Shown: positions 1-64,000 of the stretch, piece by piece
Layout of the letters: the number at the start of each line of letters is the position of its first letter
Position numbering within the stretch: position 1 is the stretch's first letter
Notes under the pieces: model-generated
Databases searched by the model: none
What the model was told of the DNA's origin: nothing
The model's input: the letters and a program-made list of their open reading frames with translations, nothing else
Assembly: GCF_030812255.1 (NCBI RefSeq)
Contig: NZ_JAUSSH010000002.1
Span: 124,001 to 188,000, forward strand
Length of the DNA: 64,000 nucleotides
Reading direction: 5' to 3'
DNA from: Paeniglutamicibacter psychrophenolicus
Lineage (GTDB): Bacteria > Actinomycetota > Actinomycetes > Actinomycetales > Micrococcaceae
Translations under genes and position numbers: made by a program

Positions 1-14
1 CCGGACAAATCCAC

Positions 15-1235
15 ATGAAGCGTCGCCTGCCGCAGATTTCCGAGCTCCGCTCGCTGATGAAATTCGAACCCGTCACCCTGGACCGGCGGGCGGCCCGCCT
101 GGCCAAGGCCGCCGACGTGTGGGACCTGCGCGCCATCGCCAAGCGGCGCACCCCCACCCCGGCCTTCGACTACGTCGATGGCGCCGCCCAGCGCGAACTG
201 ACCGCCCGCCGCGCCCGCGAGGTCTTCGACTCCATCGAGCTGGTCCCGCGCATCCTGCACGGCACCGCGAGCGCGGATTTGTCCACCACCATTGCCGGGG
301 CACCGTCCGCGCTGCCCTTCGGCATCGCCCCGACCGGGTTCACCCGGTTCATGCACGCCGAGGGCGAGACCGGTGCGGTGCGCGCCGCGGCCCGCGCGGG
401 CATCCCGTTCTCCCTGTCAACCATGGGCACCCGCTCGCTGGAGGAGGTTGCGGCCGCGGCCCCGGATTCCCGCCGCTGGTTCCAGCTCTACCTGTGGAAG
501 GACCGCGAAAAGTCCCGGGCGCTGCTGCAGCGCGCGGCAGCCAGCGGCTATGACACCCTGCTGGTCACCGTCGACACCCCGGTGGCCGGCCAGCGGCTGC
601 GCGATGCCCGCAACGGCATGGTCATCCCGCCGCGACTGAACCTCAAGACCGTGCTGGACGCCTCCTACCGCCCCGAATGGTGGTTCAACTTCCTGACCAC
701 GGACTCGCTGAAGTTCGCCTCGCTGTCCGACAGCGCCACCGACCTGCCCACGCTGATCAACTCGATGTTCGACCCGACGCTCTCCTTCGCCGACCTGGAA
801 TGGATCCGCTCCATCTGGGACGGGAAGCTCTTCGTGAAGGGCGTGCTCACGGTCGAGGACGCCCGCAAGTCCGTCGATGCCGGGGCCGACGGGCTGGTGG
901 TTTCCAACCACGGCGGACGCCAGCTGGACCGCGCGCCGGTCTCCTTCGAGGCACTGGCCGAGGTGCGCGCCGAGGTGGGTGCGGGCACCGAGATCATCCT
1001 GGACTCGGGCATCATGTCCGGCGCCGACATCGTCGCCTCGCTCTGTGCCGGGGCCGACTTCGTGCTCATCGGCCGGGCCTACCTCTACGGGCTGATGGCC
1101 GGCGGGGAAGCCGGAGTGGAGCGGGTCATCGAGCTGCTGGCCAGGGAAATCGAGGTCAACATGCAGCTCATGGGCGCCGCGACCATCGCGGACCTGGGCC
1201 CGGAGCTGATCCGCCGGCGGTCCGGGCGCGAATAA
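15..1235 (+). CDS. lldD: FMN-dependent alpha-hydroxy-acid (L-lactate-type) dehydrogenase/oxidase
   Basis: The 406-residue protein belongs to the glycolate oxidase/lactate dehydrogenase flavoenzymes, which oxidise an L-2-hydroxy acid to the 2-oxo acid using FMN in a TIM barrel. Visible signatures are the N-terminal FDYVDGAA segment, PFGIAPTGF (FMN site), FQLYLWKD, FVKGVLTVEDA, the catalytic VSNHGGRQLDRAP motif near residues 295-307 with its His and Arg, and the phosphate-binding DSGIMSGADIVASLCAGAD region. Length is close to the usual 380-400. Only 14 bases precede the ATG, so a ribosome site or a more upstream start cannot be judged. L-lactate dehydrogenase (quinone) is the best guess, but lactate 2-monooxygenase or another hydroxy-acid oxidase is possible. 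It is followed 34 bases later by a membrane protein gene. Confidence 0.85.
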   Translation: MKRRLPQISELRSLMKFEPVTLDRRAARLAKAADVWDLRAIAKRRTPTPAFDYVDGAAQRELTARRAREVFDSIELVPRILHGTASADLSTTIAGAPSALPFGIAPTGFTRFMHAEGETGAVRAAARAGIPFSLSTMGTRSLEEVAAAAPDSRRWFQLYLWKDREKSRALLQRAAASGYDTLLVTVDTPVAGQRLRDARNGMVIPPRLNLKTVLDASYRPEWWFNFLTTDSLKFASLSDSATDLPTLINSMFDPTLSFADLEWIRSIWDGKLFVKGVLTVEDARKSVDAGADGLVVSNHGGRQLDRAPVSFEALAEVRAEVGAGTEIILDSGIMSGADIVASLCAGADFVLIGRAYLYGLMAGGEAGVERVIELLAREIEVNMQLMGAATIADLGPELIRRRSGRE

Positions 1236-1269
1236 GGCCCAGGGCCCCGCGCCCGGTAGACTCGTAGGC

Positions 1270-1842
1270 GTGCCTGCAGTAAAGATCCCCGCAACCATTG
1301 CCGCCGAAGCAGCCGTCCCAGTCATGGGGCGCGCCGCGACGGCCGCCGGTTTTGCGCTCCTGTCCATCTTCTGGCCCGCCGCGACCAACCAGGTGCTGGC
1401 CTATGCGCTGGCCGCCTTCATGGTCCTCAGCTCGAAGTTCCTCTGGGACTACGCCAGTTCCCCAAGCGCGCCGAAGTCGGTGCGCGGCCTCTACGCGGTC
1501 GCCGCGGTGGCGATGATCATCGCGGGCCTGGTGATGGCCTTCCGGCCCGAGACGCTGGTGATCGCGATCGCCGCTGCCGCGGCGTGGATCATCGCCGGGG
1601 TGCTGGAAATCGTGGTCTTCATCCGGCACCGCGCCGACTTCGCCCCGTTCAAGGACCAGCTGGTCACCGGCTTCGTGTCGCTGGGCGCCGGGGCCGCGCT
1701 GCTGATGGGACTGGACCTGGACGCGCACGGACTGCTCGGCCTGGCCGGCGGCGGTGCCATCATCCTGGCGGTGTTTGAGCTGATTTCGGCCTTCGGCCTG
1801 CGCCATGCGGCCAAGGAACCCGAGACCGGGCTTTGGCGCTAG
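1270..1842 (+). CDS. HdeD-like (DUF308) multi-pass membrane protein
   Basis: The 190-residue protein starts at GTG and is almost wholly hydrophobic. About six membrane spans alternate with short loops, for example the segments around residues 20-55, 75-120 and 140-180. Paired repeats of a two-helix unit, with Gly/Ala-rich helices, resemble the DUF308/HdeD family, in which the E. coli member is linked to acid resistance. That functional link is family knowledge only; nothing here shows a substrate. It sits 34 bases after the lactate-type dehydrogenase and just before another small membrane protein, so a small operon is plausible. No close motif pins the function. Confidence 0.6.
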   Translation: MPAVKIPATIAAEAAVPVMGRAATAAGFALLSIFWPAATNQVLAYALAAFMVLSSKFLWDYASSPSAPKSVRGLYAVAAVAMIIAGLVMAFRPETLVIAIAAAAAWIIAGVLEIVVFIRHRADFAPFKDQLVTGFVSLGAGAALLMGLDLDAHGLLGLAGGGAIILAVFELISAFGLRHAAKEPETGLWR

Positions 1843-1880
1843 AATAGATGTTGAACCAAAAATCCGTAGGAGGGCCTTTC

Positions 1881-2186
1881 GTGGGCAACACCCCAGCCGA
1901 GCAGAAGAAGTCTTGGCAGCAGAGCATCAAGGCACCCCTGTCGTTCTCCCTGGTCATGGCCATCATCGCCGGCGTCATTGCCACCATCTCGGCAACCGGC
2001 GGGTCCGACAACCCGTTGCGGATCGACATCGGGCTGGTCGCCTTTGGCGTCGCCTTTGTCGCCTGCCTGCTGGTCATCTCCGTAATGACCATGGCCGGCA
2101 AGGACAATCCCGAGGAAATGGGCACCGGATCGGGCGTCAACCGCTCGTCGTCCACGCCGGACGAAAAGCCGGACGCCAAGAAGTAA
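1881..2186 (+). CDS. small two-span membrane protein of unknown function
   Basis: I place the start at GTG 1881 because a strong ribosome site (TAGGAGGG, 1867-1874) lies 6 bases before it. The upstream in-frame ATG at 1848 has no such site and would translate the ribosome site itself. The resulting 101-residue protein has a charged N-terminus (AEQKKSW), two hydrophobic spans (about residues 20-40 and 50-72), and a hydrophilic Ser/Asp/Lys-rich tail ending in DAKK. I do not recognise a characterised family. It is followed by a hairpin terminator. Confidence 0.75.
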   Translation: MGNTPAEQKKSWQQSIKAPLSFSLVMAIIAGVIATISATGGSDNPLRIDIGLVAFGVAFVACLLVISVMTMAGKDNPEEMGTGSGVNRSSSTPDEKPDAKK

Positions 2187-2203
2187 GTACACCTTTCACC
2201 GTT

Positions 2204-2228
2204 GCCGCCCTGGATAAATCCGGGCGGC
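2204..2228 (+). terminator. hairpin terminator after the small membrane protein gene
   Basis: GCCGCCC-T-GGAT pairs with ATCC-GGGCGGC around a 2-base loop, giving 11 pairs with one bulge, 17 bases after the stop codon. The following tract (TTCGCTGCTT) is only moderately T-rich. Confidence 0.6.
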
Positions 2229-2399
2229 TTCGCTGCTTAACGGGCAGGACGGTGGATGCCGGGTGGGTGGTTGCACGGCTCCGCCACGGCCTGCGGGTGC
2301 AACTTCGAAGGCAAGCTGCCGGCCCCGACCGCCGCGTTCATCCCGGCACAGGGGGCTGCTGGCGTTCCCCCCGGAGGGTGAAGAGACCAAAGAGCAGGT

Positions 2400-2729
2400 T
2401 CAGTGCGCCGGCTCGGCGCCGTCGCGTCCGCCCCAGCGGTCCAGGAACTCTTCGTGTCCCAGCTCCTCCAGGTCGGAGCGGACCATCGCCACCAGTGACT
2501 CGGCCTCCTCGATGCTGCCGGCATTGATGCGCAGCACCTCGGCGTCATTGTCGATGCGGTGCACCACGACGGCGGCGCCGACGGCGTCTGACCCGTCCCC
2601 GCCGAAGAATGCATCGACCAGGCCGGCCGCCCAGCGCGCCGCGGCGCGGACCGGGCCGTCGTTGGACTTCTCCAGTTCGACTTCGTACTCGTCAGCTGCG
2701 TGCGGTTGCGGGACTTCTTCGCTGTTCAC
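2400..2729 (-). CDS. small acidic hypothetical protein
   Basis: The 109-residue protein starts at GTG 2729 behind GGAGGAG (2736-2742), a strong ribosome site at good spacing. It is acidic, with no membrane span or signal peptide. A central stretch (VVVHRIDNDAEVLRINAGS, then EEAESLVAMVRSDLEELG) suggests a small alpha/beta domain with an amphipathic helix. I recognise no family. It lies downstream of and in the same orientation as the CGNR regulator, 58 bases away, so the two may share a transcript. Confidence 0.6.
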   Translation of the reverse strand: MNSEEVPQPHAADEYEVELEKSNDGPVRAAARWAAGLVDAFFGGDGSDAVGAAVVVHRIDNDAEVLRINAGSIEEAESLVAMVRSDLEELGHEEFLDRWGGRDGAEPAH

Positions 2730-2787
2730 GGCGACTCCTCCGTTCGGCGGGCCGAATGCACTTTCGCCCCATGGCTCCAGTGTATGT

Positions 2788-3342
2788 TCACAGCCCGGGT
2801 TTTCGCTCGGATTTCCGTTGGCGGTATGCGCGAACGTGCTCGCGGTTGGCGCAGTTGCCGGTGTCGCAGTAGCGCTTGGAGCGGTTCCGGGACAGGTCCA
2901 GCAGCACCGCCTCGCAGTCCGTGGCCGCGCAGACCCGCAGCCGGGACAGTTCCCTTGAGCGCAGCACGTCGACCAGCGCCATGGCGGCCTCCACGGCCAT
3001 GCGTTCGCTCAGCGGCGCCTCCGGGGTGGTGGCGTGGATGTGGTAATCCCAGCCGTCGTGCTTGACCAGCTGCGGCAACGCCCGGGCGTTGCGCAGGATG
3101 TTGTTGACCGCATCCACCGACTGCTCCTCGTCGGCCAGCCAGATTCCGTGCAGCTGGCTGCGCAGCTGGCGCACCGAGCGCAGTTCCGCCTCGTTGCGCG
3201 TGCGTGATCCGGTGAACCCCTGCTGGTCCAGGAAGTGGTCGAGGTCCGCACCGGTGAGCAGGTGGTCGGTTGACGGGGTTGCCGAGTTGATGAGCGCCAC
3301 GATGGTGCCCAGGGCAACTTCTGTGTCAGGGGCAAATGTCAT
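2788..3342 (-). CDS. CGNR zinc-finger (ABATE-domain) transcriptional regulator
   Basis: The 184-residue protein has the two-part build of the CGNR/DUF1470 family: an N-terminal ABATE-type helical domain (residues 1-125) and a C-terminal zinc-binding domain. The latter has paired cysteines (RVCAATDCEAVLLDLSRN, then YCDTGNCANREHVRAYRQRK) including the name-giving C-x-N-R segment. The family is thought to bind DNA through this basic C-terminus. ATG 3342 is preceded by an AGGAG site. It is transcribed away from an EamA-type exporter across 147 bases, a common regulator-target arrangement, and an inverted repeat lies in the gap. Confidence 0.8.
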   Translation of the reverse strand: MTFAPDTEVALGTIVALINSATPSTDHLLTGADLDHFLDQQGFTGSRTRNEAELRSVRQLRSQLHGIWLADEEQSVDAVNNILRNARALPQLVKHDGWDYHIHATTPEAPLSERMAVEAAMALVDVLRSRELSRLRVCAATDCEAVLLDLSRNRSKRYCDTGNCANREHVRAYRQRKSERKPGL

Positions 3343-3392
3343 TGTGACTCCTGTGGGGGCGCATGGATTGAAGGAAGAACCCGCATGGTCCT

Positions 3393-3428
3393 ACTGTCAT
3401 GAGCATACATACTTTTACTCCTGACAGT
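3393..3428. promoter_or_regulatory. inverted repeat between CGNR regulator and EamA exporter
   Basis: ACTGTCA (3393-3399) and TGACAGT (3422-3428) form a perfect 7-bp inverted repeat with a 22-bp A/T-rich centre in the divergent gap. It is a candidate operator for the neighbouring regulator; binding is inferred from position only. Confidence 0.4.
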
Positions 3429-3489
3429 CGACATGGGTCCCGTGGCCCCTCGTTCGTCGGAGCAACCTCGCCCCAGGGAGCGTTTCGCC

Positions 3490-4464
3490 ATGCCAAGAGA
3501 AGAAATCCATACACAGGTGGCACATCCGGCGCCGCTCCCGCTCTCCCCGGCGCTGCGCAGGCCGCGCCTGGGCGGGATCGGCATCGCCCTGTTTTCCTCG
3601 GCGGTCTTCGGTGTATCGGGTTCCTTCGCCAAGGCACTGCTGGAGGCCGGATGGAGCCCGGCCGCGGCGGTCACCCTGCGCATGGCCGGTGCCGCACTGG
3701 TGCTGCTGCTTCCGACGCTCTTGGTCATGCGCGGAAGGTGGCCGCTGGTGGCGAGCAACTGGAAGTCCATCCTGCTTTTTGGGCTCTTCGGTGTCGGTGC
3801 CTGCCAGTTCTTCTACTTCCTGGCCGTCGAGCGGCTCGACGTCGGAGTGGCGCTGCTGCTCGAATACCTGGCGCCGGTGCTGATCGTGCTTTTCCTCTGG
3901 GTGAAGTTCCGCAAACGGCCGAAGGTGATGACGATCGGGGGCACGCTGCTCTCGTTGGCCGGGCTCGTATTTGTCCTGGACCTCACCGGGGACACCCGGG
4001 TGGATCCGATCGGGGTGCTGTGGGGATTGGGTGCGGCAGTGGGCCTGACCGTGTACTTCTTCGTCAGCGCCCGGGCGGACGGCGCGCTGCCGCCGATCGT
4101 GCTGGCCACCGGCGGGCTGCTGGTCGGAGCCGCAACCATGGGCCTGTTGGCGCTTGTAGGCCTGCTGGAAATGAAGATGACCTTCGTGCCGGTGCGGTTG
4201 GCGCAATGGGAGACGCAGTGGTGGGTGGCCCTGGGTGGACTGATCCTCATCTCCACCGTCATTTCCTATGTCACCGGGATCATGGCGGCCCGCGCCCTGG
4301 GCTCGAAGCTGGCGTCCTTCATTTCCCTGACCGAGGTGCTCTTTGCGGTGCTTTGGGCGTGGCTGCTGTTGGGCGAACTGCCCGCCGGGATCCAGTTGCT
4401 CGGCGGGATGTTGATTGTCGGGGGCGTGCTGCTGGTGCGTGCCGACGAACTGCGTAGCCCGTAG
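3490..4464 (+). CDS. EamA/DMT-family metabolite exporter
   Basis: The 324-residue protein has ten hydrophobic spans in two EamA halves, the standard build of drug/metabolite transporters related to RhtA and YdcZ-type exporters. ATG 3490 is chosen because CAGGGAGCG ends about 7 bases before it; an upstream in-frame ATG at 3433 would add 19 hydrophilic residues and lacks a ribosome site. Motifs include the first-half AVFGVSGSFAKALLEAGWSP and the second-half SKLASFISLTEVLFAVLWAW, typical of the family. Substrate is unknown; amino acids or small toxic metabolites are usual. Its divergent neighbour, a CGNR regulator, is the likely controller. Confidence 0.85.
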   Translation: MPREEIHTQVAHPAPLPLSPALRRPRLGGIGIALFSSAVFGVSGSFAKALLEAGWSPAAAVTLRMAGAALVLLLPTLLVMRGRWPLVASNWKSILLFGLFGVGACQFFYFLAVERLDVGVALLLEYLAPVLIVLFLWVKFRKRPKVMTIGGTLLSLAGLVFVLDLTGDTRVDPIGVLWGLGAAVGLTVYFFVSARADGALPPIVLATGGLLVGAATMGLLALVGLLEMKMTFVPVRLAQWETQWWVALGGLILISTVISYVTGIMAARALGSKLASFISLTEVLFAVLWAWLLLGELPAGIQLLGGMLIVGGVLLVRADELRSP

Positions 4465-4571
4465 CGGACCGACGGACGCCCGGGCCCGGACAAGCCAAAC
4501 GCCGGACCACTGCGCCTCCATGGCAGCAGGAGCGGGGATCCGGCGTCGTGCGGAGGGACGGGGGACGGAGC

Positions 4572-6881
4572 CTACCTGGGGCCGAAGCGACGCAGACGCA
4601 GCGAGTTGGCCACCACCAGCACCGAACTGGCGGCCATCGCGGCCCCGGCGATCATCGGGTTCAGGAACCCGAGTGCCGCGATCGGGATGCCGGCGGTGTT
4701 GTAGGCGAAGGCCCAGAACAGGTTCACCTTGATGGTGCCCAGGGTCTTGCGGGAAAGCTCGATGGACTGCGCCACCTGGGTCAGGTCGTTGCCCATGATG
4801 GTCAGGTCGGCCGCCTCGATGGCGACGTCCGTGCCCGATCCCATGGCGATGCCAAGGTCGGCCTGGGCCAGCGCCGGGGCGTCGTTCACGCCGTCGCCGA
4901 CCATGGCGACCACCTGGCCGCGGGCCTGGAGCTCGCGCACGGCCCGGGCCTTGCCGTCGGGGAACACGTCGGCGAAGACGTCCTCCCCGGCGATGCCGAC
5001 CTGGGCTGCAACCAGCTTGGCGACCGCAGCGTTGTCGCCGGTGAGCAGCACCGGGCGCAGGCCCAGTTCCTTGAGCTTGGCAATGGCGGCGGCGGAGGAC
5101 GCCTTGATGGTGTCGGTCAGGTTCACCAGCCCGGCGAAGGTTCCGTCGACGCCAACCATGATGGAGGTGGCCCCGGCCTGCTGCGCGGCGGCAAGGCCGG
5201 CGCGCTGTGCAGCGGTGGGTTCGATGCCGTTTTCCTTCAACCAGCTTTCCCTGCCGGCAACAACCGTTCGGGTGCCGACCGTGGCGCGGACGCCGCCGCC
5301 GGGTGCTGAATTGAATCCGCGGCTTTCTTGCAGCGGTGTCTTGGCGCGGGCCGCGGCGACGATGGCGTGGGCGATCGGGTGCTCGGAGCCGGACTCCGCC
5401 GCGCCGGCCAGAGCCAGCAGTTCCGCCTCGTCGATTCCGTCGGCCGGGTCCAGCGAGGTGACGGCGAGGTTTCCCTCGGTGATGGTTCCGGTCTTGTCGA
5501 GCAGGACGGTGTCGATCTTGCGGGTGTCTTCCAGGACCTGGGGCCCGCGGATCAGGATGCCCAGCTGGGCCCCGCGACCGGTTCCCACCAGCAGCCCGAT
5601 CGGGGTGGCAAGGCCCAGGGCGCACGGGCAGGCAATGACCAGCACGGCGACGGCCGCGGTGAAGGCGGAGTTCACCTCACCGGTGAACACCAGCCAGAGG
5701 ATGAAGGTGAGAAGCGCGATGACCAGCACGATCGGCACGAAGACGGCGGAAATGCGGTCGGCCAGCCGGGCGATGGGTGCCTTGCCGGTCTGCGCCTCGG
5801 ATACCAGCCGGCCCATCTGGGCCAAGGTGGTGTCCGCCCCGACCCGGGTGGCGCGCACCAGCAGCGCCCCGGAGGTGTTGATGGTGGCGCCGGTGACGGT
5901 GTCGTCCGGACCCACCTCGATGGGCACCGACTCGCCGGTGACCAGTGCGGTGTCGATGGCCGAGTGCCCGGTGACGACGAAGCCGTCGGTGGCGATCTTC
6001 TCCCCGGGCCGGACGACGAACTCGTCGCCGGGAACCAGCTCGGAGGCCGCGATCTTGGTTTCCACGCCGTTGCGCAGCACCGTGGCTTCCTTGGCCCCCA
6101 GGTCCAGCAGGGCCTTCAGCGCGTCGCCGGCACGCGATTTGGCGCGGGCCTCGAGCCAGCGGCCGAGCAACAGGAACGTGGCCACGACGCCGGCCGTTTC
6201 GAAGTACAGCGCGTGTTCGCTCATCGACATGCCCACGTGTGCCGTGATGTTCGGGTCGGCGATCAGCTGCCAGAGCGAGTAGAAGTAGGCCGCCAGGACG
6301 CCGATGGACACCAGGGTGTCCATCGTGGAGGCGAAGTGGCGGGCGTTGATTGCCGCGGCGCGGTGGAACGGCCAGGCGGACCAGAAGACCACGGGCGTTG
6401 CCAGGACCAGCGCGACCCAGCCCCAGTGGGGGAATTGCGCCCCGGGAATCATGGAAATGATGAACAGCGGCACGGTGAAGATCGCGCCGATCACCAGGCG
6501 CTTTTTCAGCTCGTCCCCCGCGGTGTCCGACGCGTGGTTGGTGCCCAGCTGCTTGCTCGGTTCGCCGGTGGCCAGGGGGGAAGGCGCCAGGCCGGATCCG
6601 CCGTTCCCGGGGCTCGCGGGGGCTGCCGCGGTGGTGTACTGGTCGACCTTGAGGCTTGCCTGGTAGCCGGCTGACTGGACCGTGGCGATGAGCTGTTCAT
6701 CGCTGACGTTTTCGGGGACCGTGATGCGTGCCGATTCCAGCGGCAGGTTCACTAGGGCCTCGACGCCGTCGATCTTTCCAAGTTTTCGCTCAACCCGACC
6801 CACGCAAGATGCGCACGTCATGCCCTGGATATTCAGTTCGACGATGCGTTGGTTGGCGGGGAACGTGATGTCGTTGCTCAT
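4572..6881 (-). CDS. copA: copper-translocating P1B-type ATPase
   Basis: The enzyme exports Cu(I) from the cytoplasm at the cost of ATP. I start it at ATG 6881, giving 769 residues; reading further upstream gives no family-like sequence. An N-terminal HMA domain carries GMTCASC (Cys 23 and 26). Then come the membrane spans, the actuator with VTGESVP, the membrane CPC motif (residues 418-420, in VIACPCALG), the phosphorylation site DKTGT (Asp near 462), and the hinge GDGVNDAPALAQADLG. Length and a single HMA domain are normal for CopA. It is the last gene of a csoR-copZ-copA operon with 80 bases to the copZ-like gene, and should be induced by copper through the two CsoR-type sites before csoR. 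Confidence 0.95.
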   Translation of the reverse strand: MSNDITFPANQRIVELNIQGMTCASCVGRVERKLGKIDGVEALVNLPLESARITVPENVSDEQLIATVQSAGYQASLKVDQYTTAAAPASPGNGGSGLAPSPLATGEPSKQLGTNHASDTAGDELKKRLVIGAIFTVPLFIISMIPGAQFPHWGWVALVLATPVVFWSAWPFHRAAAINARHFASTMDTLVSIGVLAAYFYSLWQLIADPNITAHVGMSMSEHALYFETAGVVATFLLLGRWLEARAKSRAGDALKALLDLGAKEATVLRNGVETKIAASELVPGDEFVVRPGEKIATDGFVVTGHSAIDTALVTGESVPIEVGPDDTVTGATINTSGALLVRATRVGADTTLAQMGRLVSEAQTGKAPIARLADRISAVFVPIVLVIALLTFILWLVFTGEVNSAFTAAVAVLVIACPCALGLATPIGLLVGTGRGAQLGILIRGPQVLEDTRKIDTVLLDKTGTITEGNLAVTSLDPADGIDEAELLALAGAAESGSEHPIAHAIVAAARAKTPLQESRGFNSAPGGGVRATVGTRTVVAGRESWLKENGIEPTAAQRAGLAAAQQAGATSIMVGVDGTFAGLVNLTDTIKASSAAAIAKLKELGLRPVLLTGDNAAVAKLVAAQVGIAGEDVFADVFPDGKARAVRELQARGQVVAMVGDGVNDAPALAQADLGIAMGSGTDVAIEAADLTIMGNDLTQVAQSIELSRKTLGTIKVNLFWAFAYNTAGIPIAALGFLNPMIAGAAMAASSVLVVANSLRLRRFGPR

Positions 6882-6961
6882 GATTCCGTTTCTTTGCCCG
6901 GCTGCGGGGACACCTGGACGCCCATTGGGGAATCCCGTCCGCGTGGCGAGCGGGGAGATGC

Positions 6962-7288
6962 TTAGGCGCTTGCGGAGACGAGCGTGTAGCCGGCCTCCGT
7001 CACTGCGGCTTCGAGAACCGAGTTCTCGACGGGGGAATTGGTGGTGACGACGGCGGTGGAGGTTCCTCCGGCGGACAGGATGACTTCGACGTTGCTGACA
7101 CCGGGGACCTCGTTGAGTTCCTCGTTGACTGAGGCGACGCAGTGGCCGCAGGTCATGCCGTCGATTTTCAGGGTGATGGTGCTCTGGCTCATGGTTTCCT
7201 CGGAGGGCTTGGCGGTGATGGTGAGGCCTTCGTTTGAGTTGCTTCCGCAGCCGCAGCCGCCGCAACCGCAGCTTGATTCGTTGCCCAT
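6962..7288 (-). CDS. copZ: CopZ-like copper chaperone with Cys/Gly-rich N-terminal extension
   Basis: The C-terminal 75 residues form an HMA domain with the metal site GMTCGHC, matching CopZ chaperones that hand Cu(I) to CopA. Unusually, about 32 residues precede the domain, beginning MGNESSCGCGGCGCGSN with five cysteines, which could be an extra metal-binding patch. ATG 7288 has a GGAGAACAC site; an internal ATG (MSQSTI) would give a standard 76-residue chaperone but has a weaker context. It lies between csoR (40 bases upstream) and copA, in the same operon. Confidence 0.85.
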   Translation of the reverse strand: MGNESSCGCGGCGCGSNSNEGLTITAKPSEETMSQSTITLKIDGMTCGHCVASVNEELNEVPGVSNVEVILSAGGTSTAVVTTNSPVENSVLEAAVTEAGYTLVSASA

Positions 7289-7328
7289 GTGTTCTCCTGG
7301 TGGGGTTGTTGAAAAGTGGTGTGGGTGA

Positions 7329-7658
7329 TTAGCGCAGCAAGCGGCCGATGGCCGTTGTCACTTCGCTGACCTTGTCGTCCACGTAGGACCGGTCCCCGGT
7401 CTCGAGTGACTGGGCAGCGGCGTTGACCACGCAATGTGAAACGTGCTCCTCGACCAGCCCCAGGCTGACCTTGTGCAGGGCGGCATTGATGGCGGAAATC
7501 TGGGTGAGGATGTCGATGCAGTACTTTTCCTCGTCGACCATGCGGCTGACCCCGCGGACCTGGCCTTCGATGCGGCTGAGTCGCTTGAGCAGGGCTTCCT
7601 TGTTGGCCGTGTAGCCGTGGTCAACGTGGGAATCGGTAGGGACGACAATGTTTTCCAT
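7329..7658 (-). CDS. csoR: CsoR-family copper-sensing repressor
   Basis: The 109-residue all-helical protein matches CsoR repressors, tetramers that leave DNA when Cu(I) binds. The ligand set is complete: Cys47, His72 and Cys76, with the same 25- and 4-residue spacing as in the Mycobacterium tuberculosis protein. The LLKRLSRIEGQVRGVSRMV helix is the family hallmark. It is the first gene of the copper operon and its ATG lies 11 bases from the nearer of two GC-box operators, so it should be autoregulated. CsoR-type sulfur or nickel sensors use different ligand patterns, and copZ/copA downstream support copper. Confidence 0.93.
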   Translation of the reverse strand: MENIVVPTDSHVDHGYTANKEALLKRLSRIEGQVRGVSRMVDEEKYCIDILTQISAINAALHKVSLGLVEEHVSHCVVNAAAQSLETGDRSYVDDKVSEVTTAIGRLLR

Positions 7659-7668
7659 GCTTTAAATG

Positions 7669-7685
7669 ATACCCCCTGAGGGTAT
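7669..7685. promoter_or_regulatory. CsoR-type operator, copy 1
   Basis: ATACCCCCTGAGGGTAT is an interrupted palindrome (ATACCC/GGGTAT) like known CsoR boxes, placed 11 bases before the csoR start codon where bound repressor would block transcription of the copper operon. Confidence 0.8.
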
Positions 7686-7694
7686 GTTGTCAAG

Positions 7695-7709
7695 TACCCC
7701 CATGGGGTA
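7695..7709. promoter_or_regulatory. CsoR-type operator, copy 2
   Basis: TACCCCCATGGGGTA is a second palindrome of the same type, 25 bp centre-to-centre from copy 1. It lies 33 bases before the start of the divergent ATP-grasp gene, so that gene may also sense copper; this is inference from position. Confidence 0.7.
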
Positions 7710-7741
7710 TTCGATTTGTGGCAGGTTGATAGTTTTGGATC

Positions 7742-9010
7742 ATGCAGATCAGCGAGAACCAGCCCTTTGTCCCTGTCATTCTGGGCGGTGACATCGGCGC
7801 CTACTCGTTGGCGCGGGAATTCCACGAGCAATACGACGTGCATTCGGTGGTTGTTCCCTCGGTGATGACCGGCATCACCGAGCATTCGCGCATCCTGCTG
7901 CCGCGGCCCTTCGCGCAGCAGGACGACCCGGGCGCTTTTGCCGCCTTCGTCTCCGAACTGGGACGCGAATTCGGCGGTTCCAACGGCACCAAGCGGCCGC
8001 TGCTGCTGCTGGGCGCGGCGGACCAGCACATCCGCTTCATCGCCACGCACGCCGACGAACTTTCCGAATGGTTCACCATCCCGTACGTCGGCAACGCCGA
8101 ACTGGACCGGGCCACGGAGAAGGACGCCTTCTACCAACTCTGCCGCGACCTGGGCGTGAGCTACCCGGCCACCGTGGTCCACGACTGTGCCGGGGGTTCC
8201 GTTGACGCCCCGGCACTGGAAGCCGAGCTGGTAGCCGAGGGCGTGCCGTTCCCGGCCATCGTGAAGCCCTCGGACGGAGTCGCCTGGGGAGCACTGGAAT
8301 TCCCGGGCAAGAAGAAGGTCCACACGGTCGCCTCGCTGGCGGAGCTCACCGACCTGGTGGCCAAGGCTTCCGGAGCCGGGTACGCGGGCACCCTCGTCAT
8401 CCAGGACCTGATCCCGGGCGATGACAGCGGCATGCACCTGGCCACGTTCTTCAGCGACAAGGCCGGACGGGTGCGTTTTGTCTCCTGCGGACGGGTCATT
8501 GTCGAGGAGCATGCTCCCGGCGCCCTGGGGAACTCGGCGGCAATCGTCGCCCAGCCAAACGATGTCGCGGTGGCCGAGGGGACCCGGCTGCTGGAGGAGC
8601 TCGGGTGGACCGGCTTCTCCATGTTTGACATGAAGCTGGACCCGCGCGACGGCGCATACAAGTTCTTCGAGCTGAATCCCCGTCTGGGCCGGAACCACTT
8701 CTATGTCACCGCGGCAGGACACAATGTCACGCGCTTCTACGTTGAGGAGTACCTGCGCGGCGGACTGGCCGGAGGCAGCGACCTGCAGGTGGCCAGCGAA
8801 CGCCACCTCTACAACATCCTTCCGCTGCGCCTCCTGCGACGTTACGTGCCCGGCGACATGACGAGCGGGGTGGAGGAACTGATTTCGTCCAAGCGATACA
8901 GCCACCCGCTGTACTACAAGAAGGAAACCAGCCCCCGGCGTTGGCTGTACATACTGCTGAGCACCGTGAACCACTACCGCAAGTTCAAGCGCCACCACCC
9001 GGCAGCCTAG
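7742..9010 (+). CDS. ATP-grasp carboxylate-amine ligase-like protein (COG3919 type)
   Basis: The 422-residue protein reads as an ATP-grasp enzyme, which joins a carboxylate to an amine or thiol through an acyl phosphate. Signs are an N-terminal Rossmann-like region (PVILGGDIGAYSLAREF), the ATP-binding FPAIVKPSDGVAW and KKVHTVASLAEL region near 170-200, and the metal-binding end FFELNPRLGRNHFYVTAAGHN near 305-325. The build resembles the group that includes D-aspartate ligases of peptidoglycan cross-bridges. That would suit this lineage, whose walls carry amino acid bridges, but the substrate is not shown. It is divergent from csoR and shares its operator region. The ribosome site before ATG 7742 is weak. 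Confidence 0.65.
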   Translation: MQISENQPFVPVILGGDIGAYSLAREFHEQYDVHSVVVPSVMTGITEHSRILLPRPFAQQDDPGAFAAFVSELGREFGGSNGTKRPLLLLGAADQHIRFIATHADELSEWFTIPYVGNAELDRATEKDAFYQLCRDLGVSYPATVVHDCAGGSVDAPALEAELVAEGVPFPAIVKPSDGVAWGALEFPGKKKVHTVASLAELTDLVAKASGAGYAGTLVIQDLIPGDDSGMHLATFFSDKAGRVRFVSCGRVIVEEHAPGALGNSAAIVAQPNDVAVAEGTRLLEELGWTGFSMFDMKLDPRDGAYKFFELNPRLGRNHFYVTAAGHNVTRFYVEEYLRGGLAGGSDLQVASERHLYNILPLRLLRRYVPGDMTSGVEELISSKRYSHPLYYKKETSPRRWLYILLSTVNHYRKFKRHHPAA

Positions 9011-9075
9011 AGTTCCGAACCCGGCCCGGCGTAGAGTGAGGAAAAGCCCTCGGGGGCGGTTCAAGGGAGACAGCA

Positions 9076-9243
9076 ATGGGTGACTACAAGTTGTACACGG
9101 ATGCCGAGCGTGCGTCGTATCTTTCACCGGCTTGTGAGCGTTGTGGGCAACGCCGGCACATCGTGTGGGAGGACCAGGGCGAGGCCGAAGCCCACTGGTC
9201 GCCGCGCGATGCCGGTTGCACCAACGAGGCCTGCACGGCCTGA
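9076..9243 (+). CDS. 55-residue zinc-ribbon-like protein
   Basis: ATG 9076 follows an AGGGAGA ribosome site at 9064-9070. The short protein begins MGDYKLYTDAERASYL and carries two cysteine pairs, C20-x2-C23 and C48-x4-C53, which could hold one zinc ion as a small ribbon. It ends in TGA 9241-9243 and is followed 40 bases later by a very strong hairpin, so it looks like a complete transcription unit. I recognise no family. Confidence 0.65.
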   Translation: MGDYKLYTDAERASYLSPACERCGQRRHIVWEDQGEAEAHWSPRDAGCTNEACTA

Positions 9244-9283
9244 TCCGGAACGTTCCCGGAGGGCCACGCAGGCACATGCACGA

Positions 9284-9319
9284 GGCGTGTCGCCGGGCCA
9301 TGCCCGGCGGCACGCCTTT
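9284..9319 (+). terminator. long GC hairpin terminator
   Basis: GGCGTG-T-CGCCGGGC pairs with GCCCGGCG-G-CACGCC across a CAT loop (14 pairs, one T/G mismatch) followed by TTTC. It lies between the small zinc-ribbon gene and the convergent VOC gene and may serve both strands. Confidence 0.75.
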
Positions 9320-9328
9320 CACCTGCGG

Positions 9329-9745
9329 CTAGGCGCCCTGGACGGCCGACATGTCCATCCAGCCGACCTCCCATTCGTGCCCGTCGGGATCCAGGAAGGC
9401 TACGGAATACATCCCCGGGAACTCCTCCGCGGCCTCTCGGTAGATGGTGCCACCATGGGCGAGGGCTCGGCGCGCGTACTCATCGACCTCTTCGCGGGTC
9501 TCCCCGCTGATGGCGTTGAGCACCTCGCGCGGGCCTGCGCCGTAGGTGGGTTTGTCCCCGTTGCGCAGGAACGAAGAGTAGAACTCCTCGGTGAGCACCA
9601 TGACCCAGATGGTCTCGGTGATCATCCAGGCGCTGGCGACCTCGTTGGAGAAATCGGTGTTCTTCTCGAAGCCCAGCCCGGCGTAAAAAGTGTCCGAGGT
9701 TGCCAGATCCTTGGTGGGAAGATTGACGAAAATCATGCGTGCCAT
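9329..9745 (-). CDS. VOC (glyoxalase/bleomycin resistance-like) family protein
   Basis: From ATG 9745, preceded by AAAGGAACG, the protein has 138 residues and one vicinal-oxygen-chelate fold made of two beta-alpha-beta3 halves. It begins MARMIFVNLPTKDLATSDTF, and the second half carries FLDPDGHEWEVGW. The family includes glyoxalases, dioxygenases and drug-binding proteins, and the pattern is typical of 'PhnB/glyoxalase-like' relatives of unknown substrate. Upstream in-frame starts up to 9850 add a Pro/Gly-rich stretch that does not look like the fold. No operon partner is seen. Confidence 0.8.
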   Translation of the reverse strand: MARMIFVNLPTKDLATSDTFYAGLGFEKNTDFSNEVASAWMITETIWVMVLTEEFYSSFLRNGDKPTYGAGPREVLNAISGETREEVDEYARRALAHGGTIYREAAEEFPGMYSVAFLDPDGHEWEVGWMDMSAVQGA

Positions 9746-10099
9746 CGGATCGTTCCTTTGTTGGTGTGCGATGGATGAGTCGGGAAATGATCCCGCACCC
9801 ATAATCCGTGCCCGCCCGTTGGGGTGGCAATAGCCGGTGGAGAATTCCACTCGTTGGATCGCCCGGGGCGGTGCGGTCTGCCGGCACGGAGGCTACGGCA
9901 AATCGCTCGATTTCCCGTGGGTGGAGTGCGAATCACACAGCTTTCTTGCGGTGTTGTGCATTGGGCGGCCCACGCGAATCCGCAGGGGTATTGCTGGTAT
10001 GGAATCTCCCCTAAACTGGGAGCTAAATCGTGAAGGGGGTCACATTGGGTGCCGAGCGGGCACCCACGTGGTGATTTCCTGACTCGTGGAAGGTAAAAG
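9746..10099. other. 354-bp divergent intergenic region
   Basis: No gene is supported. The part next to the GAF regulator holds a hairpin-capable repeat GGGTGCC-5 nt-GGCACCC (10047-10065), 34 bases before its start codon, which could be an operator or leader hairpin. A GGAAGG ribosome site follows at 10088. I see no clear -35/-10 pair. Confidence 0.4.
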
Positions 10100-11410
10100 A
10101 TGCCTCTGGTGACTCCGGCCTCGATGGCTTTGCAGCGCCGTGCGCTGGCTGCGCACGAGGCACTGGGAGCCGGTGTCCCGAACGAAACGGCATGGCAGCT
10201 CCGCGATGTGGTCCGCGAATCCTGGTTGCGCTCGCTCGAATACAAGGACAGCGTCGAATCCAATGCTCACACGGTGCTCAGCGACGAGGCACTGCGCGAT
10301 TTGCGGACCGCCTCGCCGCTGCGCCTGGTGTTGCCGGTCTTTGACCGCCTGCTCCTGGAGCCGACGCGGGACACCAACCTGATCCTCGCCATCGGCGATC
10401 CCAATGGGCGGTTGCTTTGGGTCAAGGGTGACAGCCGGGTGTTGCGAGATGCCGAGTCCATGGCCTTTGTTCCCGGCGCGGACTGGTCCGAACGAGCCGT
10501 GGGGACTTCCGCACCGGGAACCGCACTGGTCACCGGCGGGGGAGTGCAGGTCGCCGGCGCCGAACACTTCGATCCCATCGCCCACCGGTGGAGTTGCACC
10601 GCGGTCCCCATCCATTCTCCGGACACCGGGGAGATGCTCGGGGTTGTTGACATCACCGGAGGCGCAGACGCCGTGGCTTCGCATTCATTGGCGCTCTTGA
10701 AGGCGGCCGTCGCGGCGGCAGAGTCGGAACTTCGCTGGCACCAGGAGCATGCCGATCCGGAACGCAAGACCTTCATCGTTCCCGCCTCCCGCAAGCCCAA
10801 GCTGGCAGCTGAACCGGAATCCATGCTGCATCTGACCTCCGGTGCCGGTGCCCAATTACGCCGCGGCAACGCCGGCATTGAACTATCCACGCGGCATGCG
10901 GAGCTGCTCGCGCTGCTGAGCTGGCACCCGCGGGGCCTCAGCGGCGAGGAACTCGTCGAACTGCTGCACATCAATCCGGATGCGGCAGATGTGGGCACGC
11001 TTCGGGCCGAACTGGTGCGGTTGCGCAAGGTGCTTGCGGATTTCGACGAGTCGTTGGTCCCGCTCTCGCGCCCCTACAGGTTGGGAAGCCTGCCGCGATG
11101 CGACGCCCGCGAGGTCCTCCGGGCCATCGAGAAGGGCGACCTGGATGCCGCCCTGTCTTATTACCAGGGTCCCATCCTGCCGCGTTCGCTGGCTCCCGGC
11201 ATAGAAGGGATCCGTGACGAGGTGTTCGCGGCTCTCCGCCAGGCAATGCTGCAAGACGGAAGCGACACGCATCTGATTCGCTTCCTGGAATTGTCCGAGG
11301 CCCAAGACGACGAAGAGGTCCTTGGCACCACATTGCAGGTGTTGCCACCCCGCTCCCCGCACCGCGCCCTGGTGGTCGCGGCGCTTGAACGGATCGAATC
11401 CCGAGGTTAG
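10100..11410 (+). CDS. GAF-domain transcriptional regulator (AcoR-like N-terminus)
   Basis: The 436-residue protein starts with the helical region and GAF domain of AcoR-type activators: RESWLRSLEYKDSVESN, VFDRLLLEPTRDTNLILAIGD, SERAVGTSAPGTALVTG and the VVDITGGADAV segment near 195. It has no AAA+ or Fis domain. The C-terminal half instead holds a winged-helix-like stretch (LSTRHAELLALLSWHPRGLSGEELVELL). Such proteins lie beside acetaldehyde dehydrogenase genes in actinobacteria and probably sense an aldehyde or alcohol. Here the aldehyde and alcohol dehydrogenase genes follow, but a minus-strand HNH gene is wedged between. Its stop overlaps the HNH stop by 4 bases. Confidence 0.8.
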   Translation: MPLVTPASMALQRRALAAHEALGAGVPNETAWQLRDVVRESWLRSLEYKDSVESNAHTVLSDEALRDLRTASPLRLVLPVFDRLLLEPTRDTNLILAIGDPNGRLLWVKGDSRVLRDAESMAFVPGADWSERAVGTSAPGTALVTGGGVQVAGAEHFDPIAHRWSCTAVPIHSPDTGEMLGVVDITGGADAVASHSLALLKAAVAAAESELRWHQEHADPERKTFIVPASRKPKLAAEPESMLHLTSGAGAQLRRGNAGIELSTRHAELLALLSWHPRGLSGEELVELLHINPDAADVGTLRAELVRLRKVLADFDESLVPLSRPYRLGSLPRCDAREVLRAIEKGDLDAALSYYQGPILPRSLAPGIEGIRDEVFAALRQAMLQDGSDTHLIRFLELSEAQDDEEVLGTTLQVLPPRSPHRALVVAALERIESRG

Positions 11411-13185
11411 TCGGTGAACATCGGCGGGGTGTAGCCGGCGGTTCGCAGCTCGGGATGCCAATAGAGGTTCCGTTCCGGGTCCCCGCGCGGCTGGCCCGCC
11501 CGGGCGATGACGTAGGGGATCCCGTTGACCATCTTCAGGGTGATCAATCCGGCATGCACCTGCAGGTGGTGTTCGAGGCACAGATTACAACCGTTGTCCA
11601 CACTAGTCAGACCGCCATTTACCCAGGGCTTGACGTGGTGGGCCTCGTTCGTGGAGGCCGGCCGGCGGCAGCCGGGGATCACGCAGCCGCGGTCACGGAT
11701 CGCGATGGCCTTGCGCTGCGCCGGGGAGAAGCCGCGGACCTCCCGGCCCAGGTCCAGGATCTCGCCCTCCTCGCCGAGGAGCGCCGGGAGCAGGTCGCCG
11801 TTGCAGGCAAGGCGGCGGATGTTCACCGCGGAAATGGGACGGCCATGGTCGGTGATCCCGGCGTCCTCGCACTGGCCCAGCAGCGCGCGGTACCCGATCA
11901 GCACCCCGATGCGGATGCGCATGCCCCCGGACTCCGGGACGCCGGTGCCTTCCAGCGCCCCGCCAATGGCCGCGATGATTCCGTCGAGCAGCAGTTGTGG
12001 GCTCGTGCGTCGGTCCCCGCCCTCGAGTGATGGCCCATTTTCATTGGCGGCTGGGCCGCAGTCCCAGGCGCTGCGAGGGGCGTCGGCCGGCTCGGTGCCC
12101 GGAGCCAGCGCCCAGGCCGGGGCCGGGGCCCCGGCAGGGGAAGCCGCGGTCCCGGGATCCGTGGTTTCGGTCGGTGCGTGGTTGCCCGGGGTGTCCGGGT
12201 TGTGGACGGATTCCCGGGCAGCGGGTTGCTCGTCGGGTTCAGGGGCTCCGATTCCGGTGCCTGTGGTGTTGCGGGTGCTGGAGGCCGAAGCGGGCGGGAG
12301 CTTGGCGGATCGCGGATTGGTCCAGGCTTCGCCGAAGGCGCGGATCGCCTCTGAATCGATCGGGTCGCAGCGCAACAGGTACTCGTCGCAACCCCCGCGA
12401 TTGCCCTTGAAAAACATGCCGCGCCTGGCGATGATCTCCTCGTCGGTGACCGGCGCCCCGTTTTCCGCCAGGTAGGCGCCCCAGTCGGCCAGGGCCTTGT
12501 GCCCGTGTTGCGGTTCGTTGGTGCCCAGCTCCCGGGCCAGGTCCCTTTCGATGGCCTCCGCGAGGTTCGCCGCGTCGGGGCGCGCGGCGATGCGCGGACC
12601 CATCGATTCAAGCTTGCCGGCCAGCTGCGCCAACGTCCCGACATCCGCCGACCCGTCGGCCGCTGCCCGGGCCAGGATCGGGAATGCCGGGAACCCGGGT
12701 GCAGAGCCGGGTTCCGTGGCCGCGCCCGGTGCGGGCGGGGCCGGGGCGACCAGCAGCCGGGCACCGGCAAGCCGGCGGCGCGCCTCGGTCGCGGAGATGT
12801 GCAGGTGCGACTGCATCCAGGCGGCGGTGGTTCGGTGCGGGGCCATCCCCTGGCACATCGCCTCCACGGGAATCGGGGCGGTGCCGGCGGCCAGTTCCCG
12901 GGGATCGGCGGCCAGGGCATCGACCTCCGCAGCGGTCTCCGGGTCCAGCCGATTCACCCCGGCCGCGTCGGCGGCGAACACGGTGCGCAGCTGCCCGAAG
13001 GCGACCGCCCGGTTTCCCTGCTCGTACAGCCCCAGCACCAAGGCGGCGGAGGCCGCATCCAGGTCCGCGGCCGCCAGCCGTTCCTGCGCGGCACGCAGCG
13101 CCAGCACCGCGTCGGCCAGGTGGCGGATCGCGGTGTCGGTGGATGCCTGCCCCCTCGGGGTGCCGGTTGGCGCGGTGGTGGTCAC
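11407..13185 (-). CDS. DUF222/HNH endonuclease-domain protein (13E12 type)
   Basis: The 592-residue protein has an N-terminal DUF222 helical region, a long Pro/Ala/Gly/Glu-rich linker (about residues 285-390), and a C-terminal HNH nuclease domain. The metal and catalytic set is visible: CVIPGCRRP, NEAHHVKPW, NGCNLCLEHH. This is the REP13E12-like family found in many near-identical copies in mycobacteria and Arthrobacter relatives; its natural role is not established. It starts at GTG 13185 and is inserted between a GAF regulator and its likely targets. No terminal inverted repeats mark it as an obvious element. Confidence 0.88.
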   Translation of the reverse strand: MTTTAPTGTPRGQASTDTAIRHLADAVLALRAAQERLAAADLDAASAALVLGLYEQGNRAVAFGQLRTVFAADAAGVNRLDPETAAEVDALAADPRELAAGTAPIPVEAMCQGMAPHRTTAAWMQSHLHISATEARRRLAGARLLVAPAPPAPGAATEPGSAPGFPAFPILARAAADGSADVGTLAQLAGKLESMGPRIAARPDAANLAEAIERDLARELGTNEPQHGHKALADWGAYLAENGAPVTDEEIIARRGMFFKGNRGGCDEYLLRCDPIDSEAIRAFGEAWTNPRSAKLPPASASSTRNTTGTGIGAPEPDEQPAARESVHNPDTPGNHAPTETTDPGTAASPAGAPAPAWALAPGTEPADAPRSAWDCGPAANENGPSLEGGDRRTSPQLLLDGIIAAIGGALEGTGVPESGGMRIRIGVLIGYRALLGQCEDAGITDHGRPISAVNIRRLACNGDLLPALLGEEGEILDLGREVRGFSPAQRKAIAIRDRGCVIPGCRRPASTNEAHHVKPWVNGGLTSVDNGCNLCLEHHLQVHAGLITLKMVNGIPYVIARAGQPRGDPERNLYWHPELRTAGYTPPMFTD

Positions 13186-13386
13186 GAACCCCAGTCTGCC
13201 CCGCCCGGGCCCGGCGCGCGGCCGGAAAACCCCAATGTGCGGGGAAGTGGACCCGAGGACTGAAAACTCCCTGCCGAAGGTTCAGGGAAGCGCGGAGAAG
13301 TGGGAGGTGCGCTCCGATCGGGTGGAGTGGCAAGCCGGGCCGGCTGGGCGAATTGCCCCGGAAATCCGCGGGATCCCGCTCGCCCG

Positions 13387-13416
13387 GCAACGTTGCAGCC
13401 TCGAGTGCAACGTTGC
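13387..13416. promoter_or_regulatory. two perfect palindromes 20 bp apart before the aldehyde dehydrogenase
   Basis: GCAACGTTGC occurs at 13387-13396 and again at 13407-13416; each is a perfect 10-bp palindrome. The start-to-start distance is exactly 20 bp, about two helical turns, so both face the same side of the DNA. A further GCAAC half lies at 13418-13422. They sit 72 bases before the ALDH start codon and suit an activator or repressor binding as paired dimers. The rest of the 302-bp gap 13186-13487 shows no gene. Confidence 0.65.
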
Positions 13417-13487
13417 CGCAACCTATGTGTGAGTAGGCTCACATCAAGCAGCAAGTTCACCACCCCACTCATCTCCAAGGAGTCGTC

Positions 13488-15011
13488 ATGACGGTCTACG
13501 CCAACCCCAACACCGAAGGTTCACTCGTTCACTTCAAGTCCCGTTATGAGCACTACATCGGTGGCCAGTGGGTGGCCCCCGTCAAGGGCCAGTACTTCGA
13601 AAACATCACCCCGGTCACCGGCAAGGGCTTCTGCGAGGTCGGCCGCGGCACCGCCGAGGACATCGAAGCAGCACTGGACGCGGCCGAGGCCGCAGCCGGC
13701 CCGTGGGGCAAGACCAGCCCGGCGGCCCGCGCGGTGATCCTGAACAAGATCGCCGACCGCATCGAGGAAAACCTGGAGATGCTCGCCGTCGCAGAGACCT
13801 GGGACAACGGCAAGGCGGTGCGCGAGACCATCAACGCCGACCTCCCGCTGGCCGTCGACCACTTCCGCTACTTCGCCGGAGCCATCCGCGCCCAGGAAGG
13901 CGGCCTCTCGCAGATCGACGAGAACACCACCGCCTACCACTTCCACGAGCCGCTCGGCGTGGTCGGCCAGATCATCCCCTGGAACTTCCCGATCCTCATG
14001 GCCGTGTGGAAGCTCGCCCCGGCGCTGGCCGCGGGCAACGCCATCGTCCTGAAACCCGCCGAACAAACCCCGGTTTCGATCCTCGTGCTCATGGAACTGA
14101 TCGGCGACCTGATCCCGGCCGGCGTGCTGAACGTCGTCAACGGCTTCGGCGTCGAGGCCGGCAAGCCGCTGGCGAGCAACAAGCGCATCCGCAAGATCGC
14201 ATTCACCGGCGAGACCACCACCGGCCGGCTGATCATGCAGTACGCCTCCGAGAACCTCATCCCGGTCACCCTGGAACTGGGCGGCAAGTCCCCGAACATC
14301 TTCTTCGAGGACGTTGCGGCGAAGGACGACGCGTTCTACGACAAGGCCAAGGAGGGCTTCACGATGTTCGCGCTGAACCAGGGCGAGGTCTGCACCTGCC
14401 CCTCGCGCGCACTGGTCCAGGAGTCCATCTACGACTCGTTCATGGCCGATGTCGTGGAGCGCACGAAGGCCATCAAGCAGGGCAACCCGCTGGACACCGA
14501 GACCATGATGGGTGCCCAGGCCTCCAACGACCAGCTGGAGAAGATCCTCTCCTACCTGGACATCGGCAAGGCCGAGGGCGCCAAGGTGCTCACCGGCGGC
14601 GGGCGTGCCGAGCTTGGCGGGGACCTTGAGGGCGGCTACTACGTGCAGCCGACCATCTTCGAGGGCCACAACAAGATGCGCATCTTCCAGGAGGAGATCT
14701 TCGGCCCCGTCGTCTCGGTTGCCAAGTTCTCCGGCTACGACGACGCGATCGAGATCGCCAACGACACCCTGTACGGGCTGGGCTCGGGCGTGTGGAGCCG
14801 CAACGGCAACACCGCCTACCGCGCCGGCCGCGACATCCAGGCCGGACGCGTCTGGGTCAACCAGTACCACGCGTACCCCGCGCACTCCGCCTTCGGCGGC
14901 TACAAGTCCTCGGGCATCGGACGTGAGAACCACAAGATGATGCTGGACCACTACCAGCAGACCAAGAACCTGCTCGTCTCCTACTCGGAAGACAAGCTCG
15001 GCTTCTTCTAA
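13488..15011 (+). CDS. NAD-dependent acetaldehyde/aldehyde dehydrogenase (ExaC type)
   Basis: This 507-residue class of aldehyde dehydrogenase oxidises acetaldehyde and other short aldehydes to acids with NAD+. Features are [20 protein letters not shown] (cofactor site), [15 protein letters not shown] with the catalytic Glu, and the nucleophile in [11 protein letters not shown] near residue 303. [10 protein letters not shown] and the C-terminal [18 protein letters not shown] complete the pattern. Length and ending match the ExaC/AcoD acetaldehyde dehydrogenase group of ethanol and acetoin metabolism. ATG 13488 follows AAGGAG. A Zn alcohol dehydrogenase and a DUF779 gene follow on the same strand, the usual partners. 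Two palindromes upstream probably control it. Confidence 0.92.
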
Positions 15012-15229
15012 ACCGGCACTTGCCGGCGGGGCCGGAGGCACAACAGCCTTCGTCCCCGCGGGCAACCGGCCACCACACTCGGTTGCACCACCCCCGGCAA
15101 CCCACCCCTTTCCAGCGAGCACCACACCCCTTTCCACCCTTCTTCGGTGGCGCGAGATCAGGGTCTGGCACCGTTTGGTGCATTCCCCTGTGCCCCGCGC
15201 CACCAGTCAAAGCAAAGGAAACACCCCCC

Positions 15230-16255
15230 ATGAGCACCATGCGCGCAGCCATTGTCGAGAACTTTGGCGACGAACTCACCATCGGAACCATCGCCGTCCC
15301 CGAGCCCGGCCCCGGCCAGGCGCTGGTGAAGGTCATCGCCTCCGGCGTCTGCCACACCGACCTGCACGCCGCCGAGGGCGACTGGCCGGTCAAGCCCAGG
15401 CTCCCGCTGGTCCCCGGCCACGAGGGCGTGGGCAACGTGGTCAAGATCGGCCCCGGCGTCACCGAGGTCAAGGTCGGGGATCTGGTCGGCAACGCCTGGC
15501 TGGCCAGCGCCTGCGGCAGCTGCGAATACTGCCGCACCGGCTGGGAGACGCTGTGCGAGGCGCAGTCCAACGGCGGCTACTCGGTCGACGGATCCTTCGG
15601 CGAGTACATGCTGGTCGATGCGAAGTTCGCCGCCCACATCCCCGAGGGATCGGACCCGTTCGAGATCGCCCCGGTGCTTTGCGCCGGAGTCACCGTCTAC
15701 AAGGGCCTGAAGCAGACCGAGGTGCGCCCCGGGCAATGGGTCGTGGTCTCCGGCATCGGCGGGCTTGGTCACATCGCGGTGCAGTACGCCGTGGCCATGG
15801 GCATGCGAGTCGCCGCGGTCGACGTCGCCGAGGAGAAGCTGGCCCTGGCCCGCAGCCACGGCGCCGAGGTCACGGTCAACGCATTCGCCCAGGACCCGGC
15901 GGAGGCCATCCAGGCTGCCACCGGCGGCGCCCACGGAGTGCTCGTCACCGCGGTGCACCCGGCGGCATTTGGCCAGGCCATCGGAATGACCCGGCGCGGC
16001 GGAACCATCGTGTTCAACGGCCTGCCGCCGGGGGACTTCCCGGCACCGATCTTCGACATCGTGCTCAAGGGCCTGACCATCCGCGGCTCGATCGTGGGCA
16101 CCCGGCAGGACATGGACGAGGCGTTGGAGTTCTACGCCCGCGGCCAGATCAAGCCGACCTTCCACACCCGACCGCTCGAGGACGTCAACGCGGTCTTCGA
16201 CGAGATGAAGCACGCGAAGATCGACGGCCGCGTGGTCATCGACTACGCGAAGTAG
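15230..16255 (+). CDS. adhP: zinc-dependent alcohol dehydrogenase, AdhP type
   Basis: I start this gene at ATG 15230 behind AAAGGAA, giving 341 residues; upstream in-frame sequence is Pro/Thr-rich and unlike the family. The catalytic zinc site (GVCHTDLHAAEGDWP, GHEGVG), the structural zinc site with four cysteines (CGSCEYCRTGWETLC), and the Rossmann motif GIGGLGHIAVQYA near 170 are all present. The family interconverts primary alcohols and aldehydes with NAD(H). Together with the preceding ALDH it would take ethanol or another small alcohol to the acid. The 218-bp gap to the ALDH leaves room for a separate promoter. Confidence 0.92.
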   Translation: MSTMRAAIVENFGDELTIGTIAVPEPGPGQALVKVIASGVCHTDLHAAEGDWPVKPRLPLVPGHEGVGNVVKIGPGVTEVKVGDLVGNAWLASACGSCEYCRTGWETLCEAQSNGGYSVDGSFGEYMLVDAKFAAHIPEGSDPFEIAPVLCAGVTVYKGLKQTEVRPGQWVVVSGIGGLGHIAVQYAVAMGMRVAAVDVAEEKLALARSHGAEVTVNAFAQDPAEAIQAATGGAHGVLVTAVHPAAFGQAIGMTRRGGTIVFNGLPPGDFPAPIFDIVLKGLTIRGSIVGTRQDMDEALEFYARGQIKPTFHTRPLEDVNAVFDEMKHAKIDGRVVIDYAK

Positions 16256-16339
16256 CACCGGCCCGTTCGGCCGGCGCCACGACGTCCCCGCCCCCGTGGA
16301 ACAAGGGGCAGGGGAGCCGGTAAGACCGTTCCGCACCTC

Positions 16340-16376
16340 CCGCCCGGCGCCGTCAATCCAAGACGGCGCCGGGCGG
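16340..16376 (+). terminator. perfect 15-bp GC hairpin
   Basis: CCGCCCGGCGCCGTC pairs perfectly with GACGGCGCCGGGCGG across a 7-base loop, 85 bases after the alcohol dehydrogenase stop and 43 bases before the DUF779 start. There is no T-tract, so termination may be partial. Confidence 0.65.
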
Positions 16377-16419
16377 CGGTGTCTGCCAGCGAAACCACGA
16401 AGCACGAGGGAGCAGGACC

Positions 16420-16833
16420 ATGGAAGAGAACATCGAATCGGCGCCGCGGATCGCCGGCGAGGAATTTTCGCGCGTGGCGCTGGCACCCGAGGCGGCCGGG
16501 CTGCTGCGCAAGCTCTGGGGCCAATACGGCCCGCTGATGTTCCACCAGTCAGGCGGCTGTTGCGACGGCTCCTCTCCCATGTGCTTCCCGGCCGGGGACT
16601 TCAAGACCGGGGACGCCGATGTGCTGCTGGGGACCTTCGCGCTGCCCGATGCGGACGGGGGTGTGCTGGGGGAACTGGATTTCTGGATGAGCCGCGAGCA
16701 ATTCGAGTACTGGAAACACACCAAGCTCACCGTCGACGTGGTGCCCGGGCGCGGATCGGGCTTCTCCGTGGAGGCACCCGAGGGCAAGCGCTTCCTGATC
16801 CGCAGCGAGATCATTCAGTTCCCCACGGTTTAG
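16420..16833 (+). CDS. DUF779 family protein, aldehyde dehydrogenase partner
   Basis: The 137-residue soluble protein has the DUF779 pattern: a conserved cysteine cluster (HQSGGCCDGSSPMCFPAGDF, near residues 42-61) followed by FWMSREQFEYWKHT and a C-terminal beta-rich end. GAGGGAGCAGGACC precedes ATG 16420. DUF779 proteins are repeatedly found next to acetaldehyde/aldehyde dehydrogenases, and the cysteine set suggests metal or redox binding, but no biochemical role is settled. Here it follows ALDH and ADH on the same strand, which supports a shared job. Confidence 0.85.
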   Translation: MEENIESAPRIAGEEFSRVALAPEAAGLLRKLWGQYGPLMFHQSGGCCDGSSPMCFPAGDFKTGDADVLLGTFALPDADGGVLGELDFWMSREQFEYWKHTKLTVDVVPGRGSGFSVEAPEGKRFLIRSEIIQFPTV

Positions 16834-16869
16834 CCGGTGTGGCGTCGCGGCCCGGCTTGAAGCGACCGC

Positions 16870-17304
16870 TCAGGGCCGTTCCCAGGGTTCGATGTCCCCT
16901 GCCACGGAGCGGAACGAGGGGTGCAGCTCCGGCGGATCGGCGCCGGCGAGGACCGCGTGGCGCTGCGCATCACGCACCGCCAGCTTGGCCAGCAGGTGTT
17001 CGCGTTCGTAGCCGATCTGGCCGGTTGTCACCGTGAGAGCGGGGACCATGCCCGCCGGCGGGCGCAGGATGAGGGCGCGGTTGAAGTTGTAGCCGCGCGC
17101 GTCGGCCTCCCGGGCCAGGCCCTCCAGGTAGTTCCCGACCGCCGCGAGCGGATCCTCGGTGGCCCGGAATCGTTGAAGCTGCGGATGGTTCCGGTAGCCG
17201 GCGGTCTTCCCGTCGAGCACTTTCTGCGCCAACAGGGTCTCGCGCCAGCAGGCGAGCAGGCCCTTGGTGTCCAGGTACGTTGGGTGCAGGCTCCAGAGTC
17301 GCAT
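16870..17304 (-). CDS. pyrimidine dimer DNA glycosylase / endonuclease V-like protein
   Basis: The 144-residue protein begins MRLWSLHPTYLDTKGLLACW and continues with LLAQKVLDGKTAGYRNHPQL, the pattern of the bacterial members of the T4 endonuclease V (Pyr_excise) family. These cut the glycosidic bond at UV-induced pyrimidine dimers and nick the strand. The T4 enzyme uses its N-terminal amine and a Glu; the positions cannot be aligned safely by eye. Length matches the family (about 140). It is convergent with the DUF779 gene and has no operon partner. Confidence 0.75.
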   Translation of the reverse strand: MRLWSLHPTYLDTKGLLACWRETLLAQKVLDGKTAGYRNHPQLQRFRATEDPLAAVGNYLEGLAREADARGYNFNRALILRPPAGMVPALTVTTGQIGYEREHLLAKLAVRDAQRHAVLAGADPPELHPSFRSVAGDIEPWERP

Positions 17305-17391
17305 CCGACCAGCCTAGCGGCGCAGGCGCTCCGGCGACCTGTGTGCTTCATGTTCTGCGCGCTTATCCCGCGCTCTGGTGCAATGGGATTC

Positions 17392-17823
17392 ATGAGTGAA
17401 AACCACGGTGCCGGCACCCCGGCGCCCATCGACATCGAATTGCAATTGCGCTGGTCCGACGAGGACGCGCTGGGACACGTGAACAACGCCCGCATCGTCA
17501 CGCTGATGGAGGAGGCGCGGCTGCGCTGGACCCAACCGCGCGGCAAGGCCGGCCGCTTCCCCCACGGCACCGTCGTGGCCTCGCTGAAGCTGGACTACCT
17601 GCGTCCGCTCCATTACCAGCCGACGATGGTCATCCAGCTGACCGTGGTGCGCATCGGCACCAAGTCCTTCTCCCTGCGGCACGTGGGCATCCAGGACGGA
17701 CAGCCGGTTTTTGACGGCACCACGGTGATGGTGCCGCTGGCCGAGGACAAGGTCTCCAGCCGTGCGCTCAACGAGCTCGAGCGCGCCTGGCTTGAAAGTG
17801 CTTTCGTCGAGGCCACCGCCTGA
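17392..17823 (+). CDS. hotdog-fold acyl-CoA thioesterase (4HBT family)
   Basis: The 143-residue protein carries the 4-hydroxybenzoyl-CoA thioesterase-type motif LRWSDEDALGHVNNARIVTLMEEARL. In it the conserved Asp and the following H-V-N-N helix form the hotdog active site. The beta-sheet region TVVASLKLDYLRPLHY and a MVIQLTVVRIGTKSFSLRH segment complete the fold. It hydrolyses an acyl-CoA; the substrate is not evident. ATG 17392 is used, and an ATG nine bases upstream (MGF) is an alternative. It is followed 160 bases later by the Wadjet operon, with no obvious link. Confidence 0.85.
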   Translation: MSENHGAGTPAPIDIELQLRWSDEDALGHVNNARIVTLMEEARLRWTQPRGKAGRFPHGTVVASLKLDYLRPLHYQPTMVIQLTVVRIGTKSFSLRHVGIQDGQPVFDGTTVMVPLAEDKVSSRALNELERAWLESAFVEATA

Positions 17824-17983
17824 TACCGATTCGACACTGCTCAGAGCCGCGGGGCCGGAGGCTCGACCTCGGCAGGCCGTGCCACGGGGACGACCCGTCG
17901 CCGATGGTCCCTATGATGGTGGGAGGCAGGCTGCGCGGCCGCGGGGAGCGCAGCCGGATCGTTGAGGGAAGAGGGTCAAGGAC

Positions 17984-19426
17984 GTGGACTACTACGCCAT
18001 TCAGGGACTGCGGGAAAACCACCCGGGGTGGGCCCTGCTGCGCGCCGACCACGCCCCGCTGCTCGTGGCCTTCTTCGCCGCGGCCTTCATCGAGCCAAAC
18101 CGCCGCAACATCCCGCGCCGCGAACTGATCGACGCGCTCGAAGACGTGCTGTTCATGGTCCGCGATGAGCAGGGAGAGGCCGCCTTCCCGCGCAGCGCCG
18201 CCGAATACCTGGACAACTGGGCGGCCCCGGAGAAGGCCTGGCTGCGGAAGTTCTACATCGAGAACCAGGACGACCCGATCTTCGATCTGACTCCCACCAC
18301 CGAAGACGCGGTGCGCTGGGTCCAGTCGCTGCAGGGGCGGGAATTCGTGGCCACCCAGTCGAGGCTGACCGGGATCTTCGCGCTGCTCAAGGCCCTGGTC
18401 CAGGGATCGGAAACCGACCCGGAGGTCCGGCTGGCCCTGCTGGAGGCCGAACGATCCGCCATCGACGCGAAGATCGAGGCCGTCGCGGCCGGGGACATGC
18501 CGGTGATGACCGGTCCCGAGGCGCTTGACCACTACCAGCAGCTGCGCGCCCAGGCCCAGGACCTGCTCTCGGACTTCCGCGAGGTCGAGGCGAACTTCCG
18601 CGACCTGGACCGCAAGGTCCGCGAACGCATCGCCACCTGGGAAGGCAGCCAGGGGGAGTTGCTCGATGCGATCTTCACCAACCAGGAGGACATCTCCGGT
18701 TCCCTGCAGGGGCGCACCTTCCAGGGGTTCTGGGACTACCTGATGTCCCCGGCCCAGCGCGCGGAACTCTCCGACCTGCTGGAAAAGGCCACGAAGATCC
18801 CCACGCTGGAGCGCGTGGAGGGACTGGGGGAGATCGTGAACCTGCAGCGCGACTGGCTGCCCGCCGTCGAACAGACCCAGGGCACCGTCCGCCGGCTCTC
18901 CTCGCAGATGCGCCGGCTGCTGGATGACAAGGTCTTCCTGGAGAACAAGCGCATCATGCAGCTGATCCGCAGCATCGAATCCAACGCGCTGGCGTTGCGC
19001 AACGACCCGCCGGCCGGGATCGTCGCGCAGATCCCGGCGCAGCAGGCGGAGATCTCGCTGCCCTTCGAGCGCCCGCTCTACAAGCCAGGGACCCAGGTGG
19101 TCATCGACGATGCGGTGGCGCTCGCCGAGGACACCGAGGTCGATTCCAGCGCGCTCTTCGACCAGTTCTACGTCGACCGGGCCGAGCTCCAATCCAACAT
19201 CGACGATGTCCTGGGACAGCTGCAGCAGGCGAGCCTGGGACAGGTCCTCGACGTGCACCCGCTGGAAAAGGGCCTGGCCGAAATCGTCACCTATTTCCAG
19301 ATCGCCGCCGAAACCCGGTGGGCGGGCATCGACGAGTCGCGCACCCAGACACTGTCCTGGAACACGGGCGCCGGGGCGCGGCGCGAAGCCACCGTGGAAC
19401 ACGTAACCTTTGTGAGGCCCGAATGA
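17984..19426 (+). CDS. jetA: Wadjet anti-plasmid system protein JetA (DUF3375)
   Basis: The 480-residue protein matches DUF3375/JetA, the MukF-like kleisin of the Wadjet SMC complex that recognises and cuts small circular DNA. It starts GTG 17984 with MDYYAIQGLRENHPGWALLR, then a winged-helix-like region (PRRELIDALEDVLFMVRDE), a long helical middle with heptad-like stretches (about residues 130-230), and a C-terminal segment (LYKPGTQVVIDDAVALAEDT). Length is normal. Its stop overlaps the jetB start in ATGA, showing translational coupling. The gene order jetA-B-C-D is that of type I Wadjet and all four genes are open and full length. Confidence 0.93.
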   Translation: MDYYAIQGLRENHPGWALLRADHAPLLVAFFAAAFIEPNRRNIPRRELIDALEDVLFMVRDEQGEAAFPRSAAEYLDNWAAPEKAWLRKFYIENQDDPIFDLTPTTEDAVRWVQSLQGREFVATQSRLTGIFALLKALVQGSETDPEVRLALLEAERSAIDAKIEAVAAGDMPVMTGPEALDHYQQLRAQAQDLLSDFREVEANFRDLDRKVRERIATWEGSQGELLDAIFTNQEDISGSLQGRTFQGFWDYLMSPAQRAELSDLLEKATKIPTLERVEGLGEIVNLQRDWLPAVEQTQGTVRRLSSQMRRLLDDKVFLENKRIMQLIRSIESNALALRNDPPAGIVAQIPAQQAEISLPFERPLYKPGTQVVIDDAVALAEDTEVDSSALFDQFYVDRAELQSNIDDVLGQLQQASLGQVLDVHPLEKGLAEIVTYFQIAAETRWAGIDESRTQTLSWNTGAGARREATVEHVTFVRPE

Positions 19427-20064
19427 AAACGCACGACGCACTGCCCTTCGAGATGGACGCCGATGCGGGCGCGGACCTGGCGGCGGGCGCCCCGGCGACG
19501 TCCGATTCCCTGTCCCTGGTGCTCACCCACCTGCTCAAGGGCGTGGTCTACCGGGAAGCCGACGCCAAGCTGTGGCAGGCGCTGGGGGAGAACATCGCCA
19601 CGGCCCGCGACTATGTTGCGGTGCTCGGCCTCGAGCTCTTCCACGACGACATCGAGGGCTACGCGTTCCTGCGCTCGAACCAGGAGGAGGACTCCAACCT
19701 GCCGCGGCTGGTTGCCCGGCGGCAGCTGACCTTCCACGTCTCCTTGCTGCTGGCCCTGTTGCGGGTGCGGCTGGCCGAGTTCGACCAGCAAACCTCCGAA
19801 ACCCGACTGGTGATGAACCGCGAGCAGATCGCGGAAATGGTCTCGGTGTTCATGCCCGAAACCAGCAACGAGGTGCGCCTCTTCGACCAGCTGAACACGT
19901 CCATCAAGAAGGTCGCCGAGCTGGGCTTCCTGCGCAAGATGCGCGGCACCGATGACAGCTACGAGGTGCAGCGGATCATCAAGGCATTCGTGGATGCCCA
20001 ATGGCTCAACGAGCTCGATGCGCGGCTGGCCGACTACCGCACGGCCCTGGAGGGACAGGAATGA
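19423..20064 (+). CDS. jetB: Wadjet protein JetB (DUF4194)
   Basis: The 213-residue protein is the MukE-like KITE partner of Wadjet, DUF4194. It is a two winged-helix protein with SLSLVLTHLLKGVVYREAD near the N-terminus, then FLRSNQEEDSNLPRLVARRQ and MNREQIAEMVSVFMPETSNE. An ATG in the jetA stop overlap (19423) is used; an earlier in-frame start would lie inside jetA and add unrelated sequence. It helps load JetC on DNA together with JetA. Its own stop again overlaps the next start in ATGA. Confidence 0.92.
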   Translation: MKTHDALPFEMDADAGADLAAGAPATSDSLSLVLTHLLKGVVYREADAKLWQALGENIATARDYVAVLGLELFHDDIEGYAFLRSNQEEDSNLPRLVARRQLTFHVSLLLALLRVRLAEFDQQTSETRLVMNREQIAEMVSVFMPETSNEVRLFDQLNTSIKKVAELGFLRKMRGTDDSYEVQRIIKAFVDAQWLNELDARLADYRTALEGQE

Positions 20065-23000
20065 ACCAGATGGATGTTTTCGGCGGCCAGGACTCGCTCT
20101 TTGGGCAAGACCAGGACATGCTCCTGGCCGAATCTCCCCGGGGACCCCGGGAACAAGGCGGCAACGGACGGGGACCGGATGCGGCGGGAGGAAGCCAGCC
20201 CGCCGCCGGCCCCGCGGTTGCCGCGGCACCGGTGCCGCACACCGAGGCCTTCGAGTTCGAGGGCCTGGAGCCCGGATTCCGCCTGCGCAGGCTGGAGATC
20301 CTGAACTGGGGCACCTTCGACTCGGCGGTGCGCCGCTTCATCCTGGACGGGAAAAACTCCCTGCTCACCGGGGACATCGGCTCCGGCAAGTCCACGGTGG
20401 TCGATGCGATCACCACGCTGCTGTTGCCGGCGCACCGGATCGAGTTCAACAAGGCCGCGGGCGCGCAGAAGAAGGAACGCAGCCTCATGTCCTATGTGCG
20501 CGGCTTCCACAAGTCCGAACGTGGCGGTGGCGAGTCCTCCAAGCCGGTCGCGCTGCGCAAGCCCGGCTCCTACACCGTGGTCATGGGCGTGTTCGCCAAC
20601 GCGGAAATGGGCAAGGACGTCACCCTGGCCCTCACGCTGTGGGCCACGCAGGAGGCCGGCCAGCCCAACCGCTTCTACTCGCTGGCCGAGTCCGAACAGT
20701 CGATCGCCGGGGATTTTGCGAACTTCGGCGGGGACCCGCTCAAGCTCAAGCGCCGGCTGCGCGGCACGGACAGGGTCAAGGTCTTTGACACCTTCGACGG
20801 CTACGAGTCGGAGTTCAAGCGCCAGTTCGGGATCACCGGGTCCCAGGCCATGGACCTGTTCCACCGCACGGTGTCGATGAAGCAGGTGGAAAACATCACC
20901 AGCTTCGTGCGCACCAACATGCTTGACGACGACGACATTGCAGGGCGGCTGAAAAACCTGATCCTGCACTTCGACGATTTGAAGAAGGCGCACGACGCGG
21001 TGCGCCGGGCCAAGGACCAGATCGAGATGCTCATCCCGGTGCGCGAGCATTCACACAAGCACCGCGAACTGGATTCGCAGGAGAGAACCAGCCGGGCCCT
21101 GCGCGACGAGCTGACCCCGTGGTTCATGTCCCGGCAGCTGCAACTGGGCCTGGAACACCGGTCGGAGCTCGAGCGCACCGCGGCGCGCCTGGCCCGCGAA
21201 TCGGAGGCCAAGAAGGGCCAGGCGGCCACGGCCCAGGAGCAGCTGGCCACCATCCGCGAGGACATCCGCATCCAAGGTGGCGGCCGGCTCGCGGCCATCG
21301 ATTCCGAGATCCACGCCGCGCGGACCGCGCTCGGGCAGCAGAAGGCCAAGGCCGACTTCTACGCCGGGTCCGCGGCGCTGCTGGGTCTGCTCCCGGTCCG
21401 CGACCAGGTCGACTTCGACGCGAACACGGCGGCGCTGCCGGAGGCGACAGCGCGGCTGGCCCGGGAAACGGCGGAGCTGAACCGGGACCACGGCATGTTG
21501 CTGGGCCAGATACGGGAAGCCGCCGAGGAGGAATCCTCGCTGAAGGAGGAACACGCTTCCCTGCAGGCACGCCAAAACCTGCTGCCGCGCGAGCAACTGG
21601 AAATCCGCCACAGGCTCTGCGCGGCGACCGGGATCGAGGAATCCGACCTCCCGTACATCGGCGAATTGCTGCGCGTGCGTCCCGGCGAACAACTGTGGGA
21701 GGGCGCCGCGGAGCTGACGCTGCGCGGATTCGCGCTCTCGCTGCTGGTGCCCCAGCAGCATTACACGGCGGTGTCCGGCTGGGTGGATGCGAACAACCTG
21801 CGTGGCCGGCTGGTCTACCGGAAGGTCGATGCCCAGCCGGTGCCCGCCGTGGAACAGCGGGCCGGGACGTTGGCGTCCAAGATCGAGATCAAGGCGGGCA
21901 CGCACTTCCGCGCCTATCTGGCCGCGGAGCTGAACAAGCGCTTCGACCACCAATGCTGCGAGTCGCTGGAGGACTTCCGCCGCCACCCGCGCGCGGTGAC
22001 GCCCAACGGGCAGCTGAAGACCGGAGGCGGGCGGCACGAAAAGGACGACCGCCCCTCGCGCCGGGACCGCCGCAACTACGTGTTGGGCTGGGACAACCAC
22101 GAGAAGATGGGCATGGTCCGTCGGCTCATGGAGGAGGCCGCGGCCAAGCGAGTGGGCTTCGAGCGGCGCGTGGCTTCGGTGTTGGAGGAACTCGGCGCAC
22201 TCGGCCTGGCCCAACGTGCGGTGGGCACGGTGGAAGGCGTCAAGTCCTTTGCGGAGATCGGCTGGCAACTCACGGCACGGGACATCGACAAGCTCGAAGC
22301 GGAGCACCTGGAACTGTCCAGCGCCAACGACCAGCTCTCGCTGCTGGCCACCAAGGAGGCCGAGCTGGTGCTGGGCCTGAAGAAGCTGCAGGACCAATCC
22401 GACGAGCTGGGCAAGCGCATCGGGCGCAACGAGCAGGCCGCCGAGGACATCGCGTCAGACATCGCCGGGTGCCGCGAGGCCCTGGACCACACGCCGGCCA
22501 CCACCGAGGCGGCGGTGCTCGGCGAGCTGGCCCGGTTGACGGCCGAGGCGCTGGGGGCGGCCGAACTGAGCTACCGCAACACCACGACCACCGAGCGGGC
22601 CGTGCGCGAGCAGCTGACCAACCGCATCGATGCGCTGAACAAGCAGGTCATCCGGGCCGGGGAAAACACGCTGAACAGGATGTCTGCGTTCCGGGCCAAG
22701 TACCCGGAGGAATGCACGGACATCGACAATTCGCTGGCCGCCGCCGACGAATTCGTGGCGCTGCTCGAACGGCTGCAGCGCGATGACCTGCCGCGTTTTG
22801 CCACCCGCTTCAAGGAAGCACTGAACCAGAACACCATCAACGAGATCGTGGCATTCAACGCGTTCCTCGACGCGCGCAAGACCGACATCACCGGCCGCAT
22901 CGGGCAGATCAACGCGTCCCTGTCGCAGATCGAGTACAACACCGGACGGCACATCCTGCTCGAGCACGACAACACCGCGGACCCGGAAATCCGCGAGTTC

Positions 23001-23597
23001 ATCGTGGATCTGCGGGCCTGCTCGGAAGGGACGCTGGGGGAATCCGAGCAGTACTCGGAGCTGAAGTTCGCCCAGGTCTCCAAGCTGGTGGAACGCTTCC
23101 GCGGCCGCGACGGGCTGACCAGCCTGGATGCGCGCTGGACGGCGAAGGTCACCGACGTGCGCAACTGGTTCACCTTCAGCGCCTCGGAACGCTGGACCGA
23201 GACCGGCGAGGAATTCGAGCACTTCACCGATTCGGGGGGCAAGTCCGGCGGGCAGAAGGAAAAGCTGGCGTACACCATCCTCGCCGCCGCCCTGGCATTC
23301 CAGTTCGGGCTCGGCGGGCGCAAGACCGGCAAGGCCGAGGCCAAGCGGAACTTCAGGTTCGTGGTGATCGACGAGGCCTTCGGCCGGGGCTCGGATGCCT
23401 CCGCACGCTACGGGCTGGAGCTCTTCCAGCGACTGAAACTGCAGCTGCTGATCGTCACGCCGCTGCAGAAGATCCACGTCATCGAACCCTTCGTGGCGCA
23501 CGTCGGATTCGTGGACAACCCCTCCGGGAAGGCCTCGCACCTGCGGAACATGACCATTGCCGAATACCGGGCGGCCAAGGAACTCCGTGGCAACTAA
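20061..23597 (+). CDS. jetC: Wadjet SMC-like ATPase JetC
   Basis: The 1178-residue MukB-like SMC ATPase is the motor of Wadjet and extrudes DNA loops. Walker A is GDIGSGKST at 104-112. A long coiled-coil arm occupies roughly 340-1000 with a hinge-like centre (about 540-640). The ABC signature GGKSGGQKEKLAY lies near 1057, and Walker B VVIDEAFGRGSD near 1100. All catalytic elements are intact. ATG 20061 in the ATGA overlap with jetB is chosen; an in-frame ATG 60 bases upstream lies within jetB. The first 65 residues are a Gly/Pro/Gln-rich tail. Its end overlaps jetD by 11 bases. Confidence 0.94.
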   Translation: MNQMDVFGGQDSLFGQDQDMLLAESPRGPREQGGNGRGPDAAGGSQPAAGPAVAAAPVPHTEAFEFEGLEPGFRLRRLEILNWGTFDSAVRRFILDGKNSLLTGDIGSGKSTVVDAITTLLLPAHRIEFNKAAGAQKKERSLMSYVRGFHKSERGGGESSKPVALRKPGSYTVVMGVFANAEMGKDVTLALTLWATQEAGQPNRFYSLAESEQSIAGDFANFGGDPLKLKRRLRGTDRVKVFDTFDGYESEFKRQFGITGSQAMDLFHRTVSMKQVENITSFVRTNMLDDDDIAGRLKNLILHFDDLKKAHDAVRRAKDQIEMLIPVREHSHKHRELDSQERTSRALRDELTPWFMSRQLQLGLEHRSELERTAARLARESEAKKGQAATAQEQLATIREDIRIQGGGRLAAIDSEIHAARTALGQQKAKADFYAGSAALLGLLPVRDQVDFDANTAALPEATARLARETAELNRDHGMLLGQIREAAEEESSLKEEHASLQARQNLLPREQLEIRHRLCAATGIEESDLPYIGELLRVRPGEQLWEGAAELTLRGFALSLLVPQQHYTAVSGWVDANNLRGRLVYRKVDAQPVPAVEQRAGTLASKIEIKAGTHFRAYLAAELNKRFDHQCCESLEDFRRHPRAVTPNGQLKTGGGRHEKDDRPSRRDRRNYVLGWDNHEKMGMVRRLMEEAAAKRVGFERRVASVLEELGALGLAQRAVGTVEGVKSFAEIGWQLTARDIDKLEAEHLELSSANDQLSLLATKEAELVLGLKKLQDQSDELGKRIGRNEQAAEDIASDIAGCREALDHTPATTEAAVLGELARLTAEALGAAELSYRNTTTTERAVREQLTNRIDALNKQVIRAGENTLNRMSAFRAKYPEECTDIDNSLAAADEFVALLERLQRDDLPRFATRFKEALNQNTINEIVAFNAFLDARKTDITGRIGQINASLSQIEYNTGRHILLEHDNTADPEIREFIVDLRACSEGTLGESEQYSELKFAQVSKLVERFRGRDGLTSLDARWTAKVTDVRNWFTFSASERWTETGEEFEHFTDSGGKSGGQKEKLAYTILAAALAFQFGLGGRKTGKAEAKRNFRFVVIDEAFGRGSDASARYGLELFQRLKLQLLIVTPLQKIHVIEPFVAHVGFVDNPSGKASHLRNMTIAEYRAAKELRGN

Positions 23598-24792
23598 GGC
23601 TGTGCTCTGGACGGACACGGCGGGGTTGCGGGCCGCGTGCATGAAATCCTGGGACCGCGGGGAACTGCTGCGCGAATTGCTGGAGCCCTCGGGCGCCTAT
23701 CCGCGCCGGCGCGCCCTGAAATCGCCAAGCGCCGGGGAATTGCGCCAGCGCTTTGCCGAGGCGCGGGACTGGGTCGCCGGGCTGCGGGCCGGGGCCGGGG
23801 CCGGGCACTACCGCATTGAAAGCAGGAGCATCGGGCACCAGAGCATCGGCGCGAACGACGTTCCGCAGGCTGCGTGGTTCGACTCGGTCGAGGACGAGAT
23901 CGCCTTTGTGGGCAAGGGCAGGGAATCTGCCGTGTTCCTGAAATTCGCCGCTGAGCTCGAAGCGGCGGAATCCGGCCTTCGCCCGTGGGTGCTGGCCAGG
24001 CCGTTCCAGCTCCTGGCGCTGGGAAATGATGCCCTGGTGGTCGCCAAGGTGGCGCGTTGGCTGGCGGAAAATCCGGAGCCGGGCATCTACGTGCGCCAGC
24101 TCGCCTTGGCCGGCGTGCACACCAAATTCGTGGAAAGGCACATACAAGCCATCGACGAGATGGCTGCGGTCCTTGCGGGCGTCGAGGCGCCACGAAGCTC
24201 CACGATGAAGTCGTTCAGGGCGCGGCACGGCTTTACGACCGAGCCGGATAAGGTGCGCATGCGCGCGCTGCCAGCGATCCTGAATGCGCCGGGCGGGGCC
24301 GAGGATGTGGAGATCCCCGCCGAGGCCTTCGGGAAGCTGGCACTGGAGGTGACGACCGTGATCGTCACGGAGAACAAGACGAACTTCCTCGCGCTGCCGT
24401 TGATGCCCGATACGTTGGTTGTCTTTGGCGGTGGCTATGGTTTCAGTGGACTGGGCGCCGCCGGCTGGGTGCGCGATTGCGACGTCGTGTACTGGGGGGA
24501 TATGGACACGCACGGCTTTGCCATTCTGAACCAGCTGCGTTCGCACCACCCGCACGTTCGCAGCGTCTTGATGGACCAGGAAACGCTCATGGACCACCGT
24601 GCTTTCTGGGGTGTGGAGGCAAGCCCGTCGAAGGGCACCCTCGTCCACCTGGATGCGGCCGAGGCGGAGCTCTTCGGCGAACTGGCCTCGGGCATCCATG
24701 GGGAGCGGATCCGGTTGGAACAGGAGCAGGTCAACTGGTCCTATGCGCTGGCACGCATCGGCATTGCCTGCGGGTGGGACACCGCGGACTGA
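23587..24792 (+). CDS. jetD: Wadjet nuclease JetD (DUF3322-DUF2220, TOPRIM)
   Basis: The 401-residue protein is the topoisomerase VI-related nuclease of Wadjet that cleaves the DNA captured by JetABC. The N-terminal half is DUF3322 (arm) and the C-terminal half DUF2220 with a TOPRIM fold. The TOPRIM acid is in VTENKTNFLALP near 260, and the D-x-D is in YWGDMDTHGFAILNQL near 305. GTG 23587 overlaps the jetC stop by 11 bases; an earlier in-frame ATG lies further inside jetC. All TOPRIM acids are kept, so the system looks active. It is convergent with a two-HTH gene 30 bases away. Confidence 0.93.
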   Translation: MATKAVLWTDTAGLRAACMKSWDRGELLRELLEPSGAYPRRRALKSPSAGELRQRFAEARDWVAGLRAGAGAGHYRIESRSIGHQSIGANDVPQAAWFDSVEDEIAFVGKGRESAVFLKFAAELEAAESGLRPWVLARPFQLLALGNDALVVAKVARWLAENPEPGIYVRQLALAGVHTKFVERHIQAIDEMAAVLAGVEAPRSSTMKSFRARHGFTTEPDKVRMRALPAILNAPGGAEDVEIPAEAFGKLALEVTTVIVTENKTNFLALPLMPDTLVVFGGGYGFSGLGAAGWVRDCDVVYWGDMDTHGFAILNQLRSHHPHVRSVLMDQETLMDHRAFWGVEASPSKGTLVHLDAAEAELFGELASGIHGERIRLEQEQVNWSYALARIGIACGWDTAD

Positions 24793-24822
24793 CGGCAAGT
24801 CAGTCTGCTCGCAATGCCTTCT

Positions 24823-25455
24823 CTACATTGCGGCCGACAGTCGCCAAATCCGGAGGGCTGTCGGTTCGATATTCAAGATGCGGAGAATTCTGCGACTCGG
24901 CGTGGGCGAAGATAAACGTATTGCGCGTTCAATCTTCCTCAAGTCCTCAATGGGTACGCCAGCCTTGCCAGGCAGTTCGGTCTGGGTGAGGCCTTGAATC
25001 AGGCGCTCTGAGGAGACAACGTCCGCCAGGTCTTCTGGCTTGCGGAGGTACTCTTCCTGCGGGCGATGCAGAGCCTCCATGACGTATGCGGCGTTGCCGG
25101 CGAGGGCGTGATCGACCAGATTGGTGCCGAAGTTCAGAGGGCCTGAATTCTTCCCGCCCCACCAATCGACAAGCATTGCTGCAGGATTATCGGAGGCGCG
25201 CAGTTCGGCGATGCGCTTGGCTGTGCGCTTGCGGTCCTGACCCGTCAAGCCAGTGAGGCTTCGGTTATGCAGTGCCCGGGAAAGAATCAAGCGTGAATGT
25301 TCGGACAGCGGCCGGCGCAAGGCGCGGCGGAGTTCGAGGTCATCGATCTGCCAGATGCGCCCGACCTTGTGGGCCCTGAGTTTGCCTTGCTGGATCAGGG
25401 CGCGCACGCGTCGCTCGGTCACACCGAGTACTTTGCTGGCTTCCCGAACGCCCAT
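24823..25455 (-). CDS. DNA-binding protein with two helix-turn-helix regions
   Basis: The 210-residue protein has an excisionase/MerR-like helix-turn-helix at the N-terminus (GVREASKVLGVTERRVRALI, then GKLRAHKVGRIWQIDD). A second, Xre-like region lies near the C-terminus (SSERLIQGLTQTELPGKAGV, then IEDLRKIERAIR). The middle (about 65-135) is helical and unassigned. It ends 30 bases from jetD on the opposite strand and has no toxin-like partner on either side. It could be an antitoxin-like regulator that lost its mate, or a regulator of the Wadjet locus. The ribosome site before ATG 25455 is weak. Confidence 0.6.
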   Translation of the reverse strand: MGVREASKVLGVTERRVRALIQQGKLRAHKVGRIWQIDDLELRRALRRPLSEHSRLILSRALHNRSLTGLTGQDRKRTAKRIAELRASDNPAAMLVDWWGGKNSGPLNFGTNLVDHALAGNAAYVMEALHRPQEEYLRKPEDLADVVSSERLIQGLTQTELPGKAGVPIEDLRKIERAIRLSSPTPSRRILRILNIEPTALRIWRLSAAM

Positions 25456-25509
25456 GACACAAGTATGCCGATGGCGCCGCGGTGCCGAAGGAGAATGACC
25501 TCCGGATGG

Positions 25510-27009
25510 TCAGCCCAGGTGACCGGCCATGCGTGCGTGCATGGCAGCACTGGCCTCGTTCAGCCCGGTGATCTCGGCCGTTTTGCCGGCGGCCTCATAT
25601 TTGGCGGTGATGGACTCGAGCGCAGCAAGCGTCGAAACGTCCCAGAGGTGTGAGGCATGCATGTCGATGACGACGTGGTCCGGGTCCAGTGCGTACTGGA
25701 ACTGCGTGTACAGGTCGTTGGACGAGGCAAAGAACAGCTCGCCGTTGACGGTGTAGGTGGCTGTGCCTGCGGTGGCATCGAGCGTGCGGGTGACCGTGAC
25801 GAAGTGCGCCACGCGGCGTGCGAAAAGCACCATCGCGGCCAGCACCCCGGCACCCACGCCAACGGCAAGGTTGTGGGAGAAGACCGTGGCCAGCACCGTG
25901 ATGAGCATGACCGCGGTTTCGCTCTTGGGCATCCGTCGCAGTGTGGAGGGACGGATGGAATGCCAGTCGAACGTCGCCCACGACACGAAGACCATCACCG
26001 CCACCAGCGCCACCATGGGGATCAGCGCGACCACGTCGCCGAACACCACCACCAGCAGCAGCAGGAAGGCGCCGGCCAGGAACGTGGAGATCCGGGTGCG
26101 GGCCCTGGAGGCTTTCACGTTGATCATGGTCTGGCCGATCATCGCGCAGCCGCCCATGCCGCCGAAGAGCCCGGTCACCAGGTTTGCCACGCCCTGGCCC
26201 CAGGCCTCGCGGGTCTTGTTGGAGCGTGTGTCGGTCACGTCGTCGACCAGCTTGGCGGTCATCAGGGATTCGAGCAGGCCCACGATGGCCACTGCCAGTG
26301 CGTAGGGTGCGATGACCTTGAAGGTTTCCAGGTCCAGCGGGATCTGCGGGAAGAAGAGCTCCGGAAGGCTCGAGGGCAGCTCGCCCTTGTCGCCCACGGT
26401 CGGCACCGCGATGGACGCGAGGACCGTGACCAGTGTGAGCACCACGATCGCGACCAGCGGGGCGGGGACCACCGTGGTGATCCGCGGCAGCCCGAAGACG
26501 ATCAACAGGGCCAGTCCCAGCAGCGGGTATGCCAGCCAGGGCACGTTCATGAGCTCGGGCAGCTGGGCAATGAACACCAGGATCGCCAGCGCATTCACGA
26601 ACCCGACCATGACCTGGCGGGGGATGAAGCGCATCAGCTTGGCCACGCCCAGCACCGCCAGCAGCACCTGGAAGACGCCCGCTAGAAGGATCGCCGCGAC
26701 CAGGTAATGCACGCCATGGCTTGCGACCAAGGGGGCGATCACCAGGGCCACGGCGCCGGTGGCAGCCGAGATCATCGCGGGGCGTCCGCCGACAAACGCA
26801 ATGGTCACCGCCATGGTGAAGGCGGAGAACAGGCCCACGCGCGGGTCGACCCCGGCGATGATGGAGAACGCAATGGCCTCGGGGATCAGCGCGAGGGCCA
26901 CCACCAGCCCGCCGAGGATCTCGACGCCCAGCAGCTTGGGGGAGCGCAGGGTGCGCAACACCGACTGGCGTTCGAGCGGTGTCGGTTCGTGGACCGTGGA
27001 GGCAGGCAT
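25510..27009 (-). CDS. SulP-family inorganic anion transporter with STAS domain
   Basis: The 499-residue protein has the SLC26/SulP build: about 12-14 membrane spans from SPKLLGVEILGGLVVALALIP onwards, the substrate-site PEAIAFSIIAGVDPRVGLF near 45-65, and a cytoplasmic STAS domain in the last 120 residues (DPDHVVIDMHASHLWDVSTL). Family members move sulfate, bicarbonate or carboxylates. Prodigious shorter SulP proteins like this often carry bicarbonate or dicarboxylate, but the substrate is not readable here. ATG 27009 is used; TTG 27018 is 9 bases upstream and has slightly better spacing to a GGAA site. It is divergent from the LuxR regulator across 372 bases. Confidence 0.85.
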   Translation of the reverse strand: MPASTVHEPTPLERQSVLRTLRSPKLLGVEILGGLVVALALIPEAIAFSIIAGVDPRVGLFSAFTMAVTIAFVGGRPAMISAATGAVALVIAPLVASHGVHYLVAAILLAGVFQVLLAVLGVAKLMRFIPRQVMVGFVNALAILVFIAQLPELMNVPWLAYPLLGLALLIVFGLPRITTVVPAPLVAIVVLTLVTVLASIAVPTVGDKGELPSSLPELFFPQIPLDLETFKVIAPYALAVAIVGLLESLMTAKLVDDVTDTRSNKTREAWGQGVANLVTGLFGGMGGCAMIGQTMINVKASRARTRISTFLAGAFLLLLVVVFGDVVALIPMVALVAVMVFVSWATFDWHSIRPSTLRRMPKSETAVMLITVLATVFSHNLAVGVGAGVLAAMVLFARRVAHFVTVTRTLDATAGTATYTVNGELFFASSNDLYTQFQYALDPDHVVIDMHASHLWDVSTLAALESITAKYEAAGKTAEITGLNEASAAMHARMAGHLG

Positions 27010-27267
27010 GGAAGGCAAGGATGGTTCCGTTCAAGGTAGCAGCGAAGACGCACAGGCATCGTGCCTGCCATGGTTCGCGCGAAGCGCCACCAAGACCGGG
27101 ATGAGCGGGCACTGCGAGGGGGAGACAGGACCAATACTAAATCAGCGACTCGAGACCCGATGCGAACAGTGTCCAAGGACGCAACATTTTCCGGTTTCGC
27201 CGGGTCCGCTTGGGACGGGGCGAGGCTTGGCAGCGGCCTCCCGGGCTTCACGGATAAATAATCTAGA

Positions 27268-27288
27268 ATTGGAATTTGATATTCCAAT
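27268..27288. promoter_or_regulatory. AT-rich inverted repeat before the LuxR regulator
   Basis: ATTGGAAT (27268-27275) and ATTCCAAT (27281-27288) form a perfect 8-bp inverted repeat around a 5-bp centre, inside an AT-rich island (27250-27290) that stands out in this GC-rich DNA. It begins 114 bases before the regulator start. The rest of the 372-bp gap (27010-27381) shows no gene. Confidence 0.5.
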
Positions 27289-27381
27289 GAGGTGCCCGGG
27301 TCAGCGCGTTTCCTGCTTATTGACTGGCGGAAGTGCCTTGTCAGCAGGGCTTCGCACCACGGGAAGCCAGGAAGGGAAACC

Positions 27382-29706
27382 ATGGGCCAGGGCGTCGCAC
27401 CGCTTGCGCAGAATGCCCATCCTGCGTTGACGCGTTTCGCCGCGTGGGAACAGGACGGGTCCCGGCTCCTGTTGATCAGGGCGGCGGCAGGCACCGGCCG
27501 GCGCTTATTTGCACGTTCCTGGGTCGGTGGACGTCGCGGTGAGGTCCATGACTGGTCCGGAAACCACCTCGACGAGGTGGCTGAACTCGCAACCTTGGCA
27601 ACGCGGATGCACCGGGAGGCGGATCTGCATGCGGCCGTCATCCTGCCGCCCTCCGCCCCGCTGTGGGATCTTGCCTCGGTTGCCCCGTTCATGCTGGCCG
27701 AGCAGCATGACCTGCTGCTGGACGCCCGGGAAATCGCGCAGCTGGCGGAACCCGGCCGGCCGATCGACCCGGATCAGGCCCGTGCCATCCATGAACTGTG
27801 CGGCGGGTGGCTCGGCGCGGCCCGGATCCTGGCCGCGGAGCCGGGGGCCCACGCCCGGGCCCAGCACCTGATCCGCACCGGCCTGGCGCCGTGGTTGCGC
27901 CACCACGATCCCCGCGGGGAACTCTCGGAGGCAGCGTTCCTCCCCCAGCTCGATGCGCAAACGGTTGAGGCTTTCTTCGGGCAGGTCTCACCGAAGGTGC
28001 ATGTGATGGAGGACCTGTCCCGGGCCGGGCTTGTGCAGGCCGATGGAAGCGGCGGGTGGATGATGCCGGCGCTGGTGCGGCAGGTGCTCATGGAACGTGT
28101 CGGGTTGCTTGGCCGTGAACGCATTGGCGCCTTGGAACAGGGCGCCGTCGATGCGATGGCGGAGACCAGCGGGGTGGGTCCCGCGCTGGAGGCTGCCGTG
28201 GACGGGCGCCGGTGGCCGGCAATCCTGAACCTGCTGCTGGAAAAGTGGGTCGACATGTTCATGGCCAACCCCAAGCACCTGGCTGCGGTGGCCGCCAAGG
28301 TGCCGCGCTTTGTCACCGGGCAAACGCACTACATGCGGGTGGGACTGAGGATCCTCGGATCCGCCGGCAAGGACGGGATGGTCCTGCACCTTCCGTCCCT
28401 GGCGCCCGATTACGCCACCGACAGCACCGCCCAGCGCTTGCGCGAGGACACCGAGCGGCTCTACCGCACTCCAAGCGCCCGGGCACTGACCATCGGCATG
28501 CTGGAGATATCGCACCTGCGCTTGGCGGGATTGTATGAGGAGGCAGGTGGCGCCGCCCAGCGGCTGCGCGAGGCGCTGTCCCGGGGACTCGACACCCAGC
28601 GGCTGAACCCGTCCCTGGCGGCGCTCGTCGAGTTCCACTCCGGCCTGACGCTGCACCTGGCCGGGTGCGATGCCGAGGCGATGAGGGCCTACGAGACGGG
28701 CTTCCGCCTGGCGCAAGCCTCGGGCAAGGCCTTCCTGGTGGCCGATGTTGCCGGGAAGCTGGCGTTGTTCCACGCACTGGAAGGAAATGGCGACTCGGCG
28801 CGGAGATGGCTTGCGGAACACGAAGCCGCGATTGCCCAGGTCGGGTGGGGCAGGAAGATGATTGCGCACACGGCCACGCTGGCACGCGCCTTCCTGGATA
28901 TGGTCGACCTGCGTTTCGGCGAGGCTGCGCGGGAGCTGGACGGGCTTCCCCAAACCCCCGGCAACGACGAATTCTGGTCCGTGCATGCGTATTTGCTGGT
29001 CATGCAGTCCCTTCAAGGCGGCAGCCCGGAGTCGGCGCGCAGGCTCATCAATGCGTGGCGCACCGAGCGCCGCTACGCCTGTGCCGCACCGTTGGCGGAC
29101 CGTTTGCTCGACGAAGCGCTGCTGCTGGCGGAAATCATCGAGGCGGGTGGTCGCACCTCGAGGCACGCGGGTGCACGGGTGCATCCGGCGCTGGTGGCGT
29201 TCGGGCACCTGGTGGGCGGGGAACCCGACAAGGCGCTCACGATGTTGCGCGGGCAGCAGGATGCACCCGCGACGCGGCGCTGGGAGGGGTTTGCGCTGTT
29301 CCTGGACGTTGCGGCGCGGAATCCCGGTGAACCCGGGGTGCAGGTGCTGCAGCAACTCGAAGAGCAACGTGGGCAACGGTTGGACCTCGTGGAGATTGCC
29401 CTGTTGCGCATGATCCCGGGTTGGGCAGATGTCGTCGGCGGGCTGCAGCTGGGGCCGGAGGAACTCGACAGGCTTGAAACGGTTGCGGCACCTGTTCGGG
29501 GCACCGGAACTCGCCGCCCGGTGCTGACGCCGCGGGAGCAGGAGGTCCTGCGGCAATTGCGGATGGGCATGAGCCGGCGGGAAATCGCTGAAGCCGGATT
29601 CAGGTCGGAAAACACCGTCAAGACCCAGATCCGCAGCCTCTACCGGAAGCTTGGGGCCACGGATGTGGCGCAGGCGCTGGAGCATGCGCGGGAGCGGGGA
29701 ATCTAG
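27382..29706 (+). CDS. large LuxR-family (MalT/LAL-like) regulator with degraded P-loop
   Basis: From ATG 27382, behind AGGAAGGG, the protein has 774 residues. The C-terminus is a clear LuxR helix-turn-helix (LTPREQEVLRQLRMGMSRRE, then NTVKTQIRSLYRKLG, about 705-765). The middle consists of TPR-like helical repeats. At the N-terminus, where MalT/LAL proteins bind ATP, the loop reads RAAAGTGRRLFARSW: the key Lys of a Walker A loop is Arg and the following Thr/Ser is missing. ATP use is therefore doubtful. Next on the same strand is an aromatic-acid-type MFS transporter, the likely target. An in-frame GTG/ATG further upstream (27292) lacks a ribosome site. Confidence 0.85.
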   Translation: MGQGVAPLAQNAHPALTRFAAWEQDGSRLLLIRAAAGTGRRLFARSWVGGRRGEVHDWSGNHLDEVAELATLATRMHREADLHAAVILPPSAPLWDLASVAPFMLAEQHDLLLDAREIAQLAEPGRPIDPDQARAIHELCGGWLGAARILAAEPGAHARAQHLIRTGLAPWLRHHDPRGELSEAAFLPQLDAQTVEAFFGQVSPKVHVMEDLSRAGLVQADGSGGWMMPALVRQVLMERVGLLGRERIGALEQGAVDAMAETSGVGPALEAAVDGRRWPAILNLLLEKWVDMFMANPKHLAAVAAKVPRFVTGQTHYMRVGLRILGSAGKDGMVLHLPSLAPDYATDSTAQRLREDTERLYRTPSARALTIGMLEISHLRLAGLYEEAGGAAQRLREALSRGLDTQRLNPSLAALVEFHSGLTLHLAGCDAEAMRAYETGFRLAQASGKAFLVADVAGKLALFHALEGNGDSARRWLAEHEAAIAQVGWGRKMIAHTATLARAFLDMVDLRFGEAARELDGLPQTPGNDEFWSVHAYLLVMQSLQGGSPESARRLINAWRTERRYACAAPLADRLLDEALLLAEIIEAGGRTSRHAGARVHPALVAFGHLVGGEPDKALTMLRGQQDAPATRRWEGFALFLDVAARNPGEPGVQVLQQLEEQRGQRLDLVEIALLRMIPGWADVVGGLQLGPEELDRLETVAAPVRGTGTRRPVLTPREQEVLRQLRMGMSRREIAEAGFRSENTVKTQIRSLYRKLGATDVAQALEHARERGI

Positions 29707-29833
29707 GGCCTCCTGCACTACTGCCACAGCCCGATGCAAGGGTGCCCCGGGGTCCGCCCGGAGCGAAGGCGGATGCGCCGGAGCACATGGGTACGGGGGT
29801 TGCCATAGATGTATAGATTTTTTCTATGTGTGG

Positions 29834-29862
29834 TGCACGCCGCATCTATTGGACAATATAAT
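29834..29862 (+). promoter_or_regulatory. possible promoter before the MFS transporter
   Basis: A consensus TATAAT lies at 29857-29862 in an AT-rich stretch that also contains a CATAG/CTATG inverted repeat upstream. No good -35 hexamer sits 17 bp before it, so an activator such as the preceding LuxR protein may be needed. The implied leader is about 77 bases. Confidence 0.35.
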
Positions 29863-29945
29863 GCGGGCTTAGGCACACTGGGTGGTGACGGGTGCCATAG
29901 ATCTCTTGGTTCCCTAACGTCTTGACCTAAGGTTCCACACACTCC

Positions 29946-31172
29946 ATGAAATCCACCCGCAATAAATGGATCGTTGCCCTGTGCTGGCTGACGGTCGTCT
30001 TCGAGGGCTTCGACATCGTCGCTCTCTCCGCTTCGATTCCGCAGCTGATCGATACCGCGTACGCCGGCATCACGGCGCTTGATGCGACCTTCATCGCCAC
30101 GATCTCGCTGGTAGGCGTCGGTGCCGGCGCCGTGCTGATCGGCCCGATTTCGGACCGCTACGGACGTCGCTACCCGCTGATGGCCTGCGTGCTGATCTTC
30201 TCGATCTTCACCATCCTGTTCCCGCTGATGCCCAACGTCGCCCTGCTGGGCACGACGCGCATGATCGCGGGCCTCGGCATGGGCGCATGCATGCCCGTGG
30301 CCATCACCATGATGCAGGAAGCCGCGGCCTCCAACGCCCGTGCGCACTCCGCGACCATCACGATGACCGGCTACCACGTCGGCGCCGTGGCCGCCTCGCT
30401 CTTCGCGATCCTTGCCCATGCCGACTGGCACCTGCTCTTTTACATCGGCGGCGCGCTGGGCCTGGTGGTGCTCCCGTTCATGTGGGCCAAGCTGCCCGAG
30501 ACCCATGCCGTGGGCCTCAAGGACATTGGCACCAAGGCACCAAAATCCAGCATGGCGACGTTGTTCACCGGAGGGCTTGCCCGCTCGACCATCGGCCTCT
30601 GGGTAGCGGCCTTCATGGGCCTGCTGCTGGTCTACGGGCTGAACACCTGGCTGCCGCAGCTGATGCGCGGCGCCGGATACAACGTCGCGGATTCCCTGGT
30701 GCTGCTGCTGATCCTCAACGTCGGCGCGATCGCCGGGTTGCTGCTCGGAGGACGCATCGCGGACAAGCGCGGCGTCAAGGGCACCACGATGTTCTGGTTC
30801 ACCTCCGCCGCGGTGCTGCTGGCGCTGCTGAGCATCCGGATGGAAAGCCAGTTGCTGCTCAACGGCGTGGTCCTGGTGACCGGCTTCTTCGTCTTCTGTG
30901 CGCAGGTGCTGGTCTACGGATTCGTCGGCTACATCTACCCCAGGCATGTGGTGGGCACAGGCATGGGCATGGTGGCGGGCGTGGGACGACTGGGCGCCAT
31001 TGCCGGCCCGGGCCTGACCGGCCTGTTGGTGGCCGGCGGCCACGCCTACCCGTGGGGCTTCTACCTCTTCGCCGGGGCGGCGTTGCTGGGCATGCTCGCC
31101 GTGGCCATCATCCCCAAGCCGGCCGCGCAGAAGGACGTCGACGAGCCGGTGCTTGAAACCCAGGAGGCGTAG
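29946..31172 (+). CDS. MFS transporter, aromatic acid:H+ symporter-like
   Basis: The 408-residue protein has 12 membrane spans and MFS loop motifs: FEGFDIVALSASIPQLID in span 1 with the conserved D-x-x-x motif of aromatic acid symporters, GPISDRYGRRYPL between spans 2 and 3, and YGLNTWLPQLM in span 7. This is the AAHS group (PcaK/BenK-like), which imports benzoates and related acids with protons. A benzaldehyde dehydrogenase and a LysR regulator follow, supporting an aromatic substrate. The ribosome site (TAAGG) is rather distant. A strong terminator follows. Confidence 0.85.
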   Translation: MKSTRNKWIVALCWLTVVFEGFDIVALSASIPQLIDTAYAGITALDATFIATISLVGVGAGAVLIGPISDRYGRRYPLMACVLIFSIFTILFPLMPNVALLGTTRMIAGLGMGACMPVAITMMQEAAASNARAHSATITMTGYHVGAVAASLFAILAHADWHLLFYIGGALGLVVLPFMWAKLPETHAVGLKDIGTKAPKSSMATLFTGGLARSTIGLWVAAFMGLLLVYGLNTWLPQLMRGAGYNVADSLVLLLILNVGAIAGLLLGGRIADKRGVKGTTMFWFTSAAVLLALLSIRMESQLLLNGVVLVTGFFVFCAQVLVYGFVGYIYPRHVVGTGMGMVAGVGRLGAIAGPGLTGLLVAGGHAYPWGFYLFAGAALLGMLAVAIIPKPAAQKDVDEPVLETQEA

Positions 31173-31225
31173 GTGCGTTTCCCCGGGCGGGATCCGCGGC
31201 CTGGGATACGATCCCGATAGTCATT

Positions 31226-31288
31226 AGGGGGCGTGGTTCCCCGGGGATTCGCTGGTGCGAATATCCCGGGGGACTGCGCCCCTTTTTC
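31226..31288 (+). terminator. long rho-independent terminator between convergent genes
   Basis: An outer stem AGGGGGCG/CGCCCCT encloses a long inner hairpin (TCCCCGGGGATTCGC with GCGAATATCCCGGGGGA, TGGT loop) and ends in TTTTT at 31283-31287. It terminates the MFS gene and sits before the convergent LysR end. Confidence 0.85.
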
Positions 31289-31310
31289 GTGCCCGGGAAG
31301 CGGCGAAGGA

Positions 31311-32228
31311 TCAGTGCAGCGCCGGGCCCAGCGCCGAAGGCATCTCGCGCAGTGCCTCGCGCACCAGCTCGCGGAACCAGAGCACCGGCCCGCTCGCGGC
31401 GATCTTGTGGTCGGTGTAGAGGTCGACGGAGAAGGCGGGGCTGTCCACCGGAAGCTCGCGGTGGACCAGGGGCCACTGCCGGCAAAAGCGCTCGGCGATC
31501 TCCAGCGGGACCACGGAGGCCAGCGAGGATTCCAGCTGCACCGAGGGCAGCACGGAGAAGTGGTGCACACGCAGTGCCGTGCGCAGCGAGATCCCCGATT
31601 CGCCCAGCCGCTCCTCGATCTGGCCATGCCCGGCAGTGGGGTCGATGGTCACGAACCCCAGTGCGTCGAATTGCTTGTGCGAGAGCCTGCCCTGTTTCGG
31701 GGCCATGGCGCGCGGCAGCAGGCAAACGTACCTGTCCTTGGTCACTGCCTCGCGCCGCGCGCCGCCGCCGAGCACCAGCGAGGTCAGCGCGGCGTCGACG
31801 TGGCCGTGGGCCAGCCAGTGCGGGATATGCCCCACGGTCATGGGCACCGATTCGAGGTTGGCGGCCGGTGCCAGCGCGGCCAGGCGGGCCATGATCGGCG
31901 GCAGGAAGATGACCTCGCCGATGTCCGAGAGGCAGATGCGGAAGGTGCGCCGCGTGGTGGCCGGATCGAAGGCCGCGTTCGAGTCAACGGCCGCATCGAT
32001 GTTGTCCACCGCGGTGCGAAAGACCTGGAAGAGTTCGTTGGCGCGGGCAGTGGGTTCGAGTCCGCCGGGGCCGCGGACAAAGAGCGGGTCGCCCAATTGG
32101 GTCCGGAGCCTGGCCAGCGTGTGCGAGACCGTCGGCTGGGTCAGCGAGAGTTCCTGTGCCGCCCGGGTGACGCTTCTGGCCTCGTAGATTTCCAGGAAGG
32201 TGCGCAAGAGATTCAGGTCCATGCTCAT
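31311..32228 (-). CDS. LysR-family regulator, NahR/NodD-like
   Basis: The 305-residue protein has an N-terminal winged helix (MDLNLLRTFLEIYEARSVTR, then SLTQPTVSHTLARLRTQLGD) and the two-lobe LysR effector domain. The RRTFRICLSDIGEVIFLPPI segment is typical of the NahR/NodD/DntR branch, which senses salicylate-like aromatics or flavonoids. It is divergent from a benzaldehyde dehydrogenase gene across 199 bases and probably activates it. A second possible start (internal Met3) changes little. Confidence 0.87.
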   Translation of the reverse strand: MSMDLNLLRTFLEIYEARSVTRAAQELSLTQPTVSHTLARLRTQLGDPLFVRGPGGLEPTARANELFQVFRTAVDNIDAAVDSNAAFDPATTRRTFRICLSDIGEVIFLPPIMARLAALAPAANLESVPMTVGHIPHWLAHGHVDAALTSLVLGGGARREAVTKDRYVCLLPRAMAPKQGRLSHKQFDALGFVTIDPTAGHGQIEERLGESGISLRTALRVHHFSVLPSVQLESSLASVVPLEIAERFCRQWPLVHRELPVDSPAFSVDLYTDHKIAASGPVLWFRELVREALREMPSALGPALH

Positions 32229-32248
32229 GCGCCCACTCTATCGAAATG

Positions 32249-32261
32249 ATCGATGATCGAT
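32249..32261. promoter_or_regulatory. palindrome between LysR gene and benzaldehyde dehydrogenase
   Basis: ATCGAT-G-ATCGAT is a 13-bp perfect palindrome, 20 bases before the LysR start, in the divergent gap. It is a candidate regulator site, though it does not have the exact T-N11-A form. Confidence 0.4.
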
Positions 32262-32427
32262 TGCGCGTGGATTCGTTGGACCGATGCGCGGTCCTGGCAT
32301 AGCGTGGAGGTGGAGCGGGTCACACGCGGGGCGGACAGCAAGGGGGAGCGCCGCACGTGATGATTCCACGCCCCGCCGGCCCGCGCCGGAACGCCGCATC
32401 CATGCCCACCAGATAAGGAACCACAAA

Positions 32428-33888
32428 GTGCCACTGCTTGAAGAATCACTCTGGAACTCGAAGATCAACGTCAATGGCTGGGTTGCAGGCAGCGCCGGCA
32501 CCCGGGATGTCGTGGAGCCGGCCACCGGGAACGTGCTTGGCGTACTGGGGGTGGCCTCCGCCGATGACGTGCTGCGTGCCTCCGCCGCGGCCGCCACGGC
32601 CCAGGTTTCCTGGGCGGCGAAAAAGCCCGAGGAGCGGGCAGCGGTGCTGCGCAAGGCGGGGCTGCTTTGGGAAGAGCACGCCGAGGAGGTCAACGGCTGG
32701 CTGGTGCGCGAGTCCGGCGGAATTCCCGCCAAGGCGGGGCTGGAGACACACACCGCGGCCAACGAATGCTACGAGGCCTCCGCCCTGCCTTCGATGCCCG
32801 CAGGGGACGTGCTGACCACCAACGAAGAACGCTGGTCCTTCGCCCGCCGCCGCCCCGTCGGTGTCGTCTCGGTGATCGCACCGTTCAACTTCCCGCTGAT
32901 CCTGGCCATCCGCGCCGTCGCCCCGGCACTGGCGCTGGGCAATGCGGTGCTGCTCAAGCCGGATCCGCGCACCTCGGTCTGCGCGGGGGTGTCGATCATG
33001 CGGATCTTCGAGGAGGCCGGGCTGCCCGAGGGGCTGCTGCACCTGCTTCCCGGAGGCGCGGAGGTCGGTGCCGCGGTGGTCGAGGCCCCCGAGGTGCGGG
33101 TCATCGCCTTCACCGGTTCCACGGCCGCCGGGCGCAAGGTCGGCGAAAGCGCCGCCCGGTTGCTCAAGCGCGCCCACCTCGAACTGGGCGGCAACAGCGC
33201 GATGATCGTGCTGCCCGGGGCGGACTTGGCCAAGGCGGCCTCCGCCGCCGCGTTCGGTTCATTCATGCACCAGGGCCAGATCTGCATGGCCACCGGCCGG
33301 CACATCGTGCACCAGGACATCTACGAGGACTACGTGGCGGCCTTGGCCGAAAAGGCGAAGAACCTGCCGATGGGAGACCCGAAGTCGGGGACCGTCGCGA
33401 TCGGCCCGATCATCGACGGGAGGCAGCTGGAGCGGATCGATTCCATGGTGCAGGCGGCGGTTTCCGGCGGAGCGCGGCTGGCAGCCGGAGGGACCCGCGG
33501 CGAAGGCTGGTTCTACCCGCCCACGGTCCTTGCCGACCTGGACCCGGAGCACGATGCCTGGAAGGAGGAGATCTTCGGGCCCGTCGCCCCGGTGCGCAGC
33601 TTCTCCACCATCGACGAGGCGGTTGAGATGGCCAACGCATCGAGCTACGGGCTTTCGCTGTCCATCCTCGGGGACGTGGGCATGGCCATGAAGATCGCCG
33701 ACAGGGTTGAATCCGGCAAGGTCCACATCAACGAGCAGACCGTCTCCGACGAGCCCAACTCGCCGTTCGGCGGGGTCAAGGATTCGGGCAACGGCGGGCG
33801 CATCGGCGGGGCGTCGGCCAACATGGAGGCGTTCACCGAGACGCAGTGGCTGACCATGCGTCCGGAGATCGCCCCCTACCCGTTCTAG
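32428..33888 (+). CDS. benzaldehyde-dehydrogenase-like aldehyde dehydrogenase
   Basis: GTG 32428 behind AAGGAACC gives 486 residues, the usual size of benzaldehyde dehydrogenases (XylC type). Motifs are VIAPFNFPLILAIRAVAPAL, the Glu-containing LELGGNSAMIVLPGADL, the nucleophile in FMHQGQICMATGRH near 290, and EEIFGPVAPV. SPFGGVKDSGNGGRIGG closes the pattern. The N-terminus WNSKINVNGWVAGSAG is close to that group. It would oxidise an aromatic aldehyde to a benzoate with NAD(P)+. The divergent NahR-like LysR protein and the AAHS transporter support this. A perfect hairpin follows the stop. Confidence 0.87.
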   Translation: MPLLEESLWNSKINVNGWVAGSAGTRDVVEPATGNVLGVLGVASADDVLRASAAAATAQVSWAAKKPEERAAVLRKAGLLWEEHAEEVNGWLVRESGGIPAKAGLETHTAANECYEASALPSMPAGDVLTTNEERWSFARRRPVGVVSVIAPFNFPLILAIRAVAPALALGNAVLLKPDPRTSVCAGVSIMRIFEEAGLPEGLLHLLPGGAEVGAAVVEAPEVRVIAFTGSTAAGRKVGESAARLLKRAHLELGGNSAMIVLPGADLAKAASAAAFGSFMHQGQICMATGRHIVHQDIYEDYVAALAEKAKNLPMGDPKSGTVAIGPIIDGRQLERIDSMVQAAVSGGARLAAGGTRGEGWFYPPTVLADLDPEHDAWKEEIFGPVAPVRSFSTIDEAVEMANASSYGLSLSILGDVGMAMKIADRVESGKVHINEQTVSDEPNSPFGGVKDSGNGGRIGGASANMEAFTETQWLTMRPEIAPYPF

Positions 33889-33908
33889 GGCGGCACCCCG
33901 GAAGGGGA

Positions 33909-33943
33909 GGCCCCGGCGGTCCCATGGAACCGCCGGGGCCTTT
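33909..33943 (+). terminator. perfect 12-bp hairpin terminator with T-tract
   Basis: GGCCCCGGCGGT pairs with ACCGCCGGGGCC around an 8-base loop and is followed by TTT, 20 bases after the benzaldehyde dehydrogenase stop. Confidence 0.85.
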
Positions 33944-33995
33944 CCGGTGGGCTGTTCGCCGGATGGATCATGTGCCGGTTGCCACCATAAAATGC

Positions 33996-34024
33996 TTGAA
34001 GCGTCAACTAATCTGGTTTAGACT
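33996..34024 (+). promoter_or_regulatory. promoter giving a probably leaderless dioxygenase mRNA
   Basis: TTGAAG (33996-34001) and TAGACT (34019-34024) are spaced by exactly 17 bp. The -10 ends 6 bases before ATG 34031, so transcription would start at or within a base of the start codon. No ribosome site is visible before the ATG, in agreement with a leaderless message. Confidence 0.6.
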
Positions 34025-34030
34025 GGTCCC

Positions 34031-34828
34031 ATGACTACTGCAGCTGACCTCCCTCCGGTGCTCTTCCTCTCCCATGGCGCACCGCCGCTCGCCGACGACG
34101 CCACTTGGACCGCCGAGCTTGCGGCCTGGTCGGGAACCATGGAAAAGCCCAAGGACATCCTGATGGTCTCCGCGCACTGGGAGAACGCACCGGTGACGCT
34201 GAGCGCCACCCACCGCAAGCAGGAACTCGTCCACGACTTCTGGGGCTTCCCGCAGCACTACTACGACGTGCGCTACGACGCACCGATGGCACCGGAGCTG
34301 GCCGACGAGGTCGCCCGGCTGACCGGCAACCACGGCCACCACGTGGAGCGCGACGAGACCCGCGGCCTGGACCACGGCGCCTATGTGCCGCTGAAGGAAA
34401 TGTTCCCCGGGGCCGACGTGCCGGTGGTGCAGATGTCGATGCCCACGCTGGACCCGCAGGGGCTCTTTGCCCTGGGCCAGTCGCTCGCCCCGCTGCGCGA
34501 GCGCGGGACCATGATCGTCGGCTCCGGCTTCACCACGCACAACCTGCGCTGGTTCAACCCGGCAGCAGGACCGGACACCACCCCGCCGACGGCCTCGAGC
34601 GAGTTCGACCACTGGGCCGAAGAAGCCATGGCCCGCGGGGACGTTGACTCGATCCTCGACTTCCTGCACAAGGCCCCGGCCGCGCGCGAGGCGCACCCGC
34701 GCTCCGAGCACTGGGCGCCGCTCTATGTCGCCCTGGGCGCGGCATATGCCTCGGGAGGCATCGAGGCCAAGAGCGCGATCGACGGCTTCTGGTTCGGGCT
34801 TTCCAAGCGCTCCTGGTCGCTGACCTAA
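34031..34828 (+). CDS. class III extradiol ring-cleavage dioxygenase (DODA/LigB type)
   Basis: The 265-residue protein has the LigB-type fold signatures of 4,5-DOPA extradiol dioxygenase-like proteins: VLFLSHGAPPLAD with a metal His, VSAHWEN, HDFWGFP, TRGLDHGAYVPLKEMFPGAD and the catalytic-His region HPRSEHWAPLYVALGAAY. The family opens catechol-type rings with a non-haem metal, although many bacterial members have no known substrate. The length matches. It is a single-gene unit with its own strong promoter and no ribosome site. An aromatic role fits the neighbourhood but is not proved. Confidence 0.85.
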   Translation: MTTAADLPPVLFLSHGAPPLADDATWTAELAAWSGTMEKPKDILMVSAHWENAPVTLSATHRKQELVHDFWGFPQHYYDVRYDAPMAPELADEVARLTGNHGHHVERDETRGLDHGAYVPLKEMFPGADVPVVQMSMPTLDPQGLFALGQSLAPLRERGTMIVGSGFTTHNLRWFNPAAGPDTTPPTASSEFDHWAEEAMARGDVDSILDFLHKAPAAREAHPRSEHWAPLYVALGAAYASGGIEAKSAIDGFWFGLSKRSWSLT

Positions 34829-34978
34829 ACCACAGCCAGGAAAGTTCCCCGAATCCGGGGCTCTGTGTGTAGATCGGTGGCGGTGCTACCGGCTTCGGAG
34901 CGAAGGAGTGCCAGTTTCGGATTGAGGCCTGCCGGTAGACTGGCAGCGAGGCAGGGCTCGTCTTGGTGAGAAAGAATC

Positions 34979-35776
34979 GTGGGAATGGCCAACGCAACCC
35001 CGCGTCGGGGAATCGACGCCGAAGGCAGGGTCGTGAAGGCCGCGGATTCCGTGACCTGGAGGTCGCTGGAGATTCTTGGGGCCTTCGACGAACGCCATAC
35101 GCACTTGTCCTTGAGTGAGTTGTCCCGCCGAGCCGCGCTGCCCATCGCCACCGCACATCGGTTGTCGGCCGAATTGGTGCGATGGGGAGCGCTTGAGAGG
35201 TCCGGCAGCGACTTCGTCATTGGCCAGCGGCTCTGGCAGATCGCGACCCTGGCCCCCGTGCAGAAGGACATCGCCGAGATTGCGGCGCCGCACATGCAAG
35301 ATGTCTTGTTCGTGACGCAAAACGTGGTCAACCTCTTTATTCTCGACGGGTCCTCGGTCCTGTTGTTGGACCGGATTTCCGGGACGCGAGCCGGGGCCCC
35401 GTTCCGACGGCCGGGATCGCACCTTGGCCTGCATGCAAGTGCCGCGGGCAAGGTGATGCTGGCCTATGAGGGAATGGAGCTGCTGCCGCGGATCGGCAAG
35501 CTGGAGGCTTTTACCCGGCACACCATCACGGACCGGTCCAGGCTGGCCGAAGAAGTGAAAGCCGTGCGCCAACAAGGCTTTGGTGTCTCCAACCAAGAAA
35601 GCGGCGAGGACAACTTCGGCTTGGCCGTCCCCGTCATCCTGCCCTCGGGAAAGATCGCGGCGGCCATCGGCGTGGTCTCCCAGAAGAACCCTCCGCCGGT
35701 CGGGACAGTGGTTCCGGTCCTCCGAATTGCAGCCCGTGGTATCGCCCGCAGTTTGGTTAGCCGCGAGCTTGCCTGA
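34979..35776 (+). CDS. IclR-family transcriptional regulator
   Basis: The 265-residue protein has an N-terminal winged helix (RSLEILGAFDERHTHLSLSE, then LPIATAHRLSAELVRWGALE) and the IclR effector domain with HLGLHASAAGKVMLAYEG and the QGFGVSNQESGEDNFGLAVPV core. Such regulators often control aromatic and organic-acid genes and bind a small acid. GTG 34979 or ATG 34985 (Met3) can be the start; GAGAAAG lies before both. It lies 115 bases before a reductase/P450/MFS operon on the same strand, the likely target. Confidence 0.88.
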   Translation: MGMANATPRRGIDAEGRVVKAADSVTWRSLEILGAFDERHTHLSLSELSRRAALPIATAHRLSAELVRWGALERSGSDFVIGQRLWQIATLAPVQKDIAEIAAPHMQDVLFVTQNVVNLFILDGSSVLLLDRISGTRAGAPFRRPGSHLGLHASAAGKVMLAYEGMELLPRIGKLEAFTRHTITDRSRLAEEVKAVRQQGFGVSNQESGEDNFGLAVPVILPSGKIAAAIGVVSQKNPPPVGTVVPVLRIAARGIARSLVSRELA

Positions 35777-35891
35777 GTATTTGCCGTCTTTCCATTGGAT
35801 GGAAGACGCTGCTTGGGCTGTGTTGCAGCGCACTTACGATCGTTGTTGTGGCCCGACGGAAAGATGATCGGGTCGGTAGCAATAAGGAGCG

Positions 35892-36914
35892 ATGGACATG
35901 ACGCCTCAAACTGGGCGGCTCGGTGCAGCCGTTGACACGGTAAAGCCGGTGGCTAGCGGAGCTGGGCTGTTGGACGTCGTTGTTGACGCGGCCGAGCACG
36001 TGGCTGACCAAGTGGTCTCACTGGTATTGCGGCGCATTGACGGCGAGAGCTTTCCCGAGTGGGCCCCAGGGGCCCACATCGACGTCCATCTCGGTGACGG
36101 ACTCACACGCCAGTACTCCTTGTGCTCCGATCTAAACGACCGTGAAGTCCTGCGTATCGGGGTGCTGCGCGTTCCGGACTCCCGTGGCGGCTCGGAGGCC
36201 GTTCACGAAAAGTTGGTTGCCGGAACCCCGCTGACCATTTCGGCGCCGCGGAACAACTTCCCCATGATTGATTCGCGGAAGTACCTGTTCATCGCAGGGG
36301 GAATCGGCATCACGCCGATCATCCCGATGATTGAAGCGGCCGAAGCCGCGGGGAGAGAATGGCGCCTGGTCTACGGCGGCCGTTCCCGGCATTCCATGGC
36401 GTTTGCCCAATCGCTGGAAGACGCGTACGGGAGCACCAAGGTCAACCTCTATCCGGAGGACGAAGTCGGCCGCCTGGACCTGAACGCGATCCTGGGCATG
36501 CCGCGGGCCCACATGCTGGTCTATGCTTGCGGCCCCGGCGGCATGCTGGGCGCCATCGAGGACCTGTGCATGGGGTGGCCTCCAGGTGCACTGCACCTTG
36601 AGCGTTTCTCGGCCGACACCTTGGGAGCAGGTTCCGTTAGCGCTCCCTTCGAGGTCGAATTGGCCAAGGCCGGGCGCATCGTCACGGTGCAGACCAACGA
36701 GAGCATTCTCGACGCCGTCGAAAAGGTGGGTGTGCGCATTCTTTCATCGTGCCGTGCCGGCCTGTGTGGAACGTGCGAGACGAACATCCTCTCGGGAACG
36801 CCCGAACACCGCGACGCGGTGCTGACCGAAGCCGACAAGGACGCAAACGAAGTCATGCTGGTGTGCGTCTCGCGTGCCGCTGCCGGGTGCGACCGACTTG
36901 TGCTCGATCTTTAA
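35892..36914 (+). CDS. PDR/VanB-type reductase with C-terminal [2Fe-2S] ferredoxin
   Basis: The 340-residue protein is a one-piece electron carrier: a flavin domain with RQYSLCSD (FMN/FAD binding), an NAD(P)H domain with FIAGGIGITPIIPMI and VYACGPGGMLGAI, and a C-terminal plant-type ferredoxin whose four cysteines are Cys287, Cys292, Cys295 and Cys325. That order (flavin, NAD, Fe-S) is that of phthalate dioxygenase reductase and VanB. The P450 gene starts 20 bases after its stop, so it is probably the P450's electron donor. ATG 35892 or 35898 (Met3) can serve as start. Confidence 0.9.
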   Translation: MDMTPQTGRLGAAVDTVKPVASGAGLLDVVVDAAEHVADQVVSLVLRRIDGESFPEWAPGAHIDVHLGDGLTRQYSLCSDLNDREVLRIGVLRVPDSRGGSEAVHEKLVAGTPLTISAPRNNFPMIDSRKYLFIAGGIGITPIIPMIEAAEAAGREWRLVYGGRSRHSMAFAQSLEDAYGSTKVNLYPEDEVGRLDLNAILGMPRAHMLVYACGPGGMLGAIEDLCMGWPPGALHLERFSADTLGAGSVSAPFEVELAKAGRIVTVQTNESILDAVEKVGVRILSSCRAGLCGTCETNILSGTPEHRDAVLTEADKDANEVMLVCVSRAAAGCDRLVLDL

Positions 36915-36934
36915 AGACCAGGAGAGAAACTTCC

Positions 36935-38137
36935 ATGACTACATCCACCAGCGAACCCATCGTCTTCACGGGCGACCCGTACAGTGAAGAGCACCTGCTC
37001 AACCCCTACCCGTTCCTTGCTTCCTTGCAAGAGGCCGGTTCCGTATCCTGGCTGGAATCGGAACAGACCTACGCCATCACGGGCTACGACGAGGTCTACG
37101 AAGTGCTGACGGACTTCGAGACGTTCGTGTCCTCCGGTGGGCTGGGGCCACGCGACATCCGCAAGGACGACGGCTGGCGCCCGCCAAGCATCCTGGAATC
37201 AGACCCGCCGATCCATACGCTGATGCGCCGCGCGCTGACCGGTGTCATCAACCCTGGAACGGTCCGTGCCTTGCGCAAGGACTTCACCGCACCGGCTGTT
37301 TCACTGGTTGAGGCGTTGGTGCAACGAAACACCTTCGACGCCATTACCGACCTCGCCGAAAAGTACCCGATCGAGGTTTTTCCGGATGCCGTCGGCATTC
37401 CGCAGGAAGGGCGCGAGCACCTGCTTCCCTACGGCAACATGGTGTTCAACGCGTTCGGTCCCGAAAACTACATCTACCACCAAGCCTTCGCTGAAGGCGA
37501 TGAACACGCTCGCGTGGTCATGAACGCCTGCAAGCGCGAGTCTCTGACCGATTCTGGCTTCGGCGCGGGGATCTGGGCCAAGGTCGGCGAAGGATTGATC
37601 ACGGAAGAGCAAGCCACGCTCTTGGTCCGTGCGCTGCTTTCGGCGGGTGTGGACACGACCATCTTCGGGATCGGAAACACGCTCTCGGTCTTGGCCCGCC
37701 ATCCGGAAGCCTGGGAACGCCTTCGCAAGGAACCGTCGCTGGCCAAGTTCGCCATTGACGAGGCCCTGCGACTGGAATCGCCATTCCAGAAGTTCCACCG
37801 GACGACCACTGTCGATACGGAGTTGGGCGGGGTCGGCATTCCTGCCGGATCCAAGGTCCAGGTCTTCATCGGCGCGGCCAACCGCGACCCCAAGAAATGG
37901 GGAGCCGACGCGAACGAGTTCTCGCTGGAACGCACTTCTTCGGGCCACGTTGCGTTCGGCATGGGCCTGCACCAATGTGTGGGCCAGCCGATTGCGCGAA
38001 TGGAAATGGAAATCGTCTTGCAGCAACTGCTGGAGAAGGTTGTATCGATCGAACTTGTCGGCGAGCCGAAACCGATTCTGCACAATGTCTTGCGCGGATT
38101 CGAGTCGATGCCCGTGCGCATCACCACCCAAAGATAG
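36935..38137 (+). CDS. cytochrome P450, CYP199-like (para-substituted benzoate O-demethylase type)
   Basis: ATG 36935 behind CAGGAGAG gives 400 residues, normal for a soluble bacterial P450. The oxygen-activation helix has LLSAGVDTT, the E-x-x-R pair is in IDEALRLESP, and the haem ligand is Cys348 in FGMGLHQCVGQ. Long stretches agree with what I remember of CYP199A4, the 4-methoxybenzoate demethylase: WRPPSILESDPPIHT, KYPIEVFPDAVGIPQEGREH, LLPYGNMVFNAFGP and SGHVAFGMGLHQ. The Arg before the I-helix LLSAG segment, which helps hold the substrate carboxylate there, is kept (LVRALLSAG). The B-C loop Arg of CYP199A4 appears as Gly here, so the substrate may differ. It probably acts with the adjacent reductase. 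Confidence 0.88.
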   Translation: MTTSTSEPIVFTGDPYSEEHLLNPYPFLASLQEAGSVSWLESEQTYAITGYDEVYEVLTDFETFVSSGGLGPRDIRKDDGWRPPSILESDPPIHTLMRRALTGVINPGTVRALRKDFTAPAVSLVEALVQRNTFDAITDLAEKYPIEVFPDAVGIPQEGREHLLPYGNMVFNAFGPENYIYHQAFAEGDEHARVVMNACKRESLTDSGFGAGIWAKVGEGLITEEQATLLVRALLSAGVDTTIFGIGNTLSVLARHPEAWERLRKEPSLAKFAIDEALRLESPFQKFHRTTTVDTELGGVGIPAGSKVQVFIGAANRDPKKWGADANEFSLERTSSGHVAFGMGLHQCVGQPIARMEMEIVLQQLLEKVVSIELVGEPKPILHNVLRGFESMPVRITTQR

Positions 38138-38184
38138 TCATCCGGCCGGGGGCCCAATGCCCCTATTACTTTTGGAGCAACGCT

Positions 38185-39552
38185 ATGTCACTCGATGCTT
38201 TACCGCGCCCAAAAAACGCCAAGAGCGACCCTGCCACGTGGACCCCCGGGCGCCGCAAGCGATACGGTTGGCTGACCACCGCGGCACTCCTGGTCCTGAT
38301 GATGGTCAGCTGGGCGGACAAGGCGATTCTGGGTATCGTGGCGGTTCCGTTGATGCACGACCTCCACATCACCCCGCAACAATTCGGGTTGCTCGGTTCC
38401 GCCGTGTTCATGCTCTTCGGGATCGCGCAGTTTGTCGCTGCTCCGATTGCCAACAGGGTCAAGTCCAAATGGATCTTGCTGACCTTGTGCCTGATTTGGT
38501 CGGTCGCGCAGGTGCCCATCTTCGTCTTTGCCTCGCTTCCTGCGCTGTGGGCCAGCCGCCTGGTCCTTGGAGCCGGGGAAGGTCCGCTGGCTCCGGTCAT
38601 CATGCACTCGGTGTACAAGTGGTTCCCTGCCAAGCGGTCGGCCACTCCCGCGGCTGTCGCCTCGTCGGGAGTCACGCTGGGCATTGTCGCGTTCGCCCCA
38701 GTATTGGCGTGGGTCAATGCCGAGTTCGGGTGGAAATCCACTTTCGTGTTCTTGGCCATCGTCGGCGTCGTATGGTCGATCCTGTGGCTCTTTATCGGCA
38801 AGGAAGGACCCTACACTTCCGTCCAAGCCGAACTCGAGATCGAGGGGCAAGCAGTAAAAACGCTCGACACTGCCAAGGTCCAGGCGTCCGACGCGCCGGT
38901 GCGGTACATGCGGTCGTTCTTGACCCCGAGCTGGATCCTGGCCGTGTTGTGTTCATTCTTTGGCTATTGGACGTTTACCGTTGCCACCACGTGGCTTCCG
39001 GCCTACTACGAAAACGCCATGGGAATGTCCACGCAGCAGGCGGGTTCATTGATAGCCCTGCCGGCAATTTGGGGTTTCATCGCGACGATCGGCCTGAGCT
39101 GGCTGACCGAGGTGCTGGTCAACAAGGGGATCCCCACGCGAGTGTCGCGAGGCGTGGTGTTGGGAGGCGCCGCAACGTTTGGCGGCCTCATGGTCATCGT
39201 TGGAACACTGTCGAACATCGATGCCGTTTCCATCATTTGTTTCATGTTTGGCTTCGGCACGGCGCCCGCGCTTTTTGCCGTCACATACCTGGTTGCCTCG
39301 GAAATGACCACGATCCAGCAACGCGGAGCCGTTCTGCAAATCACCAATGCCTTCCTGACGACCGGGGGCTTGGTCGCGCCGATGTTCGTAGGATTCATGA
39401 TTGGATCCGCGGCGGTGCCAAGCGCGGGCTACCTCAACGCCTTCGCTTACACGGGCGGCGCCTTGGCCCTGATCGGGGTGCTGTCGATGATTTTCATCAA
39501 CCAGCAACGCGACAGGACGAAGCTGGGACTGGACCTCAAGCTCAAGGCCTGA
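38185..39552 (+). CDS. MFS transporter, anion:cation symporter (ACS) type
   Basis: ATG 38185 with TTGGAGCAACG gives a 455-residue, 12-span transporter; longer in-frame starts fall inside the P450 gene. Motifs are MVSWADKAILGIVAVPLMHD in span 1, LGAGEGPLAPVIMHSVYKWF in span 4 (typical of the ACS group: GudP, ExuT, and aromatic acid importers) and WTFTVATTWLPAYYENAMGM in span 7. It lies 47 bases after the P450 gene, so it probably brings in that enzyme's substrate. A long hairpin follows. The exact solute is unknown. Confidence 0.85.
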   Translation: MSLDALPRPKNAKSDPATWTPGRRKRYGWLTTAALLVLMMVSWADKAILGIVAVPLMHDLHITPQQFGLLGSAVFMLFGIAQFVAAPIANRVKSKWILLTLCLIWSVAQVPIFVFASLPALWASRLVLGAGEGPLAPVIMHSVYKWFPAKRSATPAAVASSGVTLGIVAFAPVLAWVNAEFGWKSTFVFLAIVGVVWSILWLFIGKEGPYTSVQAELEIEGQAVKTLDTAKVQASDAPVRYMRSFLTPSWILAVLCSFFGYWTFTVATTWLPAYYENAMGMSTQQAGSLIALPAIWGFIATIGLSWLTEVLVNKGIPTRVSRGVVLGGAATFGGLMVIVGTLSNIDAVSIICFMFGFGTAPALFAVTYLVASEMTTIQQRGAVLQITNAFLTTGGLVAPMFVGFMIGSAAVPSAGYLNAFAYTGGALALIGVLSMIFINQQRDRTKLGLDLKLKA

Positions 39553-39581
39553 GCTCGGCGCCCGTTCCCGTGATCTGAGAT

Positions 39582-39613
39582 GGCTGCCCCGCACCACATG
39601 GTGAGGGGCAGCC
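39582..39613 (+). terminator. hairpin terminator after the P450/MFS operon
   Basis: GGCTGCCCC-g-CACCA pairs with TGGTG-a-GGGGCAGCC around a 2-base CA centre, giving 14 pairs with one mismatch, 29 bases after the MFS stop. No T-tract follows. Confidence 0.75.
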
Positions 39614-39719
39614 AGCTGCATGTGGCGCGGGGCCGTTGCCGAGAAGTTGATGTTCCTCGTGGGGACAGTCGAGCGATCCACGGCCGTTCTGCTCTTGTCG
39701 TGCGGCGTTTCGGGGGCAA

Positions 39720-40300
39720 GTGCCCTGAACCTGAGTATTCTACGTTTTGGGGACCACCCATTATCGTGCTTGGCGTCCAACGATATTGCCGTTGGGGGCA
39801 AGCATCTGCTTGGATGGGAGCCGCCTAGCCGCAACGAAGCCAACCGTGCCTGACGATGCCGATCTTCTCCCGCATGTTGTCAGCAGCGTCCAGCATCGAT
39901 TCAAATGGAGTTGTGGATGATCCGGTCCAGGACCGTGTCGTCGTGGACGCCGAGGGGGCCGCGGGCGTCGGATCGCCTTAAGACTTCGACTGTGCCGGAC
40001 ACCGTCCAGCCCCAGCGGCGCGACATGTGCCCAAGCAATATGCTCAAGCGCTTTCCAGCAGCGGCCGCACCACCCCGGCAAGATCGAACCGGCCACGCTC
40101 TTCCAGGGACTTGCAACGCCCAACGGTTCGTCCCGGGCAATCGGTCCATTTCCGGCCCGGCCGGCTCGCGTCACGGGAACGGTCACCTGTCAATGGCCAA
40201 GTGGATCCCAACGATGGCATTCGTGGGTCGCATGGGGAATATTCACGCTATCCCGGGGTGGTCCCCACTCGCAATATTGCTGGCCCCTTGAAAGAACCCA
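39720..40300 (-). mobile_element. possible decayed IS21-like remnant in a gene-free stretch
   Basis: The 925-bp gap 39553-40477 holds no intact gene. Inside it, GGGGACCACCC at 39749-39759 recurs inverted at 40256-40266. A looser 20-bp unit (CCAnCnATATTGC...TGGGG) occurs at 39777-39798 and, inverted, at 40263-40283, like the repeated end sequences of IS21 elements. Just inside the left end the minus strand encodes VLDRIIHNSI followed by a stop, resembling an IstB C-terminus, with DAADNMREKIG in another frame. No long transposase reading frame remains. The rest of the gap shows nothing else. Confidence 0.35.
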
Positions 40301-40477
40301 TAGATGGGTCAAACCATTGCCAGGCCATGGACATAGATCGTCGAGACCTGCAGCGGAGGGCTTTGGATATCGTGGTTCGGACATGGCAAGGCCTTCCGTC
40401 TTCGGGCGGCAGTCCGGAATTGGTTCCGGCTGGCCGCGGGTTCGATGACGGAAGGCCAAGGAGCGTTGCGAGAGAAG

Positions 40478-41416
40478 TTACATCCCGGAAACCATCGATT
40501 CCGGACGGGCAACCTTGTTCAAGGCAAACCGCTGCCCACTGGTGGCGACGGTAATCTTTCCGGAGTACGTCGCTTCGGCGCGGGACTTCCACTGCTCGGG
40601 GGTGGCAATGCCGGCCAAGTGGGAAAGCACCAGAGAACGGGCGCCAGAGCTCGCCGCGACGCGTCCTGCGCCCTCCGGTGAGGTGTGGGCGATCATCTGG
40701 TGGTTGATGAATGCTGGGCTGAAGTCCTGTGCCCTGTAGAAATCCAGGTTGACTGCCTCATGAACCAGGACATCGGTGTCCTGCGCCAGGATTGCCAGCG
40801 CCTCGGACTCGGCGGTGTCGCCGGAGAACGTGACCGAGCCGTATGCGGTGTCGAACCTGAAGGCCAGCGCCGGGAAGATCGGGGGGTGCTTCACTAGCAC
40901 CGCGGTGACCTTGACCAGGTCGTCCTCGTACACGTCAAAGGGCACTATGCTGTCGGGGTGCGGCACCTCTATCTCGCGGGCACGGACGATCTCGCGCAGG
41001 TTTGGACGGGCTTCATCGGTGATGCGGATGTCGACATCGTAGGAATAGGCGTCGAGGCAATGTTGGACCATGCCCATGGTTCCCGACAGCTGTTTGCCGC
41101 GCGGGTGGCCGGGATCTTGCCCCGGACCCAGGATGTCGATGGGAGACGTAAAACCGTCCACCGGCGCGCCCCAATTCCACAGCAGGAACGCGGGAAGCTC
41201 GACCACGTGGTCGGAATGCAGGTGGGTGATGAAGCCGGCGCGGAAATTCTTGCCGCGCAGCCCCGCTTCGTGGGCCGCACGCGTTGCGCCCAATCCGAAA
41301 TCAACCATGTAGAAGGAATCCTCCACCCGCAACGCGCTGGCAATCCCGTCTTCATGGCCGCGGATGGCCGGGCCGGCGGCGGTGCCGAGAGTGATGAGTT
41401 CAAAGGGAGTGTCCAC
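40478..41416 (-). CDS. MBL-fold metallo-hydrolase (RNase Z/arylsulfatase-like)
   Basis: GTG 41416 with AAGGAGCC gives 312 residues. The metal site HLHSDHVVELP near residue 76, SGDTAES near 205, and a C-terminal LSHLAG His fit the metallo-beta-lactamase fold, in the branch that includes RNase Z and small hydrolases. The substrate is unknown; hydrolysis of an ester, lactone or CoA thioester in aromatic catabolism is a guess. Its start overlaps the end of the upstream ALDH gene by 17 bases, so the two are translated together. A longer in-frame N-terminus would come from the ALDH gene. Confidence 0.8.
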   Translation of the reverse strand: MDTPFELITLGTAAGPAIRGHEDGIASALRVEDSFYMVDFGLGATRAAHEAGLRGKNFRAGFITHLHSDHVVELPAFLLWNWGAPVDGFTSPIDILGPGQDPGHPRGKQLSGTMGMVQHCLDAYSYDVDIRITDEARPNLREIVRAREIEVPHPDSIVPFDVYEDDLVKVTAVLVKHPPIFPALAFRFDTAYGSVTFSGDTAESEALAILAQDTDVLVHEAVNLDFYRAQDFSPAFINHQMIAHTSPEGAGRVAASSGARSLVLSHLAGIATPEQWKSRAEATYSGKITVATSGQRFALNKVARPESMVSGM

Positions 41417-42821
41417 GTTGTGGCTCCTTCTGCTGGGTTTGGTGCACATTGTCGCGCACATTGATGGTTCGTGTTTCGAGGTACTCGTCGAGTCCCCAGC
41501 GTCCGCGTTCCCGCCCGACGCCTGAGGCTTTCCAGCCGCCGAAAGGCGCATCGAGTTCCACGACGGTGTGCTGGTTGATCCACACCGTTCCGGTTTCCAA
41601 CTGCGAGGCCAGCTCATGGGCGCGTTCTTCGTCGGGCGTCCAGAGCGAGGAACCCAAGCCGAATTCCTGGGCGTTGAGCATCCGGATCAAGGCATTTTCG
41701 TCGTCGAAGCCGACGATGGGCAGCGCATTTCCGAACTGTTCCTCGTCAACGATTCTCATCCCGTCGCTGGCGTTCGCAATAACGGTCGGGCTGAGGAAAT
41801 ATCCGGGCAGGTCCGTGCCGCGGTTGTTGCCATGGACAACCCGGGCACCGGAGGAGAGGGCCTGGTCGATCATGTCCTGGACGGTCGCGAGCTGGGAGGC
41901 GTTGTGCATGGGGCCCATGGTGGTGCCCTCGGCAACGCCGTGGCCCAGGACGTGCTTGGCAACCTCGGCGCTGATGGCCTCGGTCAGTTCGGTTTCAAGG
42001 GAGCGTGGCGCATAGACGCGCTTGACGGCCATGCAGACCTGTCCGGCGTTGCGGAATGCGCTGGCGACAATGCCGCGCGCCGTGGCTGCGACATCGGCAT
42101 CGGGCAAGACGATGGCCGGGTCGTTTCCTCCGAGCTCGAGGGTGACTCGTTTGACGCTTTGCAGCGACTGGGTGGCCACGGAGATGCCCACATCGGTGGA
42201 GCCCGTGAAAGAAATCTTGCGTACCCGGGGCAGCGTGCTCAATGCGACGTTGACCGCACGGTTTGAACTGGTGCGTGTCTGGACGACGTGAGGAGGCAGC
42301 ACCTGGTTCACGAGTTCAACCAAGGCGATCGTTGAAAGCGGGGTGGTGGGTGCCGGTTTCGCGATGACAGTGCAACCCGCGGCCAGTGCCGGGGCGAGCT
42401 TGACCGCAAGCAGGGAAATGGGGAAGTTCCAGGGGGTAATGGTTCCCACCAATCCGACAGGACGGTGTTGGATGCTCAGGCGGCGATCGGCGCGGTCGGG
42501 CAGGTTCTCCGATTCCTCCCAGGCCAATTGCGCGTAGTAAGCGAAGACGTCCGCAGCCACCGCAAACTCCTGGGTGGCTTCTGCAAGCGGTTTGCCCTGC
42601 TCGCGGCTGAGGATTTCTCCAAGTTCACCGCGACGTTCGCGGATGAGGGCGGAAACCCGTTGCAGTGCCTCGCGGCGCATGGGAAGGTCGGACGCCCAAG
42701 CCTTGGCGGCGATAGAGGCGTGGGCGACCGCCTGCTCGACATCCGCCTGCGAATGCTGCGGGGCCACACCGATTTTCTCCAGGGTTGCCGGGTCGAAAAT
42801 GACATAGGTGCTTGCAGTCAT
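41400..42821 (-). CDS. aldehyde dehydrogenase family protein
   Basis: ATG 42821 behind AAAGGA gives 473 residues; the in-frame extension to 42950 is unlike the family. Features are GTITPWNFPISLLAVKLAPAL, LELGGNDPAIVLPDADV, the nucleophile in NAGQVCMAVKRVY near 280, and DAPFGGWKASGVGRERG. The pattern is that of NAD(P)-dependent succinate-semialdehyde/aromatic aldehyde dehydrogenases. With the overlapping MBL hydrolase it forms a two-gene operon, divergent from a coniferyl-alcohol-dehydrogenase-like SDR. This suggests alcohol to aldehyde to acid oxidation of a phenylpropanoid side chain. Confidence 0.88.
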   Translation of the reverse strand: MTASTYVIFDPATLEKIGVAPQHSQADVEQAVAHASIAAKAWASDLPMRREALQRVSALIRERRGELGEILSREQGKPLAEATQEFAVAADVFAYYAQLAWEESENLPDRADRRLSIQHRPVGLVGTITPWNFPISLLAVKLAPALAAGCTVIAKPAPTTPLSTIALVELVNQVLPPHVVQTRTSSNRAVNVALSTLPRVRKISFTGSTDVGISVATQSLQSVKRVTLELGGNDPAIVLPDADVAATARGIVASAFRNAGQVCMAVKRVYAPRSLETELTEAISAEVAKHVLGHGVAEGTTMGPMHNASQLATVQDMIDQALSSGARVVHGNNRGTDLPGYFLSPTVIANASDGMRIVDEEQFGNALPIVGFDDENALIRMLNAQEFGLGSSLWTPDEERAHELASQLETGTVWINQHTVVELDAPFGGWKASGVGRERGRWGLDEYLETRTINVRDNVHQTQQKEPQRGHSL

Positions 42822-43030
42822 ACGGGGTGGTCCTTTCGGAACAAATTCACGGTGATCTCTCCTGAAAGCATCCCCGACAGGATGCCGAAGCCTCGTCCAC
42901 GTTTCCATTGGTTGAAAATTTGGGACGAGGATGGAGTCTGCTGGCGTCACACTTGAGGTGGCGAGGAAGACGCCATTCTTGAATTGAACCGGGCTGCGCT
43001 GCCCGCACCGAACACGCCGAGGACGCCTAC

Positions 43031-43828
43031 ATGAATTTTGCCAGCAAGCCCATCGTCATCACCGGAGCAGCATCCGGCATTGGTGCTGCCACCGCGGCCC
43101 ACCTGCGCCGACTGGGGGCATCACTCATCGGCGTGGACAGAAACGTCCCGGAAGCCTTCGAAGGGCCATTCATCCAAGGTGACCTGAGCACCTTCGAGGG
43201 GGTCGAAGCGATCGCCTCGGAAGTGGGCCGCCTGGCGCCCGAGGGAATCGGGGGACTGGCCAATATCGCGGGCGTTCCCGGCACGGCTCCCTGGCGTACG
43301 GTATTGGAGATCAACGTGTTTGCCGTGCGCGATCTCACCAGGGCACTCGTCACCCGGATGGAGCCCGGCTCCAGTGTCGTGAACCTGGCGTCGTCGGTGG
43401 CGTGGGAGTGGCGCGCCAATGCACAGGAGTTGGCCGTGTTCGCAATGGAACCGAACCGAGAAAAGGCCCTGGAAGCTGTTGCCGGGGCCATGGAAGCCGA
43501 CGGGGAATCCTACCTCTTCTCGAAGCAATGCGTCATGCTGCTCTCCGGTGAACTGGCGGCCGAGAACTTGTCCGCGGGCGTCCGCGTGAACTCCGTCAGT
43601 CCCGGGCCCGTCCAGACCCCCATTCTTAACGATTTCAAGGCGGACCACGGCGCAGCCAAGGTTGAGGGTGCCGCGGCGCTGCTCGGACGTTTCGGCGAAC
43701 CGGAGGACATTGCCGAAGTCATTGCGTTCCTCCTCTCGGAGCAATCACGGTGGGTCAATGGGACCGATGTCCGCGTAGACGGAGGCTTGACGGCTTACCG
43801 CATCAGCGCCGTCGCAAGCCGGGCCTAA
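43031..43828 (+). CDS. short-chain dehydrogenase, coniferyl-alcohol dehydrogenase-like
   Basis: The 265-residue SDR has the cofactor loop TGAASGIGAATAAHL, an N-A-G-like NIAGVPG, the Ser in VNLASSVAWEWRA, the Y-x3-K pair in SYLFSKQCVML and the late motif VSPGPVQTPIL. The long insert between Ser and Tyr, and the ending WVNGTDVRVDGGLTAY, are typical of the 3-alpha-hydroxysteroid/coniferyl-alcohol dehydrogenase group (CalA type). It should oxidise a hydroxyl group with NAD+. It is divergent from an ALDH/MBL pair across 209 bases and may act just before that ALDH. The ribosome site (CGAGGACG) is acceptable. Confidence 0.82.
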   Translation: MNFASKPIVITGAASGIGAATAAHLRRLGASLIGVDRNVPEAFEGPFIQGDLSTFEGVEAIASEVGRLAPEGIGGLANIAGVPGTAPWRTVLEINVFAVRDLTRALVTRMEPGSSVVNLASSVAWEWRANAQELAVFAMEPNREKALEAVAGAMEADGESYLFSKQCVMLLSGELAAENLSAGVRVNSVSPGPVQTPILNDFKADHGAAKVEGAAALLGRFGEPEDIAEVIAFLLSEQSRWVNGTDVRVDGGLTAYRISAVASRA

Positions 43829-43993
43829 AAGGTAGGCGCGGCTAGGGAGAACCGCTTCCCTTCGGGGCGTAACCGCTCATGAAGGTGCGGAGCGGGAAGG
43901 GCCGGGGCGGCTTTCGCCGCAGGCCGTGGCGCTGTCGGGGATGCAAACGCTCGTGGTCGCTGACCTAAGCGTTGCCCGGGCCCGGAAGCAGCC

Positions 43994-44587
43994 TCAGAGG
44001 TCGCGGCGCATGACCAGCCGCGGCATCCTGCTGGCCACCGCATCGGTGGTGCCGATGACGCGGAAGCCGGCCCGCTCGAACATCGCCCGCGTTCCGACGA
44101 ACGCCATCGTGGTGTCCATCCTTCCGTCCGGATCCACCGGGTGGGCCTCGATGGCCGGCGCCCCGCGGGAGGCCGCGTAGGCGATGGCCCCCTCGAGCAG
44201 GTGCTCGGTGACGCCCTGCCTGCGGTGACCGCTGCGCACCACCACGCAGATGATGCTCCACACCGGAACCCCATCCACGGGCCGGATGAGCTTGGAGGCC
44301 GCCAGCAGCGGGATCTCGGCGCGCGGGCCGATGCTGCACCACCCGACGGGCTCGCCGTCGCGGTAGGCGATCACCCCGGGCGGGTTGTCCCGCCCGCAAA
44401 GTTTGCGCATGGCCGTTTCGCGGTTGCCTCCGCCGAGCTCCTCGATGTCCTTGACCCGCAGGCGATGCGAGAGGCACCAACAATGCTTGTCGCGCCCGGT
44501 CGGATTGACGATGGCGGCGAAGTCCTCGAAACGGTCAGGCGTGACCGGATGGGTTTCCCACCCGGTATCCGCCGCGGTTTGGATCAT
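43994..44587 (-). CDS. GNAT-family N-acetyltransferase
   Basis: From ATG 44587 the protein has 197 residues. The acetyl-CoA site is readable as VVRSGHRRQGVTEHLLEGAI, after the beta strand VWSIICVVV. An N-terminal GRDKHCWCLSHRL motif is found in a subgroup of actinobacterial GNAT proteins of unknown substrate. A longer version starting at GTG 44644 would abut the next gene's stop and lacks a ribosome site. It follows the D-2-hydroxyglutarate dehydrogenase gene on the same strand by 57 bases, so it may be read through, but no functional link is visible. Confidence 0.75.
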   Translation of the reverse strand: MIQTAADTGWETHPVTPDRFEDFAAIVNPTGRDKHCWCLSHRLRVKDIEELGGGNRETAMRKLCGRDNPPGVIAYRDGEPVGWCSIGPRAEIPLLAASKLIRPVDGVPVWSIICVVVRSGHRRQGVTEHLLEGAIAYAASRGAPAIEAHPVDPDGRMDTTMAFVGTRAMFERAGFRVIGTTDAVASRMPRLVMRRDL

Positions 44588-44644
44588 GCCACGATTCTTG
44601 CGCTTCGGGTCGGTCCACTGCAAGAGGGCAACCGATCTGGACAC

Positions 44645-47530
44645 TTAGCTTCCGCAGGCACAGCCATGTTCCTGCGGAGCACTGACCTTGAGCAACCGTG
44701 GCTTGTTGCTGACCAGTGCTTCGGCAATGACCTGCACCAAGTGCCGCGAGTCGATGTCGGCCAAGTCGGCCACCTGGGTTCGGCAGCTGAACCCGTCGGC
44801 CATGACGGCTCGATCGGGACTTTCCGAAACCCTGTGCAGGATCCCTTCTGCGGCGATCTTCGCTGAAATTTCGTAGTGGCCCTTTTCCATGCCGAAATTC
44901 CCGGCCAACCCGCAGCAACCGCTGGAGACCTCCACGTCGCACCCCATGGATTCCAGGACCTTGATGTCGTCCGCGTACCCCATCACCGCGTACTGGTGGC
45001 AGTGTGGCTGGACCAGGAGTTTTTCCGCGGCCAGCGGCGGTGCCCAGTCGATGCTGCGCAGGAACTCGGAGACGGTCTTCGTCGCACGGGAAACTGCAGC
45101 GGAGCGAGGGTCCTCGGGCAGCAGCTCCAGCAGGTCCGACCGCATGACCGCCGTGCACGAGGGTTCCAACCCCACAATGGTTTTCCCGGCGGAAACCTGC
45201 GGATGCAGGATGTCCAGGGATTTTGTCAGCTTGGCCTTTGCCGCCGTGAGCTGCCCGGTGGTGATCAGGGTCAGCCCGCAGCAGACCCCCGGCCCGGCGA
45301 GTTCAACCGAGCAACCGGCGGAGCGCAAGACCTTGACGGCGTCCAACGCGATGTCCGGGCCCATTGCATCGGTGAAGGAATCAACCCACAAGACCACCGG
45401 GGGTCCGTTGCCTGAGACGGGACCGGGACCGCCGACACTGGAAGAAACAGCCGGAGCGGCGTTCAGGGCACGGAAGGGCCGGGCAGGGAACAGCGGAAGC
45501 TTCCGGCGTGGATCGGCCCCGGCAAGGACCATCATCAGCCGCGTCATCGGCTTGAACCGTGTTGCGAAGTTGATGAGTGGGCCCAATCGCCCCACCATCG
45601 ACAGCCACTGGGGAAGCCTCCCGAAGGTGTAGTGCGCCAGGGGGCGCACCTTCCCCTTGTAGGTTTGGAAGAGTGCCTCGGACTTGAACATGGCCATGTC
45701 GATGCCGGTGGGGCAATCGTTGGCACACGCCTTGCAGCTCAAACAGAGGTCCAGGGCTTCATGCACCTCGGGGGAGGCCCACCCCAGCTCGACGATGCCG
45801 CCATTGAGCATTTCCTGCAGGACGCGGGCACGTCCCCGGGTTGATTCTCCTTCGTCGCGAGTCGCTTGGTAGGAGGGGCACATGAATCCGCCCTGGGCGT
45901 TGTTGTCCGCGCGGCATTTGCCCACCCCGACGCAGCGGTGCAGGGAGTCGGTGATGTTTCCGGCATCGTGGCTGAAGGCGAATCCGTCCGTGGCCATGAG
46001 GGTTTTGGCCGCGGGGCGGCGAAGCGATGCATCGAATGGATCCGGATCCACCACGACGCCGGGGTTCATGATGTTTTGCGGATCGAGGAGTTCCTTGAAG
46101 GTCTTGAACGCATCGATGGACGCTTTCGAGTACATGGTCGATAACAGCTCGCTTCGGGCCCTGCCGTCGCCGTGCTCGCCGGAAAGCGAGCCCCCGTACT
46201 TGGCCACGAGTTCGGCCGCCTGGTCCAGGAACGATCGCATGGTTTGCGGGGTCGAATCGAAGGGGAAGTCGATGCGCAAGTGCACACAGCCATCGCCAAA
46301 GTGCCCGTAGGCCAACCCCGAAAGACCTTCCCGCTCCATCAGGGCCGCGAGGTCCCTGAGGTAGTCGCCCAAATGTTCCGGGGGAACCGCGGAGTCCTCC
46401 CAACCGGGCCAGGCCTGGGCGCCGGCGGCGGTGCGGCCGGCAAGCCCTGCCCCGTCGGCGCGTACCTGCCAGAGCCGCGTGGCCTCCGGTCCCGACGGCA
46501 AGACAACGGCGTCCAGGGCGCCGGCCGCACGCACCATTTCATGGGCGGCGGCCACGGCCTCTTCGGTGCTTTCGCCGGCAATTTCCACCATGAGCCAGCC
46601 TTTGCCCCGGGGAAGCTCCGGCAAGTCGGCACCTGATTTTGACTTCCGGATGGTGTCGACGATGGCCGCGTCGAGGCCCTCGAGCGCCAAGGGCTTGAAC
46701 GGCAGCAACGTTGGCACATCATCTGCCGCAGTGGCCATGTCGGGGTAGCCCAGAACCGCGAGGGCCGGTGCCGCGGACACCGGCACCAGGGAAATCTCGG
46801 CGGACAGGATGATGCCGCAGGTGCCTTCGGTTCCCGTCAACGCGGCAGCCAGGTTCCACCCGTTTTCGGGCAAGAGGTGCTCAAGGCTGTATCCGGAGAT
46901 CTGGCGTCCGAATCGGCCGAACTCCGTGCGCAGCAGTGCCAGATTGGCCATCACAAAGGCCTCGAGCCCCGGAACCATGTCGATGGCTTCCTTGCCGGAA
47001 CCCACGTCCAGCACCTCTCCGTTGCCTGCGAGCCAGCGCAGGCTGCGGACGTTGTCGGCGGTGCGTCCGTAGGCCAGCCCGTGGGGGCCGCACGCATTGT
47101 TGCCGATCATCCCGCCCAGGGTGCATCGCGTGGCGGTTGAGGGGTCCGGGCCGAAGCGCAGGCCGTGCAGTCCCGCGGCCTGCTGCAGGTCCGAAAGAAC
47201 AACTCCGGGCTGGACCACGGCGGTGCGTGCCTGTGGATCGATGGAGATGATCTTGTTCATGTACCTGCCGACATCCAGGACCATGCCAGGACCCACGGCG
47301 TTGCCCGCGCACGAGGTGCCGCCGCCGCGGACGGTGACGGGCAACCCGTGTTCCGCGGCGACCTTCACTGCAGCAATCACGTCGTCTTCGTGCCGGGGCA
47401 TGACGACGACCTGCGGGATGACCCGATAGTTCGAGGCATCGGTGGAATACTGGGCCAGGCGGACCGGGCTTGCATCCACGTCGCCCTCGAGCAGGCTGTC
47501 CAGCTTCGTGATTGCTGCCGTGATGTTCAT
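44645..47530 (-). CDS. FAD/[4Fe-4S] D-2-hydroxy-acid dehydrogenase, YdiJ-like (D-2-hydroxyglutarate type)
   Basis: The 961-residue fusion protein has an N-terminal FAD-binding domain of the VAO type (VRGGGTSCAGNAVGPGMVLD near 70, TLGGMIGNNACGPHGLAYGR), the FAD-oxidase C-domain with SGEHGDGRARSELL near 455, a ferredoxin-like part with two cysteine clusters (HRCVGVGKCRADNN, CLSCKACANDCPTGIDM) and two CCG-type domains (GVCCGLTL, SSGCCGLAGNFGMEKGHY). This matches E. coli YdiJ and Pseudomonas D-2-hydroxyglutarate dehydrogenases. In this operon with HglS it would oxidise D-2-hydroxyglutarate to 2-oxoglutarate. D-lactate or glycolate dehydrogenase are alternatives. It starts at ATG 47530 after AAGGAACG, 29 bases from the preceding gene. 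Confidence 0.87.
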   Translation of the reverse strand: MNITAAITKLDSLLEGDVDASPVRLAQYSTDASNYRVIPQVVVMPRHEDDVIAAVKVAAEHGLPVTVRGGGTSCAGNAVGPGMVLDVGRYMNKIISIDPQARTAVVQPGVVLSDLQQAAGLHGLRFGPDPSTATRCTLGGMIGNNACGPHGLAYGRTADNVRSLRWLAGNGEVLDVGSGKEAIDMVPGLEAFVMANLALLRTEFGRFGRQISGYSLEHLLPENGWNLAAALTGTEGTCGIILSAEISLVPVSAAPALAVLGYPDMATAADDVPTLLPFKPLALEGLDAAIVDTIRKSKSGADLPELPRGKGWLMVEIAGESTEEAVAAAHEMVRAAGALDAVVLPSGPEATRLWQVRADGAGLAGRTAAGAQAWPGWEDSAVPPEHLGDYLRDLAALMEREGLSGLAYGHFGDGCVHLRIDFPFDSTPQTMRSFLDQAAELVAKYGGSLSGEHGDGRARSELLSTMYSKASIDAFKTFKELLDPQNIMNPGVVVDPDPFDASLRRPAAKTLMATDGFAFSHDAGNITDSLHRCVGVGKCRADNNAQGGFMCPSYQATRDEGESTRGRARVLQEMLNGGIVELGWASPEVHEALDLCLSCKACANDCPTGIDMAMFKSEALFQTYKGKVRPLAHYTFGRLPQWLSMVGRLGPLINFATRFKPMTRLMMVLAGADPRRKLPLFPARPFRALNAAPAVSSSVGGPGPVSGNGPPVVLWVDSFTDAMGPDIALDAVKVLRSAGCSVELAGPGVCCGLTLITTGQLTAAKAKLTKSLDILHPQVSAGKTIVGLEPSCTAVMRSDLLELLPEDPRSAAVSRATKTVSEFLRSIDWAPPLAAEKLLVQPHCHQYAVMGYADDIKVLESMGCDVEVSSGCCGLAGNFGMEKGHYEISAKIAAEGILHRVSESPDRAVMADGFSCRTQVADLADIDSRHLVQVIAEALVSNKPRLLKVSAPQEHGCACGS

Positions 47531-47559
47531 ATTCTTGCGTTCCTTGGTTCCCGTGGAGA

Positions 47560-48699
47560 TTAGACCGGAAGTGGCTTGCCGCGAAGTTCCATGGCACGGC
47601 GCACCCGATCCTGCGCCAGGCTGCGTGCTGCTTCGTGCGTGGTTCCGTTCAAGCGCTCCGCCTCGTCGAGCACGGTGGATACGTTGGCGCGCAACTTGGT
47701 GGAGATGGCATCAAAGATCTGGTCTGTTTCCGGCCGGAAGGCCGAGTATCGTGAATCCATGGCAAACGCGGCGCTCACGACTCCGCCGGCGTTTGCGACA
47801 AAGTCCGGGATCACCGTGACGCCGGCCTGGCGCAAGGCGTTTTGGGCAGCAGCGTCGGTGGGAAGGTTCGCGCCCTCGACCAGCAGCTTGCCCTTGATCC
47901 GCGTGGCGTTGTCGCCGTTGAGCACGTCCTGCAGGGCCGCGGGCACGACAATGTCGGCGTCCACGAAAAGCTCCGAGCCGGCCTTGATCTTCAGCTCCGG
48001 GAGGTTGCTGACGAATGCGTCCCCGAAATCGGCCCGCAGGCGCAGCAGCTCGGGGATGTCCAGTCCGTTTGGGTCATGCAGGGCGCCGGCCGCCGTGGAT
48101 ACGGAAACCACCTGGAATCCCAGGGCGTGCAGGCGTTCGGCCGTGGCATGGCCCACCGCGCCAAAGCCCTGCAAGGCCACGCGGCGACCGGCCAGGCCCA
48201 TGGTTGCCACGGCTTCATCGACGACCTCGGCGACGCCGAAGCCGGTCACGCCCAGCTGGTCGTAGGGGACGCCGCCCAGGTCGTAGGGAGTCCCCACCGC
48301 GGCCCCGCGGTCACCGAGTTCGTCGTTGATGATTGCCGCGTCGTTCTCCGTCAGGCCCATGTCCAGGCCGAAGACGTATTCCTCGGGCACTTCGTTGCGC
48401 AGCTTGCGCACGAAGGAACGCAGGATCTCTTCCTTGTAGGGGGAGGCGGGGTCGGCGCAGATGCCGGCCTTGGCCCCGCCGTAGAAGAGATCGACGCTGG
48501 CCCATTTCCAGGTCATGACGCGCGCCAGGCGCGCGACTTCCTCGGCCGAGACATTGGGCTGCATGCGGGTCCCGCCCTTGCCCATGCCGCGGGCGGTGTT
48601 GTCAATGACAAGCACGCCCTTCATGCCGGTCTTGTGGTCACTGACCGCAACGATCTTTTCCGGTCCCCACTGGTCCATCAGGTCAAATACGTTGGCCAC
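47560..48699 (-). CDS. Glu/Leu/Phe/Val-family amino acid dehydrogenase
   Basis: The 379-residue protein has the family's substrate lysines (MGKGGTRMQPN, FYGGAKAGICADP), the catalytic Asp region GLDMGLTENDAAII, and the Rossmann motif LQGFGAVGHATAERL near 170. VEGANLPTD and the ending loop FVANAGGVVSAAF complete it. It reversibly deaminates an amino acid to the 2-oxo acid with NAD(P)+. It is shorter than standard glutamate dehydrogenases (410-450). Flanked by AmaB and the HglS/YdiJ steps, and with no aminotransferase in the cluster, it may act on 2-aminoadipate, or recycle glutamate. GTG 48699 follows GAGGAGCAGG. Confidence 0.85.
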   Translation of the reverse strand: MANVFDLMDQWGPEKIVAVSDHKTGMKGVLVIDNTARGMGKGGTRMQPNVSAEEVARLARVMTWKWASVDLFYGGAKAGICADPASPYKEEILRSFVRKLRNEVPEEYVFGLDMGLTENDAAIINDELGDRGAAVGTPYDLGGVPYDQLGVTGFGVAEVVDEAVATMGLAGRRVALQGFGAVGHATAERLHALGFQVVSVSTAAGALHDPNGLDIPELLRLRADFGDAFVSNLPELKIKAGSELFVDADIVVPAALQDVLNGDNATRIKGKLLVEGANLPTDAAAQNALRQAGVTVIPDFVANAGGVVSAAFAMDSRYSAFRPETDQIFDAISTKLRANVSTVLDEAERLNGTTHEAARSLAQDRVRRAMELRGKPLPV

Positions 48700-48746
48700 G
48701 AGTCCTGCTCCTCATTGAATAAGTTGTTTGCCGTACGGGTGATGCG

Positions 48747-48784
48747 TTGGTGGGGGCCATCCGCACACGAATGGCCCCCACCAA
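48747..48784 (-). terminator. perfect 14-bp hairpin between amaB and the amino acid dehydrogenase gene
   Basis: TTGGTGGGGGCCAT (48747-48760) pairs perfectly with ATGGCCCCCACCAA (48771-48784) around a 10-base loop in the 97-bp gap. No T-tract follows on the minus strand, so it may be an attenuator or an RNA-stability element inside the operon. Confidence 0.6.
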
Positions 48785-48796
48785 CCGTTGTTGGTA

Positions 48797-50326
48797 TTAG
48801 ATGAATTCAACGCCCTGGGCCAGCGGCAGCTTGCCCGAGTAGTTGACGGTGTTGGTTGCCTGGCGCATGTAGACCTTCCACGAATCCGATCCCGATTCGC
48901 GACCTCCGCCGGTTTCCTTCTCGCCGCCGAAGGCGCCGCCGATTTCCGCCCCTGAGGTGCCGATGTTGACGTTGGCGATGCCGCAGTCGGAGCCGGAGGC
49001 CGCCATGAAGCGTTCGGCTTCGCCCTGGTCCTGGGTGAAGACCGAGGAGGAAAGGCCCTGTGGGACCTCGTTGTTCAGCGCGATGGCCTCGTCGAAGTCG
49101 CTGTAGGTCACCACGTAGAGGATCGGCGCAAACGTTTCGTCGTGGACGACCTGGGTCTGGCTCGGCATCCGGACAATGGCCGGCTCAACGTAGTAGGCGT
49201 TTGGAAACTCGTCGGCCAGGACACGCTTGCCACCGGTGAGGATGGTGCCGCCCTGCTCCTGTGCATCGACGAGGGCCTGTTCCATGTCCTTGAAGCTGCG
49301 CTCGTGGACCAGCGGGCCCACGAGGTTCTTCTCATCGAGCGGGCTGCCGATGCTCAGCGTGCCGTAGGCCTGCACCAGCTTTTCGGTCAGCTGGTCAACG
49401 ATCGATTCGTGGACGATCAGGCGGCGCATGGAGGTGCAACGCTGGCCCGCGGTTCCGACGGCCGAGAACACGATGCCACGCAGGGCCAGGTCCAGGTCGG
49501 CGGTCGGGGAAACGATCGCGGCATTGTTGCCGCCCAGCTCCAGCAGGGCCCGGCCGAAGCGTTCGGCGACCTGGGGTGCGATTTCGCGGCCCATGCGGAC
49601 CGAACCGGTTGCCGAGAGCAGTGCAACACGGGGATCCTTGACAAGGAGCTGGCCGCCTACGCGGTCGGTCACGATGAGCTGGTGGATATCGGCAGGTGCC
49701 TGGCATTCGCGTACCGCACGTGCCAGCAGGGCGTGCGAGGCCAACGCGCTGAGCATGGTGATTTCGGACGGCTTCCAGACCACGGTGTCGCCGCAGACCA
49801 GGGCCAGGGCGGTGTTCCACGAGTAGACGGCGACCGGGAAGTTGAACGCGGAGATCACGCCGACAACGCCGAGCGGGTGCCAGGTTTCCATGAGGCGGTG
49901 GCCCGGGCGTTCCGAGGGCATGGTCTTGCCGTAGAGCATGCGTGACTGTCCGACCGCGAAGTCGCAGATGTCGATCATTTCCTGGACCTCGCCGAGGGCC
50001 TCGGAGGTGATCTTTCCGGCTTCGGCCTGGACAATCACGGCCAGGTCTTCCTTGTGCTCGGTGAGCAGTTCGCCCCAGCGCTTGATGAGGTTGCCGCGCT
50101 CCGGGGCCGGGACCTCGCGCCAGGTCTTGAATGCCGCATCGGCCTTGCCGATGGCGGCGTCGACCTCGTCAGCGCCATGGGAACGCAGCTGGGCGAGCAC
50201 TTCACCGGTCAGCGGGGAGAAGGACGAGCGGTCGGTGCCGTACGCCGAGGCATCGACGCCACAGGCTTCGAGGGCGGCCTTGACGCGTGTGGTCAGGACA
50301 CTGCTCTGGGTAAGGGTCTCAGTCAT
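48797..50326 (-). CDS. amaB: L-2-aminoadipate semialdehyde dehydrogenase (ALDH7/antiquitin type)
   Basis: The 509-residue enzyme is a clear ALDH7 member, which oxidises 2-aminoadipate semialdehyde (in equilibrium with piperideine-6-carboxylate) to L-2-aminoadipate. Visible are GVISAFNFPVAVYSWNTALA, LLELGGNNAAIVSPTADLD, the nucleophile in FSAVGTAGQRCTSMRR near 300, and the ALDH7 hallmark ending GSDSWKVYMRQATNTVNYSG with LPLAQGVEF. The start ATG 50326 has AAAAAGGAAAAC. HglS lies upstream and the amino acid dehydrogenase downstream in the same operon, which fits lysine breakdown through pipecolate or saccharopine. Confidence 0.92.
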   Translation of the reverse strand: MTETLTQSSVLTTRVKAALEACGVDASAYGTDRSSFSPLTGEVLAQLRSHGADEVDAAIGKADAAFKTWREVPAPERGNLIKRWGELLTEHKEDLAVIVQAEAGKITSEALGEVQEMIDICDFAVGQSRMLYGKTMPSERPGHRLMETWHPLGVVGVISAFNFPVAVYSWNTALALVCGDTVVWKPSEITMLSALASHALLARAVRECQAPADIHQLIVTDRVGGQLLVKDPRVALLSATGSVRMGREIAPQVAERFGRALLELGGNNAAIVSPTADLDLALRGIVFSAVGTAGQRCTSMRRLIVHESIVDQLTEKLVQAYGTLSIGSPLDEKNLVGPLVHERSFKDMEQALVDAQEQGGTILTGGKRVLADEFPNAYYVEPAIVRMPSQTQVVHDETFAPILYVVTYSDFDEAIALNNEVPQGLSSSVFTQDQGEAERFMAASGSDCGIANVNIGTSGAEIGGAFGGEKETGGGRESGSDSWKVYMRQATNTVNYSGKLPLAQGVEFI

Positions 50327-50371
50327 GATGTTTTCCTTTTTACGTAGGTTTCTTGGGGGAGGGGTGGTGGA

Positions 50372-51796
50372 TTAGCGGGCGGCGTCGAGCGCTGCTGCGT
50401 CGGACACGATGTGGATGCCCAGTTCCCGGGCAAGGCCGGCAACCGAGAGATCTTGCTGTTCTTGGTAGAGCACGTTGGGGTCGATCACTGTATTGCCGAC
50501 GATCTCCGACATGCGGTCGATGTCGTAGTTGGTTCCGTCCCGGGCCTCGTCCTTCGAACCTTGCTCGGTGAGGTTCGACTGGAAGATGCCGGCTGCCGAT
50601 CGAGGCAGAAAATCCTCATAGACAATTGGTTCGGGAACGGCGATGCCCTGGGCGATCAGCTCGCTGAGCTTGACCGTGGCGGCAAGCTTCGTGGCGGCCA
50701 GGGCATCTCGTTCCAGCCTGAAGGTGAAGTAGGCCAGACCCTGCTCGGCCAGTTCCTTCTCCGTGCGTGGCAGGTTCTCTTCCCATACGCCGCGGGCGAC
50801 GTCGGTGCGCTTCGCGCCGGGCTGGGACTTGAGCCGTCGATCGGTCTCGGCGACCATGCGGTCGTAGAGGTCCCTGCCTGCCGGGGTCAAGGCGATGCCG
50901 CGTGCTTCGACCTCGCCAAAGCGTACGCGCAGGTTGCCGGGCTTGATGCTCCCATCGGGGTGGAGGAACATGCGGTCCTCGCCCAAGGCACGGAACGAGG
51001 TCTGGCGAAGCAAGACATCCGGTCCGTCCCACCGCGGAGGGCCCTGGATCTCGTCGATCATCTCGATGCCCAGCGCTTCCATGCGGCGGTATAGGTCATC
51101 GATGTCCAGCACGCGTGGTGTCAGGTGGTTGATGTGCGTGCTGCCAACTCCGCCAATGTCGGCGGCAACGGCCGAGATGGCTTCTAGGCGTCGGTACCAT
51201 TGGTGGTTCACCGGTTCGCCGGACAGTTCAAAGGCCGCTGTCGCCAGTGCCAGCAGGCGTTGGGCAGATTCTTCGTCCAAGCCGCCCTCACTTGCGGAGC
51301 GATCCGCCAGCTCCAACAGTTCCTGGCCGAAAAGCTCGCGCTTGTCCAGGAACGCGCGGAGTTCGGCCTGGAGCTCGTCGTCGAAGAAGCGCGGGTCCTC
51401 GCCGGCCAACATGGAGGTGAAGACGCGGAACGGGTTCTTCGCCAGTTCCTCGGAGTCGATGGGGCGGAACGCGGTGGAAACCACCGGGACCGCGCTCGAC
51501 GACGCATCACGCAGGTCGTAGAAACCAACTGGGTGCATGCCAAAAGCGGCAAAGACGCGTGCAACCTGGGACATCTCACGTTCGGAACCGACCCGGATGG
51601 CACCATGGCGTTCGGCAGTGACACGGGAGATGGTGCCGAGGCGCTCGGCCGCAGCACCGTGCACGGCCAAGAACTCCTTGTTGACTTGCGTCGAAACATC
51701 CACCAACGTGTTGTAGGCGGGGACTTCGCTCCCGTACATGGTGGATAGGCTCTTGGCGAATGCCGCGCGGAGTTCCCAAAGGGGCTTGAAACTCAT
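50372..51796 (-). CDS. hglS: 2-oxoadipate dioxygenase/decarboxylase HglS (DUF1338)
   Basis: HglS is a non-haem Fe(II) enzyme that turns 2-oxoadipate into D-2-hydroxyglutarate with O2 and release of CO2. The 474-residue protein has the DUF1338 motifs: VTAERHGAIRVGS with His64 and Arg68 in the H-x3-R spacing of the Pseudomonas enzyme, GVGSTHINHLTPRVLDID with the second metal His near 226, and RFGEVEARGIALTPAG with the probable Glu ligand near 290. ATG 51796 follows AAAGGACC; the longer in-frame N-terminus does not fit the family. It lies 53 bases after the FAD oxidase gene and 45 before amaB. Confidence 0.92.
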   Translation of the reverse strand: MSFKPLWELRAAFAKSLSTMYGSEVPAYNTLVDVSTQVNKEFLAVHGAAAERLGTISRVTAERHGAIRVGSEREMSQVARVFAAFGMHPVGFYDLRDASSSAVPVVSTAFRPIDSEELAKNPFRVFTSMLAGEDPRFFDDELQAELRAFLDKRELFGQELLELADRSASEGGLDEESAQRLLALATAAFELSGEPVNHQWYRRLEAISAVAADIGGVGSTHINHLTPRVLDIDDLYRRMEALGIEMIDEIQGPPRWDGPDVLLRQTSFRALGEDRMFLHPDGSIKPGNLRVRFGEVEARGIALTPAGRDLYDRMVAETDRRLKSQPGAKRTDVARGVWEENLPRTEKELAEQGLAYFTFRLERDALAATKLAATVKLSELIAQGIAVPEPIVYEDFLPRSAAGIFQSNLTEQGSKDEARDGTNYDIDRMSEIVGNTVIDPNVLYQEQQDLSVAGLARELGIHIVSDAAALDAAR

Positions 51797-51849
51797 CGGG
51801 GTGGTCCTTTCTTGATGACGGCTAGGTCGATACGGAGATAGGGGCATGG

Positions 51850-53043
51850 CTAGATGATGTGGACTTCCCGGACCAGTGCCGAGTCGTCGATGAAGCGATC
51901 CGCCGAGAACGTGGATGGATCCATGAAGGACGGTCGGCCCAGGTATAGGTCGCGCATGAGCTCGCCAACCGCAGGGCCCTGCAGGAAACCGTGCCCGGAG
52001 AAGCCGGTGGCGTAGAAGAAACCGGGAAGTTTGTCCGAGGCACCGATCAGCGCATTGTGGTCCGGGGTGTTTTCGTAGAGCCCGGCCCACCCGAATTCCA
52101 GATCGGGTTCCACCAGTGACGGCGCGCAGATTGTGGCAGCCGCGTTGAATTCCGGAAGCCATTCGTGGCTGAAGTCCCTGCCGAATCCGGCGGCCTGGTT
52201 TTGGTTGGAGATCCCGACAAGCATTCCGTTGTTGTAGTTGTGGAAGTACATGGTGGTGGAAAGATCCAAGGTGAACGGCACCGTTGGGTAGGCCGTTGCG
52301 CGTTGGCGGGTCATGCCGATTTGGCGGCGGACCGGGGTCACCGGCATTTCAACTCCCACCATTTGACCCACGTGTCGGGACCAGGCGCCGGCCGCACAAA
52401 CAATGGCGTTCGTTCGGATTGTTCCGCGGTTGGTGGTGATCGACTTGATCCCGCCGTTGCCGACCTCGATGTCAAGGGCCTCCGTGCCGGTCAGCAACGT
52501 CGCGCCGGCTGCGCGCGCTGCAGCGGCATATGCGGCAACGGCCTTTGCAGGTTCGGCAAATCCGTCATCCGGCGAATAAGCGGCGGCGAGAAGTGCATCC
52601 TTGTTCAGGAAGGGATTTATGGCCAGGGCCTCGTCCGGGGAAACCATGCGATTGACGCTGCCGAAATCGTTTTGGAGAACACCGCTGCGCTCGCAGTCAA
52701 GTACTTCTTGTTCGTTCCGGCACAGGAATAGGTAACCAACCTTTCGAAGTCCGATGTCAACGCCAAAGCGCTCGCCGAATCTTCCGTAGGCGTCAAGGCT
52801 GCGCTTGCCGAGCGCTATGTTTGCCGGATCCGAAAACGTCGATCGCACCCCGCCCAGCGGTTTCGCTGATGAACCGGTTCCAAGCTCTCCACGTTCGATC
52901 AGGACAACGTTGCGCACACCGGCTTCTGCCAGGTGAAAGGCAGTGCTGACTCCCATGATGCCTCCACCAATGATGACGACGTCGGCATCAGTTGGCTGGG
53001 CGACGCCGGTGGGGAGCGCTAGGGGTACGACTTGATTGACCAT
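51850..53043 (-). CDS. FAD-dependent amine oxidase of the DAO/SoxB type, probable pipecolate oxidase
   Basis: ATG 53043 behind AGGAGTGACC gives 397 residues. The N-terminal Rossmann loop is VVIIGGGIMGVSTAFHLAEAG. The substrate-domain segments PVTPVRRQIGMTRQR and the C-terminal FSGHGFLQGPAVGELMRDL with the FAD tail are typical of sarcosine oxidase beta/DadA relatives. As first gene of the operon with HglS and AmaB, it is best read as the oxidase of a cyclic or secondary amino acid such as L-pipecolate (the role of AmaA in Pseudomonas). Sarcosine, proline or D-lysine oxidation cannot be excluded from sequence alone. Confidence 0.8.
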   Translation of the reverse strand: MVNQVVPLALPTGVAQPTDADVVIIGGGIMGVSTAFHLAEAGVRNVVLIERGELGTGSSAKPLGGVRSTFSDPANIALGKRSLDAYGRFGERFGVDIGLRKVGYLFLCRNEQEVLDCERSGVLQNDFGSVNRMVSPDEALAINPFLNKDALLAAAYSPDDGFAEPAKAVAAYAAAARAAGATLLTGTEALDIEVGNGGIKSITTNRGTIRTNAIVCAAGAWSRHVGQMVGVEMPVTPVRRQIGMTRQRATAYPTVPFTLDLSTTMYFHNYNNGMLVGISNQNQAAGFGRDFSHEWLPEFNAAATICAPSLVEPDLEFGWAGLYENTPDHNALIGASDKLPGFFYATGFSGHGFLQGPAVGELMRDLYLGRPSFMDPSTFSADRFIDDSALVREVHII

Positions 53044-53086
53044 GGTCACTCCTGTGGTGGTAGTCGATTCGAACAATCGGTTACGG

Positions 53087-53098
53087 GTTATATACAAC
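53087..53098. promoter_or_regulatory. 12-bp motif before the oxidase operon (shared with the ABC operon)
   Basis: GTTATATACAAC here reads GTTGTATATAAC on the minus strand, 44 bases before the FAD oxidase start. It matches GTTGTGTATTAC at 54917-54928 in 10 of 12 positions. A regulator site shared by both operons, perhaps for the GntR/FCD protein, is inferred. Confidence 0.5.
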
Positions 53099-53174
53099 AC
53101 TCTAGACGTGATGCCGCTCACGTCAAGCTATAGTTGCTGATCGGAATTGTTTAGATTTCCTATAGGGAGAATCC

Positions 53175-54122
53175 ATGCGGTCTTGGACCTTGAATCAACT
53201 TCGCACATTCATCGCCGTTGCCAGGTCGGGGACCATGGGCGTGGCTGCCGCAGAGCTTGGCTACACGGTCGGCGCAATCTCCCAGCAGATGCAGGCGCTC
53301 CAGCACGAGGCGGGGGCGGCACTGTTTATCAAGGACGGCAGGAAGTTGGTGCTTTCGGATGCCGGCCATCTCTTGCTTAAGCACGCCTTGGGCATCATTG
53401 CGGCCGACGAGGAGGCCGACCAAGCGCTTGGCGACCTCAGCGACGGAATCAGCTCGACCGTACGCGTGGGGGTCTTTGGGTCATCCGCGTTGATGTGCGT
53501 ATCCCCGGCGATCGCGACGCTGGCCCTGGAGGATCCGCATATTCGGGTGCTCTTGCAGGAGATCGATCCCGAGGCGGCTGTTGAGGCCGTACGTTCGGGC
53601 TTGGTGGATATTGCGCTTTGCCTGGAGTACTCGGACCTGCCGATTTCCGGCGGGCAGTCCTTGAATCAACAAGCGCTTGTGACTGAGCCCCTACTGGTTG
53701 TGGCGCATGAGGGTTTCCCGGAGCAAGGTGTCGGGTCTTCCGAGGCGGGATTCCTGCCGGGGGAGCTGAGTGAGGGGCATGAGTGGTTGCTGCCCCACGA
53801 TCGGTCCCTCTTTGGCCAGACAGCGCGGAGGCTGGTTGCAGAGATGACCAGTGGTTATGTAAAAACTCACGTCGTTACCGACACGGCTCTTGCCCTGGCG
53901 TTGTCCTCCGCTGGACATGGCCTCACCATAGCCACGCAGAGCATGCTCGACTTCCATCGGAACCCTGTTCGGACGCTATTTGTATCAAGTCTGGAACGTA
54001 CCTTGGTTTTGCTGGCGAAAAATGCCAGCCTTCAGCGCCCCAGTGCCCGCCTGGTTCATCAGGCACTGGTGCGTGCAGGGCGGGACTTTAGTGAGGCCGT
54101 GCGTAGTCAAGGTGATCGATGA
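53175..54122 (+). CDS. LysR-family transcriptional regulator
   Basis: The 315-residue protein has a LysR winged helix (SWTLNQLRTFIAVARSGTMG, then GYTVGAISQQMQALQHEAG) and a two-lobe effector domain. It is divergent from the lysine/pipecolate-type operon across 131 bases, the classical place for its activator. The middle carries a non-conserved stretch (residues 170-205, VAHEGFPEQGVGSSEAGF) longer than usual. Its 3' end overlaps the convergent GntR gene by 35 bases. AGGGAGAATCC precedes ATG 53175. Confidence 0.87.
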   Translation: MRSWTLNQLRTFIAVARSGTMGVAAAELGYTVGAISQQMQALQHEAGAALFIKDGRKLVLSDAGHLLLKHALGIIAADEEADQALGDLSDGISSTVRVGVFGSSALMCVSPAIATLALEDPHIRVLLQEIDPEAAVEAVRSGLVDIALCLEYSDLPISGGQSLNQQALVTEPLLVVAHEGFPEQGVGSSEAGFLPGELSEGHEWLLPHDRSLFGQTARRLVAEMTSGYVKTHVVTDTALALALSSAGHGLTIATQSMLDFHRNPVRTLFVSSLERTLVLLAKNASLQRPSARLVHQALVRAGRDFSEAVRSQGDR

Positions 54123-54753
54123 GGAGTTTCTCTAGAAGCTCGATATCCCCGGCAACTAGGGCCCGCACGATTGGAAGGTGTTCCTCGGCGCTTTCCCTCA
54201 GGACGCCACGTTCGGCCAGCTGGTACGAGCCGCGCACGCGCGATTGATCGCGAAGATTTTCCACGATTGCAGTCAAGCGCTGATTGTCGAGAATCCCGAT
54301 GATTGCCATGTGAAACGATTGGTCGGCATCCAGATAAGCGAGCATGTTGTCGGGGCGCGCTTGAGCCAAGGTATCGTCGGCGAGCCTTTCGACCTCAACT
54401 ATCTGCTCCTCAGTGAGTCCCTTCCTGGCGACCTGGAGAACCGATGGAACCTCCACTAGCATGCGGAGGTCGTAAATTTCCTGGCGGTCCTTGTCTGTCA
54501 TTTCGACAACACGGAACCCCCGATTCTTGACCACCTCGAGCAACCCCTTTGACGCCAGTTCCATCATGGCTTCACGCACCGGGCTGTTGGAAACCCCTAG
54601 TTGGGGTGCCAGGGAGTTCGCAGAGTAGATTAATCCAGGCTTCATGTCCCCGGCCATCAAGGCACGGCGGACCACCGCAATTGCCTCGTCCTTCAAGGTT
54701 CCGCGGCCACCCAGAATCCGAACTCCGGCAATCTCTCGGTATGTGTCTTGCAT
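54088..54753 (-). CDS. GntR-family regulator with FCD domain
   Basis: The 221-residue protein has a GntR winged helix (RRALMAGDMKPGLIYSANSL, then GVSNSPVREAMMELASKGLL) and an all-helical FCD domain. The latter has the metal-type ligand pattern DADQSFHMAI and HLPIVRALVAGD. FCD regulators sense organic and amino acids. It is divergent from the amino acid ABC operon across 225 bases and convergent with LysR, so it probably represses the transporter and perhaps the catabolic operon. Ribosome site AGAAGGAG lies before ATG 54753. Confidence 0.88.
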   Translation of the reverse strand: MQDTYREIAGVRILGGRGTLKDEAIAVVRRALMAGDMKPGLIYSANSLAPQLGVSNSPVREAMMELASKGLLEVVKNRGFRVVEMTDKDRQEIYDLRMLVEVPSVLQVARKGLTEEQIVEVERLADDTLAQARPDNMLAYLDADQSFHMAIIGILDNQRLTAIVENLRDQSRVRGSYQLAERGVLRESAEEHLPIVRALVAGDIELLEKLLIDHLDYARPH

Positions 54754-54916
54754 GGCACTCCTTCTGGGCTTGCGGTGATTTGTCCCAGCCTATGTCACGA
54801 CCGCTGGGAGGGATTTAATGCACGGGATTGCGTCGATGTCGTCAGTAGGACTCGAGATCAATTTCCGCTAAAGCCTTGACATGTCGACTTCTTCCTACCA
54901 GAGTAATCGACAACCG

Positions 54917-54928
54917 GTTGTGTATTAC
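54917..54928. promoter_or_regulatory. 12-bp motif before the amino acid ABC operon
   Basis: GTTGTGTATTAC lies 51 bases before the substrate-binding protein gene and matches the motif before the oxidase operon (GTTGTATATAAC) in 10 of 12 positions. A nearby TCACACTAGA also resembles TCTAGAGTG beside the other copy. Confidence 0.5.
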
Positions 54929-54978
54929 AGATCACACTAGACCGAACATCTCTCGTTTAGAACCCAAGGAGCCACACA

Positions 54979-55827
54979 ATGAAGTACCGTTCCGCGCTCG
55001 CACTCGGGGCTTCCGCAGCCCTCATGACTTTCTCCCTTGCTGCTTGTGGGGGATCAACTTCCGCCAGCACCGTTGCCAGCGATTGTGTTCCGCAGAGCGA
55101 AGTGACAACAATGCAAAAGGGCATCCTCACTGTTGCGGCTCCTGAATTTCCTCCTTTTTCTTCCGTCTCAAATGGCAAGGCCACGGGCATCGATGCCGAT
55201 GTGGTCCTGGAATTCGCAGCCAAGAACTGCCTTGAGGTCAAAATGGAACCAACCTCCTATGCAGGAACCATTCCCGCAGTCCAGTCAAACCGTGCAGATG
55301 TAGCCATCGGTTGCTACTACCGCACCGCCCAGCGCGCCGAAATCGTCGATATGTCAGACCCGGTCTACACCGATGAAATGGCCTCGATTTCCGCGGACAA
55401 CGTTGTTGCCGTCAGTGCCATGGAGCCGCTCAAGGTTGGAACCGTTGATGGCTACCTCTGGGTTCCCGACATGAAAAAGGTGATGGGTTCGAATCTCACC
55501 ATTTACCCAAGCGCCGTTGAAATGCAGGCAGACCTCAAGGCCGGCCGCATCCAGGTCGGACTCGACGGATTCGGGTCGGCTGCCCATATGTACAAGGACG
55601 ATGCAAAGTTCAAGGTTGCTGCAGTGCAGAAGGACCCCCGGGTGGTGGCCTCCACAGAGCCCGCACAGATCGGGTTCCCGCATACCAAAGGCAACACGAG
55701 CTTGACTCAAGCTCTGAATGCCAGCATCAAGACCATGCATGACGATGGCACCATCGTGAAGCTGCTGGTCGCCAACGGCCTTCCGGAATCGGCAGCCGAA
55801 GTCGGCGCACCCCGTCTCATCAAGTAA
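54979..55827 (+). CDS. amino acid ABC transporter substrate-binding lipoprotein
   Basis: The 282-residue precursor has a lipoprotein signal: basic MKYRS, hydrophobic stretch, and lipobox LAAC with Cys23. The mature part is a polar amino acid-binding family 3 protein (TVAAPEFPPFSSVSNGKATG, IDADVVLEFAAKN, RTAQRAEIVDMSDPVYTDEM). It should catch an amino acid outside the cell and pass it to the ABC permeases below. With catabolic genes for lysine/pipecolate next door, a cyclic or basic amino acid is likely, but the binding site cannot be read by eye. AAGGAGCCACACA precedes the ATG. Confidence 0.9.
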   Translation: MKYRSALALGASAALMTFSLAACGGSTSASTVASDCVPQSEVTTMQKGILTVAAPEFPPFSSVSNGKATGIDADVVLEFAAKNCLEVKMEPTSYAGTIPAVQSNRADVAIGCYYRTAQRAEIVDMSDPVYTDEMASISADNVVAVSAMEPLKVGTVDGYLWVPDMKKVMGSNLTIYPSAVEMQADLKAGRIQVGLDGFGSAAHMYKDDAKFKVAAVQKDPRVVASTEPAQIGFPHTKGNTSLTQALNASIKTMHDDGTIVKLLVANGLPESAAEVGAPRLIK

Positions 55828-55852
55828 CGGTCTCGCAGCTAAGGAATCCTTC

Positions 55853-56854
55853 ATGACATCGTCTCTGGCCAGCCCGGTTTCACGGCAACAGATCCCCTTC
55901 ATCAGTGGAGAGCAACTGCGGGGAGCGCTTAATCCAACCGCAGCAGTCAACGCGCTCCAAGCGGTGCTTGAAGCCGGCCTGGACCCCGAGTCAGATGCCC
56001 CGCGTACCCGCGTGACCACAAGCTCCGGGCTCTTCTTGCAAATGCCATCGACGTGGAAGGACTCGGTGGGGACCAAGCTTCTCACGATCACAGAAACGAA
56101 TGCCTCGAATGGGAATCCCGTCATCCAAGGGATTTATGCGATATTTGGTGGCAGTTCCCAAGCTCCACTTGCCATCCTGGACGGAATAGAACTCACCAAC
56201 CTGAGAACCTCGGCCGTTTCGGCACTTGGAGCGCGACTTGCAGCAGGTCGTGGGCCGAAGCATCTCCTGGTCTTCGGTACAGGTGTGCAAGCATGGGCCC
56301 ATATCCAGACGTTTGCCGATGTCTTTGAAATTTCAGCGATCACGGTTGTGGGGCGGAACCCAAGCAGCGCACAGGCAATCATTGACCGCGCCAAAGCCGA
56401 ACTCGGGTTGGATGGCGCGGTTGGGGCAGCTTCTGAAGTTTCCCGGGCAGATCTAATCATTTGCTGTACGGCGTCTGTCGAACCACTTTTCGACGGCAAC
56501 CTCGTTAGCGAACACGCAGTGGTCGTGGCAATGGGAGCCCACGAACCCACCAGCAGGGAACTGGACGATGTGCTGCTTCACCGATCCAATGTCGTCGTGG
56601 AATCTCGCGACAGTGCGTTGCGAGAAGCAGGAGACGTAATCCAGGCAATTGAATCCGGAGCAATTCGTGACGCCTCTGAATTGATGTCGCTCGCGGAGGT
56701 GGTCTCCGGGGCCAAGATTCCCATCGAAGGTCGCCCCACGGTATTTAAGACAACAGGCATGCCATGGCAGGACCTTGTCATTGCCCGCGCTGTTCTGGAC
56801 GTACTTCACAATCCAAGTGCTCTCTCCGAAAATGCATTGCCGAGCAACGCGTAA
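55853..56854 (+). CDS. ornithine cyclodeaminase/mu-crystallin-family reductase
   Basis: The 333-residue protein has the OCD/mu-crystallin fold: a VGTKLLTITETNASNGNPVI strand near 75, the Rossmann site LVFGTGVQAWAHIQTFADV near 140, and SRADLIICCTAS, AMGAHEPTSRELDD and TVFKTTGMPWQDLVIARAVL motifs. Members include ornithine cyclodeaminase and cyclic imine reductases such as delta-1-piperideine-2-carboxylate reductase. In an operon with an amino acid ABC transporter, near a pipecolate-type oxidase, the imine reductase role fits well. That reaction would turn D-lysine- or lysine-derived imine into L-pipecolate. It starts 25 bases after the binding protein gene. Confidence 0.82.
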   Translation: MTSSLASPVSRQQIPFISGEQLRGALNPTAAVNALQAVLEAGLDPESDAPRTRVTTSSGLFLQMPSTWKDSVGTKLLTITETNASNGNPVIQGIYAIFGGSSQAPLAILDGIELTNLRTSAVSALGARLAAGRGPKHLLVFGTGVQAWAHIQTFADVFEISAITVVGRNPSSAQAIIDRAKAELGLDGAVGAASEVSRADLIICCTASVEPLFDGNLVSEHAVVVAMGAHEPTSRELDDVLLHRSNVVVESRDSALREAGDVIQAIESGAIRDASELMSLAEVVSGAKIPIEGRPTVFKTTGMPWQDLVIARAVLDVLHNPSALSENALPSNA

Positions 56855-56875
56855 ATGAAAGTCGAAGAAACCACC

Positions 56876-57649
56876 ATGACGCAAAATGCACAAACCGCAG
56901 TCAAAAACGTTGTCCAAGTTCGGAACCTGGCCAAGTCATACGGGCCCCTCACCGTCCTTAAGGACGTTTCGTTGACGGTCGCCGAGGGCACCGTCACAGC
57001 AATGATTGGTCCCAGTGGTGCCGGCAAGAGTACGGCTCTCAGATGCATGAACCTTTTGGAGAAGCCCGATAGTGGCGAGATCATTATCGACGGCCACGTC
57101 ATCAATGCGGGCAAGAAGATTTCACCCAAAAACCTGGCGGAATTGCGCCGAAGTGCTGGAATGGTTTTCCAACACTTCAACCTGTTCCCGCACATGACGG
57201 TGCTCAAGAACATCAGCCTTCCCCAAGAGCGGGTATTGGGCCGCAGCCGCGAGGAAGCCAATACGAAGTCCATGGAGCTTCTGCGCCGAATGGGACTGGC
57301 CGAAAAGGCCGATCACTACCCTTCCCGCTGTTCGGGCGGCCAACAACAACGAATTGCCATTGCCCGTGCCCTGGCGCTGGAGCCCCGGGTCATGCTATTT
57401 GACGAGCCTACCTCGGCATTGGATCCCGAAGTTGGGGTCGAAGTCCTTGAAGTCATGAAGGAACTGGCTGCCGAAGGAATGACCATGGTGGTTGTTACAC
57501 ATGAAATGAGCTTCGCCGCGAATGTCTCCAATGAACTGGTGGTCATGGCCGACGGAAGCATCATTGAAAAGGGAGATCCCCGCGAAATCATGAGCGACCC
57601 GCAGCATGAACGCACGCGCCGATTCCTGCGCGCCGTTCTGGAGCGCTGA
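56876..57649 (+). CDS. amino acid ABC transporter ATP-binding protein
   Basis: The ATPase subunit has Walker A GPSGAGKST, Q-loop FQHFNLFPHMTVLKN, signature CSGGQQQRIAIARAL, Walker B VMLFDEPTSALDPE and switch VVTHEMSFA, all intact. It matches polar amino acid importers (GlnQ/HisP type). ATG 56876 gives 257 residues; an in-frame ATG directly after the previous stop (56855) would add seven residues (MKVEETT) without a clearer ribosome site. The next gene, a permease, starts 4 bases after its stop. Confidence 0.92.
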   Translation: MTQNAQTAVKNVVQVRNLAKSYGPLTVLKDVSLTVAEGTVTAMIGPSGAGKSTALRCMNLLEKPDSGEIIIDGHVINAGKKISPKNLAELRRSAGMVFQHFNLFPHMTVLKNISLPQERVLGRSREEANTKSMELLRRMGLAEKADHYPSRCSGGQQQRIAIARALALEPRVMLFDEPTSALDPEVGVEVLEVMKELAAEGMTMVVVTHEMSFAANVSNELVVMADGSIIEKGDPREIMSDPQHERTRRFLRAVLER

Positions 57650-57653
57650 ACCC

Positions 57654-58292
57654 ATGGAAATGTTGAAGGCAATTGCCGTAGGCCTACCGCTGACGCTCTT
57701 GATCACGGTACTGGCTCTCATGATTGGAACCGTCGTTTCGCTGCCTCTGGTAGCGGGACTTCGCAGCAAAAACCGTGCAGTCTGGTTGCTGGCGCGTGGG
57801 ACCATAGATCTGCTTCGCGGCATACCACCGGTCGTCTGGCTATTCATTCTCTACTATGGCGTCTCCATCGGTCAGCTGAAAATGTCAGCGATCCAGGCGG
57901 GTGTCATCGGATTGGGCGTGGTTTCCGGCGCCTACTTGGCGGAGATATTCCGCGGGGCCATCGGTTCGGTTCCCAAGGGCCAATGGGAGGCCAGCTCAGC
58001 CTTGGGCTTCAGGAGCGGTACGGCTTGGATCAAGGTGGTCGGTCCCCAGGCCTGGCGGACAGCCATCCCGTCCTACACCACCTATGCCATTGGACTGCTC
58101 AAGGATTCTTCGATTGCGTCCACCATCGGTGTCGCGGAGATCGTGTTCATGTCCAATCAATACGCCAGACAGTCGGGTGAGGGCATCCTGATCTTCTTCA
58201 TTGCCGCGGGCGTATACATTCTGCTGAGCATGCCGCTCGGAATCTTCTCACGTCATCTAGACACCAAAATGCGGAAGGCGGTTGCACGATGA
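57654..58292 (+). CDS. amino acid ABC transporter permease 1
   Basis: The 212-residue membrane protein has five spans and the inner-membrane permease signature of the His/Glu/Gln type (GVVSGAYLAEIFRGAIGSVP, then GQWEASSALGF). That E-A-A loop contacts the ATPase. LLRGIPPVVWLFILYYGV is also typical. ATG 57654 lies 4 bases after the ATPase stop. It pairs with permease 2, whose start overlaps its stop in ATGA. Confidence 0.92.
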   Translation: MEMLKAIAVGLPLTLLITVLALMIGTVVSLPLVAGLRSKNRAVWLLARGTIDLLRGIPPVVWLFILYYGVSIGQLKMSAIQAGVIGLGVVSGAYLAEIFRGAIGSVPKGQWEASSALGFRSGTAWIKVVGPQAWRTAIPSYTTYAIGLLKDSSIASTIGVAEIVFMSNQYARQSGEGILIFFIAAGVYILLSMPLGIFSRHLDTKMRKAVAR

Positions 58293-58945
58293 ACGCCCTA
58301 TTGCCGGACATCCTCACCATCCTGCCCACGCTTCTAGGCGGTCTGAAAATCAGCCTGGCGTTGACGTTCTTCAGCCTGCTCATCGGTCTTCCGATTGGCC
58401 TGGTCTTCTCATTTGGCATCATCGCCCAAAACAAGGCCTATCGCTACCTGTGTGTCTTCTTCGTCGAGGTCGGACGTGGCGCGCCGGCGCTGGTCCTCCT
58501 GCAGCTGATGTACTACGGCTTGCCCAACGTAAACATCACCCTGTCGTCCTTGGTCTCGGCCTGCCTGGCATTGATTTGGACAACCTCGGCCTACACTGCT
58601 GAACTGCTCCGCGGTGGAATGCAGGCTGTTCCGGGCGGGGAACTTGAAGGATCCGATGCATTGGGTATGCGCCCGGTGGACAGGCTTCGTTTCATCGTGA
58701 TTCCCCAGGGTCTGCGCATCGCATTGCCCTCGTTGATGGGCTTCGCCGTGTTGCTCTTCCAAGCGACTTCCCTTGCCTACACGGTGGCCGTGCCGGAACT
58801 CATGAGCCAGGCGTACTCCACAGGTTCATCGACCTTCAAGTACCTGCCTGCATTCATCGCGGCAGGGCTCATCTATGCCGCCATATCCATCCCCGCCACG
58901 TGGTTGTCGGTTCTTACGGAAAAGCGGCTCAGCAGGCATCTGTAA
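58289..58945 (+). CDS. amino acid ABC transporter permease 2
   Basis: The 218-residue second permease also has five spans and the E-A-A-like loop (AYTAELLRGGMQAVPGGELE, then GSDALGMRPVDRLRFIV). ATGA overlap with permease 1 shows coupling. Two different permeases, one ATPase and one binding protein make a complete importer. An inverted repeat (GGCGGGGTCG at 58972 with CGACCTCGCC at 58998, one mismatch) lies after the stop and could end the operon. Confidence 0.92.
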   Translation: MNALLPDILTILPTLLGGLKISLALTFFSLLIGLPIGLVFSFGIIAQNKAYRYLCVFFVEVGRGAPALVLLQLMYYGLPNVNITLSSLVSACLALIWTTSAYTAELLRGGMQAVPGGELEGSDALGMRPVDRLRFIVIPQGLRIALPSLMGFAVLLFQATSLAYTVAVPELMSQAYSTGSSTFKYLPAFIAAGLIYAAISIPATWLSVLTEKRLSRHL

Positions 58946-59041
58946 GCCTGGTTTTCAACTTATCCAGCGTTGGCGGGGTCGCACAATTCAAAGGTTTCGA
59001 CCTCGCCAGATCCCTATTCGGTCCTAGTCAAAGGAAACGCC

Positions 59042-59638
59042 ATGAAAATCCTCATTGTTGGTTCAAGCGGAACCGTTGGAAAAGCAGTATCGTCCCGGCT
59101 CGGCCTGGACCACACGGTGCTTGAGGCGAGCCGCCGTACATATCCCTCGGTTGACCTGACTTCGGACGACTCGGTGCGCGAATTGTTTGAAGTCATCGGT
59201 CAGGTTGATGCCATCGTGGCGTGCACAGGGACGGTTCCATTCAAACCGCTTCGAGACCTCGCTGGATCCGACTACCAAGATGCCTTCAACGACAAGGTCC
59301 TGGGCCAAATCCGTCTGGTGAATATCGGGCGAGACTACCTCAACGATGGTGGGTCCTTCACACTGACCACCGGGATACTGGCTCGTGAACCCATCTTGAC
59401 CGGGGCTGCCGCATCCATGGCAAACGGTGCGCTGGAATCATGGGTGCCAGCTGCTGCGACCGAGCTCGATCGAGGGCACCGCATCAACGCAGTCAGCGCC
59501 ACGGTCTTGGCCGAAGCCCCGGGATACCATGCATTCTTCCCCGGATTTGTACCGGTCCCGGCCGCACGCGTGGCCGCGGCGTATGCCAAATCTGTCGAGG
59601 GAACGCATACCGGCAAGGTTTACGGGGTCGAGGGATAA
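59042..59638 (+). CDS. short SDR-like NAD(P)-binding protein
   Basis: The 198-residue protein starts MKILIVGSSGTVGKAV, a Rossmann loop, and has a shortened SDR pattern: VDLTSDDSVRELFEVIGQVD, CTGTVPFKPL, then SFTLTTGILAREPILTGAAA where other SDRs have the Ser-Tyr-Lys triad. The usual Tyr-x3-Lys is not seen, so classical SDR catalysis is doubtful. AAAGGAAACGCC precedes ATG 59042. It lies 96 bases after the ABC operon on the same strand and may belong to it. I do not recognise its substrate. Confidence 0.7.
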   Translation: MKILIVGSSGTVGKAVSSRLGLDHTVLEASRRTYPSVDLTSDDSVRELFEVIGQVDAIVACTGTVPFKPLRDLAGSDYQDAFNDKVLGQIRLVNIGRDYLNDGGSFTLTTGILAREPILTGAAASMANGALESWVPAAATELDRGHRINAVSATVLAEAPGYHAFFPGFVPVPAARVAAAYAKSVEGTHTGKVYGVEG

Positions 59639-60005
59639 AGCCGTCAGTATTCCGTTGCAGCCACGCTTTTCTTGCCTCTCCGCGGATCAAACACAGTCCG
59701 AAACCAACCGTTGACTGGACCTTTCGCCATCCGTGCCGTTCATTTTTTGCCTGCATCCCCGACGACCTGGATTTCGGGAAACGCGACTGTTCCTCCATCG
59801 TGCACAGGGAAATCGGAACAACACTACTTTTGCTCACGTTTCGAATTCCGCGGGATGGTTCGTCGCAGCGATACTCCTCGCCTGCTGACTTCTGGGCATG
59901 CCTGGACCCGAAAAGTCGGGTCGAGCGGCTGCCAGGGTGCCACTGGATCAGCCGAAGAGGCAGGGCTGGTGCATGCCCTTGCTTGAAGCCCGAGAGGCCT
60001 GCACG
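59639..60005. other. 367-bp gap between SDR-like gene and LysR gene
   Basis: No reading frame here resembles a known protein or has a convincing ribosome site, and I see no strong hairpin, repeat or RNA gene. The genes on either side converge on it. Confidence 0.5.
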
Positions 60006-60908
60006 TCAGCTCTTCGCCACCGGGTGCTTGCGGTGGTAGAGCTCCTTGGCCAGTGCCACCGCGGTGTGCGTGGCCGGGTGGAAATCGTGCGGCCGCCAGA
60101 TGACGTATACGGGTACGAGCGGGGCATCGCGAAGGGGACGATACGTAATGCCGTCGCGTCGGTACTGGGACGCCGTGGCCTCGGGGGTGAGCCCGATGCA
60201 GCGGCCGGTGGAAATGACCGAGAGCCAGTCATCAATGTCTCCCGTGTATTCGATGGTTGGACGCTCTTGTTCAGGCCATAGCCCAAGCGTTGTCGTGCCG
60301 GTTCGGCGGTCGATGGCCAGGGTACGTGTCGGGATTTCATCGAGTCGGATGCTGCGGCGCTTGGCCCAGGGGTCGTCCGAAGCGACGGCCACATAACGTG
60401 CCTCGTGGCCAACGAGCGCGTGCGGCCAAGACGACAGATCGAGCGGCGCCCGGACGACGGCAAGGTCGCATAATCCTTCGGCCAACCCACCGGTAGGGGT
60501 GTCGTGGCGGATGAAACGTAGGTCGATTTCCGGGTGCTGCCCTTGCCAACGACGCTGGAATTCGGCGGTGTGGTCGCCGAAGGCGGACCAGGCGTGGCCG
60601 ATATGCAGACGACTATGGCCTGTGGCGACCTCTCGGACGAGTTCGTCGGCGCCATTGAGCAGCGAACGGGCGCGCGCCAGGACTTGGACCCCGATGGTGG
60701 TGGGAGCGACGCTGCGGCTGGTCCGGTGCAGCAGACGCACCTGGAGAATGTCCTCGAGTGCGGCCAGCGCGCGGGACACAGCGGCCTGGGACAGGCCGAG
60801 TTCAATCGCCGCATCGGTGAAACTTCCGGAGTCGATGATCGCAACCAGACACCGCAAATGCCTCAACTCGATGGTTGAAGCGTCCCCCACTCGTTTATCT
60901 ATGCGCAT
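60006..60908 (-). CDS. LysR-family transcriptional regulator
   Basis: The 300-residue protein has a LysR winged helix (IELRHLRCLVAIIDSGSFTD, then GLSQAAVSRALAALEDIL) and an effector domain. ATG 60908 is inside a palindrome and has no ribosome site; a downstream GTG (60890) also lacks one, so the message may be leaderless. It is divergent from an EamA exporter, its likely target, across 54 bases. Confidence 0.85.
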   Translation of the reverse strand: MRIDKRVGDASTIELRHLRCLVAIIDSGSFTDAAIELGLSQAAVSRALAALEDILQVRLLHRTSRSVAPTTIGVQVLARARSLLNGADELVREVATGHSRLHIGHAWSAFGDHTAEFQRRWQGQHPEIDLRFIRHDTPTGGLAEGLCDLAVVRAPLDLSSWPHALVGHEARYVAVASDDPWAKRRSIRLDEIPTRTLAIDRRTGTTTLGLWPEQERPTIEYTGDIDDWLSVISTGRCIGLTPEATASQYRRDGITYRPLRDAPLVPVYVIWRPHDFHPATHTAVALAKELYHRKHPVAKS

Positions 60909-60917
60909 GACGCATAG
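60899..60917. promoter_or_regulatory. LysR-type operator covering the regulator's start codon
   Basis: CTATGCG-CATGA-CGCATAG is a perfect 7-bp inverted repeat with a 5-bp centre and contains the T-N11-A form of LysR boxes (TGCG-5-CGCA). A further TATGCG half lies at 60936-60941. The central CAT is the regulator's own start codon. Confidence 0.6.
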
Positions 60918-60962
60918 ATTACCCTGCAAATGCATTATGCGTATCCTCAGAGTGGTCCCACG

Positions 60963-61889
60963 ATGGGGAGTATGCGACTCAACTCGTCTGAATCCCTTGG
61001 CACCGAACCCCGGGATGCCCAACCCAGCGGACCTACTACGTCCCCGGACGGAAAACGCTTGACCGGTGTGGTCCTGATGCTGGCTGGGGCCTTGTCCAGC
61101 CAAAGCGGCGCATCGATCGCGACGTTTGCCTTTCCTGCCATCGGACCGGCAGGCGTGGTGGCGGTGCGGCAGTGGGTGGCCGCCATTGTGCTGTGGTGCA
61201 TCGGCAGGCCGAAGTTGCGGAACTTCACTGCTGCCCAATGGCGCCTGGTGTTGGGTCTGGCGTTGGTTTTCGCCGCGATGAACCTGTCCCTGTATATGGC
61301 GATCGACAGGATCGGATTGGGGCTGGCAGTAACGCTGGAGTTCCTCGGACCATTGACCATCGCGTTGATTGGTTCCCGGCGCGTGGTCAACATGGTCTGC
61401 GCGGTTTCCGCCGCAGCTGCAGTCCTCTTGCTGGTGCGGCCCACGCCCTCCACCGACTACCTCGGCATCGGTCTGGCGCTTCTCGCGGCAGTGTGCTGGG
61501 GGAGCTACATCATGCTTAACCGCGCCGTGGGAGCCAGCCTCCCCGGTTTGGAGGGCACCGCAGCGGCCGCCGGGATTTCAGGGATGCTCTACCTCCCTGT
61601 TGGAATCTGGGTGTTGTGGCACCACCCGCCGAGCCCGGCGGTTCTGGGCTACGCCTTGGCGGCGGGAGTGCTTTCCTCGGCTGTGCCATTCCTCGTGGAC
61701 CTGCTGGCACTGCGCCGGGTGTCGGCCCATTCCTTTGGAATGTTCATGAGCATCAGTCCTGTCATCGCGGCGCTGATCGGTCTGGTGGTTCTTGGAGAGC
61801 GCCTCGATTCGCTGGCGTGGCTGGCCATCATCGTGATTGTCAGCGCCAATTCCGTCGTCGCCGCAGTTCCACCGCGTCGCGCTGCCTGA
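60963..61889 (+). CDS. EamA/RhtA-like exporter
   Basis: The 308-residue protein has ten membrane spans in two EamA halves (SSQSGASIATFAFPAIGPAG in the first, SAVPFLVDLLALRRVSAHSF in the second), closest in feel to the RhtA threonine/homoserine exporters. ATG 60963 is used; 60930 and 60972 are alternatives, none with an ideal ribosome site. A divergent LysR gene with an operator between them is the likely control. Substrate unknown. Confidence 0.85.
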   Translation: MGSMRLNSSESLGTEPRDAQPSGPTTSPDGKRLTGVVLMLAGALSSQSGASIATFAFPAIGPAGVVAVRQWVAAIVLWCIGRPKLRNFTAAQWRLVLGLALVFAAMNLSLYMAIDRIGLGLAVTLEFLGPLTIALIGSRRVVNMVCAVSAAAAVLLLVRPTPSTDYLGIGLALLAAVCWGSYIMLNRAVGASLPGLEGTAAAAGISGMLYLPVGIWVLWHHPPSPAVLGYALAAGVLSSAVPFLVDLLALRRVSAHSFGMFMSISPVIAALIGLVVLGERLDSLAWLAIIVIVSANSVVAAVPPRRAA

Positions 61890-61965
61890 ACCGGATCCCG
61901 GGGATGCGCTGCGTCATGCGGCGTCAAAAAGGAATGGGAACGGCCGCGGCATCGTTGAACCCAGC

Positions 61966-62607
61966 ATGACAACCATCGGAATCATCGGAGCAGGACACAT
62001 TGGATCGCAGATTGCACGCAAGGCCGTGCAGCTGGGATACGACGTGGTCATCGGCAACTCGCGCGGGCCCGAAACCCTCACGCAGCTGGTGGCCGAATTG
62101 GGGCCGCGCGCTCGTGCGGCCACCGCTGCGGAAGCCGGGGCGGCGGCCGATTTCGCCGTCGTGACCATCCCGCTGAAAAACTACAAGGCACTTCCCGCCG
62201 AAGCATTGGCCGGCAAGGTAGTGATCGACACGATCAACTACTACTTTGAGCGCGATGGCCACTTCCCCGAACTGGATGCCGGCGAAGCCACCACCTCGGG
62301 CCTGGTCCAGGCGCACCTGGCGGACTCACACGTGACCAAGGGCTTCAACCACATCCCCTCCGGCGACATCACCACCTCCGGGACCCCGGCGGGCAGCGAG
62401 AATCGGCGCGCACTTGCCACCGCCAGCGACCATGAGGACGCCGCGGCACTTGTCACCCGGATCTACGACGAGTTCGGCTTCGACACCGTGAACATCGGCC
62501 CGCTGGCCGAGAGCTGGCGGGTTGAACGCGATCGTCCGGCCTACGTGGTGCGGCAGAATGCCGAGGAACTGAAGGCGAACCTGGCCAAGGCCCCGCGGAC
62601 CATCTGA
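61966..62607 (+). CDS. NADP/F420-type oxidoreductase
   Basis: The 213-residue protein begins TTIGIIGAGHIGSQIARKAV, a Rossmann loop, followed by GNSRGPETLTQLVAELG (NADP phosphate site of F420H2:NADP oxidoreductase relatives) and VTIPLKNYKALP. The central KGFNHIPSGDITTSGTPAG aligns with the family's F420/substrate region. Many such proteins are called NAD(P)-binding without proven F420 use. It lies 76 bases after the EamA gene on the same strand, with a weak ribosome site. Confidence 0.78.
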   Translation: MTTIGIIGAGHIGSQIARKAVQLGYDVVIGNSRGPETLTQLVAELGPRARAATAAEAGAAADFAVVTIPLKNYKALPAEALAGKVVIDTINYYFERDGHFPELDAGEATTSGLVQAHLADSHVTKGFNHIPSGDITTSGTPAGSENRRALATASDHEDAAALVTRIYDEFGFDTVNIGPLAESWRVERDRPAYVVRQNAEELKANLAKAPRTI

Positions 62608-62715
62608 CGGGCCGCCGTCCGGCGGCGTTGTCCGGCAACAACAGGGGGAGGCCGCCACGGCGGGACCGTGACGACCTCCTGATTTCAGTTTCCCTGCGCT
62701 CCGGGCGCCGTGATG

Positions 62716-63589
62716 CTAGGCGTTGATCTCGTCGCGATCGAGTTTCTGTGCCTGGCTTCGGGCGGCCTTGCTGTGGCGCAGGTGCTGGATGCCGGTGACC
62801 GCCAGGGCGATTACCGGCAACCCGTACAGCACCATCGTGACGGGGCTGCTGACCAGGATCGACAGGTCGCCTTCCGAGACCGTCAGCGCGCGGCGCAATT
62901 CGGTTTCGGCCAGCGGGCCGAGGATCACGGCGATCAGCACCGGCGCCAGCGGGAACTTGTAGCGGCGCATCAAGAAGCCCAGCAGCCCGATGGCCAGCAG
63001 GATCCACAGGTCCACGATCGAGGAGCTGATCGCGTACACCCCGAGCACCGAGAGCACCGTGATGCCCGCGTAGAGGTAGTGCCGGGGGATCAACAGGAGC
63101 TTGGCCCAGAGCACCGCGAACTGCATGTTCAACACCAGTAGGATCACCAAGCCGATGAACAGCGAAGCGAGCAGGGTCCAGACCATCGCGCCGCTGCGTT
63201 CGAACAGGAGCGGGCCCGGCTGCATGCCGTACTGCTGGAAGGCGGCCAGCATGATCGCTGCGCTTTCCGGCCGACGTCGGCGTGGAAGCGGTGCCGTAGA
63301 TCGGCTTGCCCTCGGTGTCGCCCAGGTCGCCGAGCATGTCCCTGGAGAAATCCGGGTTGTGCCCCTCGCTGTCGGCTTGCGGGAACCGCCGGGTGCGCAG
63401 GATCTTGATCGTGTGGATTCCCGCCATGAGGAAGAGCAGCACGCAGACGATGGTGGGGAAGAACTGCGGCCCCGGAACGCTTTTGCCCATGACCGCGACG
63501 GCGCCGCGGCGCAGGACTCCATGCGCCGGCACATGGGCGAGGCGCGCAAGATCCGGCTGTCGCTTTTTGGCCGGATCGGCCTGCCACAC
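62716..63589 (-). pseudogene. deletion-fused remnant of tripartite tricarboxylate transporter genes tctB and tctA
   Basis: On the minus strand two pieces in different frames follow one another. The first (about 63589-63285) reads as a TctB fragment (AVMGKSVPGPQFFPTIVCVL, then FLMAGIHTIKILR). The second (63270-62716, 184 residues) is the C-terminal third of TctA (PESAAIMLAAFQQYGMQPGP, then PLLFERSGAMVW and several spans, ending DRDEINA). The 3' end of tctB and the 5' two thirds of tctA are missing, consistent with an internal deletion. No TctC gene is in view. The piece is unlikely to make a working transporter. Confidence 0.7.
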
Positions 63590-63758
63590 GGCTGAGTGGC
63601 CCGGATGGCTCGACGTTCGAAACCGACGCTTTCGCCTTCGTCACCTGCTTCATCCCCTGACGGGGCTATCCACAACCAGGAGCGAACCTGCCACAGGCTG
63701 ACGTTCTTCCCGCACATACTGGCAGCCCCGGGTGTGCAGCAAGAAGGGAATGCGGGCC

Positions 63759-64000
63759 ATGTTCTGGTGGCGAAGAAATTGGTTGTATCTCACCGTTGGA
63801 TCCAGTGGCGTTGTGGTTGGTGGGGTCATTGGGCGGCTCTTGCCTCCGTTCGTTCTGGACGACCCATTCTGGCGGTCCTTCTGGGTGAGTCCTGCCGTGG
63901 GAGGGATGGCGGCAGTGGTGGCTGCCGTCATCGCTTTCGGTGCCGCCAGGCAGTCGGCCAGTGCATCCAGCAGGGGAGCGCGGCGGCAGGAATGGTGGTA
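63759..64000 (+). CDS. N-terminal part of a membrane protein, cut by the window end
   Basis: ATG 63759 follows AGAAGGG at 10 bases. The open frame runs to the end of the window without a stop (80 codons). The sequence starts MFWWRRNWLYLTVGSSG, with a hydrophobic span (about 8-32), a short Asp/Pro-rich loop, a second span (about 45-66) and an Arg/Ser-rich tail. No family is recognised. The preceding 169 bases (63590-63758) show nothing. Confidence 0.55.
   Translation, partial: MFWWRRNWLYLTVGSSGVVVGGVIGRLLPPFVLDDPFWRSFWVSPAVGGMAAVVAAVIAFGAARQSASASSRGARRQEWW

Follow-up and report, generated by a model that had tools for sequence, protein, structure and literature searches.

The window, that is, the whole 64,000 nt stretch of DNA analysed here, stems from the soil actinobacterium Paeniglutamicibacter psychrophenolicus (GCF_030812255.1, NZ_JAUSSH010000002.1, positions 124,001-188,000 of the forward strand) and harbors a minus-strand operon of five catabolic genes. 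These encode a DAO-type FAD oxidase (51850..53043; PF01266, 243 bits), HglS (50372..51796; PF07063, 462 bits), ALDH7 (48797..50326), an ELFV amino acid dehydrogenase (47560..48699; PF00208, 183 bits), and a YdiJ-like FAD/Fe-S dehydrogenase (44645..47530; PF02913, PF01565, Fer4_8, and CCG). The operon had been proposed at this place in a sequence-only reading of the same DNA and is confirmed by family matches far beyond chance. The start of the oxidase was re-read as most likely the ATG at 53043 (397 aa) instead of the ORF end, and that of HglS is most likely 51796 (474 aa), again not the ORF end.

A neighboring plus-strand operon, likewise already recognized as combining an amino acid importer with an OCD/mu-crystallin reductase and borne out by matches to the importer domains, comprises a family 3 amino acid solute-binding lipoprotein (SBP_bac_3; 54979..55827; PF00497), the mu-crystallin-like reductase (55853..56854; PF02423 (OCD_Mu_crystall), 151 bits), an ABC ATPase (56855..57649; PF00005), and two permeases (57606..58292 and 58289..58945; both PF00528, BPD_transp_1). 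A short SDR protein (58970..59638, plus strand; NF005754, 246 bits, cut-off 167) probably belongs to this transport operon; its gene lies just past the end of the region covered by the earlier reading and was missed there. SDR homologues are found beside the importer in loci L024, L029, L033, and L034 and within the HglS operon in L052. Between the two operons sit a LysR-type regulator (53175..54122, plus strand; PF00126, PF03466), divergent from the DAO operon, and a GntR/FCD regulator (54088..54753, minus strand; PF07729, PF00392). Of the other 13 family loci, 9 (L024-L029, L032-L034) have a homologue of the GntR/FCD regulator next to the operon.

Both operons are preceded by promoter-like sequences, namely TTGACG-N16-TAGAGT (53099..53126, minus strand) before the DAO operon and TTGACA-N17-CAGAGT (54876..54904, plus strand) before the importer operon. 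The former shares its last base with the operator-like palindrome TGTTGTATATAACC (53086..53099, minus strand), which shows two departures from GGTTATATATAACC of relatives, while the latter is followed downstream by the palindrome ACAACCGGTTGT (54910..54921, plus strand). Each of the 18 palindromes has a promoter-like match within the 60 bases before it on one strand, as compared to 510 of 100,000 random positions. Across L037-L116 they occur in only four places (DAO type) plus two (importer type), and they are absent from L025, L028, and L031. GntR and, in the window, LysR may control both promoters via these palindromes, which closely follow the -10 boxes; the assignment of either regulator to one or the other putative site is conjectural. 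A search of positions 44000-60000 against Rfam gave no match at gathering scores.

Two of the enzymes pass the curated cut-offs of their equivalog or family models. HglS (NF050083, 721 bits vs cut-off 600) is a predicted 2-oxoadipate dioxygenase/decarboxylase that matches P. putida HglS (6w1g) with E 3e-80, and its H64, R68, H224, E295, and S400 align with H70, R74, H226, E294, and S403 of 6w1g. The H-x3-R motif pointed out previously thus corresponds to H64/R68, which aligns with H70/R74. The HHE metal triad and the substrate-binding/specificity Arg are invariant in all 14 family sequences, window included. ALDH7 is the predicted P6C (2-aminoadipate semialdehyde) dehydrogenase (NF050084, 814 bits vs cut-off 730; Pcd 6rtr, E 2e-215).

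The DAO-type oxidase, with 1y56_B as nearest solved relative (E 2e-62), lies far below the model of AmaA-type L-pipecolate oxidases (NF050086, 66 bits vs cut-off 600), but may still work like these. Its position is informative: among 91 distinct loci, the slot upstream of HglS is occupied by DAO in 60, lysine 6-aminotransferase (LAT) in 9, ELFV in 3, a hydantoinase pair in 1, and none of these in 18, and anywhere in the locus DAO is found in 63 and LAT in 10, both together in none. In other actinobacteria, LAT hence takes the position ahead of HglS that DAO has here. As the product of LAT is P6C, the DAO that shares its slot probably yields P6C as well, and with DAO as entry enzyme rather than LAT, the predicted substrate is pipecolate rather than lysine.

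The predicted D-2-hydroxyglutarate dehydrogenase (D2HGDH) unites FAD-binding, FAD-oxidase C, 4Fe-4S, and CCG domains within a single polypeptide, which is the architecture of YdiJ, although the YdiJ equivalog model is missed by far (NF049975, 431 bits vs cut-off 1350). Its assignment is predicted from genomic context, with homologues directly after HglS in L023, L078, and L101.

The ELFV enzyme, a predicted L-2-aminoadipate dehydrogenase, is a short 379-aa form whose fold and sequence are nearest to GDH. In docking of E. coli GDH, K92 and S380 form the side-chain carboxylate pair, according to the accessible portion of PMC8784811. Of this Lys and Ser pair of glutamate-specific GDH, the Lys is kept in all 29 aligned rows and the S380-equivalent is replaced by Ala (Ala310), while the A163-equivalent is Gly. 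The latter column was taken from the phmmer alignment; a MAFFT run put it elsewhere. The ELFV alignment omits L067 (N-terminal part out of register), L034 (nearly identical to L033), and the repeated loci L038 and L043. To judge from these residues, the side-chain pocket would be wider than that of GDH. LeuDH/PheDH does not appear among the 50 VIA-align rows listed (48 GDH, 1 GudB complex, 1 phosphinothricin dehydrogenase), and a leucine/phenylalanine-type dehydrogenase was therefore set aside, an absence among the rows listed that leaves LeuDH/PheDH possible.

Locus counts were made by tblastn, since ORF calling by GC3 had missed some of the HglS and DAO genes where the GC content of a locus is high. 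By profile search of 197 family genomes, HglS was found in 14, P6C dehydrogenase above cut-off in 11, and ELFV in 12, the latter with a profile built partly from family genomes that it then found; both sets fall wholly within the 14. A conserved order across Micrococcaceae, put forward earlier as a check, was indeed found: of the 14 family loci, 9, the window among them, show the five catabolic genes arranged alike, and in L026 four of the genes are present and the fifth is represented by a fragment at the end of the contig. Near HglS in 93 loci (two of them repeats; 80 represent the best-scoring of a larger set), we counted ALDH7 in 76, DAO in 65, D2HGDH in 32, ELFV in 30, the reductase in 15, and the complete catabolic set of five in 20. 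In 31 loci that represent an even sample of the order beyond the family, ELFV lies near HglS in 2 and D2HGDH in 0, and the operon of five genes is for the most part peculiar to Micrococcaceae. Plasmid mobility was considered and rejected: in a megablast search, the locus had matches in 26 plasmid records, none of which extended over 80% of it, and the 10 matches listed cover the ALDH gene only. Relatives of HglS occur on 77 plasmid records, with identities under 60% in 76 of these.

From the observed families, catalytic residues, synteny, and entry swaps we infer, with good though not full confidence, an inducible L-pipecolate-utilization regulon that leads from pipecolate to 2-oxoglutarate. 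The ABC importer would take up pipecolate, its presumed cargo, and DAO would oxidize L-pipecolate at N1-C6 to piperideine-6-carboxylate (P6C), which ALDH7 would convert into L-2-aminoadipate. The GDH-like ELFV enzyme would release ammonia to give 2-oxoadipate, HglS would turn the latter and O2 into D-2-hydroxyglutarate and CO2, and the YdiJ-like enzyme would finally produce 2-oxoglutarate; these substrates are all predicted. The mu-crystallin-like protein, as putative piperideine-2-carboxylate (P2C) reductase, would furnish L-pipecolate from P2C, so that D-pipecolate/D-lysine material oxidized by a DadA-like enzyme could join the same route. In keeping with this, a DadA-like gene lies in or beside the importer operon in L024 (below its model's cut-off, 176 vs 383), L029, and L037. 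The earlier proposal of a clustered route with its own importer and regulators is supported for the part from L-pipecolate via D-2-hydroxyglutarate to 2-oxoglutarate.

Some of the individual enzymes may be read differently. The ELFV protein might be an ordinary GDH that recycles nitrogen while an unlinked aminotransferase makes 2-oxoadipate, in keeping with its closeness to GDH and with the aminotransferase that performs the 2-aminoadipate step in Pseudomonas. However, the invariant changes at the S380- and A163-equivalents with Lys kept, the restriction of ELFV to HglS-bearing genomes among the 197 searched, and a separate canonical GDH in this genome, which reads K/A/S at the same pocket positions, render this quite unlikely. 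For the reductase, a lysine cyclodeaminase that forms L-pipecolate straight from L-lysine comes to mind, as it shares the PF02423 superfamily and lysine cyclodeaminases are among the weaker PDB matches (E 6e-13). The best solved matches, though, are mu-crystallin (4bv8, 2i99) by a wide margin, and the Asp of 1omo, which we take to be the catalytic Asp of cyclodeaminases (D228 in P. putida OCD), is replaced by His in 12 of 14 sequences, including the window protein, and by Phe in 2. This identity was rejected because of the missing Asp and is highly improbable; the protein belongs to the OCD/mu-crystallin superfamily and lacks the cyclodeaminase Asp, as expected of a ketimine reductase. Models of P2C/pyrroline-2-carboxylate reductases are missed (NF004793, 174 vs 322; NF045512, 139 vs 400).

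Lysine itself might be the substrate, and the sequence-only reading had called the lysine route complete. This is not supported: no gene of the locus converts lysine to piperideine-2- or -6-carboxylate or oxidizes a D-substrate to P2C, the best LAT match in the genome (TIGR03251) reaches 134 bits, below the cut-off of 520.8, and at E 1e-60 LAT was found in none of the 14 HglS-bearing family genomes, this one included, while both positive controls were. Four matches to the saccharopine/lysine-dehydrogenase domain PF03435 (best 26.2 bits vs gathering cut-off 25.1) appear too weak for the assignment of a lysine or saccharopine dehydrogenase, one of which may still be present. The importer could nevertheless take up lysine, with an unlinked D-lysine oxidase or aminotransferase making P2C that enters via the reductase. 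P2C reduction is needed only where P2C arises, and its sources in Pseudomonas, D-lysine or L-lysine aminotransferase, are lysine-derived as far as the accessible portion of PMC12930750 tells. The best NCBIfam match of the binding protein is, moreover, the lysine/arginine/ornithine model, a weak one (69 bits vs cut-off 256), and the genome has nine weak aminotransferase matches elsewhere as well as DadA homologues, led by three at 30-45% identity and unlinked to the locus. On the other hand, besides LAT not being found in the 14 genomes and no lysine-converting gene in the locus, relatives replace the importer with AgcS (L027, L031) or an SSS symporter nearest PutP (L052), families that carry neutral or imino acids and, to our knowledge, not cationic amino acids, so that we hold a lysine-utilization locus to be possible but rather doubtful. 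Somewhat less plausible still is that importer and reductase serve another pathway (e. g., for D-proline or a different cyclic imino acid) and are neighbors of the 2-aminoadipate operon by chance. A reductase relative, 6t3e, is indeed a pyrroline-2-carboxylate reductase, the importer half has a lower GC content (56-59% vs 60-66%), and without this importer L028 has five catabolic genes and L039 and L042 have three. Yet 7 of the 14 family loci, counting the window, have the importer block next to the catabolic operon, the reductase is kept in the three loci where the importer is replaced, and the palindrome-after-promoter layout is common to both promoters.

Another entry is suggested by L030, which keeps HglS-ELFV-D2HGDH behind a lactamase-like HyuA/HyuB pair; DAO and ALDH7 are not beside them. 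From genomic context, the predicted substrate is 6-oxopipecolate. For this lactam of 2-aminoadipate, which also arises as a by-product in penicillin fermentation, we know of no catabolic enzyme. Relatives of this hydantoinase A were found in none of 149 family genomes at E 1e-200, a very strict limit applied without a positive control, so that this says little. HglS may constitute a reusable trunk, with D2HGDH or a GDH-derived L-2-aminoadipate dehydrogenase of distinct pocket signature nearby in about one third of the actinobacterial loci examined, into which entry modules plug: P6C dehydrogenase together with either DAO or LAT, and, in a single genome, a lactamase pair that depends on ATP and would open 6-oxopipecolate. 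We regard this generalization as evenly balanced.

If the proposed route is correct, some actinobacteria consume pipecolate, which triggers systemic acquired resistance in plants (PMC7286885, accessible portion), through a dedicated regulon, and 2-aminoadipate is deaminated by a specialized dehydrogenase in place of an aminotransferase. Such a dehydrogenase would lend itself to the production or detection of 2-aminoadipate, a pipecolate sensor could draw on the regulators and palindromes as candidates, and the lactamase variant would be a testable enzyme for 6-oxopipecolate, proposed in literature titles and abstract starts as a biomarker of ALDH7A1 deficiency. The literature searched, largely titles and abstract starts, contained neither a description of this actinobacterial operon nor of a GDH-family 2-aminoadipate dehydrogenase.

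Compared to known systems, the HglS trunk has precedents, mainly from Pseudomonas, while what is new is the predicted dehydrogenase for 2-aminoadipate, the entry from pipecolate, and the exchangeable entry modules. The ELFV enzyme resembles glutamate dehydrogenases in fold and catalytic lysines but differs in its Ala and Gly at the S380- and A163-equivalents and its short form, and the L030 pair matches caprolactamase models of the caprolactamase/5-oxoprolinase-type HyuAB, yet below the cut-off of 1000 (496 and 241 bits). With the actinobacterial LAT-Pcd lysine route, linked to HglS by the nine loci with LAT directly upstream, the window shares ALDH7/Pcd (6rtr), whereas its entry enzyme is DAO. 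In contrast to the Pseudomonas putida D-lysine/pipecolate branch, the window has a mu-crystallin-type reductase instead of DpkA, a non-AmaA DAO oxidase, and a GDH-like dehydrogenase where Pseudomonas has an aminotransferase, and its genes are all in one locus, without a lysine-converting enzyme. The earlier claim of different enzyme families at two steps is supported for the reductase and the amino acid dehydrogenase, but its count was too low, given the scores of the oxidase (66 vs 600) and the D-2-hydroxyglutarate dehydrogenase (431 vs 1350) quoted above. Common to the window and the Pseudomonas branch are the HglS family with the same catalytic residues and, following the accessible portions of PMC7286885 and PMC12930750, the same intermediates from L-pipecolate to 2-oxoglutarate.

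The catabolic operon lies on the minus strand and begins with the gene for a DAO-type oxidase (51850-53043; a predicted L-pipecolate oxidase), followed by those for HglS (50372-51796), the piperideine-6-carboxylate (P6C) dehydrogenase ALDH7 (48797-50326), the GDH-like ELFV dehydrogenase (47560-48699), and a YdiJ-like FAD/Fe-S dehydrogenase (44645-47530; a predicted D-2-hydroxyglutarate dehydrogenase, D2HGDH). The adjoining plus-strand operon (54979-59638) encodes a solute-binding protein, a mu-crystallin-like reductase, an ABC ATPase, two permeases, and, 3' of the importer, a short SDR protein (58970-59638; NF005754). Between both operons, a LysR gene (53175-54122) and a minus-strand GntR gene (54088-54753) converge with a tail-to-tail overlap of 35 bases (54088-54122). 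This two-operon architecture, as proposed by the sequence-only reading, was borne out, with HglS scoring 721 bits against its curated model (NF050083; cut-off 600) and ALDH7 814 bits against the P6C dehydrogenase model (NF050084; cut-off 730). A mosaic origin is hinted at by the GC content, which is 56-61 % in importer and regulators (53175-59638) and 60-66 % across the catabolic operon; in the six relatives examined, this gap is narrower. Downstream, an EamA/RhtA-like exporter gene (60930-61889) adjoins a LysR gene, and a 52 % homologue of the exporter adjoins the importer in L025, another family locus. The genome measures 4.57 Mb, and the family also includes Arthrobacter.

The chemistry from pipecolate downward is well supported. 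HglS matches its P. putida counterpart 6w1g (E 3e-80), and in the alignment the metal residues H70, H226, and E294 of 6w1g correspond to H64, H224, and E295, and the specificity arginine R74 and S403 to R68 and S400, all five being invariant in the 14 family sequences, while V402 is replaced by R399. The residue roles follow PMC7286885, where every member retaining the arginine is predicted to be active on 2-oxoadipate. In four genomes of the order sample (G372, G459, G255, and G208), the HglS match falls into two pieces in one open frame, separated by 123 to 147 bases where the model is continuous, likely an in-frame insertion common to their genus. The closest solved relative of DAO is 1y56_B (E 2e-62), deposited as sarcosine oxidase. 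We take it to be a subunit of an archaeal L-proline dehydrogenase, which would make its reaction the proline analogue of pipecolate oxidation. The reductase falls under the cut-offs of the curated piperideine-2-carboxylate (P2C) reductase models; among solved structures, mu-crystallins match it best (E 8e-36 and 8e-32), and lysine cyclodeaminases follow at a wide distance (E 6e-13). The position of the Asp in 1omo (alanine dehydrogenase), presumably that of the catalytic Asp of cyclodeaminases, is occupied by His in 12 and Phe in two of 14 sequences. Since mu-crystallins are closest and the cyclodeaminase Asp is absent, we read the enzyme as an imine reductase.

How substrates enter the route emerges from a scan of named genomes for HglS, which gave at least 549 confirmed relatives among at least 592 candidates. 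The best-scoring 80 were kept, so this set leans toward close relatives, and together with 13 family loci they make up 93 loci (91 distinct). Near HglS, these 93 (80 being the best of at least 549) carry ALDH7 in 76 cases, DAO in 65, D2HGDH in 32, ELFV in 30, and the reductase in 15; 20 have the complete catabolic set of five. In the 91 distinct loci (best 80 plus family), the slot upstream of HglS is occupied by DAO in 60, lysine 6-aminotransferase (LAT) in nine, ELFV in three, a hydantoinase pair in one, and none of these in 18. All five LAT genes scanned pass TIGR03251, and the remainder were identified by tblastn match to one of the five. Anywhere in the 91 loci, DAO occurs in 63 and LAT in ten, never both, which under independence has a chance of 2e-6, the loci not being independent. 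An even sample of 31 further loci from the order outside the family (two of which, L130 and L140, repeat earlier loci) has ALDH7 near HglS in 28, DAO in 14, LAT in four, and ELFV in two; neither D2HGDH nor DAO together with LAT was found in these 31. On a quick tree of 121 HglS proteins, with 35 of 118 inner branches open, the DAO/LAT label requires at least four changes. LAT converts lysine to P6C, and because DAO takes the same slot, its product from pipecolate is most likely P6C. The sequence-only reading had let the route start from lysine; this label was not upheld, as a search of all 14 HglS-bearing family genomes, which recovered both positive controls, found no LAT.

The trait is patchy, with HglS in 14 of 197 family genomes and two of 12 sampled from the window's genus; across the order, 33 of 297 sampled genomes carry it. 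P6C dehydrogenase above cut-off (11) and ELFV (12) are both nested within the 14. The search for conserved gene order in Micrococcaceae that had been proposed found all five catabolic genes in the window's order in nine of 14 family loci (window, L024, L025, L027, L028, L029, L032, L033, and L034), while L026 has four plus a fragment of the fifth where its contig ends. In L031, four are present and a D2HGDH homologue lies elsewhere on the opposite strand, and L023, L030, and L035 depart from the pattern. Importer block and reductase flank the operon in seven of 14 (window, L024, L025, L029, L032, L033, and L034), and an AgcS-type symporter replaces the importer in L027 and L031. Nesterenkonia L052 consecutively encodes HglS, SDR, DAO, ALDH7, reductase, and an SSS symporter nearest PutP; SDR homologues (NF005754) recur both beside the importer and within this operon. 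A DadA-like gene adjoins the importer in L024 (176 bits, under its model's cut-off of 383), L029, and L037, and its product would provide P2C, the substrate needed by the reductase; the DadA homologues in the window's genome are unlinked to the locus. On the alphaproteobacterial plasmids NZ_CP014797.1 and NZ_CP136760.1, HglS relatives lie less than 400 bases from ALDH genes, which shows the two to be linked in these replicons as well.

Among the departures, L030 (genome G176) consecutively encodes hydantoinases A and B, HglS, ELFV, and D2HGDH. The caprolactamase-like HyuA-HyuB pair (L030:6618-13520; below cut-off) takes the place of DAO and ALDH7, and none of 23 matches in this genome exceeds the P6C dehydrogenase cut-off. 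Its HglS is sister to that of L032, a same-genus locus with the full operon (SH-aLRT 95). If ELFV acts on 2-aminoadipate, HyuAB should supply it; we infer for this one genome a predicted 6-oxopipecolate lactamase, the lactam being the obvious substrate. G022 (L035) and G105 (L023) have HglS, and neither ELFV nor P6C dehydrogenase above cut-off was found in either genome, which places their 2-oxoadipate source elsewhere, for L035 likely a different one. In L035 (7941-12898; window's genus), HglS is 57 % identical and neighbors an alpha-ketoglutaric-semialdehyde-dehydrogenase-like ALDH and two D-2-hydroxyacid-dehydrogenase-like proteins, all under cut-offs. In L023 (4659-17318), HglS and D2HGDH adjoin a luciferase-like monooxygenase, an MFS transporter, an IclR regulator, and an ALDH.

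Both operons carry putative operators. The palindrome GTTATNNATAAC lies 5' of DAO in L024, L026, L027, L029, L032, L033, L034, L037, and L039, 5' of AgcS in L027, and 5' of HglS in L052, with a degenerate copy at the window's DAO (53086-53099); ACAAYCGRTTGT lies 5' of the solute-binding gene in the window, L024, L032, L033, L034, and L037. All 18 (17 exact, one degenerate) have, within the preceding 60 bases on one strand, TTGACN separated by 16 to 18 bases from NANNNT; the window's versions read TTGACG-N16-TAGAGT at DAO and TTGACA-N17-CAGAGT at the importer. This arrangement precedes 510 of 100,000 random positions, which, as either strand may be used, corresponds to an expectation of about 1 %. 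By itself, the ACAAYCGRTTGT pattern is not unusual (a match, with one mismatch allowed, occurs in 32 of 100 shuffles of the window); what gives it weight is its conserved position. L029 carries the DAO type only, the 80 loci L037-L116 hold four DAO-type and two importer-type palindromes (repeat L038 counted), and exact copies of either type were absent from L025, L028, L031, L023, L030, L035, L041, and L075; their occurrence thus seems limited to a subset of the family. Judging from these motifs, a predicted repressor common to both operons would be the simplest reading.

In Pseudomonas, the counterparts of these steps are AmaD, DpkA, AmaA, and AmaB according to PMC12930750; for pipecolate oxidase and P6C dehydrogenase, a legend in PMC6667623 uses the names AmaA and AmaB the other way round. 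The window's DAO differs from the AmaA-type oxidase, falling outside its model (66 bits, cut-off 600). The trunk of the route is known, given that curated NCBI families already contain actinobacterial HglS models (the name of the one matched points to a mycobacterial origin). The novel elements are a predicted dehydrogenase for 2-aminoadipate, a dedicated entry for pipecolate with its importer and putative operators, and entry modules that are interchangeable.
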